Below are positions 1 through 64,000 of a DNA stretch of 64,000 nt, in pieces. The translations under genes were made by a program, and so were the position numbers. Each line of letters begins with the position of its first letter. Position 1 is the stretch's first letter. The notes under the pieces were generated by a model. That model had not been told where the DNA came from. It saw nothing but the letters and a program-made list of their open reading frames with translations, and made no database searches. Source of the stretch: Collimonas fungivorans. Its GTDB lineage: Bacteria; Pseudomonadota; Gammaproteobacteria; Burkholderiales; Burkholderiaceae_D. The DNA is taken from contig NZ_CP013232.1 in NCBI RefSeq assembly GCF_001584145.1, positions 3,410,001 through 3,474,000 on the forward strand. Reading direction: 5' to 3'.

Positions 1-404
1 AGGCATTCAAGTTGTCGGACTATCATGGAAAAAACATAGTGTTGTATTTTTACCCCAAGGACAACACGCCTGGCTGCACCACGGAAGCCATGCAGTTCCG
101 CGACCTGCACCAGGAATTCCAGCAGAAAAACACCTTGATATTCGGCATCAGCCGCGACAGCATCCGCTCCCACGAAGGTTTCAAGGCTAAACTGGGGCTG
201 CCCTTCGAGCTGATCGCCGATCCCGACGAAACGCTGTGCGCCATGTTCAATGTCATGAAAATGAAAAATATGTACGGCAAGCAAGTACGCGGCATCGAGC
301 GCAGCACGTTTGTGATTGACGGCGCCGGCACATTGGTGAAAGAATGGCGTGGAGTGAAGGTGCCAGTGCACGTTGAAGAAGTATTGGAGTTTGTAAGTCA
401 TTGA
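1..404 (+). CDS. bcp: Peroxiredoxin, Bcp/PrxQ family (5' truncated by window)
   Basis: Thiol peroxidase that reduces H2O2 and organic hydroperoxides in the cytoplasm. The frame is open from base 3 with no plausible initiator before the conserved segment (an in-frame TTG at 12 is internal), so the gene begins before the window. The peroxidatic Cys sits in YFYPKDNTPGCTTE. The second cysteine that many Bcp proteins carry five residues later is Met here (CTTEAM), so this copy has lost the usual resolving Cys. Another Cys occurs in ETLCAMF. It is followed by a strong terminator. Family assignment is secure; the 1-Cys mechanism is inferred. Confidence 0.93.
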   Translation, partial: AFKLSDYHGKNIVLYFYPKDNTPGCTTEAMQFRDLHQEFQQKNTLIFGISRDSIRSHEGFKAKLGLPFELIADPDETLCAMFNVMKMKNMYGKQVRGIERSTFVIDGAGTLVKEWRGVKVPVHVEEVLEFVSH

Positions 405-425
405 ATTCAAAAAAAATCATTCTGG

Positions 426-473
426 AAGCCGTTTGCGGAAAAGGCCTGAGGGCCTTCCCAAACGGCTTTTTTA
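426..473 (+). terminator. Rho-independent terminator after bcp
   Basis: Arms AAGCCGTTTG (426-435) and CAAACGGCTT (459-468), with an inner AAGGCC/GGCCTT pairing, are followed by a T run. Confidence 0.85.
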
Positions 474-623
474 CTTTTTAATTTGTGTTTTGTTCGCCAG
501 GCCGCTTCATTCGTGATGTTTTTTAAATATATTTAAGTCGTACCTGCCGTAGCTTCACCCGTTTGGTCCGGTTCGTGTTATCACCAAAGCGAACACTTTT
601 TTCATCTTTAAAGCGAGGTTCTG

Positions 624-2305
624 ATGCCCTTACCAAAATTACCGACCAAACCCGCTGCTTTACTCTCCGTTCAAGATTATCCGAAAGCGGAAGCCGGCAA
701 AGCCGTCAAACCACGTATTGCCGTCGTTGAACCGATTACCCGTAACAAGGAAGTTGCTCCACAAGCTCGCAACAAACCTGTAGAAAGCCGTAAGACCGAC
801 AAGGCCCCGCGGAAAATTCGCGTGCCGTTGCCGACAAACCTGCAAAACCGGCGGACACCCGGCCGAAATCAAGCACCAGCCGCGCCGCCGACAAATCCGG
901 CACGACCAAGCTGTTCGTGCTGGACACCAATGTGCTGATGCACGACCCGACCTCCCTGTTCCGTTTCGAGGAACACGACATCTACCTGCCGATGGTGACG
1001 CTGGAGGAACTCGACAACCACAAGAAGGGCATGTCGGAAGTCGCACGCAATGCACGCCAGGTATCGCGTTCGCTGGATGCATTGGTGGGCGATATCGTCG
1101 ACGACCAGATCGACCACGGCATTCCATTGTCGAAGCTCGGCAACAAGGACGCCAAGGGCCGCCTGTTCTTCCAGACCAAGCTGCAGAACGCCGACCTGCC
1201 TGAAGGCCTGCCGGTAGGCAAGGCCGACAACCAGATCCTCGGCGTGGTGCGCGGCCTGGAAGCCGAAACCCCGGGCCGCCCGGTAGTGCTGGTGTCGAAA
1301 GACATCAACATGCGCATCAAGGCGCGCGCCATGGGCCTGCCGGCCGAAGACTACTTCAACGACCATGTGCTGGAAGACACCGACCTGCTGTATTCCGGCA
1401 TCCAGCAATTGCCGGACGATTTCTGGATCAAGCACGGCAAGGGCATCGAATCCTGGCAAGAGAACAAGCACGGCACCGGCTATACCTACTATCGCCTGAG
1501 CGGACCGCTGGTGCCGACGCTGCTGGTCAACCAGTTCGTTTTCATCGAACCGAAAAACGGCGAACCGGCGTTCTACGGACAAGTCACGCAGATCAACGGC
1601 AAGACCGCGGTGCTGCAAACCTTGCGCGACTATGGCCACGCCAAGAACAGCGTGTGGGGCATCACTGCGCGCAACCGCGAGCAGAACTTTGCCCTCAACC
1701 TGCTGATGAATCCGGATTGCGACTTCGTCACCCTGCTGGGCCAGGCCGGTACCGGCAAAACCCTGCTGGCGCTGGCGGCCGGCCTGGCGCAAGTGCTGGA
1801 AACCAAGACCTACAACGAAATCATCGTGACCCGCGTCACGGTGCCGGTCGGTGAAGATATCGGTTTCCTGCCGGGTACCGAGGAAGAGAAGATGGGGCCG
1901 TGGATGGGCGCCTTCGACGACAACCTGGAAGTGCTCAACAAGTCCGATTCGGATGCCGGCGAATGGGGTCGCGCCGCCACCCAGGACCTGATTCGTTCAC
2001 GCATCAAGATCAAGTCGCTCAACTTCATGCGGGGCCGTACTTTCGTCAACAAGTTCCTGATCATCGACGAAGCGCAAAACCTGACGCCGAAGCAAATGAA
2101 AACCCTGGTCACCCGCGCCGGTCCGGGCACCAAGATCATCTGCCTCGGCAATATCGCCCAGATCGATACGCCGTACCTGACCGAGGGCTCGAGCGGCCTG
2201 ACGTATGTAGTCGATCGTTTCAAGGGCTGGTCGCACAGCGGCCATGTGACGCTGGCGCGCGGCGAACGCTCGCGCCTGGCAGACCATGCCAGCGATGTGC
2301 TGTAA
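624..2305 (+). CDS. PhoH-family ATPase with N-terminal PIN domain, apparent frameshift in the N-terminal linker
   Basis: Fusion of a PIN-type RNase domain and a PhoH P-loop ATPase/helicase domain (PhoH2/YlaK-like), probably acting on RNA. The conserved part is read from GTG 917: PIN core VLDTNVLMHDP, Walker A GQAGTGKT at about residues 275-282, and the Walker B-like IIDEAQN near residue 384. The natural N-terminus appears to start at ATG 624 (MPLPKLPTKPAALLS) in another frame; that frame stays open to 938. The downstream frame is open back to a stop at 791, so the switch must fall between about 794 and 917. Reading one extra C in the CCCC run at 805-808 joins the two frames smoothly through an Ala/Pro/Lys-rich linker. 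This could be a base-call error, a true frameshift or a -1 recoding site. If translation simply starts at 917, the protein is 462 aa but lacks the usual residues before LDTN. Confidence 0.85.
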
Positions 2306-2352
2306 TAAGATGACCTGAAGGACGGCGCAGCGATGCGCTTGCCGGATGGCAG

Positions 2353-2396
2353 AACGGGTGCAATTCAATTTCGGTTGAATTGCACCCGTTTTATTT
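2353..2396 (+). terminator. Rho-independent terminator after the PhoH gene
   Basis: A long stem built from ACGGGTGCAATTCAA and its complement TTGAATTGCACCCGT is followed by TTTATTT. Confidence 0.85.
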
Positions 2397-2451
2397 AAAA
2401 ATGCGATTTAATGATGTGATATCCCGCCATCTTCCGTGAAGAAAGCCGCCA

Positions 2452-3186
2452 ATGAAACTCGCCATCCTCTCCGACATCCACGCCAACATCTGGGCGCTGG
2501 AAGCCGTCCTGGCGGACATCAGGAAACAGGGAGCCGACCTGGTGGTCAACGCCGGCGACATCCTGTCCGGCCCGCTGGAGCCTTCGGCCACTGCGGACCT
2601 GCTGATGTCGCTGCAGCTGCCCACCATCCGCGGCAACCACGAACGCCACCTGCTGGACTGCGAACGGCGCCCGGGACATCCGACCGACCAGTTTGCATTC
2701 GAGCATACGACACCGGCGCAACGCGACTGGATCAGGGGCTTACCTACGACCCTGGCTGTTTCGGATCAGATTTTCATGTGCCACGGCACGCCGGCCGACG
2801 ACCTGGTGTATTTCCTGGAACAGGTCGGCCAGCAAGGCTGCCGCATGGCAGCGGCGGCCGACATCGAGGCCCGCGCGGCGGGCATCGGCCACAGCCTGAT
2901 CATCTGCGGCCATACGCACAAGCCGCGCGCCTATGCGATCTCCGGCGAACGCCTGGTGGTCAATCCCGGCAGCGTCGGCCTGCAGGCTTATGACGACGAC
3001 CAGCCCTGCTTCCACGCCATCGAAAACGGCAGTCCGCACGCCCGCTACGCCATCTGCGAAAAAACCGCCCATGGCTGGGATGTCAGCCATCTCAACATCA
3101 GCTACGACCATCACAAGGCGGCTGCTACGGCGTTGAAAAACGGCCGGGCCGACTGGGCGACATGGCTGTCGACGGGAAGAATTTAG
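2452..3186 (+). CDS. Metallophosphoesterase, calcineurin-like (YfcE/MJ0936-type)
   Basis: 244-aa cytoplasmic phosphodiesterase or phosphatase of the compact calcineurin-like fold. All metal-binding motifs are present: D8-x-H10 in LSDIHAN, GD at 35-36, GNHE at 61-64, and GHTH at 153-156, followed by NPGSVG. No signal peptide or extra domain is present. The gene stands alone between the PhoH terminator and a convergent ABC operon. The substrate cannot be told from sequence; relatives act on cyclic nucleotides, dinucleotide polyphosphates or general phosphodiesters. Family call is firm, the reaction is not. Confidence 0.85.
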   Translation: MKLAILSDIHANIWALEAVLADIRKQGADLVVNAGDILSGPLEPSATADLLMSLQLPTIRGNHERHLLDCERRPGHPTDQFAFEHTTPAQRDWIRGLPTTLAVSDQIFMCHGTPADDLVYFLEQVGQQGCRMAAAADIEARAAGIGHSLIICGHTHKPRAYAISGERLVVNPGSVGLQAYDDDQPCFHAIENGSPHARYAICEKTAHGWDVSHLNISYDHHKAAATALKNGRADWATWLSTGRI

Positions 3187-3191
3187 GACAT

Positions 3192-3221
3192 AAAAAAACG
3201 GCGCATTAAAACAATGCGCCG
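3192..3221 (-). terminator. Terminator of the ABC transporter operon
   Basis: Stem CGGCGCATT (3199-3207) / AATGCGCCG (3213-3221). On the minus strand it is followed by seven T, directly downstream of the permease gene. Confidence 0.85.
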
Positions 3222-3252
3222 CAACCTTAAGTCACTAAACTTCAGCTAGAAA

Positions 3253-4119
3253 CTAGAATGCCACAGGACGCCATTTAAGCAAACGTTTTTCCAGTGTCGT
3301 CAGCAAATAATCCGCTGCCAGGGCCACCACTGCCAACACGATCATCGCCGCAAACACGCCGCTGGCGTTGAAAGCGCCTTGGGCGGTGGAAATCAGCAAG
3401 CCGATGCCTTGCTTGGAACCGAGGAATTCACCTACCACGGCGCCCACCAGGGCAAAACCGAAACTGACGTGCAGGCTGGCCAGGATCCAGCTCAGCGCCG
3501 AAGGAATCACCACCGACATCGTCACCTGGCGCGGCGAGGCGCCGAGGATCTGGGCGTTGGCAATCATGTAACGGTCAGCTTCGCGCACGCCCTGGAAAGC
3601 ATTGCCGAACACGACAAAGAACACCATCACCACCGCCAGAGCAACCTTGGAAGCCATGCCCAGGCCCAGCGCGATCACGAAAATCGAGCCCAGCACTACC
3701 CGTGGAATCGAATTGGCGACCTGGATGTAAATGCTGAAGACATCCGATAGCAATTTATTACGACCCAGCAGGATGCCGCAGATGACACCGGCGACCGAGC
3801 CGATCAGGAAGCCGAGCACCGTTTCCTCCAAGGTCACCAGCACCTGTGTCCACAACGGTCCTTGCGACGTGCCTTCCACGATCCAGTCATAGATCTGCAC
3901 CACGATCAGCGACGGCTGCGAAAAGAAGAACGGGTCTATCCATTGCAGCCTGGCCGCCAGTTCCCAGCCGCCCAGGGTCAGGATAAGGATGGCGACGCGC
4001 AGGGATATCACCAGCCAGTAGCGTTGCTTGATTTTGCGTTGTGCTTCTTGTTCGACAGTGGCCAGGCTGGCCGCGCTGAGTTTGTCGATTGTTTGTGCTT
4101 GATTCGGTACTTGACTCAT
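3253..4119 (-). CDS. ABC transporter permease, SsuC/TauC/NrtB type
   Basis: 288-aa inner-membrane permease with about six hydrophobic helices and a BPD transport fold. The ATPase-contact EAA loop is seen around NAQILGASPRQV. It is the last gene of a three-gene minus-strand operon (binding protein, ATPase, permease), each gene separated by roughly 80-100 bp. The family imports sulfonates, taurine, nitrate, bicarbonate or pyrimidine precursors; sequence alone does not fix the substrate. The N-terminal 40 residues are hydrophilic and cytoplasmic. A terminator follows. Confidence 0.9.
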   Translation of the reverse strand: MSQVPNQAQTIDKLSAASLATVEQEAQRKIKQRYWLVISLRVAILILTLGGWELAARLQWIDPFFFSQPSLIVVQIYDWIVEGTSQGPLWTQVLVTLEETVLGFLIGSVAGVICGILLGRNKLLSDVFSIYIQVANSIPRVVLGSIFVIALGLGMASKVALAVVMVFFVVFGNAFQGVREADRYMIANAQILGASPRQVTMSVVIPSALSWILASLHVSFGFALVGAVVGEFLGSKQGIGLLISTAQGAFNASGVFAAMIVLAVVALAADYLLTTLEKRLLKWRPVAF

Positions 4120-4197
4120 ATATTGCCTTTTTCCTTTCGCTTATGTGATATCCATATCTTCATAGGCGAGGGTATGTAAATGGATGTCTGCCTGTAA

Positions 4198-5046
4198 TTA
4201 GCTGATGTGCACTTCTTCGCGCAGGTCGGCCCAGATCTTGCGCGAGATGTCGATGAAACGCTGTTCATAACGCACCTCGGACATTACGCGCGGCCGCGGC
4301 AGGTCGATCTCGTACACGCTCTTCAAGGTGGCCGGGCGCGCAGTCAGCACATAGACTTTGTCGGCCAGTGCAATCGCTTCTTCCAGGTCATGGGTGACGA
4401 ATACCACCGAACCGGCTTGCGACGACCACAGCTGCAGCAGCTCATCCTGCATCAGGGTGCGGGTCTGCATGTCGAGCGCGCTGAACGGCTCGTCCATCAG
4501 CAGGATTTCAGGGCTGTTGATGAATGTCTGCGCCAGCGCGACGCGCTTGCGCATGCCGCCGGACAGTTGATGCGGGTAATGGCTGGCGAATTTATCGAGG
4601 CCGACCCGGCGTATCCATTCCTCCGCCAGCGCATACGCAGCGTCTTTCGGCTTGCCGCGGAACAGCGGCCCCGCCGCTACGTTGTCGATCACGCTGCGCC
4701 AAGGGAATACTGCATCGTTCTGGAATACAAAGCCGATGCGCGGATCGATGCCGCTGACCGGCTCGCCCATGATGCGCACCTCGCCCACGGTCGGCTTGAG
4801 CAGGCCGGTGATCATGCTCAGCGTGGTCGATTTGCCGCAGCCGGTCGGTCCCACAACGGCCACGAATTCGCCGCGCGCCACGCTCATGCTGAAATCGCGC
4901 AAGGCCACGGTGGCCTTGCCGTCGGGGGAGATGAAGCGGCAAGAAACATTGCGCAGTTCGATGGCGGGCGTGTCGCGTAACACCTGGGGCGCCGGCGTGG
5001 CTGCCGAGGGCATTACCGAGGGCGAGACATATGCTGCTTGAGTCAT
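4198..5046 (-). CDS. ABC transporter ATP-binding protein, SsuB/TauB/NrtD type
   Basis: 282-aa nucleotide-binding subunit energising the adjacent permease. It carries Walker A GPTGCGKST, the signature LSGGMRKRVALAQ, Walker B LLMDEPFSALD and the switch His in VTHDLEEA. A 30-residue Ala/Pro-rich N-terminal extension precedes the domain. It lies between the binding-protein and permease genes. The importer family is clear; the substrate is not. Confidence 0.93.
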   Translation of the reverse strand: MTQAAYVSPSVMPSAATPAPQVLRDTPAIELRNVSCRFISPDGKATVALRDFSMSVARGEFVAVVGPTGCGKSTTLSMITGLLKPTVGEVRIMGEPVSGIDPRIGFVFQNDAVFPWRSVIDNVAAGPLFRGKPKDAAYALAEEWIRRVGLDKFASHYPHQLSGGMRKRVALAQTFINSPEILLMDEPFSALDMQTRTLMQDELLQLWSSQAGSVVFVTHDLEEAIALADKVYVLTARPATLKSVYEIDLPRPRVMSEVRYEQRFIDISRKIWADLREEVHIS

Positions 5047-5067
5047 TTTGAATTCCTTTGCTGTGCG

Positions 5068-5123
5068 GGTCGGAGCGGTTCGCTGGACGCGAGTCTCCCC
5101 ACTCGGAAGCTGCGCTTCCGACC
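5068..5123 (-). other. Intercistronic hairpin between binding-protein and ATPase genes
   Basis: Outer arms GGTCGGA/TCCGACC (5068-5074, 5117-5123) enclose a tight CGGAAGC/GCTTCCG hairpin (5104-5120). There is no T tract. Its position just after the periplasmic binding-protein gene suggests mRNA stabilisation or partial attenuation, which would keep the binding protein in excess (inference). Confidence 0.5.
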
Positions 5124-5146
5124 TGCATGATGGTTAAGCTTCGGCC

Positions 5147-6163
5147 TTACTTGGCTTGGCTGACAAACTCGTTGGTATAGGTCTTGGCAAGGTCGATGTG
5201 CTTGCCCTTGACGTTAGGATTGAAACCCGACAGCACCTGCAGCACGGTTTCCGGGCCGCCTGGCGGCATTTTCCCATCCGCCGAAAACATCGGCAGTGAA
5301 TTCTGCAAAGCCTGCACGTACATCGGCTTGTTATTGCCGTAGTAATCCTTCGGCATCTTGTCGGCGATTTCGGCAGCGCTATGGGTATTGATGAATTTCA
5401 GCGTCTTGACAAAAGCATGCGCCAGCTTGGCGGCTTCGGCCTTGTGCGCCTTCAGCCACGGGCCTTGGACATACAGGCTTGACGCCGGGTACAGACCGCC
5501 CAGCGCCTTGACCGTGCCTTCGACAGTACGCATGTCGACCAGCACTGAAGCTTCGCCGGTTTTCAGCAGCTGCGACACGGTCGGTTCGGTGGTCATGCCG
5601 GCGTCGATGCGGCCTTGCTTGATGGCGACGATGAATGTATTGTCGGCGCCCACCGGCAGCACCGAGTACTGGCTGGAAGTGATGCCGGCCTTGGCCGCCA
5701 GGTATTGCGTCAGGAAATTGGTCGATGAGCCGAGGCCGGTCACGCCCAGCGTCTTGCCTTTGACGTCAGCCATGCTCTTGATGGTGGCGGCAGCTTTGGT
5801 CGACACCATTTCGACTTCGCCCGGGACCTGGCCGAAAACCGTGATCGCCGTGACTTCCTTGCCCTTGCTTTGCAAATCGATGGAGTGGTCGTAGAAGCCG
5901 ACTACCGCCTGCACCGCGCCAGCCAGCAGTTCATTTTCCGCATCCACGCCAGCCGGCTGCGACTGCAGTTCGACATCCAGGCCCTCTTCCTTGAAATAAC
6001 CCAGCTGCTCGGTCAGCTTGGCCGGCAGGTAGATCATCTTGGTGATGCCGCCGACCATGATGGTGATTTTTCCCGAATCGGCTGCCATGGCCTGGCTCGC
6101 GCCAAGCACGCCGCTGCCAAGCAGCACGGCGGAAAGCAGGGAACCGCGGATGAGGGTATGCAT
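5147..6163 (-). CDS. ABC transporter periplasmic substrate-binding protein, NMT1/SsuA-like
   Basis: 338-aa secreted solute receptor and first gene of the operon. I place the start at ATG 6163, because GGAG stands just upstream and a classic Sec signal peptide follows (MHTLIRGSLLSAVLLGSG ... ASQAMAAD, cleaved near residue 29); the open frame extends 18 codons further without support. Motifs such as KMIYLPAKLTEQLGYFKEEG are typical of the NMT1/aliphatic-sulfonate receptor superfamily. The divergent two-component genes start about 170 bp away and may respond to the same ligand. Ligand unknown. Confidence 0.88.
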   Translation of the reverse strand: MHTLIRGSLLSAVLLGSGVLGASQAMAADSGKITIMVGGITKMIYLPAKLTEQLGYFKEEGLDVELQSQPAGVDAENELLAGAVQAVVGFYDHSIDLQSKGKEVTAITVFGQVPGEVEMVSTKAAATIKSMADVKGKTLGVTGLGSSTNFLTQYLAAKAGITSSQYSVLPVGADNTFIVAIKQGRIDAGMTTEPTVSQLLKTGEASVLVDMRTVEGTVKALGGLYPASSLYVQGPWLKAHKAEAAKLAHAFVKTLKFINTHSAAEIADKMPKDYYGNNKPMYVQALQNSLPMFSADGKMPPGGPETVLQVLSGFNPNVKGKHIDLAKTYTNEFVSQAK

Positions 6164-6332
6164 TGAGTTGTCTCCGTTTGTTTTTTTGGGATAATGACCG
6201 GATCCGCAGGACAGCATGCCATTGTTCCAGTCTTGGGCGTATTCTAGGATGCGCTAACTTTCATCCAGCTTTCCAAATCCGCCTTATTTAACTTGCAGTG
6301 CAACATGAAGTGTCATATAAGCAGCCACATCC

Positions 6333-7007
6333 ATGAAACTACTCCTGATCGAAGACAATCCGCCGCTGGCGCTATGGCTCAGCAAGATTCTGAAGGAAGA
6401 CAAATTCACCATCGATCTCGCCAGCGACGGCGAAGCCGCCGACCGCCTGCTGCAAAGCGAAAGCTACGATGTGGTCCTGCTGGATCTGCAGCTGCCGAAG
6501 ATGAACGGCAAGGCGGTTTTGCGCCGGCTGCGCGAGCGGCACAACAACGTGCCAGTCATGATCCTCACCGCCAGCGGCTCGGTTGACGAAAAAGTCGACT
6601 GCCTCGGCGCCGGCGCCGACGACTACCTGGTCAAGCCGTTCGAAGTGCGTGAACTGGTCGCGCGGATCAAGGCCCTGATCCGCCGCCAGACGCCGGACAA
6701 GGCGGCGGAAATGCATTGCGCCGACCTGCGCTACGACAGCAACACCCGGCAGTTCTCTATCGCCGGCCAGCTGCTGGCGCTGCCCGGGCGCGAACACGAT
6801 GTGCTCGAAATCCTGATGCTGAAACAAGGCAAGACCGTCTCCAAGACCGCCTTGATGGACGGCGTGTTCGGCCTCGACGACGAACCCAGCGCCGACGCCA
6901 TTGAAATCTACATCCACCGGCTGCGCAAGAAACTGGAGCACTGCCAGGCCGCCATCATGACCTTGCGCGGACTCGGTTACCTGCTCAAGCAGAAAGACGC
7001 TAATTGA
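6333..7007 (+). CDS. OmpR-family response regulator (TctD/QseB-like)
   Basis: 224-aa transcription factor with an N-terminal receiver domain (acidic pocket E7-D8, phospho-acceptor D51, conserved K101 in LVKPF) and a C-terminal winged-helix DNA-binding domain (ending LRGLGYLLK). Its stop codon overlaps the TTG start of the partner kinase, so the two are translationally coupled. It is divergent from the ABC importer at 3.2-6.2 kb, which is a plausible target. The ligand and true regulon are unknown. Confidence 0.92.
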   Translation: MKLLLIEDNPPLALWLSKILKEDKFTIDLASDGEAADRLLQSESYDVVLLDLQLPKMNGKAVLRRLRERHNNVPVMILTASGSVDEKVDCLGAGADDYLVKPFEVRELVARIKALIRRQTPDKAAEMHCADLRYDSNTRQFSIAGQLLALPGREHDVLEILMLKQGKTVSKTALMDGVFGLDDEPSADAIEIYIHRLRKKLEHCQAAIMTLRGLGYLLKQKDAN

Positions 7008-8413
7008 TCATCAGCCTACGCCTGCGCTTGCTGCTGTGGCTACTGATTCCGCTGGCGGTGTTTGTCGCCATCAGCGCTACGCTGTCGTACCGCAGCGCGC
7101 GCCAGACGGCGGACCTGATCCAGGACCATGCGCTGCTGGCGTCGGCGCAAGTGATCGCCGGCGAGATCCATTGGCTGGACGGCGTGCCGCATGCCAGCAT
7201 TCCGCCGGCAGCGCTGGAACTGCTGGTCTCGCCCATGCAGGACCAGGTGTACTACCAGGTGATTACCGACAACGACAGCCTGCTGGCCGGCCGTCCTGAT
7301 TTCCCGCAAGCGCTGCGTTTTCCCTTGAGCACACCAGCGTTCAGCACCATCGATTACCACGGCCAGATACTGCGCGTGGTGAGCCAGGTGCGCACCTTGT
7401 ACAACGCCGGCCAGCTGCGCAAGATCGCCGTGCTGGTGGGCCAGACCACCGGCGCCCGCGACCAGATGCTGGCCGACCTGTGGCGCCCTGCCCTGCACCG
7501 CCAGATCGCCATGCTGCTGCTGGCTGCCGCTTTGGTAGTGATCGGCTTGAGCATGGAACTGCGGCCGCTGATGCATTTGAAAAACCAGCTGGCTGCGCGC
7601 GATGCAACCTCGCTGTCGCCGATCAAGGCCGGCCAGCTGCAGCTGGAGCTGCGGCCCATCGTCGAAGCCATCAACCAGACCATCCAACGCCTGAACACGC
7701 AGGTGTCGGCGCAAAAGCGCTTTATCGCCGACGCCGCCCACCAGTTGCGTACGCCGCTCACCCTGCTCGATTCGCAAATCCAGTTTGCGCGCCGCCTGGG
7801 CGATGAAAACAGGCGCACCGAAGTGCTGCAGGTGCTGCAGGCGATGCACGAAAGCAGCAATAACATGAACGAGCTGACCAACAAGCTCTTGCTGCTGTCG
7901 CAGGCGGAAGCCTCCAACACCACCGCCTTCCTGCGGCAGCCGGTAGACCTGCTGGCGGTGTCGGCCGCGGTGCTGGAAGAAATCGTCGACCTGGCGCAGC
8001 GCAAGAACATCGACCTCGGGCTCGAGACAACCTTGCAGCATGCATGGGTGATGGGAAACGAAGCCTTGTTCAGCGCCATGATGATGAACCTGGTCGACAA
8101 CGCCATCCGCTATACCCCCGTGGACGGCACAGTGACCGTGGCCATCGGCGCCGGCCATGGGCAAGTCGAGATCAGTGTCAGCGACAACGGTCCGGGCATT
8201 CCGGCCGAAGTGCGCGACCGCGTGTTCGAACGTTTTTTCCGCAACGCCGCTCCGGGACAGGATGGCACTGGCCTCGGCCTGGCGATCGTCAAGGAAATCG
8301 TGATGGCAGCGCAAGGCAGCGTGACGCTCGGCGCCGGCGAACAGCAGCGCGGCCTTGCAGTGTTGCTGCAGTTGCCCTCCTGTGCCGCGCCGGGACCTGA
8401 GCAACAATTCTAA
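7004..8413 (+). CDS. Sensor histidine kinase (TctE/QseC-like)
   Basis: 469-aa inner-membrane kinase: TM1 at residues 7-27, periplasmic sensor of about 135 residues, TM2 at 167-186, HAMP-like linker, H-box with H246 in DAAHQLRTP, N-box MNLVDNAIRYTP, and G-boxes DNGPGIP and GTGLGLAIV. The start is TTG 7004, overlapping the stop of the upstream regulator by three bases. It phosphorylates the 6333-7007 regulator. The extracytoplasmic domain resembles tricarboxylate-type sensors only in layout; the signal is unknown. Confidence 0.9.
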   Translation: MIISLRLRLLLWLLIPLAVFVAISATLSYRSARQTADLIQDHALLASAQVIAGEIHWLDGVPHASIPPAALELLVSPMQDQVYYQVITDNDSLLAGRPDFPQALRFPLSTPAFSTIDYHGQILRVVSQVRTLYNAGQLRKIAVLVGQTTGARDQMLADLWRPALHRQIAMLLLAAALVVIGLSMELRPLMHLKNQLAARDATSLSPIKAGQLQLELRPIVEAINQTIQRLNTQVSAQKRFIADAAHQLRTPLTLLDSQIQFARRLGDENRRTEVLQVLQAMHESSNNMNELTNKLLLLSQAEASNTTAFLRQPVDLLAVSAAVLEEIVDLAQRKNIDLGLETTLQHAWVMGNEALFSAMMMNLVDNAIRYTPVDGTVTVAIGAGHGQVEISVSDNGPGIPAEVRDRVFERFFRNAAPGQDGTGLGLAIVKEIVMAAQGSVTLGAGEQQRGLAVLLQLPSCAAPGPEQQF

Positions 8414-8444
8414 AGTGCCGCCAGCAAGAAACTTTATTTTGCAG

Positions 8445-8463
8445 TATATTCTTGCCTAGGCAA
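8445..8463 (+). promoter_or_regulatory. Candidate marR promoter -10 with palindromic operator
   Basis: TATATT (8445-8450) is followed directly by the perfect 12-bp palindrome TTGCCTAGGCAA (8452-8463). A palindrome over the transcription start of a marR-efflux operon fits autorepression by the MarR protein (inference). No clear -35 is visible. Confidence 0.6.
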
Positions 8464-8468
8464 TGAAT

Positions 8469-8512
8469 ATTCAAGTAGCAATTAAGCAGCAATCAAGCAG
8501 CAATTAAGCAGA
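8469..8512. repeat. Four 11-bp imperfect tandem repeats upstream of marR
   Basis: Consecutive units ATTCAAGTAGC, AATTAAGCAGC, AATCAAGCAGC and AATTAAGCAGA form four contiguous copies ending 15 bp before the marR start, in its 5' leader. Confidence 0.8.
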
Positions 8513-8527
8513 CAAGTTGAGAAAACC

Positions 8528-9001
8528 GTGAGTAACCGACCCCCATTATTCACTCTGGACACTTACCAGATTGAAGAAAGCATAGGCTATCTGTTGGCGC
8601 GCTCGCGTGCCATGATGATCAGAAGCTCAGACGAAGCTTTGATGCCGCACGGAATTACCCACGCGCAAGGCGCCATTCTCTTGATGTTGTCAACAGGAAA
8701 ATATTCGACGGCCGCTGACCTGGCCCGCGAGACGTATACCGATGCGGCATCCACCAAGCGCATGATCGATCGCCTGGTGGCGCGTGACCTGATCAAGCGC
8801 GAGCCATGTGCAAATGACCGGCGTTTGATGAAACTGCACCTGACTGCGAGCGGCATAGAGTTGTCGAAAGTGGTGCCGCAAGCGTTTTGCGGCGTGCTGA
8901 ACAAGCATTTTTCAGAGTTCAGCGCAGAAGAGATCGGCTTTTTGAAATCGATGCTCAGGCGGTTGCTGGAAAGCAATGCAGCACCGGAGAAAACACATTG
9001 A
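8528..9001 (+). CDS. MarR-family transcriptional regulator
   Basis: 157-aa dimeric winged-helix repressor; the winged-helix core is residues 35-110 (ITHAQGAILLML ... TKRMIDRLVARDLI ... NDRRLMKLHLTASG). The start is GTG 8528; no better ATG fits the domain. It is the first gene of an apparent operon with an outer-membrane factor, EmrA and EmrB, the layout of emrR/mprA loci where the regulator releases DNA on binding phenolic or hydrophobic drugs. The 12-bp palindrome upstream is its probable operator. Inducers unknown. Confidence 0.9.
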   Translation: MSNRPPLFTLDTYQIEESIGYLLARSRAMMIRSSDEALMPHGITHAQGAILLMLSTGKYSTAADLARETYTDAASTKRMIDRLVARDLIKREPCANDRRLMKLHLTASGIELSKVVPQAFCGVLNKHFSEFSAEEIGFLKSMLRRLLESNAAPEKTH

Positions 9002-9104
9002 CTATGCAAGATTAATTTATTCAATATTACTTTTAAACAAGCAGCTGTTCCCGGTAGTCTTCCTATCTGTGGCCGCTAAACCAATCCGTCAAATCAACAC
9101 CGAC

Positions 9105-10622
9105 ATGAACTCTCATCCATCTCCAGCCCGACGCAGCCTGCCGAAACTTGGCACCCAGCGCCTTGTGATCAGCGCCGCCGTACTATTGCTGGCGGCGTGC
9201 GCCAATTTCAGCGGCATCCACAGCACCGCCAACACCAACAATCCGGACGACTACGCCTCTGCCTCTTCCCTGCCGGGACAAGGCGGTTTATGGCCGGCCG
9301 GTTCCTGGGTCAGCACCATCGGCGGCAGCCAGCTGCAGCAGCTGGTGGATGAAGCGCTGGCGGGCAATCCTAACCTGCAAGCCGCCGCCGCCCGCATCGG
9401 CGCCGCGCGCGCCATGGTGGAGGCGGCTGGCGCCACCAGCAAGCCGCAAGTCGGCGCCAGCCTGTCGGCCACCCGCGAACGGTTTTCCGAGAACAGCATT
9501 TATCCGCCCCCGTTCGGCGGCATGTATGTGACGGATTATGAAACCGCGCTGAATTTTTCCTACGACCTGGATTTCTGGGGCAAGCACAGCGCGCAGCTGC
9601 GCTCGGCCATTTCGCAAAGCAAGGCGGCGGAAGCCGAACACTATGCGGCGCGCCTGGCGCTGACCGCCGGCATCTCGAAAGCCTGGCTGCAGCTGGGACG
9701 GCAATACTCCCAGCTGGACCTGACCAACCAGCAGCTGGTGCTGCGCGACAAGCTGGACAAGCTGACCCAGCAGCGCTTCGCCGCCGGCCTCGACACCCAG
9801 AGCGACAACCAGCAGAGCCGGCAACAAGTGGCCGGCCTGCGCGCCGAACAGGCGCAATGGCAGGAAGCGATCGCGCTGACCCGCAACCAGATCGCGGCAC
9901 TGATGGGCCAGGGCCCTGACCGCGGCTTGAAAATCGCACCGCCGGCATTGCCGGCCGACGCCACCATCGCCTTGCCCGACCAGCTGCCGCTCGGCCTGCT
10001 CGGACGACGGCCGGATGTGGTCGCCGCACGCTGGCAGGTGGAAGCCGCGCAAAGCGACATCAAGGTCGCCAAGACCGAGTTCTATCCGGATATCAACCTG
10101 ACGGCCATGGCTGGTTTTTCCAGCCTCAGCTTTTCGCAGTTCCTGAACCACAGCAGCAAGGTGGTCGGCATCGGCCCGGCAATCCACTTGCCGATCTTTG
10201 AAGGCGGCGCCCTGCGCGCCCAGCTCAAGGGCCGGGTCGCTGCCTATGACGGCGCCGTGGCGACCTATAACCAGGCGCTGAATGACGCTTTCCATGAAGT
10301 GGCGGACAGTGTGCAGTCGCTGCAGGCTGCCGAAACCCAGGACAAGAACCAGCAGGCGGCGGTAGAGGCCGCCGAACGCGGTATGAAACTGGCCGAACAG
10401 CGGCAACAGGTCGGCACCGCCAACATGCTGCAGGTAGTGAGCACGCAGATTTCCTGGCTGGCGCAGCGCAAGCTTGAACTCGACACGCGTGCGCGCCGGG
10501 CCGACCTGCGCGTCAACCTGATCAAGTCGCTGGGCGGCGGCTTTGACGCTTCGGCCGAGGGACTCAATCCGGCCGAAGCAAGTGCAAGCACCGCCAGCCC
10601 GCAAGCAAACGCCGCTAACTGA
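9105..10622 (+). CDS. Outer-membrane efflux lipoprotein, NodT/OprM family
   Basis: 505-aa TolC-like outer-membrane channel. I start it at ATG 9105, which gives a lipoprotein signal ending LLLAAC with the lipidated Cys at 32; the longer frame from 8976 would bury that signal. Two OEP repeats follow, with typical text FSYDLDFWGKHSAQLRSA and LLGRRPDVVAARWQ. It completes a tripartite pump with the EmrA- and EmrB-like genes downstream. A Ser/Ala-rich tail ends the protein 40 bp before emrA. Confidence 0.92.
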   Translation: MNSHPSPARRSLPKLGTQRLVISAAVLLLAACANFSGIHSTANTNNPDDYASASSLPGQGGLWPAGSWVSTIGGSQLQQLVDEALAGNPNLQAAAARIGAARAMVEAAGATSKPQVGASLSATRERFSENSIYPPPFGGMYVTDYETALNFSYDLDFWGKHSAQLRSAISQSKAAEAEHYAARLALTAGISKAWLQLGRQYSQLDLTNQQLVLRDKLDKLTQQRFAAGLDTQSDNQQSRQQVAGLRAEQAQWQEAIALTRNQIAALMGQGPDRGLKIAPPALPADATIALPDQLPLGLLGRRPDVVAARWQVEAAQSDIKVAKTEFYPDINLTAMAGFSSLSFSQFLNHSSKVVGIGPAIHLPIFEGGALRAQLKGRVAAYDGAVATYNQALNDAFHEVADSVQSLQAAETQDKNQQAAVEAAERGMKLAEQRQQVGTANMLQVVSTQISWLAQRKLELDTRARRADLRVNLIKSLGGGFDASAEGLNPAEASASTASPQANAAN

Positions 10623-10662
10623 TTCCCCAGATAAACCGTTCACTTATTGCGAAACCCGCATC

Positions 10663-11880
10663 ATGACCACACCAAATCAAACTCCAGAAAATCAGTCTCC
10701 AGCTGCCGCCGCTCCGGCGCCAGCGGCCGCCAATGGCAACGGCAAGCGTCGCAGCCTGCTGATCGGCGTCACTATCGCCCTTATCATCGTCCTGATCGCC
10801 TATGGCATCTGGTGGTTCATCTATGCCCGCCATTACGAAAACACCGACGACGCCTATGTCGGCGGCAACGTGGTGCAAGTAACGCCGCAGGTCGGCGGCA
10901 CGGTATTGGCGATCAACACCGACGATACCGAACTGGTGCAGGCCGGCAAGCCGCTGGTCGAACTCGACAAGGCCGACGCCAAGGTTGCACTGGACCAGGC
11001 GGAAGCCCAGCTGGCGCAAACCGTACGCCAGGTGCGCACGCTGTTCGTCAACAACAATGCCCTGGTTTCCAACGTCACCGCGCGCACCTCTGAGCTGGAA
11101 CGCGCCCGCGCCGACCTGGCGCGCCGCCAGCAGCTGATCAGCACCGGCGCCGTATCCAAGGAAGAACTGGATCACGCCAAGGTCGCGGTACAGGGAGCGG
11201 AAGCTGCGCTGCAAGCCGCACGCGAACAACTGGCGTCGAACCGGGTATTGACTGACCACACCACGGTCGAACAGCATCCGAATGTGCAGAATGCCGCGGC
11301 CCAGGTGCGCAATGCTTACATCAACCTGGCCCGCACCACCCTGCTCGCGCCAACCACCGGCTACGTTGCCAAGCGTTCGGTGCAGGTCGGCCAGCGCGTC
11401 GCCGCCGGCACGCCGCTGCTGTCGATCGTGCCGCTGAACGCCTTGTGGGTTGACGCCAACTTCAAGGAAGTGCAGATCAAGAACATGCGCATCGGCCAGC
11501 CGGTAACTTTGGATTCCGACGTATATGGCTCCAAGATTGAATACCACGGCACAGTGGTCGGCCTGTCAGCCGGCTCCGGCTCGGCCTTCGCTTTGCTGCC
11601 GGCGCAAAACGCCAGCGGCAACTGGATCAAGATCGTGCAGCGAATTCCGGTGCGTATTTCGCTGGATCCGAAAGATCTGGAAACCCATCCGCTGCGGATC
11701 GGCGTCTCGATGAACGTCACGGTCGACGTCGCCCAGACCGAAGGCACCTCGCTGACCGCGGGCACTGCGCGCACCGCGCCGGCTTACACTACCGATGTCT
11801 TCGACAAGAGCGGCCAGGAAGCAGATGCGCGCATCGCCAGCATCATCGCCGCCAATAACAATGCAGCTGCGGCACACTAA
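10663..11880 (+). CDS. emrA: EmrA-type membrane fusion protein (HlyD family)
   Basis: 405-aa periplasmic adaptor anchored by one N-terminal helix (residues 33-53) after a Pro/Ala-rich cytoplasmic tail. The lipoyl/barrel motif ENTDDAYVGGNVVQVTPQ, alpha-helical hairpin (residues 105-210) and return lipoyl segment LLAPTTGYVAKRSVQVGQ are all present. The start at ATG 10663 is chosen over the longer frame, which overlaps the upstream gene. It links the MFS pump to the outer-membrane channel encoded on either side. Confidence 0.92.
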   Translation: MTTPNQTPENQSPAAAAPAPAAANGNGKRRSLLIGVTIALIIVLIAYGIWWFIYARHYENTDDAYVGGNVVQVTPQVGGTVLAINTDDTELVQAGKPLVELDKADAKVALDQAEAQLAQTVRQVRTLFVNNNALVSNVTARTSELERARADLARRQQLISTGAVSKEELDHAKVAVQGAEAALQAAREQLASNRVLTDHTTVEQHPNVQNAAAQVRNAYINLARTTLLAPTTGYVAKRSVQVGQRVAAGTPLLSIVPLNALWVDANFKEVQIKNMRIGQPVTLDSDVYGSKIEYHGTVVGLSAGSGSAFALLPAQNASGNWIKIVQRIPVRISLDPKDLETHPLRIGVSMNVTVDVAQTEGTSLTAGTARTAPAYTTDVFDKSGQEADARIASIIAANNNAAAAH

Positions 11881-11898
11881 GCTGCTGCCTGCCCTGCA

Positions 11899-11929
11899 GG
11901 ATGCCGCCATCGTAACGGTGGCGGCATCC
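11899..11929 (+). other. Intercistronic hairpin between emrA and emrB
   Basis: GGATGCCGCCATCG and CGGTGGCGGCATCC pair with a 3-nt loop and one mismatch. There is no T tract, so a processing or stability element rather than a terminator is likely. Confidence 0.55.
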
Positions 11930-11958
11930 GCCATGCGAACCTTTACCGGAATGCCTTC

Positions 11959-13536
11959 ATGAGTTCCCCAAAACCAGCGATGCCTGCGCGGCCGCCATCG
12001 CAACCACTGCCGCCGCTGACCGGCGGCAAACTCGTCATGGGCACGGTAGCGCTGTCGCTAGCCGTGTTCATGAACGTGCTCGACTCTTCGATCGCCAACG
12101 TTTCCATCCCGGCCATCTCGGGCGACCTTGGCGTATCGCCGCAGCAAGGCACCTGGGTCATCACCTCGTTTGCCGTCGCCAACGCCATCTCGGTGCCGCT
12201 GACCGGCTGGCTGACCCAGCGCTTCGGCCAGGTGCGCCTGTTTGTCACATCGATCATCCTGTTCGTGCTGTCGTCCATCCTGTGCGGCCTGGCTCCCAGC
12301 ATGGAAGTACTGATTGCAGCGCGGGTGCTGCAGGGCGCAGTCGCGGGGCCTATGATCCCGCTGTCGCAATCCTTGCTGCTGTCCAGCTATACTCCCGCCA
12401 AGAGCGGCATGGCCCTGGCGTTCTGGGGCATGACCACGCTGGTGGCGCCGGTCATGGGGCCGCTGCTGGGGGGCTGGATCTCGGATAACTACACCTGGCC
12501 CTGGATTTTCTACATCAATATCCCGGTTGGCGCATTTGCCGCCTGGGCCACCTGGTCGATCTATCACAAGCGCGAGTCGGCGGTATACAAGCTGCCGATC
12601 GATAAAATCGGCCTCGGCCTGCTGGTGATCTGGGTCGGTTCGCTGCAGATCATGCTCGACAAGGGCAAGGAACTCGACTGGTTCAATTCCTCGACCATCG
12701 TGCTGCTGGGCGCGATCGCGCTGGTTGCCTTCATTTACTTCGTGATCTGGGAACTGGGAGACGATCACCCGGTGGTCGACCTGACCCTGTTCAAGGGCCG
12801 CAACTTCAGCGGCGGCGTGATCGCGATTTCGGTCGGCTACGGCCTGATGTTCGGCGGCCTGGTGATCCTGCCGCTGTGGCTGCAGACCACGCTGGGTTAT
12901 ACCGCAACGCTGGCGGGTGAAGTGATGGCGCCGGTGGGGATCTTTGCCATCCTGCTGTCGCCGTTCATCGGGAAAATATTACCCAAGATCGACGCCCGCT
13001 GGGTTGCCAGCACAGCGTTCCTGATCTTTGCCGTGGTGTTTTTCCTGCGTGCGCAGTTCACCGAAAACGTCGACACTTTCACGCTGATGATTCCTACCAT
13101 CATCCAGGGTGCGGCAATGGCCATGTTCTTCATCCCGCTGACCTCGATCATCCTGTCAGGCCAGCCGCCTGAAAAAATTCCGTCGGCAGCCGGCTTGTCC
13201 AACTTTGTACGGATCATGTTCGGCGGCATGGGCACCTCGATCACCAGCACCTTCTGGGATCGCCGCACGTCGCTGCATCATTCGCAGCTGACCGAGTTCA
13301 CAGGCCCGCACAGCCCGGCATTCAACGAGGCAGTGCATAACCTCACCGCCCAAGGCATGTCGGAACCGGCGGCCTGGGCCACTATCGAACGCCTGATTAC
13401 GGTGAAAGCCGCGACCCAGGGCGCCACCGATATCTTCTGGATCTCGGCGGTGCTGTTCCTGATGCTGATTGCACTGGTGTGGCTGACCAAACCTTCGCGC
13501 TCCAGCGTGCCGGCCGATGCAGGCGGCGCCCACTAA
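11959..13536 (+). CDS. emrB: MFS multidrug efflux transporter, EmrB/QacA (DHA2) family
   Basis: 525-aa inner-membrane proton antiporter with about 14 hydrophobic helices, the DHA2 size and topology. Diagnostic text includes MNVLDSSIANVSIPAISG (motif D1) and the antiporter motif around LQGAVAGPMIPLSQ. It starts 79 bp after emrA, is last in the marR operon and is followed by a strong terminator. Likely exports hydrophobic weak acids, uncouplers or aromatic drugs; the spectrum is unknown. Confidence 0.93.
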   Translation: MSSPKPAMPARPPSQPLPPLTGGKLVMGTVALSLAVFMNVLDSSIANVSIPAISGDLGVSPQQGTWVITSFAVANAISVPLTGWLTQRFGQVRLFVTSIILFVLSSILCGLAPSMEVLIAARVLQGAVAGPMIPLSQSLLLSSYTPAKSGMALAFWGMTTLVAPVMGPLLGGWISDNYTWPWIFYINIPVGAFAAWATWSIYHKRESAVYKLPIDKIGLGLLVIWVGSLQIMLDKGKELDWFNSSTIVLLGAIALVAFIYFVIWELGDDHPVVDLTLFKGRNFSGGVIAISVGYGLMFGGLVILPLWLQTTLGYTATLAGEVMAPVGIFAILLSPFIGKILPKIDARWVASTAFLIFAVVFFLRAQFTENVDTFTLMIPTIIQGAAMAMFFIPLTSIILSGQPPEKIPSAAGLSNFVRIMFGGMGTSITSTFWDRRTSLHHSQLTEFTGPHSPAFNEAVHNLTAQGMSEPAAWATIERLITVKAATQGATDIFWISAVLFLMLIALVWLTKPSRSSVPADAGGAH

Positions 13537-13556
13537 AGGGCGAGATGCGGTTCTGA

Positions 13557-13599
13557 AAAAAAAGCGATGCTACCGTTCAGGTGGCATCGCTTTTTTTAT
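13557..13599. terminator. Bidirectional terminator between emrB and the autotransporter gene
   Basis: AAAGCGATGC...ACC pairs with GGTGGCATCGCTTT. It is flanked by A runs on the left and T7 on the right, serving both convergent genes. Confidence 0.85.
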
Positions 13600-13651
13600 A
13601 TGACGGACTCTTGCTTTTCTTGTCGCTGCCCGATCTTGGAAATAGCCGCTC

Positions 13652-16342
13652 TTACCAGAGATAGCGCAAACCAAGCGTGACCCGGTTCACCCGGTTATGC
13701 GACTCCGCCTGGTAATCGTAGTCGGCAAACAGGTTCAGGCTGGCCGAGGCGGCATACGAGAGATTCACGCCTGCCAGCACCGCATCCCGCCCCAGGTCCA
13801 CGCCTTTCACCGTGAAATCGCTGCCAGGGGCGCCAATCAATGTCGCCTGGTATTGCGCCTGCGCGTCCATGAATTCGTGCATCCAGCGCAGTTGCGCACC
13901 AAACGTGATGGAACCTGTAGACAGCGGCAGGTCCTGGCTGATCTTGACGCCGAGGCTGCTGCGCAAGCTGTTCAAGGTATTGCTCTGGGTGGACAGCCCA
14001 AGGTTCTCGGCATCGGTTTCGGTGAAGCCGTCCTGGCGCAGGCGGGTGTAATGCAGTGCCGTGAACGGCTGCAAGACAAAACGTTCGTTCAGTTTGGCAC
14101 GATAACCCAGTTCGCCGTAGGCGCTTGCCTGCTGGCCGTCGTAGCCACTCTTGGCGCGCAAGGTGGAGCCGGTTCCGGTCAGCACGTCGCGTTGCATGTC
14201 GGTGCGCTGTATTGCGTAACTGGCGATGGCATCGACATACAGCGGGCCCGGAGCGTAACTGGCATAGGCGCCGATCTTGTAGCTGTCGAGCTTGCCGTTG
14301 CCGTTGTAGTCATCGAAGTCGGCACTCAAATGGGCATAGTCAAGGCCGGCGCCGACGATCCAGTCATTGCCTACGGCGCGGTCGGCGCCGGCGCTGATGC
14401 CGCCTATCCGGTAACTCGCGCCCGAAGTATCCGCAGTCGCGCTCAATTTACCGAAAGAACCGTAAGGACGCACCCATACGCCGTTATCGCCAGCCTTGCG
14501 GCTGCCGTCGCGCTGGGTATCCAAACGCATCGACAACGCACGGCCGAACAGGTCGTTTTCCCGCAATGCGAGTTGCGAGAAGGTTGCGTGGACGCCGCCA
14601 GTGAGACTGCCTACCGTTGCCTGCAGCTCCACCTTATCCAGCAGGTTGAGGGTATTGACCGTCTCCGCCAGCGCCCCGGTGGCTACCGGTACGCCGGCTG
14701 GCGTGACGGCAGGCGGCACAGGTTCTTCCGGCGTGGCCTGCGGCCGGCTGGTGTCGATCGCTTGTCCGATCGCGGCATTGTTGCCGCTGGTGACCACCGT
14801 TGCGATCGGCGCGCGGGTAATCACCAGGTAGGCATGGCCGTTGTCGTAGGCCAGCGTCGGCGTCAGCAACGCCGTTGCGTTGGCCTGCAGCTGGCCGAAG
14901 GTGCCGCTGACGCCGCCTGCCGCGGTGACAATCGGCAGGCGTATCTGGTCCGGATAGGAACCCGGCAGCATGGTGGCGTTGACGGTGCCGCCCAGCAGGC
15001 TGGCAGTGCCGCCCACGGTCAGCAAGCCGGCGGAAACCGGCGATGCCTCGGTCTGGAATATGCCATTTGCCGCGTGGGTGAAATTTCCCGTCACGGTCAG
15101 GCCGCCGCTGCCGTCGCCGACGCCAGGATGCAGCGTGCCCTGGTTCAGCAGGTCGCCGGCAATCGTGCCGCCATTGCCGGCCAAGGTCGCCCCCGAGGCG
15201 ACGGTGGTTGCCCCGCCCAGGCTGCCTGTGAGGTTAAACAGTCCGCTCTGGATTTGCGCGGTGGTGAAAACGCCGTTGCCGCTCCAGGTCCAGTTGTCGC
15301 CCTGCGCCTGCAAAGTCGCAAAATTCGAAAATGCATTCGACGCCGTGCCTGATCCCTGCAGCACTACCTTGCTGCCGGCGTTGCCGCCGCCATTGGCGGC
15401 GCCGTTGATCACCGAGCCGGTTTGCAGGATCAGCGTATTGACGCCGGTGCCCATCGAGACCGCGGTGCCGGAACCGCTCTGCAACAGGCCGGCATTGATG
15501 ACGGTGCTGCTGCCGTTGAGGGTGCGCACCGCCGCGCCCTGTTGGCTGATGATCTGGCCGCCGGCCTGGTTCTCGATGCTGGCGACAAAACTGGAACCCA
15601 CGGTATTCGAAAACACCGCATCGGAACCGGTGCCGGAGGCGTTGATGGTGCCGCTGTTGGTGAGCTTGTCGTTATTGCCCTGCATGTACACGGTAGGACT
15701 GTTGGCGCCGGTGCTCGACAAACTGCCGCTGTTGCTCACCGTACCGCTGCCGCCGAGGATGGAAATGGCGCGGGCGTTGCTGCCGGCGGTGGTAATCGTT
15801 CCCGAATTGACGATGGTGTTGTTGAGCTGGCCAAGGTTGGTCTGGCCCCAGGCTGCCGATATGCCGAACGCGTTGGGGCCGACGGTGCTTATGCTGCCCT
15901 GGTTGATCAGCGTATTGCCGCTGCCGTTGGCGGCCATGCCGTCGTTGAAAGCGCCGGTAGTGCTGATGCTGGCCTGGGCGCTGTTGGTCAGCTGGTTGTT
16001 ATTGTTCAGGCCCAGCAGCGCCGCGCCGCGGTTGCCGCCGGTGCCGCCGCCGCCGGTCAGGGTGACGCTGCCGTTGTTGATGATGCTGCTCGATGTATCC
16101 ACCTGAAAGGGCACCGGACTGGTGCTGCGCGGAATGCTGGCCGCTACGCTGGAATCCAGCGTGACCGCAACGCCGGTGCTGCCGGCCTGTGCTGCGACGG
16201 GTGTAACGTTGGTGCCGGAACAAGTTACGGAAACGCCGCTGGCCGGCGCATTGTTGCTGCAGGTTGCGTGGGCCTGCGTGATCAAAGCCCCCGCAAACGT
16301 GATAATGACGCCATTCATGCCTTTCTTGAGTGCACGTTGCAT
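13652..16342 (-). CDS. Type Va autotransporter, uncharacterised passenger
   Basis: 896-aa secreted/outer-membrane protein. It has a signal peptide (residues 1-26, ending ITQAHA), a passenger of about 500 residues rich in Gly/Ser/Thr/Asn with repeated NSG-type turns (TVSNSGSLSSTGANS, KLTNSGTINASGTGS) suggesting a right-handed beta-helix, a Pro-rich stretch near residue 540, and a C-terminal beta-barrel (from about residue 645, GVWVRPYGSFGKLS) ending in aromatic LRYLW as outer-membrane proteins do. GAGG stands upstream of ATG 16342. No protease or esterase motif was recognised, so adhesion is only a guess. Confidence 0.85.
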   Translation of the reverse strand: MQRALKKGMNGVIITFAGALITQAHATCSNNAPASGVSVTCSGTNVTPVAAQAGSTGVAVTLDSSVAASIPRSTSPVPFQVDTSSSIINNGSVTLTGGGGTGGNRGAALLGLNNNNQLTNSAQASISTTGAFNDGMAANGSGNTLINQGSISTVGPNAFGISAAWGQTNLGQLNNTIVNSGTITTAGSNARAISILGGSGTVSNSGSLSSTGANSPTVYMQGNNDKLTNSGTINASGTGSDAVFSNTVGSSFVASIENQAGGQIISQQGAAVRTLNGSSTVINAGLLQSGSGTAVSMGTGVNTLILQTGSVINGAANGGGNAGSKVVLQGSGTASNAFSNFATLQAQGDNWTWSGNGVFTTAQIQSGLFNLTGSLGGATTVASGATLAGNGGTIAGDLLNQGTLHPGVGDGSGGLTVTGNFTHAANGIFQTEASPVSAGLLTVGGTASLLGGTVNATMLPGSYPDQIRLPIVTAAGGVSGTFGQLQANATALLTPTLAYDNGHAYLVITRAPIATVVTSGNNAAIGQAIDTSRPQATPEEPVPPAVTPAGVPVATGALAETVNTLNLLDKVELQATVGSLTGGVHATFSQLALRENDLFGRALSMRLDTQRDGSRKAGDNGVWVRPYGSFGKLSATADTSGASYRIGGISAGADRAVGNDWIVGAGLDYAHLSADFDDYNGNGKLDSYKIGAYASYAPGPLYVDAIASYAIQRTDMQRDVLTGTGSTLRAKSGYDGQQASAYGELGYRAKLNERFVLQPFTALHYTRLRQDGFTETDAENLGLSTQSNTLNSLRSSLGVKISQDLPLSTGSITFGAQLRWMHEFMDAQAQYQATLIGAPGSDFTVKGVDLGRDAVLAGVNLSYAASASLNLFADYDYQAESHNRVNRVTLGLRYLW

Positions 16343-16475
16343 GGTTCGGTCCTCAGTAGGTGCACAATGAATGTGCTTATGTATAGCTTATATTTTCCCC
16401 GCGGAAATTATTGTATTTGTAATAGCAAGCTATGGCAACAGGACAAAATTCGCGTCATGCTTCCAAATCCGGTGC

Positions 16476-16520
16476 AAAAAAAAAGAGGGCGATGCATTGT
16501 TACATTGCATCGCCCTCTTT
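16476..16520 (-). terminator. Terminator of the DUF47-pit operon
   Basis: AGAGGGCGATGCATTGT pairs with ACATTGCATCGCCCTCT almost perfectly. On the minus strand it is followed by a run of nine T. Confidence 0.88.
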
Positions 16521-16538
16521 GTTTTATTGCTATATTGA

Positions 16539-17549
16539 TTATAAGATGTGCTTGCCGATCCACCATGCAATCGCAGCCATGAAAGCCGACGCCGGGATCG
16601 TCAGTACCCAGGCCCAGACGATATTGCCGGCCACGCCCCAGCGCACCGCGGAGACCCGCCGTGCCGCGCCGACGCCGACGATGGCGCCGGTGATGGTGTG
16701 GGTAGTGGAGACCGGAACGCCCAGCATGGTCGCCAGGAACAAGGTGATGGCGCCGCCGGTTTCCGCGCAAAAGCCGCCCACCGGCTTCAGCTTGGTGATT
16801 TTCTGGCCCATGGTCTTGACGATGCGCCAGCCGCCGAACAAAGTGCCCAGGCTGATTGCGCTATAGCAGGAAATGATCACCCACCACGGCGGCAGCGTAT
16901 CGGTCGACTGCGAAAAGCCGGTAGCAATCAGCAGCATCCAGATGATGCCGATGGTCTTTTGCGCATCGTTGCCGCCGTGGCCCAGGCTGTACATCGAGGC
17001 CGACACCAGCTGCAGGCGGCGGAACCACTTGTCGACCTTGCGCGGCGTGGAGCGCACGAAAATCCACGACACCAGCACCATCATGATGGAGCCGAACACG
17101 AAACCCAGCAGCGGCGACAAGACGATGAACGCGATCGTCTTGATCAGGCCCGCGGAGATCAGCGAGCCGGTGCCGGCCTTGGCCACCGCGGCGCCGACCA
17201 GGCCGCCGATCAAGGCGTGCGACGACGACGACGGAATGCCGTAATACCAGGTCAGGATGTTCCAGCAGATGGCGCCGACCAGCGCGCCGAACACCACATA
17301 ATGATCGACCACATTGGGATCGATGGTGCCCTTGCCCACCGTAGCGGCGACATGCAGCTGGAATACCGCAATCGCAATGAAGTTGAACAGCGCCGCCATG
17401 GCGACTGCCTGCTGCGGCTTGAGGACGCCGGTGGAAACCACGGTAGCGATAGCATTGGCGGCATCATGAAAGCCGTTCATGAAATCGAATACCAGCGCCA
17501 GTGCAATGAGGAAAACGAGAACGTAAATACTGATTTGAAGAGTGTGCAT
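16539..17549 (-). CDS. pit: Low-affinity inorganic phosphate transporter, Pit family
   Basis: 336-aa inner-membrane metal-phosphate/H+ symporter with two inverted PHO4 repeats: DFMNGFHDAANAIATVVSTG near residue 24 and GVPVSTTHTITGAIVG near residue 280. It is co-transcribed behind a DUF47 gene with a 3-bp gap, a common pairing in which DUF47 modulates Pit. Together they form the low-affinity counterpart to the Pst system at 47-51 kb. Confidence 0.93.
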   Translation of the reverse strand: MHTLQISIYVLVFLIALALVFDFMNGFHDAANAIATVVSTGVLKPQQAVAMAALFNFIAIAVFQLHVAATVGKGTIDPNVVDHYVVFGALVGAICWNILTWYYGIPSSSSHALIGGLVGAAVAKAGTGSLISAGLIKTIAFIVLSPLLGFVFGSIMMVLVSWIFVRSTPRKVDKWFRRLQLVSASMYSLGHGGNDAQKTIGIIWMLLIATGFSQSTDTLPPWWVIISCYSAISLGTLFGGWRIVKTMGQKITKLKPVGGFCAETGGAITLFLATMLGVPVSTTHTITGAIVGVGAARRVSAVRWGVAGNIVWAWVLTIPASAFMAAIAWWIGKHIL

Positions 17550-17552
17550 GGA

Positions 17553-18179
17553 TCAGGCGTTTTCTACGATGATGCCTTCGATGATGTTGGCGACATCTTC
17601 GCAACGGTCCGTCACCGTTTCCAGCAACTCGTAAATGGCTTTCAGCTTGATCAGGGTGCGTACATCCGGCTCATCGCGGAACAGCTTCGACATGGCGGCG
17701 CGCATCACGTGGTCGGCATCCGATTCCAGGCGGTCGATTTCGACGCAGATGGCCAGGATTTCCCGCGAGTTGTCCATGTTGTGCAGCAAGCCTACCGCTG
17801 CCTTGACCTTTTCCGCACAACCCAGGCACAGCTCGGCCAGCCGCTTGGCTTCCGGCGTGATGGCCTTGATGTCGTACAGGGAAATGGTCTGCGCCGCATC
17901 TTCCAGCAAGTCCAGGATGTCGTCCATGCGCGTGATCAGCTGATGGATGTCGTCGCGGTCGATAGGCGTGATGAAGGTCTTGTGCAGCATGTCGATCGCA
18001 TGGTGGGTAACCTGGTCGGCCTGCTTCTCAATGCCTTCGATCGCGTGCACGCGGATTTCCAGATCGTCGAAATTAGTCATCAACGCCACCATTTCCTTGG
18101 CGCCCTTGACGCATAACTCTGCGTGCTGGTTAAAGAGCTCAAAGAATTTGCCCTCGGTGGGCATCAATCGTCCAAACAT
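17553..18179 (-). CDS. DUF47 (PhoU-like, YkaA family) Pit accessory protein
   Basis: 208-aa all-helical cytoplasmic protein with two PhoU-like helical bundles. DUF47 hallmarks include FFELFNQHAELCVKGAKEM at the N-terminus and repeated E/D-rich metal-binding segments (DRDDIHQLITRMDDILDLLED). It is first in the operon with pit and is thought to regulate Pit activity. The 181 bp upstream to dnaB is AT-rich and holds no convincing Pho box. Confidence 0.88.
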   Translation of the reverse strand: MFGRLMPTEGKFFELFNQHAELCVKGAKEMVALMTNFDDLEIRVHAIEGIEKQADQVTHHAIDMLHKTFITPIDRDDIHQLITRMDDILDLLEDAAQTISLYDIKAITPEAKRLAELCLGCAEKVKAAVGLLHNMDNSREILAICVEIDRLESDADHVMRAAMSKLFRDEPDVRTLIKLKAIYELLETVTDRCEDVANIIEGIIVENA

Positions 18180-18360
18180 GTTTATTCTCTCTTCTGAGGG
18201 TTAAGCTGAATCTAAAACTACAACTACGTTTGCATTTAAATCAAGGATATTAATTTAAAGCAAACAATGTCACGAAACTGAAATATATCAGGCTCGCTCG
18301 GCCAGCGCTTAGCTGGATTTTGTAAATTTTTCGTTAATGCAACAAAATCGACGGCAGTAA

Positions 18361-19761
18361 TCAATCGCCGCCGTACGGCGCGTCCAGATTACCGACATAG
18401 TTGTCGAATTTCGTGTATTGCCCGAGGAAGCTGAGACGCACGCTGCCGATCGGACCGTTACGCTGTTTGCCAATAATGATTTCGGCGGTGCCCTTTTCCT
18501 GGGAATCAGGGTTGTACACCTCGTCACGGTAAATGAACAGGATGACGTCGGCATCCTGTTCGATAGCGCCGGATTCGCGCAAGTCGGACATCACCGGGCG
18601 CTTGTTGGGACGCTGCTCCAGCGAGCGGTTCAGCTGCGACAATGCAATCACCGGGCACTGCAGCTCTTTGGCCAGGCCCTTCAGGTTACGCGAGATTTCG
18701 GAAATTTCGGTAGCGCGGTTTTCACCGGCATTATTGGCCGACATCAGCTGCAAATAGTCGATGATGATCAGGCCCAGCGTGCCGCACTGGCGCGACAGCC
18801 GGCGCGCGCGGGCGCGCAGTTCGATCGAGCTGAGCGCCGGCGTTTCGTCGATGAACAGCTGGGCGTCGTTCATCTTCTGGATCGCATGGGTCAGGCGCGG
18901 CCAGTCCTCATCATTGAGGCGGCCGGTACGCAAACGGTGCTGGTCCAGCTTGCCGACCGAACCCAGCATACGCATGGCGAGCTGGGTGCCGCCCATTTCC
19001 ATCGAAAAGATCGCCACCGGCAAGCCGCTTTCGATCGCCACGTTCTCGCCGATGTTGACCGAGAATGCGGTCTTACCCATGGATGGGCGTCCCGCCACGA
19101 TGACCAGGTCGCCTTTTTGCAAGCCGGAGGTCATCTTGTCGAGGTCGATGAAGCCGGTTGAAACGCCAGTGATATCGCTCTGGTTATCGCGGTTGTAAAG
19201 TTCGTCGATGCGCTCCACTACCTGGGTCAGCAGCGGCTGGATTTCCTGGAAGCCCTGGGCGCCGCGGGCGCCCTCTTCGGCAATCGCGAAAATCTTCGAT
19301 TCCGCCTCGTCCAGCATCTGCTTGACTTCCTTGCCTTGCGGGCTGAAAGCCTGGCCGGAAATTTCATCGGCGACGGTAATCAGCTTACGCAAGACGCCGC
19401 GATCGCGCACGATCTCGGCATAGCGGCGAATGTTGGCCGCCGATGGCGTATTTTGCGCCAGCGCGTTGAGGTAGCTCAGGCCGCCGACCTCTTCCGCCTT
19501 GCCGGTGCCGCTCAGCGATTCATAGACCGTGATCACGTCAGCCGGCTTGCTGCCGTTGATCAGCTTGACCATATGCTGGAAGATGATGCGATGATCGTAG
19601 CGGTAGAAATCGTCGGCGCTGACGAAGTCCGCGATCTTGTCCCACGCCGCATTATCCAGCAGCAATCCGCCTAAAACGGACTGTTCTGCTTCGATAGAAT
19701 GGGGTGGTACGCGGAGGGAGTCTAACTGCGGATCGGACGGTGCTTTAGAAGGTGCTTTCAT
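18361..19761 (-). CDS. dnaB: Replicative DNA helicase DnaB
   Basis: 466-aa hexameric helicase that unwinds DNA at the replication fork. It has an N-terminal helical domain (residues 20-125), linker, and RecA-like C-terminal ATPase with Walker A GRPSMGKT at 224-231 and the IIIDYLQLM Walker B region. Length is normal, with no intein. It lies downstream of the rpsF-rplI cluster, separated by a terminator and so probably with its own promoter in 19762-19821. Confidence 0.97.
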   Translation of the reverse strand: MKAPSKAPSDPQLDSLRVPPHSIEAEQSVLGGLLLDNAAWDKIADFVSADDFYRYDHRIIFQHMVKLINGSKPADVITVYESLSGTGKAEEVGGLSYLNALAQNTPSAANIRRYAEIVRDRGVLRKLITVADEISGQAFSPQGKEVKQMLDEAESKIFAIAEEGARGAQGFQEIQPLLTQVVERIDELYNRDNQSDITGVSTGFIDLDKMTSGLQKGDLVIVAGRPSMGKTAFSVNIGENVAIESGLPVAIFSMEMGGTQLAMRMLGSVGKLDQHRLRTGRLNDEDWPRLTHAIQKMNDAQLFIDETPALSSIELRARARRLSRQCGTLGLIIIDYLQLMSANNAGENRATEISEISRNLKGLAKELQCPVIALSQLNRSLEQRPNKRPVMSDLRESGAIEQDADVILFIYRDEVYNPDSQEKGTAEIIIGKQRNGPIGSVRLSFLGQYTKFDNYVGNLDAPYGGD

Positions 19762-19820
19762 GGCGCGAATTATACCTGCTTCTTATAAGCGTCTTGCTGC
19801 ACTGCCAGAAAAAGGGCGTA

Positions 19821-19848
19821 AAAAAAGCCGGGAAAACCCGGCTTTTTT
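19821..19848 (-). terminator. Terminator after rplI
   Basis: GCCGGG, loop AAAA, CCCGGC, flanked by A and T runs on both sides. It closes the rpsF-priB-rpsR-rplI operon on the minus strand. Confidence 0.88.
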
Positions 19849-19877
19849 ACTGCAATGATTTTTTTGCCAACAACGTA

Positions 19878-20330
19878 TTAAACGTGTTCGCCGATCACTG
19901 CGATGACGATGTCAACTACGACGTCAGTGTGCAAAGCAACTGCAACAGGATGTTCGCCGGTTGTCTTCAGCGGGCCGTTCGGCAAGCGAACTTGTGCTTT
20001 TTCAACTGCGAAACCTTGCTTGGTCAGCGCTTCAGCGATATCGAAGTTGGTCACGGAACCGAACAGACGGCCGTCAACGCCCGATTTCTGCGAGATCTGA
20101 ACGGTCAGGCCGCTCAGTTTTTCGCCCTGGCCTTGGGCCACAGCCAGCTTGGCTGCTGCGGCTGTTTCCAGATCAGCGCGCTTCGCTTCGAATTCAGCGA
20201 TAGCCGTAGTTGTAGCACGACGTGCCATACGTTGTGGAATCAGGAAGTTACGTGCGTAACCGTCCTTGACGCGAACAACTTCACCCAGATTGCCGAGATT
20301 AACGACTTTTTCCAACAGAATGACTTGCAT
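19878..20330 (-). CDS. rplI: 50S ribosomal protein L9
   Basis: 150-aa two-domain ribosomal protein binding 23S rRNA domain V at the L1-stalk base. The N-terminal signature [20 protein letters not shown] and [10 protein letters not shown] match L9, followed by the long connecting helix and C-terminal domain. It is last gene of the S6 operon, 26 bp after rpsR. Length is that of the family. Confidence 0.97.
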
Positions 20331-20356
20331 ATTTTTCTCCTATTTTAAGTCGTCAA

Positions 20357-20641
20357 TTAAGCGTTGTGCAGATCGGTGTATGGCAGCAGCGCCAGGAAAC
20401 GTGCGCGCTTGATCGCAGTGTCCACTTGACGTTGATAGATTGCCTTGGTGCCGGTCAGACGTGCTGGCATGATCTTGCCGTTTTCCTGAACAAAATCCTT
20501 GAGCGTGTCGACATCCTTGTAGTCAACGCTGGCAACGTGTGCAGCGGTGAAACGGCAGAATTTCTTGCGCTTGAACAGCGGGTTTTGTTGTTGACGCTTG
20601 TTTTTCAGTTTGCTTTTATCGAACTTTTTACCGAATGCCAT
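20357..20641 (-). CDS. rpsR: 30S ribosomal protein S18
   Basis: 94-aa small-subunit protein that pairs with S6 on the 16S rRNA platform. It carries the signature [11 protein letters not shown] and the conserved [19 protein letters not shown] core. Its start overlaps the end of priB by 14 bp, indicating translational coupling. The N-terminal Lys-rich extension of about 20 residues is usual in betaproteobacteria. Confidence 0.97.
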
Positions 20642-20990
20642 TTTTGGCTCCTGTATCTAAATTTTGACTTATTAATTCATCTGCAATCTCGATTGCAGCG
20701 AAATCCGTAATGTGAAATACCAGACTTCTACCGTTGCGGCTCTTGCGTGCCATGAATCCTGTGAACCAGAAGCTGCCGCCCAATGCCGCCTGACTGAATC
20801 TTCCCGAAATCTCGCCTACGGCCAGCGCGGAGATTTCGAATTCGATCAAACGTTTGATCCCTGCTTCAATCGGTTCCGAGCGGTGCTGCAATATTGCAGA
20901 TGCGATCGGAATGCCTGCCGGTGTATAACGTATGACTTCACGTTCGGCAATGACGGCGACCAGTTGAAACACGTTATTGGCTTGGCTCAC
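20628..20990 (-). CDS. priB: Primosomal replication protein N (PriB)
   Basis: 120-aa single-stranded-DNA-binding OB-fold protein that links PriA to DnaT/DnaC in replication restart. It reads [25 protein letters not shown], as in beta- and gammaproteobacterial PriB encoded between rpsF and rpsR. Its 3' end overlaps rpsR. Moderately divergent from E. coli PriB, so position is the strongest support. Confidence 0.88.
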
Positions 20991-21039
20991 TCCTGATGGA
21001 CTCGATAGCTATGCAAACTGCTGGCAGTTGCTTGGCAAA

Positions 21040-21408
21040 TCAGGCTGCCGGCGCTTCAGTGCGATGGCTCTTGGCAGCATCTTCCTTCTGCACGGCCTTC
21101 ATCATTGGCGAAGGACCGGTTTCGGCCTTCTTCAGCTTGACGGTCAGATGACGCAGCACTGCATCATTGAACTTGAAGCCGGTTTCGATTTCAGCCAGAG
21201 TTTCGCTGTCGCACTCGATGTTGAGGCAGACGTAATGTGCTTTAGCCAATTTCTGGATCAGGTATGCCAGTTGGCGGCGGCCCCAGTCTTCCACGCGATG
21301 CACGGTGCCGCCACGTGTAGTGACGATGCCTTTGTAGCGCTCGATCATTGCAGGCACTTGCTCGCTTTGATCTGGATGGACGATAAATACGATTTCATAA
21401 TGACGCAT
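21040..21408 (-). CDS. rpsF: 30S ribosomal protein S6
   Basis: 122-aa protein binding S18 and 16S rRNA. The start is ATG 21408, where AAAGGAG lies at ideal spacing and the text begins [19 protein letters not shown] as in all S6; the 12-codon upstream extension is not supported. First gene of the S6-PriB-S18-L9 operon. The Lys/Glu/Ala-rich tail after residue 100 is disordered. Confidence 0.97.
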
Positions 21409-21483
21409 GTAAGCTCCTTTTGGACGGATTGAAAAATCGCCCACCTCGGCGTCAAGACGAGTGTGGGAAGAGGAAAACCAGCA

Positions 21484-21512
21484 ATAATACTAGCAATTGC
21501 AACAAAACTCAA
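21484..21512 (-). promoter_or_regulatory. Promoter of the rpsF operon
   Basis: On the minus strand, TTGAGT (21507-21512) and TATTAT (21484-21489) are separated by exactly 17 bp, about 75 bp upstream of rpsF. The rest of the 341-bp rpsF-lexA gap holds the lexA control region. Confidence 0.65.
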
Positions 21513-21601
21513 TGCTTTCAGCCTCCGGGTCAAGGCCAGGCGTAAGTAAATAGCTAAAGAGTGGTCGAATTGCATCAAATTGTCTTGCATTTGCACAAAT
21601 A

Positions 21602-21617
21602 CTGTACAAAAATACAG
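21602..21617. promoter_or_regulatory. SOS (LexA) box upstream of lexA
   Basis: CTGTACAAAAATACAG fits the CTG-N10-CAG gammaproteobacterial-type LexA operator. It lies 133 bp before the lexA start and directly follows a TTGCAT/TTGCAC -35-like element, which fits autorepression. Confidence 0.85.
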
Positions 21618-21749
21618 ACTGTTGTTATGCACAGCATCGGCTAGTGTAGTGCTTTGCAAATGGGGGAGCACTGCACGAAGCGCCCCCTAGCGCCGCCTTT
21701 GCTGTTTTTTCGAGCACTTCTACACCACTTTTTACGCCCAAACTACGCC

Positions 21750-22391
21750 ATGATCAAATTGACCGCCCGTCAGCAGCAAATCCTCGATCTGATCAAGGAC
21801 GCCATCGAAAACACCGGCTTCCCGCCAACACGCGCCGAAATAGCGACCGAGCTCGGCTTCCGTTCGGCCAATGCGGCGGAGGAGCATCTGCAGGCGCTGG
21901 CGCGCAAGGGCGCCATCGTGATATCGGCCGGCACCTCGCGCGGCATCCGGCTTACCGAAAGCGCCAGCCGCAGCCAGGGCACGCAACTGGCCCTGCCGCA
22001 CCCGGCGCTGATGCAGCTCAGCCTGCCGCTGATCGGACGGGTCGCCGCAGGTTCGCCGATCCTGGCGCAGGAGCATATCCAGGCCAGCTATAACGTCGAC
22101 CCTGCCCTGTTCAGCGCCAAACCGGATTACCTGCTGAAGGTGCGCGGCATGTCGATGCGCGACGCCGGCATCCTGGACGGCGACCTGCTGGCGGTCAAAA
22201 AGACCGACAGCGCCAGGAATGGCCAGATCGTGGTGGCCCGGCTGGGCGACGACGTCACGGTCAAGCGTTATCAAAAAACCGGCTCCACCATCCAGCTGCT
22301 GCCGGAAAACCCGGATTTCGAGCCTATCATCGTGACTGAGGATTTCGCCCTCGAAGGCCTTGCGGTCGGCCTGCTGCGCAGCTGGAACTAG
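21750..22391 (+). CDS. lexA: SOS repressor LexA
   Basis: 213-aa repressor of DNA-damage genes. The N-terminal winged helix begins [19 protein letters not shown] at ATG 21750; the 32-codon open extension upstream lacks homology. The self-cleavage site is A100-G101 in RVAAGSP, with the catalytic dyad S135 (GMSMRD) and K172 (VKRY). RecA* stimulates autocleavage. The upstream SOS box supports autoregulation. Confidence 0.96.
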
Positions 22392-22420
22392 TGTCCAGAA
22401 TTACAAATTCGTTGAAGAAT

Positions 22421-22532
22421 TAAATGTGGCGAAATCGTCCCGAGACAAGGAACAAAGCACACAAGACTGGAGCCTTGCGCACATTTGTGACGCTGCATCG
22501 GGGCGGTTTCGCCACATGTTTCGCCACATTTA
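22421..22532. repeat. Short inverted-repeat element touching the trmJ stop codon
   Basis: Outer arms TAAATGTGGCGAAA (22421-22434) and TTTCGCCACATTTA (22519-22532) are perfect. Inner arms (22425-22443 and 22498-22516) match at 17 of 19 positions. The right end holds two direct copies of TTTCGCCACAT spaced 12 bp. The right border overlaps the TAA of trmJ (22530-22532). This looks like a MITE or the fused ends of a deleted IS; no coding capacity. Confidence 0.65.
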
Positions 22533-23303
22533 ACGGTCGAGGCGGCGTCGCTTGCTCAGTATCTGGCTAGAGATGCCACGCAGGATGTTGACCTCTTCGA
22601 TTTCCAGCTGGGCACGCGAAAACAGCCGCTTCAGGCGCGGCATCAGCTTTTTCGGGCTGGCCGGATCGAGGAATTCAATCTCCACCAAGGCCTGTTCAAG
22701 ATGGGCAAACATGCCGTCGATATCGGCCAGGCTGGCGGCATTGCCCTGAAATCCCACCTCGCCGCCCGTAGCTGGCGACAAATCCTCGCTGGCTGCAACC
22801 CGGCATTCATAAGCCAGCACCTGCACCGCCTGCGCCAGGTTCAGCGATGAATACTCCGGATTGGCAGGAATATTCAGCAGCACATTGCATTTTTCGACAA
22901 TCTCGTTAGGTAAACCATAACGCTCGCTGCCGAATATGACCGCCGCGTTCAGGCTGACATCGGCCGCCAGTTGGGCCGCCAAGGCGCGCGGCGCGGTCAG
23001 GGGCGGGGAAAATTCGCGCAAGCGGGCGCTCAGGGCCGCGGCGAAGTTGCAGCCCTCCAGGGCCTGCTCCACGCTGTCGACAATCCGCGCCGCCGCCAGG
23101 ATATCCTGCGCGCCGCTGGCAAATGCAACGGCTTCGTCACGCTGCAATACATCGGGGAAACGCGGATTGACCAGGATCAGCTCGGAAAATCCCATGGTTT
23201 TGATAGCGCGGGCAGCCGCGCCGACATTGCCGGGACTGCTGGTTTCAACCAGCACAAAGCGCAGCCGATTGAAAAGAGACGTGTTGGTTTTTGCCTGGTT
23301 CAT
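22530..23303 (-). CDS. trmJ: tRNA (cytidine/uridine-2'-O-)-methyltransferase TrmJ
   Basis: 257-aa SPOUT-class methyltransferase that modifies ribose 32 in the tRNA anticodon loop using SAM. Motifs: FVLVETSSPGNVGAAARAIKTMG at the N-terminus (N-G-A in the substrate loop), GSERYGLPNE (motif 2) and LNLAQAVQVLAYE (motif 3 of the knot). A C-terminal helical extension (residues 165-257) is typical of TrmJ rather than TrmL. Its stop codon lies inside the repeat at 22421-22532. Confidence 0.93.
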   Translation of the reverse strand: MNQAKTNTSLFNRLRFVLVETSSPGNVGAAARAIKTMGFSELILVNPRFPDVLQRDEAVAFASGAQDILAAARIVDSVEQALEGCNFAAALSARLREFSPPLTAPRALAAQLAADVSLNAAVIFGSERYGLPNEIVEKCNVLLNIPANPEYSSLNLAQAVQVLAYECRVAASEDLSPATGGEVGFQGNAASLADIDGMFAHLEQALVEIEFLDPASPKKLMPRLKRLFSRAQLEIEEVNILRGISSQILSKRRRLDR

Positions 23304-23467
23304 TTAAAATAGCGCCATTACGCGGATTTCTTCGACTAAAAGTTGCTTATTTTTCGAAACTTGTTTTCGAAATATGACAGGAACATCCGCATCGTTCATT
23401 ATTATCAATCATATAGGTGGTTCTGTTCCCGGTTGGCACAGTGCCGCCATTTTAACGGAACACTATC

Positions 23468-24271
23468 ATGCATCCAATGCTCAATACGGCCATCAAGGCC
23501 GCCCGCAACGGCGCCAAGGTCATCTCGCGCGCCTCTTTCGACCTCGACCTGCTGAAAGTCACCAAAAAACAGCATAACGACTTTGTCACCGAAGTCGACC
23601 AGGCTGCAGAAGCGGCGATCATTGACGTATTGAAGAATGCCTACCCGGACCATGCCATCCTGGCCGAAGAATCCGGCGCTTCCGCCAACCTGCATGACGA
23701 TAACGAAAACGTCTGGATCATCGATCCGCTCGACGGCACCACCAATTTCATCCACGGCTTCCCCCAATACTGCGTCTCGATCGCGCTGCAGCACCGCGGC
23801 CAGATCACCCAGGCCGTCGTGTACGACCCGACGCGCAACGACTTGTTCACCGCCACCAAGGGTTCCGGCGCCTACCTGAACGACAAGCGGATCCGCGTCG
23901 GCAAGCGCGACAAGATCGCCGATGCGCTGATCGGCACCGGTTTTCCATTCCGCGAAACCGAAGGCCCGGCCATGGACGAGTACATGAAAATGTTCCGCGT
24001 CATGACGCAAAGCTGCGCCGGCCTGCGCCGCCCTGGCGCCGCCGCCCTCGACCTGGCGTATGTCGCCGCCGGCCGCCTTGACGGTTTCTTTGAAAAAGGC
24101 CTGAAACCTTGGGACATCGCCGCAGGCTCCTTGCTGATCAGCGAATCGGGCGGCATCGTCGGCGATTTCAGCGGCGATTCCGACTATTTGTACAAGGGCG
24201 ATGTGCTGGCCGGCAGCCCGAAGGTATTTGCGCAGATGGTTGGCCTGCTGTCTCCGTACGCCACAAAATAA
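23468..24271 (+). CDS. suhB: Inositol-1-monophosphatase SuhB
   Basis: 267-aa Mg2+-dependent, Li+-sensitive phosphatase that in Enterobacteria also joins the rRNA antitermination complex. Metal-site motifs AEESG (66-70) and [10 protein letters not shown] (85-94) and the C-terminal [10 protein letters not shown] are intact. Divergent from trmJ with a 164-bp gap containing two TTTCGAAA-like sites. A strong hairpin follows at 24312-24356. Confidence 0.95.
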
Positions 24272-24311
24272 AACCCTGATTTTGATGCAACCTGCGGTTT
24301 TTAATAAATCT

Positions 24312-24356
24312 CCCGATTTTCCGGAGCAAGCCGCCGCTTGCTCCGGAAAATCCGGG
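24312..24356. other. Strong 20-bp-stem hairpin downstream of suhB
   Basis: The left arm (24312-24331) starts CCCGATTTTCC and pairs with the right arm (24336-24356) across a 4-nt CGCC loop with a single bulged G. There is no downstream T tract on either strand, so it is not a classic intrinsic terminator. Confidence 0.7.
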
Positions 24357-24463
24357 AAACACTGCTTTGCCATTTCAACTGCGCGGGCTAGCGACTACAA
24401 TGCATGCGCAACAGCGCAATTGGCTAGTCCTAACGACCATTTCTCAACTCGCAGGAGAACCAT

Positions 24464-24931
24464 ATGGCAGTCAAACCAATTCCGGACGGCTATTCTTCCG
24501 TCACTCCCTATCTGATTATCGACGGCGCCGTCGACGCCATCGCGTTTTACAAAAAAGCCTTCGATGCAGTAGAAATACTGCGCATGGATGGACCGGATAA
24601 CAGAATCGGCCATGCAGAAATCAAGATCGGCGATTCTCACGTCATGCTGGCGGACGAATTCCCGGAGATGGACATCATCAGTCCGAAAAAACTGGGCGGT
24701 GCCGGCGTCAGCATCATGCTCTACGTGGAAAATGTGGATGTGGTTTTCCCGCGCGCAATCGCCGCCGGCGGCACACAAGTGCGGCCGCTGCAAGACCAGT
24801 TCTATGGCGACCGCTCCGGCACCTTGAAAGATCCGTTCGGCCATGTCTGGACCGTAGGCACGCATATCGCCGACTATTCGGAAGAAGAAATACGCGAGCG
24901 CGCAGCAGCCTCCATGAAGAACGCCGGCTGA
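24464..24931 (+). CDS. VOC-family protein, PhnB/glyoxalase-like
   Basis: 155-aa vicinal-oxygen-chelate protein with two beta-alpha-beta-beta-beta modules. Typical text: YLIIDGAVDAIAFYKKAF, GHAEIKIGDSHVMLADE and the closing DPFGHVWTVGTH with a metal-ligand-like His. It resembles the PhnB/3-demethylubiquinone-9 methyltransferase-like subgroup, whose activities are mostly unknown. GGAG lies upstream of ATG 24464. Single-gene unit. Confidence 0.85.
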   Translation: MAVKPIPDGYSSVTPYLIIDGAVDAIAFYKKAFDAVEILRMDGPDNRIGHAEIKIGDSHVMLADEFPEMDIISPKKLGGAGVSIMLYVENVDVVFPRAIAAGGTQVRPLQDQFYGDRSGTLKDPFGHVWTVGTHIADYSEEEIRERAAASMKNAG

Positions 24932-25021
24932 ACGACAATCGCCGGCGCGATCCGCTTTGTTTCCAGGCGGATCGGCGGCCGGCATTTTATGCTGCATCGC
25001 CCCATGAGATGCCGGAATTGC

Positions 25022-25048
25022 TTGCCTGTAGCGCGCCGTTGTTATACT
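25022..25048 (+). promoter_or_regulatory. Candidate rhlE promoter
   Basis: TTGCCT (25022-25027) and TATACT (25043-25048) with a short 15-bp spacer would give a 5' leader of about 155 nt before rhlE. A long leader is common for cold-shock RNA-helicase genes. The rest of 24932-25211 shows nothing clear. Confidence 0.4.
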
Positions 25049-25211
25049 CTGCGGCGACACAGCAAATTCTCCAGTCAAATACTGCTGTCAAGGACGTTAT
25101 CGGGCCGAAGAGCAATTTCAAGCCCAGCTGACTCCAATCTCCTCTAATCCGTTTGCCTGCGACTGGCGCCTTGTAGAAGGCGACAGGCCGATATTATTCT
25201 ATTGAGTTGTC

Positions 25212-26555
25212 ATGTCTTTTTCTGAACTCGGCTTGTCCGAAGCCATCGTTCGTGCCGTAACCGAACACGGATACACTACCCCTACCCCGATCCAGACCCA
25301 GGCCATTCCTGCAGTGCTGGCAGGCGGCGATTTGCTGGCCGGCGCCCAAACCGGCACCGGCAAGACCGCCGGCTTTACCCTGCCTGTACTGCATCGCCTG
25401 TCGACTTCGGCCACCAATCCGACCGGCAGCCAGCGCCCGATCCGCGCGCTGGTGCTGACGCCGACGCGCGAACTGGCGGCGCAAGTCGAGGAAAGCGTGC
25501 GCCTGTACGGTAAATACCTGAAACTGACTTCGGCCGTGATTTTCGGCGGTGTCGGCATCAACCCGCAAATCAAGCTGCTCAAGCACGGCGTCGATATCCT
25601 GGTGTGCACCCCGGGCCGCCTGCTGGACCATATGCAGCAAGGCACCGTCAACCTGAACCACGTGGAAATCCTGATCCTGGATGAAGCCGACCGCATGCTG
25701 GACATGGGCTTCATCCGCGACATCAAGAAGATTCTCGCAGTGCTGCCGAAGAAACGCCAGAACCTGCTGTTCTCCGCCACTTTCTCGGACGAAATCAAGA
25801 TCCTCGCCGACAACCTGCTGAACTCGCCGGCCATGATCGAAGTGGCGCGCCGCAACTCGACCGTCGAAGTGATCCAGCAAAAGATCCATCCGGTAGACCG
25901 CGACCGCAAGCACCCGCTGCTGGCGCATCTGATCAAGACTCACCAATGGTCGCAGGTGCTGGTGTTTACCCGCACCAAGCACGGCGCCAACAAGCTGGTC
26001 GAGCAGTTGGAAAAAGACGGCATCAGCGGCATGGCGATCCACGGCAACAAGAGCCAGTCGGCACGCACCCGCGCGCTGGCCGAGTTCAAGGATGGCAGCC
26101 TGCAGGTGCTGGTCGCAACCGACATCGCGGCGCGCGGCATCGACATCGACCAGCTGCCGCACGTAGTCAACTATGACTTGCCTAACGTGCCCGAAGACTA
26201 CGTCCACCGCATCGGCCGCACCGGCCGCGCAGGCGCTACCGGCGAAGCAGTATCGCTGGTATGCGTGGACGAACACCAGATGCTGAAAGACATCGAGAAG
26301 CTGATCAAGCGCGAATTACCGAAGGAAGTGGTTGCCGGTTTTGAACCCGATCCGAACGCACGCGCCCAGCCGATACAGCTGCGCAGCGGCGGTGGCGGCG
26401 GCAATCGTAGTGGCGGCGGTGGCGGCGGGCGTGGACGCCAGGGCGCAGCGCCTGGCGTCAAGCCAAGCCAGGGACCATCGCGCGGCCACGGCGGCGGCAA
26501 TGGCGCGGCACCGCGTCCTGCGGCTCCGCGCCGCTCCGGCGGACGCGGCCGCTAA
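25212..26555 (+). CDS. rhlE: DEAD-box ATP-dependent RNA helicase RhlE
   Basis: 447-aa RNA helicase for ribosome assembly and RNA decay. Q-motif [10 protein letters not shown]...PTPIQ, Walker A AQTGTGKT (45-52), LDEADRML (DEAD at 157-160), SAT and [10 protein letters not shown] are all present. After residue 375 comes a long Gly/Arg-rich, low-complexity tail typical of RhlE that binds RNA without specificity. Single-gene unit, convergent with the next minus-strand gene. Confidence 0.94.
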
Positions 26556-26572
26556 GCTGTAGCGGCACTCAT

Positions 26573-26597
26573 GCGATGCCGGCCCGGCCGGCATCGC
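26573..26597. terminator. GC-rich hairpin between convergent rhlE and 26622 gene
   Basis: GCGATGCCGG (26573-26582) pairs with CCGGCATCGC (26588-26597). It lacks a T tract, but its position 18 bp after the rhlE stop suggests a terminator-like role. Confidence 0.45.
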
Positions 26598-26621
26598 AAA
26601 TCCAGCTCCCTTCTCTCTGCC

Positions 26622-27173
26622 TCAGTTCAGGCAATCAAACAAACCGTCAAAGATCGTCATGCTTGTGCCCGGCAACGGCGCGCGCAGCGGCCGGTCGCCT
26701 GCCAGAGCGCTGTAAAACGATGCGACCGGCGTCTGCGCCGCCAGCGGCGTGCGACAGGCCCAGGTGCGCGCATCGGTCACGACCTTGCCGTTGGCAGCAT
26801 CGATTTCAGCATTGCTGCCCGCAAATACCCACACGCACTCTCCCATCGTGCCGTCGGACTGCCGCACCGAGCAGCGGTAGCGCAAGGCCTGCATATTGCT
26901 GAATTCACCTTCGCAGATGGTATCGCCGCAGATATCGTCGAAATCCCGCTGCAACCGCCGCTCCAGGTCGTAGAAGACATCCCAGCCCTGCTCATGTCCG
27001 GGATAATTCACGGCATCGACATATTCGGCCGCGCTCGCCGCCGGCGCGCCAAACGCCAGGACTCCAGCAGCGCACAGCAGTGTCGCCAACCGGGCCGGCG
27101 GCTCGCCAGGCCGGCCGGACACGCATTGCGCGAAAAACCATGAAATGCGGGATAAACTGGCCAGTGCAGGCAT
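26622..27173 (-). CDS. Hypothetical secreted protein
   Basis: 183 aa as an open frame. A hydrophobic segment at about residues 29-47 (ATLLCAAGVLAFGAPAASA) looks like a Sec signal with an AxA cleavage site, so the true start may be further in. The mature part of about 135 residues has five Cys that could form disulfides (CGDTICEGEF, YRCSV, GECVWVF, WACRT and a C-terminal DCLN). No family recognised. It lies downstream of the tRNA-Arg gene on the same strand. The 230 bp up to the tRNA holds no other gene. Confidence 0.6.
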   Translation of the reverse strand: MPALASLSRISWFFAQCVSGRPGEPPARLATLLCAAGVLAFGAPAASAAEYVDAVNYPGHEQGWDVFYDLERRLQRDFDDICGDTICEGEFSNMQALRYRCSVRQSDGTMGECVWVFAGSNAEIDAANGKVVTDARTWACRTPLAAQTPVASFYSALAGDRPLRAPLPGTSMTIFDGLFDCLN

Positions 27174-27403
27174 GCAATTCTCCTTCGGTTCAAGACCTCG
27201 GTGGCGACATCAAATAGATGCCAATAATGCATCATAATTTGCTTGCGCCGCTCAGCCAATAAGCGCGGGCCTAACTTGACCGAAAGGAAATTTGACGGGA
27301 ATGAAACAGGCAGGAAAAATCCGCGGACATGTGTCGCGGACGAAATATTGCAGATATGAATGTTGACAACGGGATGCTGTACTGAAAGTCAGGCTAAAAC
27401 TGG

Positions 27404-27478
27404 TCCGGCCGGAGGGAATCGAACCCCCAACATTTCGGGTAGAAGCCGAATGCTCTATCCAGTTGAGCTACGGCCGGA
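27404..27478 (-). tRNA. tRNA-Arg (anticodon TCT)
   Basis: On the minus strand a full cloverleaf folds: acceptor TCCGGCC/GGCCGGA, D-stem AGCTC/GAGC, anticodon loop CTTCTAC (anticodon TCT), TpsiC loop GGTTCGATTCC. CCA is encoded at 27401-27403. Reads AGA codons. Confidence 0.95.
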
Positions 27479-27556
27479 TTCATACGCCTGTCGCCTTGAT
27501 TCCGATCGTGAGATCGCTTCACTGCTGAGCTTGCTTTTCTTCAAGCACAAATGAAA

Positions 27557-27584
27557 AATGGGGCTGTCCGAAGACAGCCCCATT
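27557..27584 (-). terminator. Terminator between tRNA-Pro and tRNA-Arg
   Basis: AATGGGGCTGTC, a CGAA loop (TTCG on the minus strand), GACAGCCCCATT. A/T runs flank both sides. It separates the two tRNA genes into distinct transcripts. Confidence 0.82.
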
Positions 27585-27595
27585 TTATTTTTTGG

Positions 27596-27669
27596 TCGGA
27601 GTACAAGGATTCGAACCTTGGACCCCCTGGTCCCAAACCAGGTGCGCTACCGGGCTGCGCTACACTCCG
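27596..27669 (-). tRNA. tRNA-Pro (anticodon TGG)
   Basis: On the minus strand: acceptor CGGAGTG/TACTCCG (one G-T pair), D-arm with GCGC stem, anticodon loop TTTGGGA (anticodon TGG), TpsiC loop GGTTCGAATCC, CCA encoded at 27593-27595. The 289 bp from here to phoR is AT-rich and shows nothing else. Confidence 0.95.
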
Positions 27670-27958
27670 AGAAGCAAGATAATAAACAGTATTCCGATTT
27701 TTGTCAAATTTTTATACAGGAGAATTTTGAAATCCTGCTGCAAAAACCAACCCAATAACGGTACCGCCAAAAGCTTATCTGCTGAAAAACTTGAGAGACG
27801 GATTAGACCAGAATTTGGAAAAATATGCGAGAGAAAAACGCATATTCCGGCAAAAATCTTACCCTGTTTTTCATTCTGCTTAAAACATCAGCAAATCAAT
27901 AAAAAGAACCGGCGACGCCACGCAAAAATCGCCATGCCGAAATCATTTATAAAAAAAA

Positions 27959-29302
27959 TCAGTCCTGTCGCAATGTCAGTTGCGCGCGCTGGAAACTTAC
28001 TTTAAAACGGCTGCCCTTGCCATACTCGGAAGTGATTTCGAGGCGGCCGCGGTGGCGCAGCAGGACATGCTTCACGATCGCCAGGCCGAGGCCGGTTCCC
28101 TGCGTGGCGCGCGACCGGGTTTTGTCGACGCGGTAGAAACGTTCGGTAAGCCGGCTCAGATGTTCGGCTGCGATGCCGATGCCATCGTCGGCCACGGTCA
28201 GGCTGGCGCATTCGCCTTCCATGCCCCAGCTGACATCGATGCGGCCACCGTCCGGGGTATACCGGACCGCGTTCGAAAGCAGGTTGGCAAATGCACTTTC
28301 CAGCTCATCGTGATTGCCTTTCAGGTCGACCTCCTGCACCTGCAAAGTAATGTTGTGCTTGCCGCCGGACAGCGCCCTGGCCTCTTCCACCAGACGATTC
28401 AGCAGAGGCTTGATGCGCACCGCGTCGCTGGACGGCGGCTGCACCAGCGACTCGAGCCGGGTCAGGGTCAGCATGTCGGCCACCAGCCTTTGCATGCGCT
28501 GCCCTTGCTCCGCCATCAGGTGCAGCTGGCGCTGCCGGGTTTCCTCGCTCATCTCGCTGCTCAGCGCATGTTCGAGGAAGCCGTTGATGACTGTCAGCGG
28601 CGTGCGCAGCTCGTGCGATGCATTGGCGATGAAGTCGCGCCGCATGGTATCCATTTTTTCGTTTTGCGTGACATCGTGGGTGACCAGGATCTGGCGCCGG
28701 CTTTCGAATGAAATCAGTTGCACCAGGATCTTGCGGTCGTGATGCATGAACGGCAGGGGCTGCTCGAAACGCCCCGACAACATGTAATCGACAAAATCGG
28801 GAGAGCGTATCAGGTTGGTCAGCAAACGTCCTTCGTCGCGCGTCAGGTCCAGCCCCAGGTGGGCTTGCGCTGCGGGATTGCACCACTCCAGGTGCATCAC
28901 GCCGTCGACAATCACCACGCCGTCCGGCAGCAGGCTCATGGCTTGCCGGAAGCGCGCCAGCCATTCCGCCATATCGGCGCGCGAACGCTCGTCCTCCAGG
29001 CGGATGTCTTCCAGCGCCGCAAACGCGTGCGCCCACAAGCCCCAGGTCTTGGGCCGGCGGCCGCCGACCGGGGTATCCATCCAGCGTTCGATCTGGTACA
29101 GCGACCACATCTGCAGGAACAGCAAACCCGTCAGCGACAAGCTGAAGAACAACAGGCCGGCGATGGCGCCGCCAACCGCAGCCACCGCTACCGCAACCAG
29201 TGACAGCAGGCCAAACCAGAGCAGCGCCGGCACCCAGAATTTGCGTGCGCTGCGGCTGCTGGCGACGGCTCCGGGTTTGGGTCCGGGTTTGGCTCTTGTC
29301 AC
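27959..29302 (-). CDS. phoR: Phosphate-regulon sensor kinase PhoR, copy 1
   Basis: 447-aa inner-membrane histidine kinase: two N-terminal helices (residues 22-68), short linker, PAS domain (118-210, RQAMSLLPDGVVIVD), H-box with H230 in FIANASHELRTPLT, and an HATPase_c domain ending GTGLGLAIVKHVLLRH. It overlaps phoB1 by four bases (ATGA). Clearly a paralogue of the PhoR at 44635-45939, with nearly identical PAS and H-box wording but a different N-terminus, which is about 10 residues longer. Its signal could be phosphate via PhoU/Pst or something diverged. Confidence 0.88.
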   Translation of the reverse strand: MTRAKPGPKPGAVASSRSARKFWVPALLWFGLLSLVAVAVAAVGGAIAGLLFFSLSLTGLLFLQMWSLYQIERWMDTPVGGRRPKTWGLWAHAFAALEDIRLEDERSRADMAEWLARFRQAMSLLPDGVVIVDGVMHLEWCNPAAQAHLGLDLTRDEGRLLTNLIRSPDFVDYMLSGRFEQPLPFMHHDRKILVQLISFESRRQILVTHDVTQNEKMDTMRRDFIANASHELRTPLTVINGFLEHALSSEMSEETRQRQLHLMAEQGQRMQRLVADMLTLTRLESLVQPPSSDAVRIKPLLNRLVEEARALSGGKHNITLQVQEVDLKGNHDELESAFANLLSNAVRYTPDGGRIDVSWGMEGECASLTVADDGIGIAAEHLSRLTERFYRVDKTRSRATQGTGLGLAIVKHVLLRHRGRLEITSEYGKGSRFKVSFQRAQLTLRQD

Positions 29303-29997
29303 GCCGTCGGCTCGGCGTTGAGCTTATAGCCGACGCCGCGCACGGTCTTGACATAATCGGCTGCGAGGCCAAGCGATTTGCGCAGGCGCATGATATGCAC
29401 GTCGACAGTGCGCTCCTCGATGAAAGTATGGTCGCCCCAGACTTTATCGAGCAGCTGCGCGCGCGAAAAAATCCGGTCCGGGTGCGCCACCAGAAAACGC
29501 AGCAACTTGAACTCGGCCTGGTCCAGCTCGATTTCCTGGCTGTCGACCGTGACCTGGTAGCGATCGGTATCGATCTGGATCAAGCCATGGCTAAGCAGGC
29601 TTTGCCCAAGTTCCGGCACCTTGCGCCGTAACAGCGCCTGGATACGGGCAATCAGTTCCTTGGGCGAAAACGGCTTGGTGACATAATCGTCGGCGCCGGC
29701 ATTGAGGCCGCGCACCTTGTCCTCATCCATCCCCTTGGCCGTCAGCATGATCACCGGCAGAGTGGCGCTGCGCGGCTGGCTACGCCATTCCTGCAGCAAC
29801 GCCAGGCCGGAAGTATCCGGCAGCATCCAGTCCAGCAGCACGGCCTTGGGCAAGACACCGACGATCGCCTGCCGCGCTTCGCTGGCGCTATAGGCAATCT
29901 CGCAGGAAAAACCGGCGTCATCGAGCGTGAACCGCAACAGCTCGGCGATGCCGGGTTCGTCTTCGACGATCAAGATGTGGGTTTGATATTTCGACAT
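29299..29997 (-). CDS. phoB: Phosphate-regulon response regulator PhoB, copy 1
   Basis: 232-aa OmpR-family activator: receiver with E12/D13 and phospho-acceptor D56 (LLDWMLPD), and winged helix with recognition segment EERTVDVHIMRLRKSL. The DNA-reading helix is almost the same as in PhoB copy 2, so both may bind Pho boxes. It sits next to glmM, a usual place for the pst-pho cluster in related bacteria. The gene order phoB-phoR is retained but pst genes are absent here. Confidence 0.9.
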   Translation of the reverse strand: MSKYQTHILIVEDEPGIAELLRFTLDDAGFSCEIAYSASEARQAIVGVLPKAVLLDWMLPDTSGLALLQEWRSQPRSATLPVIMLTAKGMDEDKVRGLNAGADDYVTKPFSPKELIARIQALLRRKVPELGQSLLSHGLIQIDTDRYQVTVDSQEIELDQAEFKLLRFLVAHPDRIFSRAQLLDKVWGDHTFIEERTVDVHIMRLRKSLGLAADYVKTVRGVGYKLNAEPTA

Positions 29998-30030
29998 CGG
30001 CAGTTAACTCTATTCAGTAGAAGTCGATAA

Positions 30031-31368
30031 TCAGGAATTCACTTTAGCTGCAATCCGGCGCGCCATCGCTTGCGCCAGGTCGGCATCCTTGGCCTCGACC
30101 ATGACACGGATCAGCGGTTCGGTGCCCGAGGCCCGGATCAGCACGCGGCCGTTGTCGCCGAGCTCTCGCTCGACCGCTTCGGTCTCCGCCACCATCGCCG
30201 GATTCTTCTGCCAGTCGAAACCTGCGCTCACCTTGACGTTGACCAGGGTTTGCGGATAGAGCGTGATATCGGCAGTCAGCTGCGCCAGCGTCTCACCGTC
30301 GCGCTTCAATGCCGACAGCACCTGCAAGGCCGACACGATGCCGTCGCCGGTCGTATGCTTGTCCAGGCACAGCAGATGGCCCGAACCCTCGCCGCCCAGG
30401 ATCCAGCCGCGCTCTTTCATCACTTCCAGCACGTAACGGTCGCCCACCTTGGCGCGCGCAAACTCGACGCCCATCTGGCGGAACGCCACTTCCAGCGCCA
30501 TGTTGGTCATCAGGGTGCCGACCGCGCCTTTGACAGGCCCGATCTTCATGCGGTCCTTGACCATCACATACAGCAGCTCATCGCCATTATAGATGCGGCC
30601 GCGGGCATCCACCATCAGCAGGCGGTCGGCGTCGCCGTCCAGCGCGATGCCGATGTCCGCCCGGTTGGAGCGCACCGCCAGCGCCAGCGCATCCGGCGCG
30701 GTGGCGCCGTAGCCGGCGTTGATGTTGAAGCCGTTAGGCTGGTTGCCGATGGAAATGACTTCCGCCCCCAGCTCGTGGAATACGTGCGGCGCGATGTGGT
30801 AGGCCGCGCCGTGGGCGCTGTCGACCACGATGGTCAGTCCGCGCAAATCGAGCTCGTTGGGGAAAGTGCTTTTACAGAATTCGATGTAGCGCCCGGCTGC
30901 GTCATCCAGGCGCCGCGCCTTGCCCAGCTTGTCGGAGGCGACACAAGCCATCGGCAACTCCAGGGCATCTTCGATCGCGGTTTCCACCGCATCCGGCAGC
31001 TTGTTGCCCTGCGCCGAGAAAAATTTGATGCCGTTGTCTTCATACGGGTTATGCGAGGCCGAAATCACCACCCCCGCCGACAAGCGCAACGCTCGCGTCA
31101 GGTAGGCGATCGCCGGCGTCGGCATAGGACCGGCCAGCATCACGTCGACGCCGGCGGCGGCAAAACCCGCCTCTAGCGCGGCTTCCAGCATATAGCCGGA
31201 GACTCGGGTATCTTTGCCTATCAGTACGGTCGGTTTGCCCCCGCCCGATTTGGCCTGGGCCAGCACTTTACCGGCAGCGTAACCCAGCTTCATTACAAAA
31301 TCCGGCGTAATCGGCGCTACGCCGACACGGCCGCGCACACCATCGGTACCAAAATATTTTCTTGTCAT
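30031..31368 (-). CDS. glmM: Phosphoglucosamine mutase GlmM
   Basis: 445-aa cytoplasmic enzyme converting glucosamine-6-P to glucosamine-1-P for UDP-GlcNAc. It carries [10 protein letters not shown] at the N-terminus, the phosphoserine loop VISASHNP (catalytic Ser about 105), metal loop DGDADR, and the sugar-binding GEGSGH and [12 protein letters not shown] motifs. Last gene of the rlmE-ftsH-folP-glmM block. Length is normal. Confidence 0.96.
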
Positions 31369-31398
31369 CTCAACCTTCAGTCACATGCATTTCAATCG

Positions 31399-32250
31399 TT
31401 ATAATTTTTTTCGCTGCGCCGCCTGCCATACCTTGAGCGCGTCCACCGTCTCGGCCACATCATGCACCCGGACTATCTTAGCACCCTGGGAAACCGCCGC
31501 CAAAGCCGCCGCCAGGCTGCCGGCAAGGCGCCGCTCGAGCGCTTTGCCGGTCAGCTCGCCGAGCATGGTTTTACGCGACATTCCTGCCAGCAAAGGCAGG
31601 TCCAGGGTGCGTTGAATATCTCCCATGCTTTGCAACAATGCAACATTATGCGCCAAGGTCTTGCCAAAACCAAAGCCTGGATCGATGCTGATGCGATTCC
31701 TGCCTATCCCGGCCTGTTCCAGCGCGGTTACCCGCTCCTGCAGGAAGGCGCTGACTTCGGCCACCACGTCCTGGTATTCGGGCTTGACCTGCATGGTTTG
31801 CGGGTCGGCCTGCATGTGCATGACGCACAAGCCGCAATCGCTGTCGCTCACTGCTTCGAGGGCGCCTGCTGCACGAAAACCGTTGATATCGTTGATCAGG
31901 TCGGCGCCGGCGGCGAGCGCTTCGCGCATCACGGCTGGTTTGTAGGTGTCGATGGAAAGCGGCTTGCCGCAATCGCGCAGGGCGTAGATGGCCGGCATGA
32001 CGCGATCCAGCTCTTCTTCCAGCGACAGCGCGGGGCTGCCGGGACGGCTCGATTCGCCGCCGATGTCGATGATGTCGACGCCGTCGGCGATCATCTGCTC
32101 CGCGTGCGACAAGGCGAATTCGAGGGAATGGAACTGTCCGCCGTCGGAAAACGAATCAGGGGTGATGTTGAGTATGCCCATCACCAACGGCCGCGCCTGC
32201 GGCGTGTTGACCGGCAGCCGGTAGCGGCCGCATTGAAAATATTGTTGCAT
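31399..32250 (-). CDS. folP: Dihydropteroate synthase FolP
   Basis: 283-aa folate enzyme condensing pABA with dihydropterin pyrophosphate, the sulfonamide target. The start at ATG 32250 (MQQYFQCGRYRL) is chosen because the longer open frame is low-quality sequence running into the ftsH terminator. Signatures: MGILNITPDSFSDGG, DIGGESSRPG and DPGFGFGKT. 30 bp upstream of glmM in the same operon. Confidence 0.95.
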   Translation of the reverse strand: MQQYFQCGRYRLPVNTPQARPLVMGILNITPDSFSDGGQFHSLEFALSHAEQMIADGVDIIDIGGESSRPGSPALSLEEELDRVMPAIYALRDCGKPLSIDTYKPAVMREALAAGADLINDINGFRAAGALEAVSDSDCGLCVMHMQADPQTMQVKPEYQDVVAEVSAFLQERVTALEQAGIGRNRISIDPGFGFGKTLAHNVALLQSMGDIQRTLDLPLLAGMSRKTMLGELTGKALERRLAGSLAAALAAVSQGAKIVRVHDVAETVDALKVWQAAQRKKL

Positions 32251-32305
32251 ATGGGAAGTTAAATTGAGGGCGCGAAAGGCACGAAAGAAAGGCAAGAAAA
32301 TAAGC

Positions 32306-32334
32306 AAAAAGGGCGAGGATTGCTCCTCACCCTT
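32306..32334 (-). terminator. Hairpin/terminator between ftsH and folP
   Basis: AAGGGTGAGGA and TCCTCGCCCTT on the minus strand pair with one mismatch and are followed by TTTTT. It may attenuate expression of folP-glmM relative to ftsH. Confidence 0.65.
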
Positions 32335-32383
32335 GCTGACAGTTATTTCACAAGCTGCGACGCCAGAGGCGCTCCGGGCCGGA

Positions 32384-34270
32384 TCAGGCCGGCGCGGTGG
32401 CGTTCGGCGAAACACCGCCGGACGGATTGTCGCCGGGCGCTTTGCGCACCGAGCTGCCGGCTTTCGGCAGGCGCGGCTCCAGGCCTTCCATGATGTCGTT
32501 GATCTGGTCGGCGTCGATGGTTTCCCAGTCCAGCAGGGCCTTGGTCATCGCTTCGACCTTGTCCTTGTTTTCTTCCAGCAGGCGGCGCGACAAGGCGTAT
32601 TGCTGGTCGAGGATGCTGCGGATCTCGGCGTCGACTTTCTGCTGGGTGGCTTCCGACACGGTCTTGGCCGACATGCGGCCGAAATACGCATCCTGCTCGG
32701 TATCTTCGTAGACCATGGTGCCCAGGGTCTCGGACATGCCGTAACGGGTCACCATAGCCCGCGCCAGCTTGGTCGCGCGCTCGAAGTCATTGGAAGCGCC
32801 GGTCGACATCTGGTGCATGAAGATCTCTTCCGAGATCCGGCCACCGAACAAGATGGCGATTTCTTCCAGCATCTTGTCCTTGTACATGTTGACGCGGTCA
32901 TGCTCCGGCAATTGCCAGGTCAGGCCCAGCGCGAAACCGCGCGGCATGATGGTGACCTTGTGCACCGGATCGGCCTTCGGCAGCAGCTTGGCTACCACCG
33001 CATGGCCCGATTCGTGATACGCCGTATTGCGGCGCTCTTCCTCGCGCATCACGGCAGACTTGCGCTCAGGACCCATGACGATCTTGTCCTTGGCATCTTC
33101 GAAATCCTGCATCTCGACCAGGCGCTTGGCGCGGCGGGCGGCAAACAAGGCGGCTTCATTGACCAGGTTGGCCAAGTCGGCGCCCGAGAAACCAGGCGTT
33201 CCACGGGCCAGGATATCGGCCTTGACGTCGGTCGAAATCGGCACCTTGCGCATATGAACGTTCAAGATCTGTTCGCGGCCGCGGATATCCGGCAGGCCGA
33301 CCACCACCTGGCGGTCGAAACGGCCCGGACGCAGCAAGGCTTTGTCCAGCACGTCGGAACGGTTGGTGGCGGCGATCACGATGACCCCGGAATTGGCTTC
33401 GAAGCCGTCCATCTCGACCAGCATCTGGTTCAGCGTCTGCTCGCGCTCATCATTGCCGCCGCCCATGCCGGCGCCGCGATGGCGACCGACTGCATCGATT
33501 TCATCGATGAAGATAATGCACGGAGCATGCTTCTTGGCGTTTTCGAACATGTCGCGCACACGCGATGCGCCGACGCCGACAAACATTTCAACGAAATCGG
33601 AACCGGAAATGGTGAAAAACGGCACTTTGGCTTCGCCGGCAATCGCCCGCGCCAGCAAGGTCTTGCCGGTACCCGGAGGACCGACCATCAGCACGCCATG
33701 CGGAATGCGGCCGCCGAGTTTCTGGAATTTGGTAGGATCGCGCAGGAAATCGACCAGTTCGGAGACTTCCTCCTTGGCTTCATCGCAGCCGGCGACGTCG
33801 GCAAAGGTGACCGAATTGCTGTTTTCGTCCAGCATGCGCGCCTTCGACTTGCCGAACGAGAACGCCCCGCCCTTGCCGCCGCCCTGCATCTGTCGCATGA
33901 AGAAGATCCAGACCCCGAGCAACAGGATCATCGGGAACCAGGAAATGAATATCTGCTGCAGGAACGATGGTTCTTCCGGCTGCTTCACTTCGAATTTGAC
34001 GTTGTTGTTGACCAAGTCGCCGATCAGGCCGCGATCCAGCGCCGTAATGGCGGTTTTCACTTTCTTGCCGTCCGAAGTGCTGGCGACAATGTTGCCGCCT
34101 TCAATCGTCGCATCGGTGATATGCCCGGCCCGGATTTCAGTGATGAGATCGGAATAGGCTATCGGTCCCGCGCCGCTGGCCAGTCCGCGGCCGTCGAACT
34201 GCTTGAATACGGTGAAAAGCACCAGGGCGATGACCACCCAGATGGCGGCTTTGGAAAACATGTTGTTCAC
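32384..34270 (-). CDS. ftsH: ATP-dependent zinc metalloprotease FtsH
   Basis: 628-aa hexameric AAA+ protease of the inner membrane that degrades LpxC, sigma-32 and misfolded membrane proteins. TM1 at residues 5-22, periplasmic domain, TM2 at 107-125, Walker A GPPGTGKT (197-204), IDEIDA Walker B, second region of homology [19 protein letters not shown], and zinc site HESGH (419-423). Downstream of rlmE with a 150-bp gap that carries a 13-bp tandem repeat. Confidence 0.97.
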
Positions 34271-34305
34271 TAGAACTCCTTGGACGCGCTGCGCGCCTAT
34301 TTTTA

Positions 34306-34344
34306 GGTACAGCTTCGAGGTACAACTTCGAGGTATTCCTTAGA
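34306..34344. repeat. Three 13-bp imperfect tandem repeats upstream of ftsH
   Basis: Units GGTACAGCTTCGA, GGTACAACTTCGA and GGTATTCCTTAGA are contiguous and end 36 bp from the ftsH start codon. Confidence 0.75.
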
Positions 34345-34420
34345 TTTTACTCGGAATAGATACGGCTTGCTAGGCAGGATATGTGGCCGTACCCACGATA
34401 AATCAAGGAAAATTTGCTAT

Positions 34421-35065
34421 TTAGCGCGGATTTTTCAATATTTTGCCAAGCAAGAAGATTTCCGAGGACTTGTCGCGGCTGGCTTTGGGCTTCCGGGAAG
34501 CCACGGTTTTGAATTCCTGGCGGAATTTCATCAACACCTCATTGTAGCCGGTGCCGTTGAAACATTTCGCCAGCAAGGCGCCGCCGGGTTTCATGTGCTG
34601 CTGCGCAAATTCAATTGCCAAATCGATAATTTCCTCGACCCGCGCCGCATCGGAGATGGCGATGCCGGACAGGTTGGGCGCCATGTCCGACAACACCAGG
34701 TCCACCTTGCGCCCCTCCAGCAGGCGCTCCAGCTGGCGCAGGCTGTCTGCCTCGCGGAAGTCGCCCTGGATGAAATGGACGTCGGCAATCGGCTCCATCG
34801 GCAGGATGTCGAGGCCGATGATCATGCCATGGATGCCGCCGCCGTCCTGGCCGGACAGCTTGTTGCGGGCGTATTGCGACCAGCTGCCCGGAGTCGACCC
34901 GAGGTCGACGATGATCTGGCCAGGCTTGATCAGCTTGTCCAGCTCATCGATTTCTTTCAGCTTGTAAGCGGCCCGTGCACGATAGCCTTCTTTCTGCGCC
35001 AGCTTCACGTAAGGATCGTTAATGTGGTCGTGCAGCCAGTTTTTGTTTAATTTCTTCTTTGCCAT
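34421..35065 (-). CDS. rlmE: 23S rRNA 2'-O-ribose methyltransferase RlmE (FtsJ/RrmJ)
   Basis: 214-aa heat-shock methyltransferase that modifies U2552 of 23S rRNA. The SAM motif is [13 protein letters not shown]; the catalytic K-D-K-E set is visible through LVLSDMAPN and [13 protein letters not shown]. The N-terminus ([17 protein letters not shown]) is typical. Divergent from yhbY with only 31 bp between start codons, so the two promoters must overlap one or both genes. Confidence 0.95.
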
Positions 35066-35096
35066 TCGCGTAGAATACCGTTTTTAAGGAATTTTT

Positions 35097-35567
35097 ATGT
35101 TGAAACTTACATCCGCCGAGCGTAGCGAGCTCCGTTCCCAGGCCCACGGTCTGGATCCTGTGGTCCTGATCAGCGAAGATGGCTTGAAGCCGTCCCTGAT
35201 GAAAGAGATCGATTTAAGCCTGAATGCGCACGGCCTGATTAAAGTGCGTGTATTCGGTGATGATCGCGAGGCACGGATTGCCATCTACGAAACTATTTGC
35301 GAAAAACTCGGCGCCGCGCCGGTGCAGCATATCGGCAAGCTGCTGGTCCTGTACCGTCCGCAAAAAGACGCAGCCAAGGAACGCAGCGAAACCCGCGGCA
35401 AGGGCATGCGCGAAGTCACCATCGTCAAGCCGAGCCCGAGCGGCACCAAGCGGCCATCGGTGACCAAGGTCATGGTAAAAGGCAATGAGCGCGTGACCCA
35501 GGGCGGCAACATCAAGCGCGCCAAACCGCGCCAGAAAAGCAGCAAGAAATCAGCCTTGGGCCGTTAA
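35097..35567 (+). CDS. yhbY: YhbY/CRS1-type RNA-binding protein
   Basis: 156-aa protein: a CRM RNA-binding domain (residues 1-95, LTSAERSELRSQAHGLDPVV ... GKLLVLYRP) plus a basic, disordered tail of about 60 residues not found in the short E. coli YhbY. Associates with pre-50S ribosomal particles. AAGGA stands upstream of ATG 35097. Divergent from rlmE, the order also seen in E. coli. Confidence 0.92.
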   Translation: MLKLTSAERSELRSQAHGLDPVVLISEDGLKPSLMKEIDLSLNAHGLIKVRVFGDDREARIAIYETICEKLGAAPVQHIGKLLVLYRPQKDAAKERSETRGKGMREVTIVKPSPSGTKRPSVTKVMVKGNERVTQGGNIKRAKPRQKSSKKSALGR

Positions 35568-35617
35568 TGTCCGCCGCTTCGGCAGGTACTGCAGTTTGCG
35601 TGGGGCGGCCATCCTGC

Positions 35618-36097
35618 CTAGCGCAAACTGCGCAAACGTAAAATAAGCCCCACTCCCAGCAAGCTCTGGATCAGGTAGATGCCGCTGGCGACACCATGCA
35701 AGATGCCAAAGCGAGTCTTTGCATCGGCGCTCATGACACCGCCGACGGCCGCTTCCCGCAAATCAGCCATGAACGGCTGGATGCCGAAATAACCGACCAG
35801 AGTACACACCAGCATGGCCAGCGCCAGCCGCAGCAAGGTCTTGCGCAGCGGCGCCGCATCGTCGTGGGTGCGGTAGCTGAATAACATGATCAAGGCTATT
35901 CCGCAGGCCACGGACAGCCACGCCTCGATCCTGAACACGCTGCCGGCGATGGTGCCGGCCAGCATGCGGTCGGCCAAGGTGGCGAACAGGGTCGGCGCAA
36001 CCAGGTAACCCACCGTCCACAAGCTGCCCACCCACAAAGTGGCGATCAACAGTCTGAGTCTTACTACAAGCATTGCCACTCCCGGTTTTCCATTCAA
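35618..36097 (-). CDS. DUF4149 integral membrane protein
   Basis: 159-aa inner-membrane protein with four predicted helices (about residues 15-35, 55-72, 85-105 and 135-153). Motif LWVGSLWTVGYLVAPTLF is the DUF4149 hallmark. The start could also be Met 9 (MLVVRLRLL). Function unknown. It lies between greA and yhbY on the minus strand; the 196 bp toward greA shows no further gene. Confidence 0.8.
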   Translation of the reverse strand: MNGKPGVAMLVVRLRLLIATLWVGSLWTVGYLVAPTLFATLADRMLAGTIAGSVFRIEAWLSVACGIALIMLFSYRTHDDAAPLRKTLLRLALAMLVCTLVGYFGIQPFMADLREAAVGGVMSADAKTRFGILHGVASGIYLIQSLLGVGLILRLRSLR

Positions 36098-36293
36098 ACG
36101 GCAAGCGCCGTACGCCTGCCCTGCCAGACTGCCGTGTAGTGTTTCGTACGTAATGGAGCTTCAGAAATGGTGTATTTTTGTGTCAGGCTAGGCGCACACC
36201 GGAGCGATAGTGGTGCTATCGCGAGGATTTGCAACAACGCCTGGCGCGAGAAGACACCGTTTATGAAGTTTCATTATGTGCGAAACACTGCAC

Positions 36294-36770
36294 TTATATG
36301 TAACGGACTTCCAGTATCTCGTATTCACGGATGCCGGATGGCGCCTGCACGCCGACCACGTCGCCGGCGGTCTTGCCGATCAGCGCGCGGGCAATCGGCG
36401 AAGTGACGGAAACCTTGGACAGTTTGAGGTCGGCTTCGTCGGTGCCGACGATTTGATAAGTGACCTTGTCGCCCGACTCCAGGTCTTCCAGATCGACCGT
36501 GGAAGCAAACACCACGCGCCCGTCCGCATCCAGGGTTGCCGGGTCGATAACCTGCGCGGCGCCCAGTTTCCCTTCCAGGTCGGCAATCCGGCCCTCGACA
36601 AAAGCTTGCCGCTCTTTCGCCGCATCATAATCCGCGTTTTCCGAAAGATCGCCATGTGCGCGCGCTTCCGCGATGGCGCTGATGACGGCCTGGCGCTCTT
36701 TGGTTTTCAAACGATGCAACTCATCTTTCAACAATTGTGCGCCATGCTTGGTAAGAGGTACTGAGCTCAT
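36294..36770 (-). CDS. greA: Transcription elongation factor GreA
   Basis: 158-aa cleavage factor that rescues backtracked RNA polymerase. It has an N-terminal coiled coil (residues 10-75) with conserved acidic tip DLSENADYDAAKERQAF and a C-terminal FKBP-like domain (VGTDEADL, SPIARALIGKTAGDVV). Downstream of carAB in the same orientation, 203 bp apart. Full family length. Confidence 0.97.
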   Translation of the reverse strand: MSSVPLTKHGAQLLKDELHRLKTKERQAVISAIAEARAHGDLSENADYDAAKERQAFVEGRIADLEGKLGAAQVIDPATLDADGRVVFASTVDLEDLESGDKVTYQIVGTDEADLKLSKVSVTSPIARALIGKTAGDVVGVQAPSGIREYEILEVRYI

Positions 36771-36825
36771 AGGATGGTATTCAACAAATATAAATAGGGT
36801 TTATCACGCACACAACAAAAGGTCA

Positions 36826-36871
36826 CGGAGGTCAAAAACGTACCGAAAAAAGGGTGCGCTTATGACCTCCG
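36826..36871. other. Inverted repeat upstream of greA
   Basis: CGGAGGTCA (36826-36834) and TGACCTCCG (36863-36871) are perfect arms 28 bp apart, within the 203-bp carB-greA gap. This could be a protein-binding dyad or RNA stem in the greA leader. Confidence 0.45.
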
Positions 36872-36939
36872 CAGGAACTTCTGTAGCTGAATTGTACGTT
36901 TCGGCGGCTGCCAGGCATGCGATTGCAGCCCGGAAGCGA

Positions 36940-36965
36940 TTCAGGATGCGCCTAGACGCATCCTG
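36940..36965 (-). terminator. Hairpin downstream of carB
   Basis: TCAGGATGCG and CGCATCCTGA form a perfect 10-bp stem with a 6-nt loop, just after the carB stop. No clear T tract, so termination is only likely. Confidence 0.5.
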
Positions 36966-36973
36966 ATCTGACC

Positions 36974-39900
36974 TTAGTGTAAGGTTTTATGCAGCCCTTG
37001 TAAATCATAGACGTGCAACTCGTCCAAATGGCGCATGCCTTCGACCGCGGCCTCTGCGCCGGCAATCGTGGTGTAGGTGGTGGCGTGGGCCGCCAGCGCC
37101 GACGTACGGATCGCCCGCGAATCGACGATAGCGCTGCGTTTTTCTTCGACGGTATTGATCACCAATGAAATTTCATTGTTCTTGATCATGTCGACCACGT
37201 GCGGACGCCCCTCCACTACCTTGTTGACGGTTTCCACCGGGATGCCGGCAGCGCTGATGGCCGCTGCCGTGCCCTTGGTCGCCACCACCGAGAAGCCGAT
37301 CGCCACCAGGTCCTTGGCGACTTGCACCGCGCGCGGCTTGTCGCTGCCCTTGACGCTGAGGAACACCTTGCCCGACTTCGGCAGCTTGATGCCGGCGCCC
37401 AGTTGCGACTTGACGAACGCTTCGCCGAAGGTCTTGCCGACGCCCATCACTTCGCCGGTGGATTTCATTTCCGGTCCGAGGATGGTATCGACGCCCGGGA
37501 ATTTGACGAACGGGAATACCGCTTCCTTGACGCTGAAATACTTCGGCACCACTTCATTCTTGATGCCCTGGCTGTCGAGCGACTGGCCGACCATGCAGCG
37601 GGCCGCGATCTTGGCCAGCTGCAGGCCGGTTGCCTTGGAAACGAACGGCACGGTGCGCGAAGCGCGCGGATTGACTTCCAGCACGAACACTACATCCTGG
37701 CCGTCGATCTGCTGAATCGCAAACTGCACGTTCATCAGGCCGACTACATTCAAGCCCTTGGCCATCAGCGAGGTCTGGCGCTTGATCTCTTCGATAGTTG
37801 CCTGCGACAGCGAATAAGGCGGCAGCGAACAAGCAGAATCGCCGGAGTGCACGCCGGCCTGCTCGATATGCTCCATGACGCCGCCGATGAAGGTGCGATC
37901 GCCGTCGGACAGGCAGTCGACGTCGACTTCGATAGCGTCGTTCAGGAAGCGGTCCAGCAGCACCGGCGAATCGTGCGATACCTTGACCGCTTCGCGCATG
38001 TAGCGCTCGAGGTCACGCTGCTCGTGGACGATTTCCATCGCGCGGCCACCCAATACGTAGGAAGGACGCACTACCAGCGGATAGCCGATTTCCTGCGCCA
38101 GGCGCAATGCATCTTCTTCGGTGCGCGCGGTGCGATTCGGCGGCTGGCGCAGGTTCAGGTCGTGCAGCAGTTTCTGGAAACGCTCGCGGTCTTCGGCGGC
38201 GTCGATCATGTCCGGCGAGGTGCCGACGATAGGCACGCCGTTGGCTTCCAGGTCGAGCGCCAGCTTCAGCGGAGTCTGGCCGCCGTACTGCACGATCACG
38301 CCGTACGGCTTTTCCTTGTCGACGATTTCCAGCACGTCTTCCAGCGTCACCGGCTCGAAATACAGGCGGTCCGAGGTGTCGTAGTCGGTCGATACGGTTT
38401 CCGGATTGCAGTTGACCATGATGGTCTCGTAGCCGTCTTCGCGCATCGCCAGCGCCGCGTGGACGCAGCAATAATCGAATTCGATGCCCTGGCCGATACG
38501 GTTAGGACCGCCGCCCAGCACCATGATCTTCTTCTTGTTGGTCGGGTTCGATTCGCACTCTTCCTCGTAGGTCGAGTACATGTAAGCGGTGTTGGTCGAG
38601 AATTCGCCGGCGCAGGTGTCGACCCGCTTGTAGACCGGACGGATGTTCAAGGCCAGGCGTTTCTTGCGCACGTCGGTATCGGTAGTCTTCAGCAGCTTAG
38701 CCAGGCGGCGGTCGCCAAAGCCCTTTTGCTTGAGGCGGAACAGCGTGTCGCGGTCCAGCGCTTCCAGCGTCTGGCTGTTTTCCAGCCACAGTTCGATATC
38801 GACGATTTCCTTGATCTGCGACAGGAACCACGGATCGATATGGGTCAGCTGATGCACTTCTTCCAGCGTGAAGCCCTGAGCGAAGGCGTCACCCACGTAC
38901 CAGATGCGGTCCGGGCCCGGCTCGCCGAGTTCTTCTTCGATGACTTCGCGGTCCTGGGTCTTTTCGTTCATGCCGTCGACGCCGACTTCGAGGCCGCGCA
39001 AGGCTTTCTGGAACGATTCCTGGAAGGTGCGGCCGATCGCCATCACTTCGCCCACCGATTTCATCTGGGTGGTCAGGTGGTTATCGGCGGTCGGGAATTT
39101 TTCAAACGCAAAACGCGGAATCTTGGTGACCACGTAATCGATCGAAGGCTCGAACGATGCAGGGGTGGCGCCGCCGGTGATTTCGTTGCGCAGTTCGTCC
39201 AGCGTGAAACCCACGGCCAGCTTGGCCGCGATCTTGGCTATCGGGAAACCGGTCGCCTTCGACGCCAGCGCCGAAGAACGCGATACGCGCGGATTCATTT
39301 CAATCACGATCATGCGGCCGTCGGCCGGGTTGACCGAGAACTGCACGTTGGAACCGCCGGTGTCGACGCCGATTTCACGCAGCACCGCCAGCGAGGCGTT
39401 ACGCATGATCTGGTATTCCTTGTCGGTCAGGGTCTGCGCCGGCGCTACCGTGATCGAGTCGCCGGTATGCACGCCCATCGGATCCAGGTTTTCGATCGAG
39501 CAGACGATGATGCAGTTGTCCGCCTTGTCGCGCACCACTTCCATCTCGTACTCTTTCCAGCCGATCAGCGATTCTTCGATCAGCAGTTCCTTGGTCGGCG
39601 AGGCTTCCAGGCCGCGCTTGCAGATGGTTTCGAATTCTTCCGCGTTGTAGGCGATGCCGCCGCCGGTGCCGCCCATGGTGAACGAAGGACGGATGATGAC
39701 CGGGAAGCCGAGCTCTTTCTGCACGCCCCACGATTCTTCCATGGTGTGGGCAACGCCGGAACGGGCCGAACCAAGGCCGATCTTGGTCATCGCTGCCTTG
39801 AACTTGGAACGGTCTTCCGCCTTGTCGATGGCTTCCGGCGAAGCGCCGATCAGCTCGACCTGGTATTTTTCCAGGATGCCGTGGCGATGCAGGTCCAGCG

Positions 39901-40195
39901 CGCAGTTCAGCGCGGTCTGGCCGCCCATGGTCGGCAGGATCGCGTCCGGCTTTTCCTTGGCGATGATGCGCTCCACTGCTTGCCAGGTGATCGGCTCGAT
40001 GTAGGTCACATCGGCCATTTCCGGATCGGTCATGATGGTCGCAGGATTGCTGTTGACCAGGATTACCTTGTAACCCTCTTCGCGCAGCGCCTTGCAAGCC
40101 TGCGCGCCGGAATAGTCGAACTCGCAAGCCTGGCCGATGATGATCGGGCCGGCGCCGATGATCAGGATACTTTTTAAATCACTACGCTTAGGCAT
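36974..40195 (-). CDS. carB: Carbamoyl-phosphate synthase large subunit
   Basis: 1073-aa synthetase subunit with two ATP-grasp halves (residues 1-400 and 550-935), oligomerisation domain, and a C-terminal MGS-like allosteric domain (from about 935, [19 protein letters not shown]) bound by UMP/ornithine. N-terminal text [21 protein letters not shown] and the mirrored [19 protein letters not shown] mark the two halves. It overlaps the end of carA by 8 bp, so the two subunits are translationally coupled. Confidence 0.97.
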
Positions 40196-41366
40196 TTTTA
40201 TTTTTCTCCAACATCGTTTGATTCATCAATTGAATGAAACGATCGAACAAGGGGGCGATGTCATGCGGGCCGGGCGACGCTTCCGGGTGGCCCTGGAAGC
40301 AGAACGCCGGCTTGTCGGTGCGGGCAAAACCCTGCAGCGAACCGTCGAACAAGGAAACGTGTGTGACGCGGCAGTTGGCCGGCAGGGTCGCGCCATCGAC
40401 GGCAAAACCGTGGTTTTGCGAAGTGATCAGCACTTGCTTGCTGTCCAGGTCCTGCACCGGATGATTGGCGCCGTGGTGGCCGAACTTCATCTTCAGCGTC
40501 TTGGCGCCGGAAGCCAGCGCCATGATCTGGTGGCCGAGGCAGATGCCGAAAGTCGGCACGCCGCGCTCGATCAGCTCCTTGGTGGCGGCAATCGCGTAGT
40601 CGCAAGGTTCAGGGTCGCCAGGGCCATTGGACAGGAAAATCCCGTCCGGATTGAGCGCCAGCGCGTCGGCGGCCGAGGCTTGCGCCGGCAGCACCGTGAT
40701 CTTGCAGCCGCGCTGCGCCAGCATGCGCAGGATGTTGAACTTGACGCCGTAGTCAAACGCCACCACGTGATATTTTGGGGTGATCTGCTGGTCGTAGCCG
40801 CGGCCCAGGCGCCATTCGGTCTCGCTCCAGCTGTAGGCCTTGGTAGTCGACACCACCTTGGCCAGGTCCATGCCGGCCAGGCCGGGAAAACCACGCGCCA
40901 GTTCCAGCGCCTTGGCGGTAGCGGCAGCGATGTCCTGCTCGCCGGCGACGATGGCGCCGCCCTGCGCGCCCTTTTCACGCAAGATGCGCGTCAGCTTGCG
41001 GGTATCGATGCCGGCGATGGCGACGATGTTCGACTCTTGCAGGTAAGCATCCAGGGTTTTGGTGGAGCGGAAATTCGACACCAGGCGCGGCAGGTCGCGG
41101 ATGATGAGGCCGGCGGCGTGGATTTGCGAAGACTCGATATCCTCTTCATTGACGCCGGTATTGCCGATATGCGAATAAGTAAGGGTGACGATCTGGCGGC
41201 TGTAGCTTGGATCGGTAAGGATTTCCTGGTAGCCGGTCATGGCGGTATTGAATACGACCTCGCCAGTCGTATGACCGGCAGCGCCAATTGAAATACCTTG
41301 GAAAATCGTCCCATCTGCTAGCGCGAGGATGGCCGGTACGGTGAGGCCAGAAAAAAATGGCTGCAA
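40188..41366 (-). CDS. carA: Carbamoyl-phosphate synthase small (glutaminase) subunit
   Basis: 392-aa amidotransferase subunit releasing ammonia from glutamine for CarB. I place the start at TTG 41366: AGGAG lies 7 bp upstream and the text [19 protein letters not shown] matches the family N-terminus; the longer frame to 41429 does not. Catalytic Cys about 276 in FGICLGHQ, with the class I GATase triad in the C-terminal half. A strong promoter and a 160-nt leader precede it. Confidence 0.95.
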
Positions 41367-41427
41367 GGGGTAACTCCTGATGTTGTTACCGCCGCTGCGC
41401 TGCGCCAAACGACCGCTATGAATCCCC

Positions 41428-41449
41428 AAACAGCGCTCAAACAGCGTTG
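41428..41449. repeat. Two 11-bp tandem repeats in the carA leader
   Basis: AAACAGCGCTC and AAACAGCGTTG are contiguous, between the predicted transcription start and carA. Confidence 0.6.
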
Positions 41450-41531
41450 AATTGACGGCTTATCAGTCTTTTTGGGACGAGATGGAAGGTGGTATGCGCT
41501 ACGGCGGAGTAAATTGGGCTAAACCCTGCAA

Positions 41532-41560
41532 TTATAGCCGACAACGACCTGTCCGGCAAT
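41532..41560 (-). promoter_or_regulatory. carA: carAB promoter
   Basis: On the minus strand TTGCCG (41555-41560), a 17-bp spacer and a perfect TATAAT (41532-41537) predict a transcription start near 41525, giving a leader of about 160 nt. The rest of the 380-bp gap up to 41746 holds AT-rich sequence and the repeat at the next gene's end. Confidence 0.75.
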
Positions 41561-41721
41561 CCGATCAGGCGCCAAGCCGAGGGTTTTTGTATAAATAATT
41601 AGTAAAGATTGACGGCGATGATGCAATTGACAACTTTGCTGACAATCGGCGCAAGAAAATCGGATGCCACTGCCAATATTGGTCAGCTTGCGAGTCCGGC
41701 ATTCCGGACCCGCAAAGATTC

Positions 41722-41765
41722 GGCTTAAATACGACTTAAGCGCGGTTTAAACGCCTAAAGCCGCA
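41722..41765. repeat. Three to four 11-bp tandem repeats across the stop of the GlcG-like gene
   Basis: Units GGCTTAAATAC, GACTTAAGCGC, GGTTTAAACGC and the weaker CTAAAGCCGCA are contiguous; each of the first three centres on TTAA or TTTAAA. The gene's stop codon (41747-41749) lies inside the third unit. Confidence 0.75.
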
Positions 41766-42154
41766 ATACCGGCCTTGGCGATCTGCACGTCTTCGCTCGA
41801 CTTCACGCCGGAAACGCCGACTGCACCAAGATATTCGCCGCTGACCACGATAGGCACGCCGCCTTCCAGCAGACCTTCCAGGTTTGGTGCGGTAATGAAC
41901 GAGAAACGACCATTATTGATCATGTCTTCGTAAATTTTCGATTCGCGCTGGCCTAAAGCCGCCGTCTTGGCCTTGGCCGGCGAAATATGGGCCGAAATCG
42001 GCGCGCAGCCGTCCATGCGCTGCAGCCACAGCAGGTGACCGCCTTCGTCAACGATGGAAATTGTCACTGCCCAGCGGTTCTTCGCTGCCTCGGCCTCTGC
42101 AGCTGCAGCGATTTTCTTGACATCGTCGAGTGTCAGCACTTGTTTCGATTTCAT
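41747..42154 (-). CDS. GlcG/HbpS-family (DUF336) protein
   Basis: 135-aa cytoplasmic protein of the heme-degrading/heme-binding HbpS-GlcG fold. The start is ATG 42154 (MKSKQVLTLDDVKKIA) with AAGGAG at proper spacing; the 16-codon extension lacks support. Family text includes VSIVDEGGHLLWLQRMDG, PAKAKTAALG and GGVPIVVSGEYLGAVGVSG. Members bind heme or cofactors, and some accompany glycolate or propanediol pathways; none is nearby. Its 3' end carries the 11-bp repeats. Confidence 0.85.
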   Translation of the reverse strand: MKSKQVLTLDDVKKIAAAAEAEAAKNRWAVTISIVDEGGHLLWLQRMDGCAPISAHISPAKAKTAALGQRESKIYEDMINNGRFSFITAPNLEGLLEGGVPIVVSGEYLGAVGVSGVKSSEDVQIAKAGIAALGV

Positions 42155-42312
42155 TTTTGCTCCTTGTGAAATAACTGAATATTGTACTTTAGTGCCCTGC
42201 AATAGGCACCTGCGCCGCCGGCATTCCCGCCAGATTATTTCTGGCGCGATACTTGCTTGACGGGAAATCGAAATGCAGGAATTTTCCTGATGCAGTTCGG
42301 ATTTATCCGACT

Positions 42313-42339
42313 TTGATTATTTAAATGACATGATATAGT
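42313..42339 (+). promoter_or_regulatory. Candidate promoter of the NlpC/P60 gene
   Basis: TTGATT (42313-42318) and TATAGT (42334-42339) with a short 15-bp spacer, about 60 bp upstream of the start codon. Confidence 0.4.
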
Positions 42340-42402
42340 TCTGCCCCTTCGCCTGCCAAGTTTGACAGGCACCTCTTATTCACTTACATTCGTGCGATCG
42401 TA

Positions 42403-42993
42403 ATGTCCCAAAGCCCACTCATAACGATGACGATCAAAGAAGCCTTCCCGCTATTCCAGACCTTCGCACTCGCTTGCGCGCTGCTTGCCGGCTTATGGTT
42501 ATGCAGCCCCGCCCGCGCTTCCGATATCACCGATATCGACCTGCGTCCGCAGCCGAGCAGCACCCGCAGCAAACTCCAGCAATTTACCGATCGGGCGTCG
42601 GAACTGGCTGTGAGCGCGATGGGCATGATCGGCATTCATTACAAATACGGTGGCAACAACCCTGAAAACGGCCTCGATTGCAGCGGCCTGGTACGTTATG
42701 TGTTCAAGGATGCATGGGGCGTCAATGTTCCCCGCACTGCCGCGGAACTTAGCCGCAGCGGCGAAAAAATCGACAAGCAGGACCTGAAGCCTGGCGACCT
42801 GGTGTTCTATAACACCCTGCGCCGCAGCTTCTCCCACGTCGGCATTTACCTGGGCGACAACAAATTCATCCACGCCCCGTCCACCGGCGGCAAAGTCCGC
42901 ATCGAAAGCATGGACCTGGCTTACTGGAAATCGCGCTTCAACGGTGCGCGCCGCATCAACGATCCGGATCCGGACAGCGACAACCACCAATAA
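42403..42993 (+). CDS. NlpC/P60 (C40) cell-wall endopeptidase
   Basis: 196-aa secreted hydrolase that cuts gamma-D-Glu-meso-DAP linkages in peptidoglycan. N-terminal signal (residues 11-39, ending SPARAS), then an NlpC/P60 domain (70-185) with the full triad: C93 in GLDCSGLVRYVF, H145 in SHVGIYLG, H157 in FIHAPS. GGNNPENG is the family loop before the Cys. The basic N-region before the hydrophobic core is long. Terminator follows. Confidence 0.9.
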   Translation: MSQSPLITMTIKEAFPLFQTFALACALLAGLWLCSPARASDITDIDLRPQPSSTRSKLQQFTDRASELAVSAMGMIGIHYKYGGNNPENGLDCSGLVRYVFKDAWGVNVPRTAAELSRSGEKIDKQDLKPGDLVFYNTLRRSFSHVGIYLGDNKFIHAPSTGGKVRIESMDLAYWKSRFNGARRINDPDPDSDNHQ

Positions 42994-43007
42994 CAGCATC
43001 GGCGGCA

Positions 43008-43047
43008 AAAGGCCCCTGGCAGTCAAAGACTGCCAGGGGCCTTTTCT
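43008..43047 (+). terminator. Terminator after the NlpC/P60 gene
   Basis: AAGGCCCCTGGCAGTC / GACTGCCAGGGGCCTT is a perfect 16-bp stem with loop AAA, then TTCTTT. Confidence 0.88.
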
Positions 43048-43146
43048 TTATCCGAACGATCTACTTTCAGTCAACTCCCTAAAACCGTTCACTATCGAAA
43101 TCATGGCGCTCACGCTGCGATAAAATGAGGCATCCAACACAGGAAT

Positions 43147-43545
43147 GTGTGCGCTGCTGTAATGTATTTGTCGATAAAGGATGCTCTTCAAATGATCAAT
43201 CCCGCCGTCTCGCAACTTGATAAGCCGCAAGCGCGTGTTGACAAAAATAGAAGATCACAAGATCATACGGATATGGATCGCCTGACCACACTGGAAGCAA
43301 GATTTGATGCGCTGTTGCCTACCCTGGCGACACGAGCAGACATGCTTTCGGTAAAAAGCGAAATCCTCAGAATCGTCGGTGAAACCCACAAATGGATGCT
43401 AGCGACCGTTATCGGCTTGTTTCTGGGATTCGGCGGCCTGTTTCTGGCTGTTACCAACAGCCTCAAGCCGGAACTCCGGCAATCCGTACAACCCGTAGTA
43501 ATACAGCTGCCGGCAGGCCAGCCGCAAATTCCCAGCAAGAGCTAA
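43147..43545 (+). CDS. Small hypothetical membrane protein with coiled coil
   Basis: 132 aa as drawn, with the start uncertain (ATG at 43162, 43192 and 43273 are also in frame; the last begins MDRLTTLEARFDALLP). Layout is a short amphipathic helix/coiled coil, one transmembrane helix (about residues 84-103, MLATVIGLFLGFGGLFLAV) and a Pro/Gln-rich tail. Similar coiled-coil plus single-TM mini proteins occur in Burkholderiales genomes and phages as unknowns. Base use differs slightly from neighbours. No function assigned. Confidence 0.6.
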   Translation: MCAAVMYLSIKDALQMINPAVSQLDKPQARVDKNRRSQDHTDMDRLTTLEARFDALLPTLATRADMLSVKSEILRIVGETHKWMLATVIGLFLGFGGLFLAVTNSLKPELRQSVQPVVIQLPAGQPQIPSKS

Positions 43546-43554
43546 GAACCTGCT

Positions 43555-44478
43555 TTATTCCTCGCGCTTTTCCTTCAATTTCTTCTTGATGGCAGCCATC
43601 TGCGCCATCGCCGCCTGCTCGCCGGCCAGGATCGCGGTATTGCGCGCAGCGAAATCGTTGCCCTTCATCGCACCCAGGTCCGGACGGATGACAATGTCCG
43701 CATCTTTCAATTCATAGCTGTTGATGCTTTGCCCCATGATGGCGAAAGTCTGCAGCAATACATCGACGGAACTGGAGGCGGCCTGCACCTCCGGTGAAGC
43801 CGAAATATTCACCGCAATCACGAAATCCGCTCCCATTTCGTGGGCAAAACGCACCGGCACCGGCGACACCAGGCCGCCATCGACATACAGGTGGCCGCCG
43901 ATACTTACCGACTGGAACACGCCCGGCACCGCGGAAGAAGCCCGCACCGCAAGGCCGGTGTTACCGCGACGGAACAGGATAGGCGCGCCGCTGTTCAGAT
44001 CAGTGGCAACCGCGCCAAACGGGATTTTCAGCTTTTCGATAGGGACATTGCGGATGGTCTTGTTGACGTAATTCTGGATCGCCTCGCCCTTCAGCACGCC
44101 GCTGACCTTGGCAAAAAACGGCACGGACCAGTCGGAGATGGCAGCTTCGTCCATCTGCAAGGCGATCTTCTGCAGCGCAAAGCCGTTGTTGCCGGCCGCG
44201 TACAGTGCGCCGACCACGCTGCCAGCGCTGGTGCCGACCACGATGTCGGGCACTATCCCCTGCGCTTCCAGCGCCTTGATCACGCCGATATGGGCAAACC
44301 CGCGGGCAGCGCCGCCGCCCAGCGCCAGCCCGATCTTGACTGGCCTGGGGATTTTCGGCTGGGCCACCGGGACAACGGCTACCGGCGGCATCTGCGGAGC
44401 GACCGGGTTGCTGCCGCAAGCGGCCAGCAAAATACATAAGAAAAGACTCAGGGGCGGCAGCAAACGTGGCAAGGACAT
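43555..44478 (-). CDS. Patatin-like phospholipase lipoprotein (RssA-type)
   Basis: 307-aa putative lipid hydrolase. Starting at ATG 44478 gives a lipoprotein signal ending LLAAC (Cys 21); the frame extends 17 codons upstream but that would weaken the signal. Patatin motifs: oxyanion loop GGGAARG (54-60), nucleophile Ser 84 in GTSAG, and Asp 200 in YVDGGL. A Pro-rich linker (residues 25-46) separates lipid anchor and domain. It lies behind phoR2 on the same strand, 157 bp apart. Substrate unknown. Confidence 0.9.
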   Translation of the reverse strand: MSLPRLLPPLSLFLCILLAACGSNPVAPQMPPVAVVPVAQPKIPRPVKIGLALGGGAARGFAHIGVIKALEAQGIVPDIVVGTSAGSVVGALYAAGNNGFALQKIALQMDEAAISDWSVPFFAKVSGVLKGEAIQNYVNKTIRNVPIEKLKIPFGAVATDLNSGAPILFRRGNTGLAVRASSAVPGVFQSVSIGGHLYVDGGLVSPVPVRFAHEMGADFVIAVNISASPEVQAASSSVDVLLQTFAIMGQSINSYELKDADIVIRPDLGAMKGNDFAARNTAILAGEQAAMAQMAAIKKKLKEKREE

Positions 44479-44611
44479 GAGAGCGGCGGAAAACCCGGCA
44501 AGATGGAGGAGAAGCGCAAACACTGTCAATCATCGACAGCGAAGGCGGCCGGCGACGAGGTGTCGCCGCAGAATTGTAGCCGATGTTGAAGACTTCGAAC
44601 CGCCAGGATAA

Positions 44612-44633
44612 GCTGAATTGCGGCTGAATTGCG
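44612..44633. repeat. Exact 11-bp tandem duplication after the phoR2 stop
   Basis: GCTGAATTGCG occurs twice in direct contact (44612-44622, 44623-44633), one base from the phoR stop codon (44635-44637). Confidence 0.85.
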
Positions 44634-44634
44634 C

Positions 44635-45939
44635 TCAGTCTTTCACCACAGCAACAACCGACGTCGCCGGCAATTTGACCGTAAACACGCTGCCCTCGCC
44701 AGGTCGCGATTCAACCCCCAGGCTGCCGTGATGGCGCAGCAATACATGCTTGACGATCGCCAGGCCGAGGCCGGTGCCTTGAGTTTCCCGCGAGCGGCTT
44801 TTGTCGACACGGTAAAAACGCTCGGTGAGCCGCGAGATGTGCTCGGCGCTGATGCCGATGCCGGAATCCTTGACCACCAGCTGCGGCCCGGCCTTGCCGT
44901 TTTGCCAGAGGATCTGGATTTTGCCGCCGGCCGGCGTATAACGCACCGCATTGGAAATCAGGTTGCTGAAAGCGCTGCGCAGCTCATCGTTGCTGCCGGT
45001 GATGTCGGGACCGTCCACCGCCAGCGAAAAACTGTGCTTGCCGGCCGACAGGACCTCGGCTTCCTGCAGCAGGCTGCGCAGCATGGCTTGCATATCCACC
45101 GGTTCGGGACGCATGGGATAGTCGATCGATTCCAGGCGCGTCAGGGTCAGCATGTCGCCGATCAGGTTTTGCATGCGATGGCCCTGCTCCGTCATCAGCT
45201 GCAGATGGGCGGCGCGGGTTTTCTGGTCGAGGCCGGGCTGGGCCTGGGCAATCTCCAGGAAACCGTTGATCACTGTCAGCGGCGTACGCAATTCGTGCGA
45301 GGCGTTGGCGATGAAATCGCGCCGCATCATGTCGATTCTTTCGGATTCGGTGGCGTCGTGGGTCACCAGGATCTGGCGCCGGTTCTCGAACGGGATGATC
45401 TGCACGATGAGCTTGCGTTCGCGCAGGCTCAGGGTCAGCGGCTGGTCGTAGCGGCCGAGGACGATGTAGTCGATGAAATCCGGGGTGCGGATCAGGTTGG
45501 TGACCCGCATGCCTTTGTCGCGCCCATGCTGCAATCCCAGATGACGCTCCGCAGCCGGATTGCACCACTCCAGGAACAAGACATCGTCCATGATGACGAC
45601 GCCGTCGGGCAGCAGATGCATGGCCTGGCGGAAGCGCGCCAGCCATTCGCTCAGTTCGGTCTGATGTTTTTCATCGTCACGCCGCAAGCGATACAGGCGC
45701 GAAAAAATGTCGGTCCAGGCACCCCAGCCGTCCGGCAGCTTTTCGCTGCGCGGGTTGTCCAGCCAGCCGCTCAGGCGGAACAGGTAATGCAGCTGCACCA
45801 CCACGGCAACCGACATCAGGACCAGGCCCAACAGCAAACCGGGCAACACGCCAAACAGGGCCCAGACCACGCCCGAGATGACAAAGATCAGCAGGATCCG
45901 CAGCAAGGCCGGGATCCAGAACAACATCTGTGGATTCAT
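44635..45939 (-). CDS. phoR: Phosphate-regulon sensor kinase PhoR, copy 2 (pst-linked)
   Basis: 434-aa inner-membrane histidine kinase: paired N-terminal helices (residues 5-50), linker, PAS domain (100-195, RQAMHLLPDGVVIMD), H-box H215 in ANASHELRTPLT, and HATPase_c with GTGLGLAIVKHVLLRH. Being in the pstSCAB-phoU-phoB-phoR row, it is the likely classical Pi sensor inhibited through Pst/PhoU. Gap to phoB2 is 111 bp with tandem repeats, unlike the overlapping phoB1-phoR1 pair. Confidence 0.92.
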   Translation of the reverse strand: MNPQMLFWIPALLRILLIFVISGVVWALFGVLPGLLLGLVLMSVAVVVQLHYLFRLSGWLDNPRSEKLPDGWGAWTDIFSRLYRLRRDDEKHQTELSEWLARFRQAMHLLPDGVVIMDDVLFLEWCNPAAERHLGLQHGRDKGMRVTNLIRTPDFIDYIVLGRYDQPLTLSLRERKLIVQIIPFENRRQILVTHDATESERIDMMRRDFIANASHELRTPLTVINGFLEIAQAQPGLDQKTRAAHLQLMTEQGHRMQNLIGDMLTLTRLESIDYPMRPEPVDMQAMLRSLLQEAEVLSAGKHSFSLAVDGPDITGSNDELRSAFSNLISNAVRYTPAGGKIQILWQNGKAGPQLVVKDSGIGISAEHISRLTERFYRVDKSRSRETQGTGLGLAIVKHVLLRHHGSLGVESRPGEGSVFTVKLPATSVVAVVKD

Positions 45940-46022
45940 AAATCACTATTATGCGAGGGAAGCATCGTTCATCGCGCCGGGCCGCAGTTCATGGCTCGCG
46001 CTTGAAATCCTGCTATTTATTA

Positions 46023-46053
46023 CGCTCTATTATTGCGCTCTATTATTGCGCTA
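46023..46053. repeat. Exact 13-bp tandem duplication after the phoB2 stop
   Basis: CGCTCTATTATTG occurs twice without spacer (46023-46035, 46036-46048), followed by a partial third unit CGCTA that contains the phoB stop codon (46051-46053). Confidence 0.85.
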
Positions 46054-46740
46054 TTTGGCCGAAAGCATGTAACCGACGCTGCGCACCGTGCGAATCAGGT
46101 GTTCAGACTCGCGCAGCGCCTTGCGCAAGCGCAGCACGTGGACATCCACGGTGCGTTCCTCGATCACGACGTGGTCGCCCCATACCTTGTCGAGCAGCTG
46201 GCTGCGCGAGAACACCCGGTCCGGATTGGCCATGAAGAATTTCAGCAAGCGGTATTCGGCGTGGCCGATATCGATTTTCTGGTTTTCCAGGCAGACTGAA
46301 CAGCTGGCCGGATCGAGCGACACCGCACCGGCCGACATCATGCCAGGGACTTCGTCAGCCCCTTTGCGCCGCAACAGCGCCTTGACCCTGGAGGTCAGTT
46401 CACGCGGCGAAAACGGCTTGGTCATGTAGTCGTCGGCGCCGTTGTCGAGGCCGGAGATCTTGTCCTCTTCCATGCTTTTTGCGGTCAGCATCATGATCAG
46501 CATGGACTGCAGCTGGCGATCCGCACGCATTTGCGACAGCAGGCGCAAGCCGCTCTGGTCCGGCAGCATCCAGTCCAGCAGCACCAGGTGCGGCGTGCGG
46601 CGCTGGACGAACTCCCAGCCGTCGGCGGCGGTATGCACGATGGAGGGAGTCCAGCCGGCTTCCTTGATGGTAAAACCGATCAGTTCGGCGATCGCCGGCT
46701 CATCCTCGATGATCAGGATGGATGTTTTATCAGCGGCCAT
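46051..46740 (-). CDS. phoB: Phosphate-regulon response regulator PhoB, copy 2 (pst-linked)
   Basis: 229-aa OmpR-family activator: receiver (E12/D13, phospho-acceptor D56 in LLDWMLPD, Lys in MTKPFSPREL) and winged helix with EERTVDVHVLRLRKAL. It follows phoU by 31 bp. Likely binds the Pho box upstream of pstS in this window. Close paralogue of the 29299-29997 gene. Confidence 0.93.
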   Translation of the reverse strand: MAADKTSILIIEDEPAIAELIGFTIKEAGWTPSIVHTAADGWEFVQRRTPHLVLLDWMLPDQSGLRLLSQMRADRQLQSMLIMMLTAKSMEEDKISGLDNGADDYMTKPFSPRELTSRVKALLRRKGADEVPGMMSAGAVSLDPASCSVCLENQKIDIGHAEYRLLKFFMANPDRVFSRSQLLDKVWGDHVVIEERTVDVHVLRLRKALRESEHLIRTVRSVGYMLSAK

Positions 46741-46771
46741 TTTTTAACATGTAGTGAATGCCACGCTTCGA

Positions 46772-47479
46772 TCAAGCCTCTTCGTCATCGCGCTGGCTGG
46801 TGGCGTAATCGGTGTGGCGGATGTCCTTGCCCTCGACGATGTAGATCACATATTCGGCAATGTTCTTGGCGTGATCGCCGATGCGTTCGACCGCCTTGGC
46901 GACCCACAAGGTATCCATCGAGGCTGAAATCGTGCGCGGATCTTCCATCATGAAGGTGATCAGGTTGCGCATGATGGAGCGGAAGTCGCGGTCGATCACC
47001 TCGTCTTGCGCAATCAGCCGCATGGCCTGTTTCTCGTCCAGGCGCGCCAGCGCATCCAGCGCATCGTGCAGCAGGTCAGCCGCGCCGACGGCGATGACGC
47101 GTACCGTTTCGGTATGGTCGATGGTGCCCGCGCCGCGTTTGTGCAGATGGATCGCGGTACGCGCGATTTTTGCCGCTTCGTCGCCGATCCGTTCCAGGTC
47201 GGTGATCACCTTGATGGTCGCCATCACGGTGCGCAGATCGTTGGCGGTTGGCTGGCGGCGCACGATCAGGTGGCTGCAGGCGTCATCCAGTTCGATTTCC
47301 AGGCGGTTGACCTGGTCATCGTCCTTGATCACCCGTTCCGCCGAATCCAGGTTGCCGTTGCGGAAAACGTTGATCGCTTCCTGGAACTGGCGCTCGACCA
47401 GTCCGCCCATGAGCAACACCTTGGAACGTATGGTTTCCAAATCCGTGTCGTACTGCTTTGAAGAGTGTTCGCCGCTCAT
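46772..47479 (-). CDS. phoU: Phosphate signalling protein PhoU
   Basis: 235-aa peripheral protein of two three-helix PhoU repeats that links Pst state to PhoR and limits uptake when Pi is abundant. Metal-binding repeats read ERIGDEAAKIAR (N half) and ERIGDHAKNIAEYVIYIVEGKD (C half). 49 bp downstream of pstB. Normal length. Confidence 0.96.
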   Translation of the reverse strand: MSGEHSSKQYDTDLETIRSKVLLMGGLVERQFQEAINVFRNGNLDSAERVIKDDDQVNRLEIELDDACSHLIVRRQPTANDLRTVMATIKVITDLERIGDEAAKIARTAIHLHKRGAGTIDHTETVRVIAVGAADLLHDALDALARLDEKQAMRLIAQDEVIDRDFRSIMRNLITFMMEDPRTISASMDTLWVAKAVERIGDHAKNIAEYVIYIVEGKDIRHTDYATSQRDDEEA

Positions 47480-47528
47480 CTGATTTCCTTCTGTTCTTTA
47501 CGCGTCAAGGTTGAGGCTGCCGCCGGCA

Positions 47529-48317
47529 TTAACCGAAGCGGCCTGTGATGTAGTCCTGAGTCTCTTTACGTGCCGGATTCATGAAGATCTGGTCGGTCTC
47601 GCCGAACTCCACCAGCTCGCCCAGGTACATATAGGCGGTGTAATCGGAGCAGCGCGCGGCCTGCTGCATGTTGTGCGTCACGATGGCGATGGTGTAATCC
47701 TGTTTCAGTTCGCTGATCAGTTCTTCCACCTTGGCAGTCGAGATCGGATCCAGCGCCGAGGTCGGCTCGTCCAGCAGCAAGACGTCCGGACGCACCGCCA
47801 CGCTGCGGGCGATGCACAAGCGCTGCTGCTGCCCGCCCGACAGGCTCAGGCCGCTCTTGTTCAGCTTGTCCTTGACCTCGCCCCACAGGGCCGCCTTCGA
47901 CAGCGCCCATTCAACGCGCTCGTCCATCTCGCCTTTGGGCAGGTTTTCATACAGGCGGATGCCGAACGCGATGTTGTCGTAGATCGACATCGGAAACGGC
48001 GTCGGCTTCTGGAACACCATGCCAACCTTGGCGCGCAGCATGTTCAGGTCTTGCCCGGCTTCCAGGATGTTGCGGCCGGCGTACATGATCTTGCCTTCCG
48101 CGCGCTGGCCCGGGTACAGGTCGTACATCCGGTTCAGGGTGCGCAGCAGGGTGGATTTGCCGCAGCCCGAAGGACCGATGAATGCAGTCACTTTCTTTTC
48201 GTTGACATGCAGGTTGATGTTCTTCAAGCCCTGGAACGCGCCGTAGTAGAAATTCAGCTGCGAAATCTCTATGGTCGGCTGTTTGTCGAGAGCATTCGGT
48301 TTGATTGAGGTTTGCAT
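47529..48317 (-). CDS. pstB: Phosphate ABC transporter ATP-binding protein PstB
   Basis: 262-aa ATPase of high-affinity Pi import. The start ATG 48317 ([19 protein letters not shown]) is preferred over the TTG-led frame, which overlaps pstA. Walker [10 protein letters not shown] (48-56), PstB-type [14 protein letters not shown], signature [13 protein letters not shown], Walker [13 protein letters not shown]. 38 bp after pstA. Confidence 0.97.
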
Positions 48318-48355
48318 AATATTGACCAGTAAGGATGGCAATCTAAGTGAGTTCG

Positions 48356-49249
48356 TTAGCCTGGAATCTTCTGGCTGAAAAGCGAACGCGATACGATGTT
48401 CAAGGCCAGCACGCTGAACGTGATCAGCAATGCCCCGCCCCAAGCCAGCGGCACCCAGTTATCGAACGGGCTCATCGCAAACTGGCTGATCACCACCGGC
48501 AGGTTGGCAATCGGCTTGTTCATGTTGGTGCTGAAGAACTGGTTGTTCAGGGCAGTGAACAGCAAAGGCGCCGTTTCTCCGGCAATCCGTGCCACTGCCA
48601 GCAAGACGCCGGTGACGACGCCAGCCTTGACCGCGCGCAGGCGCACCAGCAAGGCCACTTTCCAGCGCGGCGCGCCCAGCGAAAACGCCGCTTCGCGCAG
48701 GTTGCCCGGCACCAGCTTGAGCATGTTGTCGGTAGTCCGCACCACCACCGGCACCGCAATCAGCGACAAGGCGAACGTGCCGGCCCAGCCGGAAAAATGG
48801 CCGACCTTGGCAACGTAGATCGCGTAGACAAACAAGCCGATCACGATCGACGGCGCCGACAGCATGATGTCGGTGACAAAGCGCGTTACCTGCGCCAGCT
48901 TGCTCTCCTCGCCATATTCAGCCAGGTAGATGCCGGCCAGGATACCGATCGGGGTGCTGATGACAGTCGCCAGTCCCACCAGCATCAGGCTGCCGATGAT
49001 CGGGTTCAGCAAACCGCCGGCGCCGGAACCCGGGGCAGGCGTGTTTTGCGTCAGGATGCCGAGGTTCAGCGCGCCAAAGCCCTTGACCACCAGCGTCGCC
49101 AGGATCCAGGCCAGCACCGCTATGCCCAGCGCCATCGCCAGGAACGACAGCACCATGCCGAAACGATGCATCAGCAGCCGCTTGCGGTAGACCTGGTTGA
49201 CCGGCGGAGTTGCCTGGATATCGGCATCCGCTTGCGAAGAATTACTCAT
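48356..49249 (-). CDS. pstA: Phosphate ABC transporter permease PstA
   Basis: 297-aa inner-membrane permease with six helices and the PstA/BPD motif [20 protein letters not shown]-terminal 30 residues are cytoplasmic and polar. Its start overlaps the pstC stop by 4 bp (ATGA). Together with PstC it forms the Pi channel energised by PstB. Confidence 0.96.
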
Positions 49250-50274
49250 TTGGCACCTTCTTTACGGGACATGCCCATCAACATGATTTTGGCGATCGAC
49301 AAGACAATAAAGGTAATCACGAACAGGATCAGGCCCAGCGCAAACAAGGCCGATACGTGCAGCGTGCTGGAGGCCTCGGCGATTTCGTTGGCCAGCGTCG
49401 AGGCGATGCTGTTACCGGAGGCAAACAGCGACCACGACAGCCGCTGCGCATTGCCGATCACGAAGGTCACCGCCATGGTCTCGCCCAAGGCGCGCCCGAG
49501 GCCGAGCATGACGCCGCCGACCACACCGGTCTTGGCGTACGGCAGCACCACCTTGCGCACCACTTCCCAGCGCGTGCAGCCGAGGCCGTAGGCGGATTCT
49601 TTCAACACCGCGGGAACAACTTCGAATACGTCCCGCATGACAGAGGAAATGAACGGGATGATCATCACCGCCAGGATCAGGCCCGCGGTGAGCAAGCCTA
49701 TGCCCATTTTAGGACCGTTGAACAAAGCGCCGATCAGCGGCAGATGGCCAAGCGTGGCGGACAGGAAAGGCTGGCCGTATTGCGCAAACAGCGGCGCGAA
49801 GACAAACAGCCCCCACATGCCGTAGATGATGCTCGGCACGCCGGCCAGCAGCTCTACCGCGGTGCCCAGCGGGCGGCGCAGTTTTGCCGGGCAGATTTCA
49901 GTCAGGAACAAGGCGATCCCGAAACTCACCGGGAACGCGATCGCCAGCGCGATGAACGAAGTCACCAGGGTGCCGACGATGGCGATCATCGCACCGTAAT
50001 GGTCGTTGACCGGATCCCACTCGACAGTGGTGATGAAAGATGGCCCGAACTCGCGGAACACCGGCCAGGCGCCGATCGCCAGGCAAACGATGATGCCGAG
50101 CAGGACCAGCAGCACGATCAGCGAAAACAGCAGCGTGACCTTGTGGAAAAGGAAATCCTGGATGCGTTGCTTACGCATTGTGGCAAGCAGGCTCTGATGC
50201 GATAAACCCGCTTCTTCAGCGCTGATTGCCTGGGGTGAGATCGATTGTGCCATGACAGGAATATTTGCACTCAT
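49246..50274 (-). CDS. pstC: Phosphate ABC transporter permease PstC
   Basis: Inner-membrane permease of Pi import, 342 aa if started at ATG 50274 ([10 protein letters not shown]); ATG 50253 is an equal option and neither has a clear Shine-Dalgarno, while the frame is open to 50322. About six helices after a roughly 45-residue cytoplasmic lead; the EAA-like loop is [20 protein letters not shown]. It follows pstS after a 209-bp gap that includes a hairpin. Confidence 0.94.
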
Positions 50275-50440
50275 GAGTAGCGATATCCGATGAAGAATAA
50301 GAAGCGGCGGCGGGAATTGCAAAGCCAGACCGCGCTCGACCTGGAGATATTTCGCGTGGGGACTGGTGATTCAACAATATTAACGGCGCAGGCAGCCTAT
50401 TCCCCGAACAACTGCCCCGCCCGCAACAACTGAAACTTGC

Positions 50441-50472
50441 GATCCGGACTTGAGTTACCTCAAATCCGGATC
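50441..50472 (-). other. Intercistronic hairpin between pstS and pstC
   Basis: GATCCGGACTTGAG (50441-50454) and CTCAAATCCGGATC (50459-50472) pair over 14 bp with one mismatch and a TTAC loop, 11 bp past the pstS stop. It has no T tract. Such stems after pstS usually protect or attenuate the mRNA, raising PstS over the membrane subunits (inference). Confidence 0.65.
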
Positions 50473-50483
50473 AGGTACGACTA

Positions 50484-51527
50484 TTACCAGACAGCCTTGC
50501 CAGCGTTATCCTTGATCTGGGCTTTCCACGATTCTTCCACCAGTTTCACCACCGATGCAGGAATCGCGACATAGTCCAGCTCGGTAGCCGAAGCGCCGCC
50601 GTTCTTGTATGCCCATTCAAAGAATTTCAAGACTTCCTTGCCCTTGGCGGCATCGGCCTGGTTCTTGTGGATCAGGATGAAAGAAGCGCTGGTGATAGGC
50701 CAGCTGGTCTTGCCGGCCGCGTCGGTGAAATCCACCGCGAAACCTGGGGTCTTGGCCCAGTCGGCGCCGGCAGCAGCAGCCTTGAAGGTTTCATCGTCAG
50801 GCTGCACGAAGCTGCCGTCGCGATTCTTCAGCTGGGTATGCTGCAGCTTGTTTTTCTTGGCATAAGCGTACTCAACATAACCGATCGCGCCCTTGATCTT
50901 TTGCACGTTGGCGGCGACGCCTTCGTTACCCTTGCCGCCGACGCCGACCGGCCATTTGACCGCAGTGCCAGCGCCAACGCCGGTCTTGAATGCCGGGCTG
51001 GTCTTCGACAGGTAGCTGGTGAACACGAATGAAGTGCCGGAACCGTCAGCGCGATACACCACGGTGATGTCGTCAGCCGGCAGTTTCACGCCTGGGTTGA
51101 GGGCCGTGATTTCAGGCGCATTCCACTTGGTGATCTTGCCCAGGTAGATGTCTGCCAGCACAGGGCCGGTCAGCTTGACCTGGCCTGGAGTCACGCCGTC
51201 CAGGTTCACGACCGGCACCACGCCGCCCATGATCGCAGGGAACTGCGCCAGGTTGTCGGTGTTCAGGTCTTCCACCTTCAATGGCATGTCGGAAGCGCCG
51301 AAATCCACGGTTTTCGCCTTGATCTGCTTGATGCCGCCGCCGGAGCCGATGGATTGATAGTTCAGGCTGTTGCCGGTTGCGGTTTTATAGGCTTCAGCCC
51401 ATTTGGAGTAGATCGGGTAAGGAAAAGAAGCGCCGGCGCCGGTGATTTCCGCTGCCATGACCGAAGAAACCGCCAGTGTCGAACCCATTGCCAGGATCGC
51501 GGCTTTAACGAAGTGATTCAATCGCAT
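50484..51527 (-). CDS. pstS: Phosphate ABC transporter periplasmic binding protein PstS
   Basis: 347-aa high-affinity Pi receptor. Sec signal peptide MRLNHFVKAAILAMGSTLAV ending VMAAE (cut near residue 25). Phosphate-site motifs: TGAGASFPYPIYSKW, IGSGGGIKQI, DFGASDMPL and VVYRADGSGTSFVFTSYLS. First gene of the pst-pho operon, led by a Pho box and a 5'-leader hairpin. Confidence 0.97.
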   Translation of the reverse strand: MRLNHFVKAAILAMGSTLAVSSVMAAEITGAGASFPYPIYSKWAEAYKTATGNSLNYQSIGSGGGIKQIKAKTVDFGASDMPLKVEDLNTDNLAQFPAIMGGVVPVVNLDGVTPGQVKLTGPVLADIYLGKITKWNAPEITALNPGVKLPADDITVVYRADGSGTSFVFTSYLSKTSPAFKTGVGAGTAVKWPVGVGGKGNEGVAANVQKIKGAIGYVEYAYAKKNKLQHTQLKNRDGSFVQPDDETFKAAAAGADWAKTPGFAVDFTDAAGKTSWPITSASFILIHKNQADAAKGKEVLKFFEWAYKNGGASATELDYVAIPASVVKLVEESWKAQIKDNAGKAVW

Positions 51528-51573
51528 TTGTTACTCCCTTGTTGACTATAGATGTGGTGTGCCCAAGTCGAGA

Positions 51574-51619
51574 CTGTTGTGAAATTCATCTCCTTGCAAG
51601 GAAGCCAATTTCACAACAG
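51574..51619 (-). other. Hairpin in the pstS leader
   Basis: CTGTTGTGAAATT (51574-51586) and AATTTCACAACAG (51607-51619) are perfect 13-bp arms. The 20-nt loop itself contains the palindrome TCCTTGCAAGGA (51591-51602). It lies between the Pho box and the start codon, so it should be transcribed. Confidence 0.7.
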
Positions 51620-51649
51620 CCCCTAAGACAGGGCGAACTCTAACCAACA

Positions 51650-51671
51650 TTTATGACAGCTTTATGACGAG
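51650..51671 (-). promoter_or_regulatory. pstS: Pho box upstream of pstS
   Basis: On the minus strand two 11-bp PhoB repeats read TCGTCATAAAG and CTGTCATAAAT, close to the CTGTCATA-based consensus. A TAGAGT -10-like element follows at about the right distance (51638-51643). The 356-bp pstS-ppk gap otherwise holds the leader hairpin and A-rich tracts near 51700-51735. Confidence 0.85.
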
Positions 51672-51828
51672 GTAAAAATCAATGCAAATAACATTAAATT
51701 GTCAAAAAAATCACAAAAAAAACAACCAAAAAAACCTGTCGGGTTCTAATATTCATATCATCCAGGCGTCGAACGATGCGGCTTCGCAATGCCAAACGTA
51801 TTGCCGCGCTTCCATTTTCTTCATCAAG

Positions 51829-51850
51829 CTGTCATATTCAATGCATACAC
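51829..51850 (+). promoter_or_regulatory. ppk: Possible degenerate Pho box upstream of ppk
   Basis: CTGTCATATTC followed by AATGCATACAC on the plus strand: the first repeat is a perfect CTGTCATA, the second is weak. 33 bp before the ppk start. Confidence 0.35.
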
Positions 51851-51883
51851 TGCGCCGTAACCATCAGACCAGCTGCCTGATTC

Positions 51884-54028
51884 ATGAATAAAAAAACCAA
51901 GCCGGACGAGGATTCGAAACATCCCGGCGCCAGATTAGGCGCCAACCCAAGCTATCTGAATCGCGAATTGTCGCAACTGGCCTTCAACCGGCGCGTCATG
52001 GCCCAGGCCGAGGACCGCCATGTGCCGTTGCTGGAACGATTGCGGTATCTGTGCATCGTCAGCAATAACCTCGACGAATTCTTTGAAGTCCGCATCGCCA
52101 GCTTGCTGGCAAACAGCCAGGTTGAGGGAGGCGGCGCCGAGTCGCCGGCCTTGGCTGCGGCGCTTGAGCGCACCAGCGTAGAGTGTCACCAGATCGTCGA
52201 CCGCCAGTACGCCATCCTCAACCAGACCATCCTGCCGCAACTGTCGGCCAACCGCATCCACCTGCTGCGGCACGGCGACCGCAACGAAGAGCAGCGAGCG
52301 TGGGTAAAAACTTTCTTTGAACAGGAAATCCGCCCCCTGCTGACTCCCATTGGGCTGGATCCGGCCCATCCGTTTCCCCAGGTATTAAACAAAAGCCTCA
52401 ATTTCATTGTCGAAATGGCAGGCAAGGATGCGTTCGGGCGCAGCACCTCGATTGCCATCATCAAAGCGCCGCGCGTATTGCCGCGTGTGATCAAGCTGCC
52501 GGATGTGCTGTCGCCCGGCGGCGCCTCGTTTTGCCTGCTGTCATCCATCATCCATGCCCACATTGGCGACCTGTTTGCCGGTCGCCAGATATTGGCATAC
52601 TCACAATTCCGGGTGACTCGCAACAGCGACCTGTGGGTCGACGAAGAAGAGGTCAAGAACCTGCGCCAGGCGCTGCAAAGCGAGCTGCAGAGCCGCCAGT
52701 TCGGAGTTGCCGTCAGGCTGGAGGTGGCGCGCAGCTGCCCACCGCAACTGTCCCAGTTCCTGCTCGACCAGTTCGGCATTGCTGCCAACCGCTTGTACGC
52801 GGTCGACGGCCCGGTCAACATGGTGCGCCTGTCAGAGATGATCGACCAGATCAGCGACGCCAGCTTGCGTTTCCCGCCGTTCGCGCCGGGCTTGCCGCTG
52901 CACCTGGAGAACGCTAGCGATATTTTCGAACAATTGCGGCAAAAGGACGTGCTGCTGCACCATCCGTTCCAGTCGTTCCAGCCGGTAGTCGATTTTGTCC
53001 GCTCCGCGGCGTTCGACAGCAATGTGGTGGCGATCAAGCAGACCATTTACCGCACCGGCATGAATTCCGACCTGATGGAAGCGCTGATCGTCGCCGCGCA
53101 ACGCGGCAAAGAAGTGATGGTGATCGTTGAGCTGATGGCGCGCTTCGACGAGGAAGCCAACATCAACTGGGCCGACAAGCTGGAACGCGCTGGCGCCCAA
53201 GTGGTATATGGCGTGGTCGGCCTCAAGACCCATGCCAAGCTGTCGCTGGTGATCCGGCGCGAAGCCGACAAGAGCGGCAACGGCGAACTGCGTTATTACG
53301 CCCACCTCGGCACCGGCAACTACCATCCGACCACCACCAAGCTTTACACCGATTTCGGCCTGCTCACCTCGAACCAGAAGCTGGCCACCGAAGTCAACGA
53401 AGTCTTCATACACCTGGCCAGCCTGACCAAGCCGAAGAAAATGGATTATCTGTGGATGGCGCCGTTCCTGCTGCAGAAGGAAATCATCCGCGCCATCCAC
53501 AATGAAGCAGAGATCGCCCGCAAGGGCCGGCCGGCGCGCATCGTCGCCAAGATGAATGCGCTGCTGGACGAATCCGTGATCCGCGCCCTCTACGAAGCCT
53601 CTGCCGACGGCGTCAAGATCGAACTGATCGTGCGCGGCGCCTGCGCGCTCAGGCCAGGCGTTCCGGGGCTGTCGGAGAATATCCACGTACGCTCGATCAT
53701 CGGCCGCTTCCTGGAACATAGCCGTATTTATTATTTCCGCAACAACCTGCAGCACGATGTCTACCTGGCCAGCGCCGACTGGATGAACCGCAACCTGTTC
53801 CGGCGGGTCGAGGTGGCCTTCCCGGTGCTCGACAAATCGCTCAAGAGAAGAGTCATCAACGAAGGCCTCACGCCTTACCTTAAAGACAACACCAATGCCT
53901 GGAGCCTCGGCTCCGATGGCAATTGGCATAAAAACAAGCCTCATCGGAGACAAAAACCATACGGCGCGCAACGACACTTGATGCTGGCTTTAGGTGCGCT
54001 TTCCCCTACGCATTACACAAGTAAGTGA
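51884..54028 (+). CDS. ppk: Polyphosphate kinase 1
   Basis: 714-aa membrane-associated enzyme polymerising the ATP gamma-phosphate into polyphosphate. N domain YLNRELSQLAFNRRVMAQAE, head domain, and two PLD-like C domains with the autophosphorylated His about 450 (GLKTHAKLSLVIRRE) and a second His about 612 (EHSRIYYF). Divergent from pstS, so Pi limitation may control both. Followed within 25 bp by sixA. ppx, which often neighbours ppk, is not in the window. Confidence 0.96.
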   Translation: MNKKTKPDEDSKHPGARLGANPSYLNRELSQLAFNRRVMAQAEDRHVPLLERLRYLCIVSNNLDEFFEVRIASLLANSQVEGGGAESPALAAALERTSVECHQIVDRQYAILNQTILPQLSANRIHLLRHGDRNEEQRAWVKTFFEQEIRPLLTPIGLDPAHPFPQVLNKSLNFIVEMAGKDAFGRSTSIAIIKAPRVLPRVIKLPDVLSPGGASFCLLSSIIHAHIGDLFAGRQILAYSQFRVTRNSDLWVDEEEVKNLRQALQSELQSRQFGVAVRLEVARSCPPQLSQFLLDQFGIAANRLYAVDGPVNMVRLSEMIDQISDASLRFPPFAPGLPLHLENASDIFEQLRQKDVLLHHPFQSFQPVVDFVRSAAFDSNVVAIKQTIYRTGMNSDLMEALIVAAQRGKEVMVIVELMARFDEEANINWADKLERAGAQVVYGVVGLKTHAKLSLVIRREADKSGNGELRYYAHLGTGNYHPTTTKLYTDFGLLTSNQKLATEVNEVFIHLASLTKPKKMDYLWMAPFLLQKEIIRAIHNEAEIARKGRPARIVAKMNALLDESVIRALYEASADGVKIELIVRGACALRPGVPGLSENIHVRSIIGRFLEHSRIYYFRNNLQHDVYLASADWMNRNLFRRVEVAFPVLDKSLKRRVINEGLTPYLKDNTNAWSLGSDGNWHKNKPHRRQKPYGAQRHLMLALGALSPTHYTSK

Positions 54029-54041
54029 GCAAACAAGTGAG
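54018..54041. repeat. Two 12-bp tandem repeats across the ppk stop
   Basis: CAAGTAAGTGAG and CAAACAAGTGAG are contiguous. The ppk TGA (54026-54028) lies in the first, and a fading third unit CAAGGGCAAATC carries the sixA ribosome-binding site. Confidence 0.7.
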
Positions 54042-54053
54042 CAAGGGCAAATC

Positions 54054-54512
54054 ATGGATTTGATTCTATGGCGGCACGCGGAAGCAGAAATCGGCGAACC
54101 GGACGAGGGCCGCGCCCTCACCGGCAAGGGCCATAAACAAGCCTGGAAAATGGCCGACTGGCTGGACCACAACCTGCCGCACAGTTGCAAGATCATCAGC
54201 AGTCCGGCCACCCGTACGGTGCAAACGGCGGAAGCGCTGGGCCGCAAATTCAAGACCCATCCGGACCTCGCCCCCGACTGCAGCGCCGAACAGTTGCTGG
54301 CGGTGGCCAACTGGCCCAACAATCGCGAACCGGTGCTGATCATCGGCCACCAGCCGACGCTGGGCCAGGCCGCCGCCTTGCTGGTGGCCGGCCAGATGCA
54401 GGAATGGTCTATCAGGAAAGGCAGCGTCTGGTGGATTGCCCAGCGCGAACGCGGCGACATCACTACTAACTATCTGAAAGCCGTCATGTCGCCGGATCTG
54501 ATCGCCAAGTAG
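54054..54512 (+). CDS. sixA: Phosphohistidine phosphatase SixA
   Basis: 152-aa histidine-phosphatase superfamily protein that removes phosphate from phosphohistidine, for example on HPt domains or the nitrogen PTS. Start ATG 54054 with AAGGG upstream; the frame reaches back into ppk but without homology. Catalytic RHAEAE (His 8), ITSSPATRTVQTAE-like helix and HQPTLG near residue 100. Coupled behind ppk. Confidence 0.92.
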   Translation: MDLILWRHAEAEIGEPDEGRALTGKGHKQAWKMADWLDHNLPHSCKIISSPATRTVQTAEALGRKFKTHPDLAPDCSAEQLLAVANWPNNREPVLIIGHQPTLGQAAALLVAGQMQEWSIRKGSVWWIAQRERGDITTNYLKAVMSPDLIAK

Positions 54513-54702
54513 AAATCAGGCTGAAAACCTCGGTACCTCGGAGCGGTAAGTGGTATATTTGCGACCAAATCGTTTATCCTATTTTTCTACCGTTGTTGTC
54601 AAACTACAGGAATTTTGCGGCATTTCCTTGCATAAGATAAAATGGCAATTAAGTTGCATTATAAGCAACCCCTGTTGTAGTGGACCACCCGAGAGGTAAC
54701 GC

Positions 54703-55938
54703 ATGCTCTATCAATTTCACGAATTCAACCGCTCCCTGCTCCATCCCCTGGTGCAATGGGCCGATGCCGGCAGCAGACTCTTCACCGACCCGATATCGCC
54801 GCTGTCCCACACGCCATTTGCACAACGCATCGCCGCCGGCTACGAATTGATGTACCGCCTCGGCAAACAATATGAAAAGCCAGAGTTCGAAATCGACAGC
54901 ACGCTGGTCAACGACAAAACGGTCGCGATCATCGAAGAAGTAGCGACTACCAAGCCGTTCTGCCGCCTGCTGCATTTCAGGAAAGACCTGAGCGCCAAGG
55001 AACTGGGCGCGCTCAAGCAACCCACCGTGCTGCTGGTCGCTCCCCTGTCGGGCCATCATTCGACCCTGCTGCGCGATACCGTGCGCGGCCTGCTGCCCGA
55101 ACACGACGTCTACATCACCGACTGGACCGACGCCCGCATGGTGCCCGCCAGCGACGGCGCCTTCCATTTGCACGACTATATCTATTACGTACAGGATTTC
55201 ATCCGCCAGCTGGGACCGGACCTGCACGTGATCTCGGTCTGCCAGCCGACCGTTCCTGTACTGGCAGCAATTTCACTGATGGCCAGCGCCAAGGACAGGC
55301 ACCTGCCGAAGAGCATGACCATGATGGGCGGCCCGATCGATCCGCGCGAATCGCCGACCGACGTCAACAACCTGGCCACCGAAAAGCCGTTCAGCTGGTT
55401 CGAGAACACCGTGATCTATAGCGTGCCTTCCAACTACCCCGGTTTCGGCCGCAAGGTATATCCTGGCTTCCTGCAACATGCCGGTTTCGTCGCCATGAAT
55501 CCGAGCCGCCATGCCCAGAGTCACTGGGATTTCTACATGCACCTGCGCGAAGGCGACAACGAGTCGGCCGACAGCCACCGCAAGTTCTATAACGAGTACA
55601 ACGCGGTGCTGGACATGCCGGCCGAGTACTACCTGGAAACCATCAAGACCGTGTTCCAGGATTTCTCCCTGCCGCACGGCACCTGGGAAGTCGAAGGCAA
55701 GCTGGTGCGGCCGCAGGATATCAAGAGCGTTGCACTGTTTACCATCGAAGGCGAACTCGACGACATTTCCGGCCCGGGACAAACCCAGGCCGCGCATGGC
55801 CTGTGCAGCTCCATCCCGAAAAGCAAAAAACAGCATTTCACCGCCGAGAAATGCGGCCATTACGGGATTTTCTCAGGCCGCCGCTGGCGCGAGCTGATTT
55901 GCCCGAAGATAACCGCCTTTATCAAGGACAACGCTTAA
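54703..55938 (+). CDS. phaZ: Intracellular polyhydroxybutyrate depolymerase PhaZ
   Basis: 411-aa enzyme that mobilises stored PHB granules. It matches the Ralstonia PhaZ1 type: no signal peptide, N-terminal MLYQFHEFNRSLLHPL, and the unusual nucleophile Cys 180 in SVCQPTVPV in place of the lipase Ser. The Asp and His of the triad lie in the C-terminal half (LDDISG and KCGHYGIFSG). Shows that this strain stores PHB. Terminator follows. Confidence 0.93.
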   Translation: MLYQFHEFNRSLLHPLVQWADAGSRLFTDPISPLSHTPFAQRIAAGYELMYRLGKQYEKPEFEIDSTLVNDKTVAIIEEVATTKPFCRLLHFRKDLSAKELGALKQPTVLLVAPLSGHHSTLLRDTVRGLLPEHDVYITDWTDARMVPASDGAFHLHDYIYYVQDFIRQLGPDLHVISVCQPTVPVLAAISLMASAKDRHLPKSMTMMGGPIDPRESPTDVNNLATEKPFSWFENTVIYSVPSNYPGFGRKVYPGFLQHAGFVAMNPSRHAQSHWDFYMHLREGDNESADSHRKFYNEYNAVLDMPAEYYLETIKTVFQDFSLPHGTWEVEGKLVRPQDIKSVALFTIEGELDDISGPGQTQAAHGLCSSIPKSKKQHFTAEKCGHYGIFSGRRWRELICPKITAFIKDNA

Positions 55939-55940
55939 TT

Positions 55941-55964
55941 AAGTAAATAAGTAAATAAGTAAGC
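55941..55964. repeat. Three 8-bp tandem repeats after the phaZ stop
   Basis: AAGTAAAT, AAGTAAAT and AAGTAAGC are contiguous, 2 bp after the phaZ stop. They place stop codons in all three forward frames. Confidence 0.8.
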
Positions 55965-55992
55965 AACGTCAGCCCGGCAAATCCGCTGCCAG

Positions 55993-56022
55993 AGCCGTTC
56001 CCTCGCCGGGAACGGCTTTTTT
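55993..56022 (+). terminator. Terminator after phaZ
   Basis: AGCCGTTCCC / GGGAACGGCT stem with a 5-nt loop, followed by TTTTTT. Confidence 0.9.
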
Positions 56023-56046
56023 CATTTGGCGCGGCCCCGGTATAAT

Positions 56047-56775
56047 ATGCTGTTGTCATCACCAAGCTCCCTGCCGCCCGTGTCCTCACCTTCCCTTGCC
56101 GACCATATCGAAGCGCTGCTGCCGCAGACGCAATGCACCAAGTGTGGCTACCCGGCTTGCCGCCCTTATGCCGAAGCCATCGCCGACGGCAGCGCCAGCT
56201 ACAACCAGTGTCCGCCGGGCGGGCAGCAAGGGGTGGCGCGGCTGGCGCTGTTACTGCAGCAGCCGGTCATCCCGCTCAATCCTGCCAACGGCGCCGAACG
56301 GCCGCGGCCGCTGGCGGTCATCGATGAAGCGGCCTGCATCGGCTGCACGTTGTGCATCCAGGCTTGTCCAGTCGACGCCATCACCGGCGCCGCCAAGCAG
56401 ATGCACACGGTGATCAACGACCTGTGCACCGGCTGCGACCTGTGCGTAGCGCCTTGCCCGGTCGATTGCATCACCATGGTCGACGTCAGCGGCACGGACA
56501 CCGGCTGGGATGCATGGCCCCAGCAGCAGGCCGATGCAGCACGTGCCCGCCACGATTTTCGTGCGTTCAGGCTGGCGCGCGAAAAAAGTGAAAACGACGA
56601 ACGCCTGGCCGCCAAGGCCGCGGAAAAACTCAAGGCGGTTGCGGCCGAATCGGCGGCGACGCCTGAACAGCAAGCAGAACAGCAGCGCAAGAAAGCCATC
56701 ATCCAGGCCGCCATCGAACGGGCCCGGCTGAAGAAAGAACAACAAGCCGAACAGGCTGCCAAGGACTCGCCATGA
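56047..56775 (+). CDS. rnfB: RnfB-like electron-transport ferredoxin
   Basis: About 242-aa iron-sulfur protein. It has a 4Fe-4S domain with the C-x2-C-x4-C...C pattern ([16 protein letters not shown] ... NQCPPGG) and two classic ferredoxin clusters ([24 protein letters not shown]), then a charged Lys/Glu/Gln-rich coiled-coil tail. It lacks the N-terminal membrane helix of complete RnfB, and no rnfACDGE genes are nearby. Start is uncertain: ATG 56047 overlaps a TATAAT at 56041-56046, and GTG 56080 is another option. It overlaps nth by 4 bp. Confidence 0.85.
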
Positions 56776-57422
56776 ATGCCGAAAAACGCAGGGAAATATT
56801 CACCCGCCTGCGCGCCGCCCTGCCGCACCCGACCACCGAACTGGAATACACCACGCCGTTTGAATTGCTGATCTCGGTGATCCTGTCGGCGCAAGCCACG
56901 GATGTCTCGGTCAACAAGGCTACGCGCAAACTGTATCCGGTCGCCAATACGCCGGCGCAGATCCATGCGCTCGGCGTCGACGGCCTGATTCCGTATATCC
57001 AGACCATAGGCTTGTATCGCACCAAGGCCAAGAATGTGATCGAAACCTGCCGCATGCTGGTGGCCTTGCATGACGGCCAGGTGCCGCGCACCCGCGAACA
57101 GCTGGAGGCGCTGCCCGGGGTCGGCCGCAAGACTGCCAACGTGGTGCTGAATACCGCTTTCGGGGTGCCGACGATTGCGGTCGACACCCATATCTTCCGG
57201 GTCTCCAACCGCACCGGCATCGCCCCAGGCAAGGACGTCGAGGCGGTCGAGCACAAGCTGATGAAGCTGGTGCCCGCCGAGTTCCTGCTGGACGCCCATC
57301 ACTGGCTGATCCTGCATGGCCGCTATACCTGCATTGCCCGCAAGCCGCTATGCTGGAACTGCAGCATCGCCGACCTCTGCGATTTCAAGGCGAAAACGCC
57401 GTTGCCGGAAAAAGGGGTATAA
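56772..57422 (+). CDS. nth: Endonuclease III
   Basis: 216-aa DNA glycosylase/AP lyase for oxidised pyrimidines. HhH motif [11 protein letters not shown] with catalytic Lys 120, Asp 138 in [11 protein letters not shown], and the 4Fe-4S cluster Cys 187, 194, 197 and 203 (C-x6-C-x2-C-x5-C). The ATG overlaps the rnfB stop (ATGA), echoing the rnf/rsx-nth linkage of gammaproteobacteria. Confidence 0.97.
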
Positions 57423-57426
57423 ATCC

Positions 57427-58125
57427 ATGCAGCACTCCCATCCGCATACCGAACACCATTTCGAAGCCAGCGACACCGTGCGCGATATCGTCATCGGCAT
57501 GGCCGACGGCCTGACGGTGCCGTTTGCGCTGGCGGCCGGCATCAGCGGCGCGGCAGTCGGCATCGATATCGTGGTCACCGCCGGCGTCGCGGAAATCGCC
57601 GCCGGTTCGATCGCCATGGGCCTGGGCGGCTACCTGGCCGGCCGCACCCAGCGCCAGCACTATTACGCCGAGCGCGAACGCGAAGAACAGGAAATCCTCA
57701 ACGTGCCGCATCGCGAGCGCAAGGAAGTGATCGACATCATGGCGCAATACGGGGTGACGAAACAGGAGTGCGAACCGATGCTGGCCGGGCTGGAACGCAA
57801 TCCGGTCGCCTGGCGCGACTTCATGATGCGCTTTGAACTCGGCCTGGAAGAACCGCGGCCGGCCGCGGCCAGGAAAAGCGCGGTCACCATCGCCTTGTCT
57901 TACCTGGTCGGCGGCCTGATCCCGCTCGCCCCCTACATGCTGATGACATCCATCCCGCGCGCCCTGGCAGCCTCCACCGTGGTCACGCTGCTGGCGCTGT
58001 TTGTCTTCGGCTACCTGAAAGGCAGCGTCACCGGCACCGGCGCCTTCAAATCGGCATTGCAAACCCTGATGGTCGGCGGCCTCGCCGCGGCCGTCGCTTT
58101 CGGCATCGCCAGACTGATCAGTTAA
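57427..58125 (+). CDS. VIT1/CCC1-family transporter
   Basis: 232-aa inner-membrane protein of the vacuolar iron transporter fold. Start ATG 57427 (MQHSHPHTEHHFEASDTVRD) follows nth by 5 bp; the His-rich N-terminus could touch metal. Helices at about residues 27-48, 53-75, 150-172, 175-195 and 208-230; the cytoplasmic loop (70-140) is charged. Homologues export Fe2+/Mn2+. In operon with rnfB-nth. Confidence 0.88.
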   Translation: MQHSHPHTEHHFEASDTVRDIVIGMADGLTVPFALAAGISGAAVGIDIVVTAGVAEIAAGSIAMGLGGYLAGRTQRQHYYAEREREEQEILNVPHRERKEVIDIMAQYGVTKQECEPMLAGLERNPVAWRDFMMRFELGLEEPRPAAARKSAVTIALSYLVGGLIPLAPYMLMTSIPRALAASTVVTLLALFVFGYLKGSVTGTGAFKSALQTLMVGGLAAAVAFGIARLIS

Positions 58126-58130
58126 CCATC

Positions 58131-58556
58131 ATGTTCAATCCATCCCAAGACGACGTGCGGCGTTTTTTTTGCGAAACCTACCGCAAGCATCGCGCCGGCG
58201 AAATCCTCACGCCGCTGGAAGCCATTGCCAGCGACTGGCTGGCTCAGCATCCCGAGTATGACAACGACCTGAAAGACGTCGAGGCTGCGCTGGCGGCGGA
58301 TTACTCGGTCGAGAACGGCCAGACCAATCCTTTCCTGCACTTGTCCATGCACCTGTCGATCGCCGAACAGATCTCGATCGACCAGCCGCCCGGCATACGC
58401 GCCGCCGCCAACGCCCTGACGCAACGCCTGCAATCGGAGCATGAAGCCCATCATCACATCATGGAATGCCTGGGCGAGATGATCTGGAATTCGCAACGCA
58501 GCGGCTTGCCGCCGGATGGCGCCGCCTATATCGACTGCGTCAGAAAGCGCGTTTAA
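58131..58556 (+). CDS. DUF1841 family protein
   Basis: 141-aa cytoplasmic helical protein. Hallmarks: MFNPSQDDVRRFFCETYRKH, PFLHLSMHLSIAEQISIDQPPG and EHEAHHHIMECLGEMIW. His-rich segments suggest metal binding but no activity is known. It starts 5 bp after the VIT1-like gene, so the two are co-transcribed. Common in betaproteobacteria. Confidence 0.88.
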   Translation: MFNPSQDDVRRFFCETYRKHRAGEILTPLEAIASDWLAQHPEYDNDLKDVEAALAADYSVENGQTNPFLHLSMHLSIAEQISIDQPPGIRAAANALTQRLQSEHEAHHHIMECLGEMIWNSQRSGLPPDGAAYIDCVRKRV

Positions 58557-58569
58557 CGCTGCCCAGGCT

Positions 58570-58600
58570 GTAAAAAAAACGCCTGGATTTTATCCAGGCG
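58570..58600 (-). terminator. Terminator of the czc operon
   Basis: CGCCTGGAT, loop TTT, ATCCAGGCG. On the minus strand it is followed by a T8 run, downstream of czcA. Confidence 0.85.
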
Positions 58601-58644
58601 CAAACCCAAGGAGACGTTGGGCAGGGAACTTCAGTGCAGCAAAC

Positions 58645-61600
58645 TCAATGCTGGACGGCAGCTTCTTCGCCGGCCTTTCCTTCTTCATCTTCGTCACGGC
58701 GATGGAACAGCTGATACAGGATCGGCAGCACCAGCAAGGTCAGGATGGTTGAGGACAGGATTCCTCCGATCACCACCGTCGCCAGCGGCCGCTGCACTTC
58801 CGCCCCGGTGCCGGTAGCAATCGCCATCGGCACAAACCCCAGGGAAGCCACCAGCGCCGTCATCAGCACCGGCCGCAAGCGGGTCAAGGCACCTTCGCGG
58901 ATCGCCGCCTCCAGCCCGCGTCCTTCTTCACGCAGGCTACGGATAAAGGCGATCATCACCAGCCCGTTCAGCACTGCCACCCCGCACAAGGCAATGAAAC
59001 CGACAGCCGCCGAAATCGACAAGGGAATCCCGCGCAGCCACAAGGCGACGATGCCGCCGGTCAAGGCAAACGGGATGCCGCTGAACACCAGCAAGCCATC
59101 CTTGATATTGCCAAACATCGCAAACAGCAGCGTGAAGACCAGCAGCAAGGCTACCGGGATCACGATCTGCAGGCGCTGGCTGGCCGATTGCAGCTGTTCG
59201 AACTGGCCGCCCCAGCTGGTCCAGTAACCAGACGGGATCTTGACCTGCTGCTGCAGCTTGGCCTCTGCCTCGGCCACAAACGAACCGATGTCCCGGCCGC
59301 GCACATTGGCGCTCACAACGATCCGCCGCTTGCCGTTTTCGCGGCTGATCTGGTTCGGCCCCGGCGCCAGTTCCAGGCTGGCTACCTCGCTCAACGGAAT
59401 ATAGTTGGTGCGCCCTTCTGCACCGGCGCCGGCATTGCGCGGCAGGGAAATCGGCAGCCGCCGGAACGCCTCAAGGTCGCTGCGCAGCTCCTCCGGCAGA
59501 CGCACCACGATATCGAAACGGCGGTCGCCCTGGAACAAGGTGCCGGCTTCCTTGCCGCCTATCGCGGTAGCCACCACATCCTGCACATCGGCTACATTGA
59601 GGCCGTAGCGTGCGGTCTTGTCGCGATCGATATTCACCGTCAGCATGGGCAGGCCCGAGGTCTGTTCGACCTTCACTTCGGCGGCGCCGGTGATCTTGCC
59701 CAGCACGGTCGAAACCTTGTCGGCGGTATCGTTCAGGACCGCCATGTCGTCGCCGAATATCTTGACGGCGATGTCGCTGCGCACTCCGGAAATCAGCTCA
59801 TTGAAACGCAACTGTATCGGTTGCGAAAACTCGTAGTTGTTGCCAGGGATCTTGTTGGCGGTATCCTGGATAGCCGCCAGCAGCTCAGGCCGCGATTTCT
59901 TCGGCTTGGGCCAGTCGGCTTCCGGCTTGAGCATGATGTAGCCGTCGGAGATATTCGGCGGCATCGGATCGGAGGCGATTTCCGCGGTTCCGGTACGGGC
60001 GAACACGCGCTCTATCTCGGGAAACTGCCGCTTCAATGTGCTCTCGATCTGTTTTTGCATCTCCAGCGATTGCGTCAGGCTGGTGCCGGGGATGCGCAGC
60101 GCCTGGATTGCCATGTCGCCCTCGTTCAGGCTCGGCACGAACTCGCTGCCAAGCCGGGTCGCCAGCAGGCCGGACAACAGCAGCACAAGCAGAGCGCCGC
60201 CCAGCACCGCAGCTTTACGCTGCATCACCCATTCCAGCACCGGTGCGTAGAAGCGCTTGGCGCCGCGCATCAGGAAATTCTCGGTTTCCGCTACCCGCTT
60301 GCCGATGAACAGCGCCACCGCCGCCGGGATAAAGGTAATCGACAGGATCATCGCACCGACCAGGGCAATCACCACCGTCAGGGCCATCGGGTTGAACATT
60401 TTTCCTTCGACGCCGGTCAGCGCGAAGATCGGCAGGTAAACCACCATGATGATGACCTGGCCGAACAGCAAGGGGCGGCGTGCCTCCTTGGAAGCGGCGA
60501 ATACTTCATGGAAGCGTTCGCTGCGTGTCAGCGGCCGGCCGTGGTGCGCCTGCGCATGGGCCAGGCGCCGCACACAGTTTTCGACAATCACCACCGCGCC
60601 ATCGATGATGATGCCGAAATCGAGCGCGCCCAGGCTGAGCAGGTTGGCGCTCACCTTGTACTGGACCATGCCGGTGAAGGTAAACAGCATGGATAGCGGG
60701 ATCACCATCGCGGTAATGATCGCGGCCCGTATGTTCCCAAGGAACATGAACAGGATGGCGATCACCAGGATGGCGCCCTCCAGCAGGTTCTTCTTGACGG
60801 TATTGATCGCCTTATCCACCAGCACGGTACGATCGTAGACCGTGACCGCCTCGACCCCGGGCGGCAAGCTGCGGTTGATTTCCACCATCTTGCGGTCGAC
60901 CGCCTGCGATACGGCGCGGCTGTTTTCGCCGATCAGCATGAATACCGTGCCCAGCACCACCTCGCGGCCGTTTTCGGTAGCCGCGCCGGTGCGCAATTCG
61001 CGGCCGATGCCGACTTCGCCGATATCGCGGATACTGATCGGCACGCCCTGCACATTGCCCAGGATGATGTTGCGCATGTCTTCTATCGACTGCACCTGGC
61101 CCGGCGCCCGGATCAGCAGCTGCTCGCCGCGTTTTTCGATATAACCGGCGCCGACATTGCTGTTGTTGCGGTCAAGCGCTGTGACGATATCCTGCAGGGT
61201 CAGGCCGTAGGACGCCAACTTCTCCGGCACCGGCGCCACCTGGTATTCCTTGGCGAAACCGCCGATCGAATTGATTTCCGTGACGCCGCTCACATTGCGC
61301 AGCTGCGGCTTGATGATCCAGTCCTGGATTTCCCGCAGGTCGGTGGCTGTGTAGGCGCTGCCATTCGCTTTTTTGGCGCCGTCCCTGGCCTCCACGGTCC
61401 ACAGGTAAATCTCGCCCAGGCCGCTGGAAATCGGCCCCATCGCCGGCGTTACGCCGGCCGGAAGCTTGCCCCTCGCCTCCTGGATCCGTTCGTTCACCAT
61501 CTGCCGCGCAAAATAGATATCGGTGCCATCCTTGAATATCACCGTCACCTGCGACAAGCCGTAGCGCGACAGCGAACGCGTCTGCTGCAGGTGCGGCAAA

Positions 61601-61824
61601 CCGGACATCACCGTTTCTATCGGAAAAGTCACGCGCTGTTCGGTCTCCAGCGGCGAATAGCCGGGTGCGGAGGTATTGATCTGGACCTGGACATTGGTAA
61701 TATCCGGCACTGCGTCGATCGGCAGCTTCTGATAGTTGTAAATGCCGAGCGCGGCCATCGCAAACACGGCCAGCATGACCAGCCAGCGCTGCTCGATGGC
61801 GAAACGTATGATACGTTCAAACAT
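58645..61824 (-). CDS. czcA: Heavy-metal RND efflux pump, CzcA/CusA family (HME)
   Basis: 1059-aa inner-membrane proton-driven pump with two sets of six helices and large periplasmic domains. The TM4 segment LDFGIIIDGAVVIVENCVRR is of the divalent-cation type (CzcA/CnrA-like, Co-Zn-Cd-Ni) rather than the Cu/Ag CusA type. N-terminus FERIIRFAIEQRWLVML is typical. Last gene of czcC-B-A on the minus strand. The exact metal is not decided by sequence reading. Confidence 0.93.
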   Translation of the reverse strand: MFERIIRFAIEQRWLVMLAVFAMAALGIYNYQKLPIDAVPDITNVQVQINTSAPGYSPLETEQRVTFPIETVMSGLPHLQQTRSLSRYGLSQVTVIFKDGTDIYFARQMVNERIQEARGKLPAGVTPAMGPISSGLGEIYLWTVEARDGAKKANGSAYTATDLREIQDWIIKPQLRNVSGVTEINSIGGFAKEYQVAPVPEKLASYGLTLQDIVTALDRNNSNVGAGYIEKRGEQLLIRAPGQVQSIEDMRNIILGNVQGVPISIRDIGEVGIGRELRTGAATENGREVVLGTVFMLIGENSRAVSQAVDRKMVEINRSLPPGVEAVTVYDRTVLVDKAINTVKKNLLEGAILVIAILFMFLGNIRAAIITAMVIPLSMLFTFTGMVQYKVSANLLSLGALDFGIIIDGAVVIVENCVRRLAHAQAHHGRPLTRSERFHEVFAASKEARRPLLFGQVIIMVVYLPIFALTGVEGKMFNPMALTVVIALVGAMILSITFIPAAVALFIGKRVAETENFLMRGAKRFYAPVLEWVMQRKAAVLGGALLVLLLSGLLATRLGSEFVPSLNEGDMAIQALRIPGTSLTQSLEMQKQIESTLKRQFPEIERVFARTGTAEIASDPMPPNISDGYIMLKPEADWPKPKKSRPELLAAIQDTANKIPGNNYEFSQPIQLRFNELISGVRSDIAVKIFGDDMAVLNDTADKVSTVLGKITGAAEVKVEQTSGLPMLTVNIDRDKTARYGLNVADVQDVVATAIGGKEAGTLFQGDRRFDIVVRLPEELRSDLEAFRRLPISLPRNAGAGAEGRTNYIPLSEVASLELAPGPNQISRENGKRRIVVSANVRGRDIGSFVAEAEAKLQQQVKIPSGYWTSWGGQFEQLQSASQRLQIVIPVALLLVFTLLFAMFGNIKDGLLVFSGIPFALTGGIVALWLRGIPLSISAAVGFIALCGVAVLNGLVMIAFIRSLREEGRGLEAAIREGALTRLRPVLMTALVASLGFVPMAIATGTGAEVQRPLATVVIGGILSSTILTLLVLPILYQLFHRRDEDEEGKAGEEAAVQH

Positions 61825-61845
61825 GGGATCGGATCCTTTGCTGCA

Positions 61846-63426
61846 TCAGTGGGCGTGCTCGGCGCTGCTCTTGCCGAGTTCCGATTTGAGAATGAAACTG
61901 CCGTCAGCCGCATAGCGCGCGCCCGGCTTGAGTCCCTTGACGATCTCCACGTGCTGGCTGTCAGCGCGGCCGATGCTCACCGGCTGCACCATGAAACCGT
62001 CGGCGATGCGGACAAACACTACCTGCTTGTCGTCCACGCTCTGTATCGCCTGCGGCTGCACCGCCACCGCTACTTCGGCATCGCTGGAAACCACCTCGAC
62101 ATTAACAAACAAGCCCGGCCGCCAGGCCATGTCCGGATTAGCCAAGGTGACACGCGCCTTGGCGGTGCGGGTCTGTTCGCCAAGCAAGGCGCCGACATAG
62201 GAAATGCTGCCGCTGGCCTTCGACTCGAAGGCGGTGGCGCTGATCTTGACCTTTTCGCCCAGCCGCACCAGGTTCAGGTCCTTGGCCGGCACGATGATCT
62301 CGGCCCACACGGTCGACAGGTCGGAGATCGTGAAAATGCTGGCGTTGGCCGCCACCGCCTCGCCCAGCGCGATGTGTTTCTCCGTCACCAGGCCATTGAA
62401 CGGGGCCCGGATTTCATAACGGTTCAAGGCCCCAGGATTGCCGGCGCCGACGCCGGTGCCCAGCACATTGAGTTTCTGGCGCGCATTCTGCAGGGCGATT
62501 TCAGCCTCGCTCATGACTTGCCGTGCTTGCTGGTAATCCTGTTCCGCGGATATCTTTTCTTCCCACAGCTTTTTTTCGCGCTCATAGGTAGTGCGCGCAA
62601 ACGTGAAGCGCTTCTGCGCCGCCAGCAATTCGCTACGCTGCTCCGCCAGGCCGGTGCTGGCAATCACCGCCAGCAGCTGCCCCTTCTTCACCTGCTGGCC
62701 GAGGCTGACCGCGACCTGCTCTACCACCCCTTCCAGGCGCGGCACCACGTGGGCGGTCTTGTCTTCGTTAAAGCGAATTTCTCCCGGCAAGGTGACTGAA
62801 GTCTTCACCTTGGCGGGACCGGCGTTTTCAAGTTTGACGCCGCTGGCGGCGACCTGGGCCTGGTCCAGTTCGATCTTGCCTTCTTCCTGAGCAAATCCGG
62901 CTTGCATGGACTGGTTGCCATATTGCAGCTGTAGCTTGGCGTCGAATACGTGCGGTTCAGCTATCGGCAGAGCGCTTTTGAGGAAATCCTTTTCCGGCGC
63001 GAAGCCGATTTTCTGGACTTCGCCATCCGGCCTGGTCAGCACCAGCCCCAGCCTGGCTGCATCCGGCGCCAGCGGTTTACCGTCATTGAACAGCCAGACC
63101 TGCAGGCGCGCTTCACCCGCTGCTTCGAGCATCTTCACTTCCAGCGCCAGCTTGTCCTTGGCGTACATTTTTCCGCCGTGCGGACCAGTGCTTGCCACCG
63201 GGTGGTGTTCGCCGTCCGCATGCTGGCTGTCGTGGCCGTGTTTCTCGGATGACTTTTCACCATGGTGTTCGGTATCGGCGTGCGCGGCGGCTTCCCGGTG
63301 CGTGCGCTCTTCCGGCTTATCGCCACCATTGCTGCCCGCACTCAAGTACATGCCCGCGGCGACCAGCGCGACAATCGTCGCTATGCCGGCCGCGATAGCT
63401 TTGCTTTTGCTTAAATTGATTTTCAT
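61846..63426 (-). CDS. czcB: Heavy-metal efflux membrane-fusion protein, CzcB family
   Basis: 526-aa periplasmic adaptor with an N-terminal membrane anchor (residues 10-30), then a His-rich stretch (about 40-88; HADTEHHGEKSSEKHGHDS) likely to bind metal, a CzcB-specific N domain, barrel-sandwich hybrid (GQQVKKGQLLAVI) and alpha hairpin. It precedes czcA by 21 bp. Works with CzcA and the outer-membrane channel upstream. Confidence 0.92.
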   Translation of the reverse strand: MKINLSKSKAIAAGIATIVALVAAGMYLSAGSNGGDKPEERTHREAAAHADTEHHGEKSSEKHGHDSQHADGEHHPVASTGPHGGKMYAKDKLALEVKMLEAAGEARLQVWLFNDGKPLAPDAARLGLVLTRPDGEVQKIGFAPEKDFLKSALPIAEPHVFDAKLQLQYGNQSMQAGFAQEEGKIELDQAQVAASGVKLENAGPAKVKTSVTLPGEIRFNEDKTAHVVPRLEGVVEQVAVSLGQQVKKGQLLAVIASTGLAEQRSELLAAQKRFTFARTTYEREKKLWEEKISAEQDYQQARQVMSEAEIALQNARQKLNVLGTGVGAGNPGALNRYEIRAPFNGLVTEKHIALGEAVAANASIFTISDLSTVWAEIIVPAKDLNLVRLGEKVKISATAFESKASGSISYVGALLGEQTRTAKARVTLANPDMAWRPGLFVNVEVVSSDAEVAVAVQPQAIQSVDDKQVVFVRIADGFMVQPVSIGRADSQHVEIVKGLKPGARYAADGSFILKSELGKSSAEHAH

Positions 63427-63433
63427 GTTGGCT

Positions 63434-63481
63434 GCTTCATAAGCTGATTGATAGGCTGGTTAATAAGCTAACCGCGAAGCT
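63434..63481. repeat. Four 12-bp imperfect tandem repeats across the czcC stop
   Basis: Units GCTTCATAAGCT, GATTGATAGGCT, GGTTAATAAGCT and AACCGCGAAGCT are contiguous and share the ending A(A/G)GCT. The czcC stop codon (63460-63462) lies inside the third unit, so the last protein residues are repeat-coded. Confidence 0.75.
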
Positions 63482-64000
63482 GACTGCGAGGAGTCGGCCG
63501 AGGGTAGGCTCCCCGCCACGCGTTCGATTTCGGTGGCGGCGCGATGGGTATCCGCGAGTGCACGCAGAGTCTGTGACTTCGCCTGGAACAGCACACGCTG
63601 CGCATCCAGCACTTCCAGGAAACTGAATTTTCCGAGCTCGAATCCCTTAGTGGTGATGTCGTAGGTTTTCTGTGCGGCCGGCAGGATTTCGTCCTGCAGC
63701 GCCGCCACTTGCTGACGCCCCAGCTTCAATCGCTCATAGGCATCCGCCAGTTCGCCATCGAGGCGCAGCTCGGCGCTTTTCTGTTCGTCGCGCGCCTTGT
63801 CGGCGCGGCGCAGCGCTTCCAGCAGGTTGCCCTGGTTGGCATCAAACACCGGGATGGGAATCGACAGGCCGAAAATCATCTGATTGCGCCCGACTTCCTC
63901 CGCCCGTTTGCTGCCGATGCTGACGGTAACATCGGGAATCCGGCGACTGCGCTCCAGCTCTGCCAGGGCCTGGCGACGTTCCACTTCCAGCCGCGCCCTG
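63460..64000 (-). CDS. czcC: Outer-membrane efflux protein, CzcC/TolC family (5' truncated by window)
   Basis: C-terminal 180 residues of an OEP-family channel, open to the window edge on its 5' side. Typical text: FGLSIPIPVFDANQGNLLEA, LKLGRQQVAALQDEILPAAQ and KFSFLEVLDAQRVLFQAKS, i.e. the second coiled-coil repeat. First visible gene of czcC-B-A; it ends 33 bp before czcB. The C-terminus SQSASRLAY is coded in part by the tandem repeat. Confidence 0.9.
   Translation of the reverse strand, partial: RARLEVERRQALAELERSRRIPDVTVSIGSKRAEEVGRNQMIFGLSIPIPVFDANQGNLLEALRRADKARDEQKSAELRLDGELADAYERLKLGRQQVAALQDEILPAAQKTYDITTKGFELGKFSFLEVLDAQRVLFQAKSQTLRALADTHRAATEIERVAGSLPSADSSQSASRLAY

Follow-up and report, generated by a model that had tools for sequence, protein, structure and literature searches.

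Short tandem duplications in the intergenic DNA of Collimonas fungivorans and their placement relative to gene ends

Results

Short tandem arrays lie in the window, the whole 64,000-nt stretch of the Collimonas fungivorans genome that was analysed, in or at the edges of gaps next to predicted marR, ftsH, carA, phoR2, phoB2, ppk, phaZ and czc-like genes and a gene for a GlcG/HbpS-like protein (Table 1). Pfam matches for ten proteins supported the names MarR, FtsH, CarA small chain, HbpS/GlcG-like, PhoR, PPK, PHB depolymerase and patatin, and identified a response regulator with a Trans_reg_C domain as well as an HlyD/CusB-type protein that flanks the czcC array on one side. Genes were called by a codon-model script, which placed 47 of 48 stops and 42 of 48 starts correctly in a check on one E. 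coli stretch. Of the nine repeat loci listed in the preliminary description, six were recovered by Tandem Repeats Finder (TRF) with a score of at least 40 at or near the positions given there, whereas the carA, GlcG and ppk loci remained below a score of 30. The four arrays starting at 22506, 29270, 32274 and 51703 were absent from that list.

Table 1. Tandem arrays and duplications in the window
Feature	Positions	Strand	Description
marR 5' array	8473-8511	+	3.5 x 11 bp, TRF score 64; 16 bp ahead of predicted marR start (8528)
Stop-abutting duplication	22506-22529		2 x 12 bp exact, TRF 100%; adjoins stop codon of 22530-23303(-)
Array	29270-29292		1.9 x 12 bp, TRF; 6 bp off stop of 29299-29997(-)
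Array	32274-32299		2.0 x 13 bp, TRF; upstream of 31399-32250(-); likewise in G003
ftsH 5' array	34305-34335	-	2.4 x 13 bp, TRF score 55; 34 bp upstream of predicted ftsH start
carA leader	41428-41449	-	2 x 11 bp, 9/11 positions identical; some 60 bp upstream of carA; below TRF score 30
GlcG/HbpS-like stop	41722-41765	-	degenerate 11-bp units, from reading the sequence; no TRF report at score 30
phoR2 stop	44612-44633	-	2 x 11 bp (2.0) exact, TRF score 44; 1 bp past phoR2 stop
phoB2 stop	46017-46052	-	2.8 x 13 bp, TRF score 65; spans phoB2 stop
A-rich array	51703-51735		12-bp unit, TRF; between 50484-51527(-) and ppk
ppk stop	54018-54041	+	two imperfect 12-bp units spanning ppk stop; no TRF report at score 30
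phaZ stop	55936-55962	+	3.4 x 8 bp, TRF score 47; first bases are the phaZ stop codon
czcC stop	63431-63469	-	3.2 x 12 bp degenerate, 77%, TRF score 43; in 33-bp gap between two czc-like genes

These repeats are genuine and by far exceed chance expectation. With a TRF score of at least 44, nine intergenic arrays were found in the window and 0.15 in dinucleotide shuffles; the corresponding numbers for 56 other stretches spread across the genome were 37 and 1.8. The enrichment over base-matched shuffles, whose absence the preliminary description had named as grounds for giving up its claim, is therefore present. Gaps of at least 600 bp were excluded from most counts because some of them conceal missed genes; all gaps were used for the counts of periods, and 58 of the 68 arrays in that list lie in gaps shorter than 600 bp. 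The median gap measured 143 bp in the window and 126 bp in the other stretches. Ten arrays with a score of at least 40 in the window, compared to 2.9 predicted from the remaining genome (P = 0.0009, uncorrected), make an unconvincing regional hotspot, since the window had been picked by its reader and the genome contains about 88 such windows.

Placement relative to gene ends was analysed for a de-duplicated set of 84 arrays drawn from the genome analysed here and from Collimonas relatives, with uniform placement within the same gaps as expectation. The arrays were not attracted to gene ends: 30 of the 84 lay within 2 bp of any gene end (30.1 expected), 39 within 10 bp (38.0 expected) and 55 within 30 bp (52.1 expected), so that these 84 arrays do not make up a class peculiar to gene ends. 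The two sides differed, with 26 arrays within 2 bp on the stop side versus 16.7 expected and 4 on the start side versus 14 expected. When arrays were barred from the 10 bp around starts, the excess on the stop side vanished (26 versus 23.8). Under the same exclusion, 39 arrays were found within 10 bp of any end where 29.4 were expected (P = 0.002), a surplus that arises because some arrays do sit near starts. Of the 10 arrays in the window itself, 5 lay at most 2 bp from a stop codon, with 2.0 expected (P = 0.02). Gaps shorter than 120 bp contained 27 arrays in 32.9 effective kb and longer gaps 32 in 98.7 effective kb (P = 0.0007). The expectation stated beforehand, that repeats equally common far from gene ends would speak against a process at gene ends, was borne out within intergenic DNA but not once gene interiors were counted, where arrays were rarer per kb and mostly frame-preserving.

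This frame preservation was evident from the periods. Among coding arrays with a score of at least 44, 40 of 49 had a period divisible by 3, compared to 21 of 52 intergenic arrays. Intergenic periods were spread over 11–15 bp within an overall range from 8 to 16 bp, which rules out helical phasing and removes the ground for the suggestion that a period near one helical turn reflects selection on phase. A pair of exact copies with period p receives a TRF score of 4p, so that the lower bound in the TRF lists is in part set by the score floor. Exact duplications of 11–16 bp occurred 30 times in 260 kb of Collimonas gaps (25 times with stricter de-duplication) and 0.0 times per shuffle in five shuffles, and in the same 260 kb there was none of 17–80 bp. 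Other Oxalobacteraceae showed a similar size pattern of exact duplications, whereas the E. coli sample contained few of them. Tolerating up to 12% mismatch blunted the size limit, with one duplication at 18 bp and one at 30 bp in Collimonas and eight from 17 to 51 bp in other Oxalobacteraceae.

At the joins of two-copy duplications, an extra match of at least 3 nt was present in 11 of 45 cases (9 of 34 with stricter de-duplication), while 6% are expected by chance. No extra match at all was seen in 25 of 45 joins (19 of 34 with stricter de-duplication), which is the share expected by chance (56%). Slippage between pre-existing repeats would therefore account for a minority of the duplications at most.

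Comparison at the species level revealed lineage-specific copy numbers at the ftsH, carA, phoB2, phaZ and czcC sites and others. The majority of the window arrays were absent from some close relatives, and relatives hold other arrays in the same gaps. Among six genomes in which the gap was located, the marR 5' array was unique to the C. fungivorans genome analysed here, and a search of this genome with its unit pattern gave no match beyond its own site. The ftsH array has a degenerate third copy; an additional copy is shared by the own genome and G003, whereas G009, G005, G006 and G007 have one copy fewer, and a short repeat at unit spacing was visible by eye in relatives without the additional copy. 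In the carA leader, two copies are present in the own genome, G003 and G005 and a single one in G009, G006 and G007; the exact 2 x 11 bp form in G003 identifies a genuine duplication although TRF was silent in the own genome. The phoR2 array is identical in G003 and lacking in G009, G005 and G006. In an alignment of the phoB2 site that used 7 of 14 rows (the minus-strand-locus rows G012, G007, G011, G014, G006, G010 and G008 were left out), G003 and G004 had different expansions and G009, G002, G013 and G005 a single unit. For the array at 29270, a related array was present in G003 and G009 and none in G005, G006 and G007. The phaZ array was missing from G003, G009, G005, G006 and G007, while the czcC-stop array was one unit shorter in G003, absent in G005 and more regular in G009. 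At the ppk stop, the own genome has a 12-bp insertion relative to G009 that is 83% like the adjoining unit. The operon gaps 29998-30030, 47480-47528 and 48318-48355 carry arrays in different relatives that appeared mostly unrelated by eye. The strict tandem test was passed by 0 of 14 indels of 8–16 bp between the own genome and G003, 1 of 17 between the own genome and G009, 2 of 17 between G003 and G009 and 1 of 10 between G005 and G006, with 0.1–1.4% in the control; gaps with less than 80% identity were skipped, and the classification is blurred by the divergence between species.

Discussion

Head-to-tail copies above chance in non-coding DNA place the arrays among ordinary short intergenic tandem repeats, and this known kind of feature is the best reading of the microduplications. 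With a probability of about 0.8, we regard them as recurrent, largely neutral tandem duplications of approximately 9–16 bp that originate from a local error during replication or repair and are filtered by selection. The slippage-like mechanism and the near-neutrality are what we infer from the combined observations. The new strand may re-anneal backwards and recopy the last dozen bases, and the resulting duplications would afterwards expand, contract or decay through point mutation. Coding sequence would reject most duplications whose length is not divisible by three, and the start and ribosome-binding region many of the remaining ones, which may explain why arrays are found mostly in short gaps. 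The tolerant edge would be directly past the stop codon, giving the arrays the appearance of hugging stops. Points against this explanation are the higher array density in short gaps, which uniform neutrality would not produce, the low number of 8–16 bp indels that pass the strict tandem test, the joins with no extra match and the surplus close to gene ends under the exclusion at starts. On this reading, a supposed gene-end feature is replaced by a measurable mutation spectrum, and intergenic microduplications are frequent enough in Collimonas to provide strain markers and to remodel operon gaps.

The local duplication process proposed in the preliminary description, as opposed to a dispersed or mobile family, agrees with the mostly unrelated units and with copy-number changes at single sites among relatives: of the 59 arrays in this genome, 50 had no unit 8-mer in common with an earlier array and 9 had one, so that units related across sites, as in a dispersed family, were not the rule among these 59. 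The location of that process at gene ends was not upheld by the placement analysis. Arrays could nevertheless be functional and selected at gene ends, for instance by providing backup stop codons, spacers for translational decoupling or help in termination, for which the stop-side accumulation in the window, the recurrence of arrays in several short operon gaps and a density of 10 arrays in 8.1 effective kb of same-strand gaps of 15–60 bp could be quoted. We consider such a role unlikely: the total at gene ends equals the expectation, exclusion from starts reproduces the excess at stops, and for most window arrays there are close relatives that lack them. Tandem backup stop codons in particular are ruled out by the periods of the 22 stop-overlapping arrays, which fall into all three frames (8, 7 and 7).

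OmpR/PhoB-type regulators bind 11-bp direct repeats, and the Pho box consists of CTGTCAT-type half sites at 11 bp. The period of 11 bp in some arrays and the presence of phoB/phoR and ppk in the window might suggest binding sites of such regulators. However, the Pho-box pattern matched the window 4 times, with 3.83 matches expected by chance and none inside an array, and array periods range from 8 to 16 bp, making this reading highly improbable. Footprints of mobile elements, that is target-site duplications left after excision, or end-joining fill-in of staggered breaks would be compatible with the roughly half of duplications that show no extra match at the join. The continuous variation of duplication length and arrays of up to 5.5 copies argue against both, and Ku was found in 2 of 14 other genus members searched but not in this genome, which disfavours end joining as the only source; we judge an origin of this kind quite unlikely. 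Loss of mismatch repair is ruled out by the presence of MutS in this genome.

VNTR or minisatellite loci of bacteria are tandem arrays with variable copy number. The Collimonas arrays share this variability, but they mostly have 2–3 copies of short units and are numerous in the genome. The preliminary description had stated that no named feature class fits; close direct repeats and short tandem repeats in intergenic DNA are nonetheless already in print (PMC4060949; PMC4679880; PMC12699852). According to the results described in PMC4060949, nearby 10-mer pairs are mostly over-represented in intergenic regions of prokaryotes, some genomes have a strong intergenic over-representation of tandem units of 6–11 bp, and mismatch repair is reportedly less efficient with growing loop size. 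In contrast to Collimonas, longer-unit tandem repeats were generally normal or weakly over-represented there, and the described results contain neither a size window of 11–16 bp nor a stop/start asymmetry. The long simple sequence repeats of Mrazek et al. (2007), covered in PMC4679880, have short tandem units, slippage was proposed for them and Burkholderia species are among the carriers; heptamers dominate in that account, whereas exact two-copy units of 11–16 bp dominate the excess in Collimonas. One survey described in PMC4679880 detected no concentration of repeats near starts. The TAACTGA direct repeats of Beggiatoaceae covered by the same source likewise consist of intergenic tandem units, some of which overlap stop codons, but there a single sequence is dispersed genome-wide, while the Collimonas units are largely unrelated. 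In a survey of short tandem repeats that spans the tree of life, units of 6–9 bp were enriched in some prokaryotic phyla and repeats coincided with indels in Pseudomonadota (PMC12699852); that survey was confined to units of at most 9 bp, and prokaryotes were on average not enriched. The size window of exact duplications is the mildly new element, and its upper limit offers a handle on which polymerase or repair step makes the duplications.

A candidate for this step is the error-prone polymerase DnaE2/ImuB, which might drive a size-bounded process (approximately 9–17 bp) in Oxalobacteraceae with half or more of the duplications made without microhomology. Genomes with DnaE2 contained 33 exact duplications of at least 11 bp in 316 kb of gaps and genomes in which DnaE2 was not found 1 in 93 kb (P = 0.002). 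Within Oxalobacteraceae, the contrast was 15 in 140 kb versus 1 in 39 kb (P = 0.11). Lineage could therefore account for the association. Against the idea, G015 lacks DnaE2 and was not low in TRF arrays (6 with a score of at least 40 in 15.6 kb), and L170, a metagenome bin in which DnaE2 was not detected, has an 11-bp exact duplication. The link between duplications and DnaE2 is only suggestive, and its role as their source is doubtful.

At the Rfam gathering score, the known RNA elements in the window were two tRNAs only. A scan of positions 44001–64000 returned 5 promoter-like sites, with 6.1 expected by chance, and 29 terminator-like sites, with 19.4 expected.

Excess, size and spread of the tandem arrays

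The preliminary description had listed nine short tandem arrays beside genes of the window, of which six reach a Tandem Repeats Finder (TRF) score of at least 40, whereas those at carA, GlcG and ppk are unreported even at score 30; TRF also detected four window arrays absent from that list. The expectation that arrays would outnumber those of shuffled sequence was borne out: counting intergenic arrays of period 7-16 and score at least 44, we found 9 in the window against 0.15 in shuffles, 3 against 0.05 in 76 kb of flanking stretches, and 37 against 1.8 in 56 other stretches (1,120 kb in total) of the genome, which comprises 5.6 Mb in one contig, the window occupying positions 3,410,001-3,474,000. 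In gaps shorter than 600 bp, at score at least 40, the window holds 10 arrays in 7.5 kb and other parts of the genome 40 in 102 kb, an approximately threefold enrichment (P 0.0009, uncorrected); because the window was chosen by its reader, we do not treat it as an established array-rich region. A long repeat of 15-bp period elsewhere in this genome (locus L098) lies in a 1.5-kb gap that looks intergenic but probably includes a missed gene for a repetitive protein, its identity being a guess.

Exact two-copy duplications, with identical units counted once and five shuffles as control, showed a bounded size range in 260 kb of Collimonas gaps: 30 of 11-16 bp (0.0 per shuffle), 15 of 8-10 bp (4.8 per shuffle) and none of 17 to 80 bp, where long periods are detectable in longer gaps only and 17-40 bp would fit most gaps. 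One gap of the relative G013 supplies three related units to this count; when units with a common 8-mer were counted once, 25 of 11-16 bp and none of at least 17 bp remained. In 182 kb of gaps from other Oxalobacteraceae the excess spans 8 to 17 bp, 3 of the 27 exact duplications being at least 17 bp long. With up to 12% mismatch allowed, Collimonas yielded one duplication of 18 bp and one of 30 bp, and the other Oxalobacteraceae eight of 17 to 51 bp.

Per kb of gap, exact duplications of at least 9 bp numbered 3 in 8.6 kb in the window, 16 in 127.5 kb in the rest of the genome and 27 in 181.9 kb in other Oxalobacteraceae, indicating that the property extends past the window and the genus. Sampling outside the family comprised two genomes only, E. 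coli K-12 (1 in 36.4 kb) and G021 of the same order (0 in 17.8 kb), which together differed from all others (P 0.009).

Placement within intergenic gaps

Arrays had been described as hugging gene ends, a claim that did not survive comparison with uniform placement in the same gaps: 30 of 84 arrays have a gene end no more than 2 bp away, and 30.1 are expected. For this test, arrays whose unit had an 8-mer in common with an earlier array were removed (9 from the window's genome, 6 from the sample of the relative G003 and 24 from ten homologous blocks). Under the same null, arrays are more frequent than expected at stops (26 versus 16.7, P 0.002) and less frequent at starts (4 versus 14, P 0.0006). 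If 10 bp around starts are forbidden, the stop count is close to expectation (26 versus 23.8, P 0.28). Within 10 bp of any end, this null predicts 29.4 arrays where 39 are observed (P 0.002), a shortfall due to those arrays that do occur near starts. In 79 other Oxalobacteraceae loci, 24 arrays (19 removed as related) showed trends in the same directions within 2 bp, neither significant (stops 5 versus 3.6, starts 1 versus 3.0). Array density is higher in gaps shorter than 120 bp, with 27 arrays in 32.9 effective kb, than in longer gaps, with 32 in 98.7 (P 0.0007), perhaps because of regulatory DNA in the latter.

Two Pho-box-like matches precede ppk, and over the whole window such matches were not above chance. 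Collimonas is the most likely genus of the window: among the 80 loci kept, the top match to its PPK comes from Collimonas sp. OK607, at 92% identity.

Turnover among relatives

In alignments of relatives at about 95% to 83% identity, each site has its own pattern of copy-number differences. At carA, the window's genome, G003 and G005 have the second copy, which G009, G006 and G007 lack; the extra ftsH 13-mer occurs in the window's genome and G003 and is not found in four other aligned relatives; the phaZ array is confined to the window's genome among six compared; and expansion of the phoB2 array differs between the window's genome, G003 and G004. Relatives also carry arrays of their own, partly in the same short operon gaps (table). 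By eye, units at 29998-30030 and 48318-48355 are mostly unrelated between relatives, the G013 unit being similar to that of G006 in the former and of G005 in the latter. Differing arrays in the same short same-strand gaps suggest that operon gaps grow by tandem duplication in separate lineages. Few interspecies indels of 8-16 bp passed a strict tandem test (window's genome-G003 0/14, window's genome-G009 1/17, G003-G009 2/17, G005-G006 1/10; control rate 0.1-1.4%), and the evidence for turnover therefore depends on the alignments of individual arrays. The repeat in homologues of 19666-19877 is conserved, unlike the other arrays, and may therefore be a functional leader element.

Coordinates of gaps, repeats and matches (window numbering unless another sequence is named)
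Feature	Sequence	Position	Observation
Short same-strand gap	window	29998-30030	arrays in G013, G011, G014, G006; sequences often different
Short same-strand gap	window	46741-46771	arrays in several relatives, sequences often different
Short same-strand gap	window	47480-47528	arrays in several relatives, sequences often different
Short same-strand gap	window	48318-48355	arrays in G013, G005, G014; sequences often different
Short same-strand gap	window	63427-63459	arrays in several relatives, sequences often different
Gap with conserved repeat in homologues	window	19666-19877	G003, G002, G007, G011, G014: identical repeat (2 x 12 bp), same position in the homologous gap (70-93)
Pho-box-like match	window	51653-51670	2 mismatches
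Pho-box-like match	window	51818-51835	3 mismatches
Long repeat	L098	2620-3013	
DnaE2-type match	G014, C77	81919-85044	full length
DnaE2-type match	G014, C58	38329-41451	full length

Origin of the duplications

The join carries no extra match in 25 of 45 two-copy duplications of at least 10 bp (56% expected by chance) and a match of at least three bases in 11 (6% expected); the mean length is 1.6 bases versus 0.7 by chance (P 0.0006). Stricter de-duplication left 41, of which 7 with longer runs were excluded; of the remaining 34, 19 lack a join match and 9 have three or more bases. A minority thus resembles slippage at short repeats, and the remainder requires no homology. Ku had no match in the window's genome, and MutS was found there. 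As stated in part of PMC4060949, mismatch repair efficiency falls as loop length grows, a loss that we infer could set the lower size bound.

DnaE2, an error-prone polymerase proposed to make such size-bounded duplications, was found in the window's genome; a control search gave no match in E. coli, and G015 and G021 had matches below the cut-off only. Exact duplications of at least 11 bp numbered 33 in 316 kb with DnaE2 versus 1 in 93 kb without, a comparison that left out the ten homologous blocks and 2 of 79 loci lacking a status (L183 and L204) and classed four genomes with partial matches as DnaE2-bearing. Within the family the contrast was 15 in 140 kb versus 1 in 39 kb (P 0.11), the loci without DnaE2 being ten, half of them metagenome bins. 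We regard this link as a lead, not a result.

Published work already covers intergenic repeats of prokaryotes, both short tandem and close direct ones, with slippage as a cause and with repeats as indel hotspots in Pseudomonadota; according to it, tandem repeats with longer units mostly occur at normal frequency or in weak excess only, and prokaryotes on average lack repeat enrichment (PMC4060949, PMC4679880, PMC12699852). A literature search for tandem repeats in Collimonas gave no paper on the subject, judged by title. The Collimonas arrays belong to an already known kind of repeat.

G014 carries two DnaE2-type matches over the family cut-off (table), versus one in each of the 13 other DnaE2-bearing members of the genus searched.
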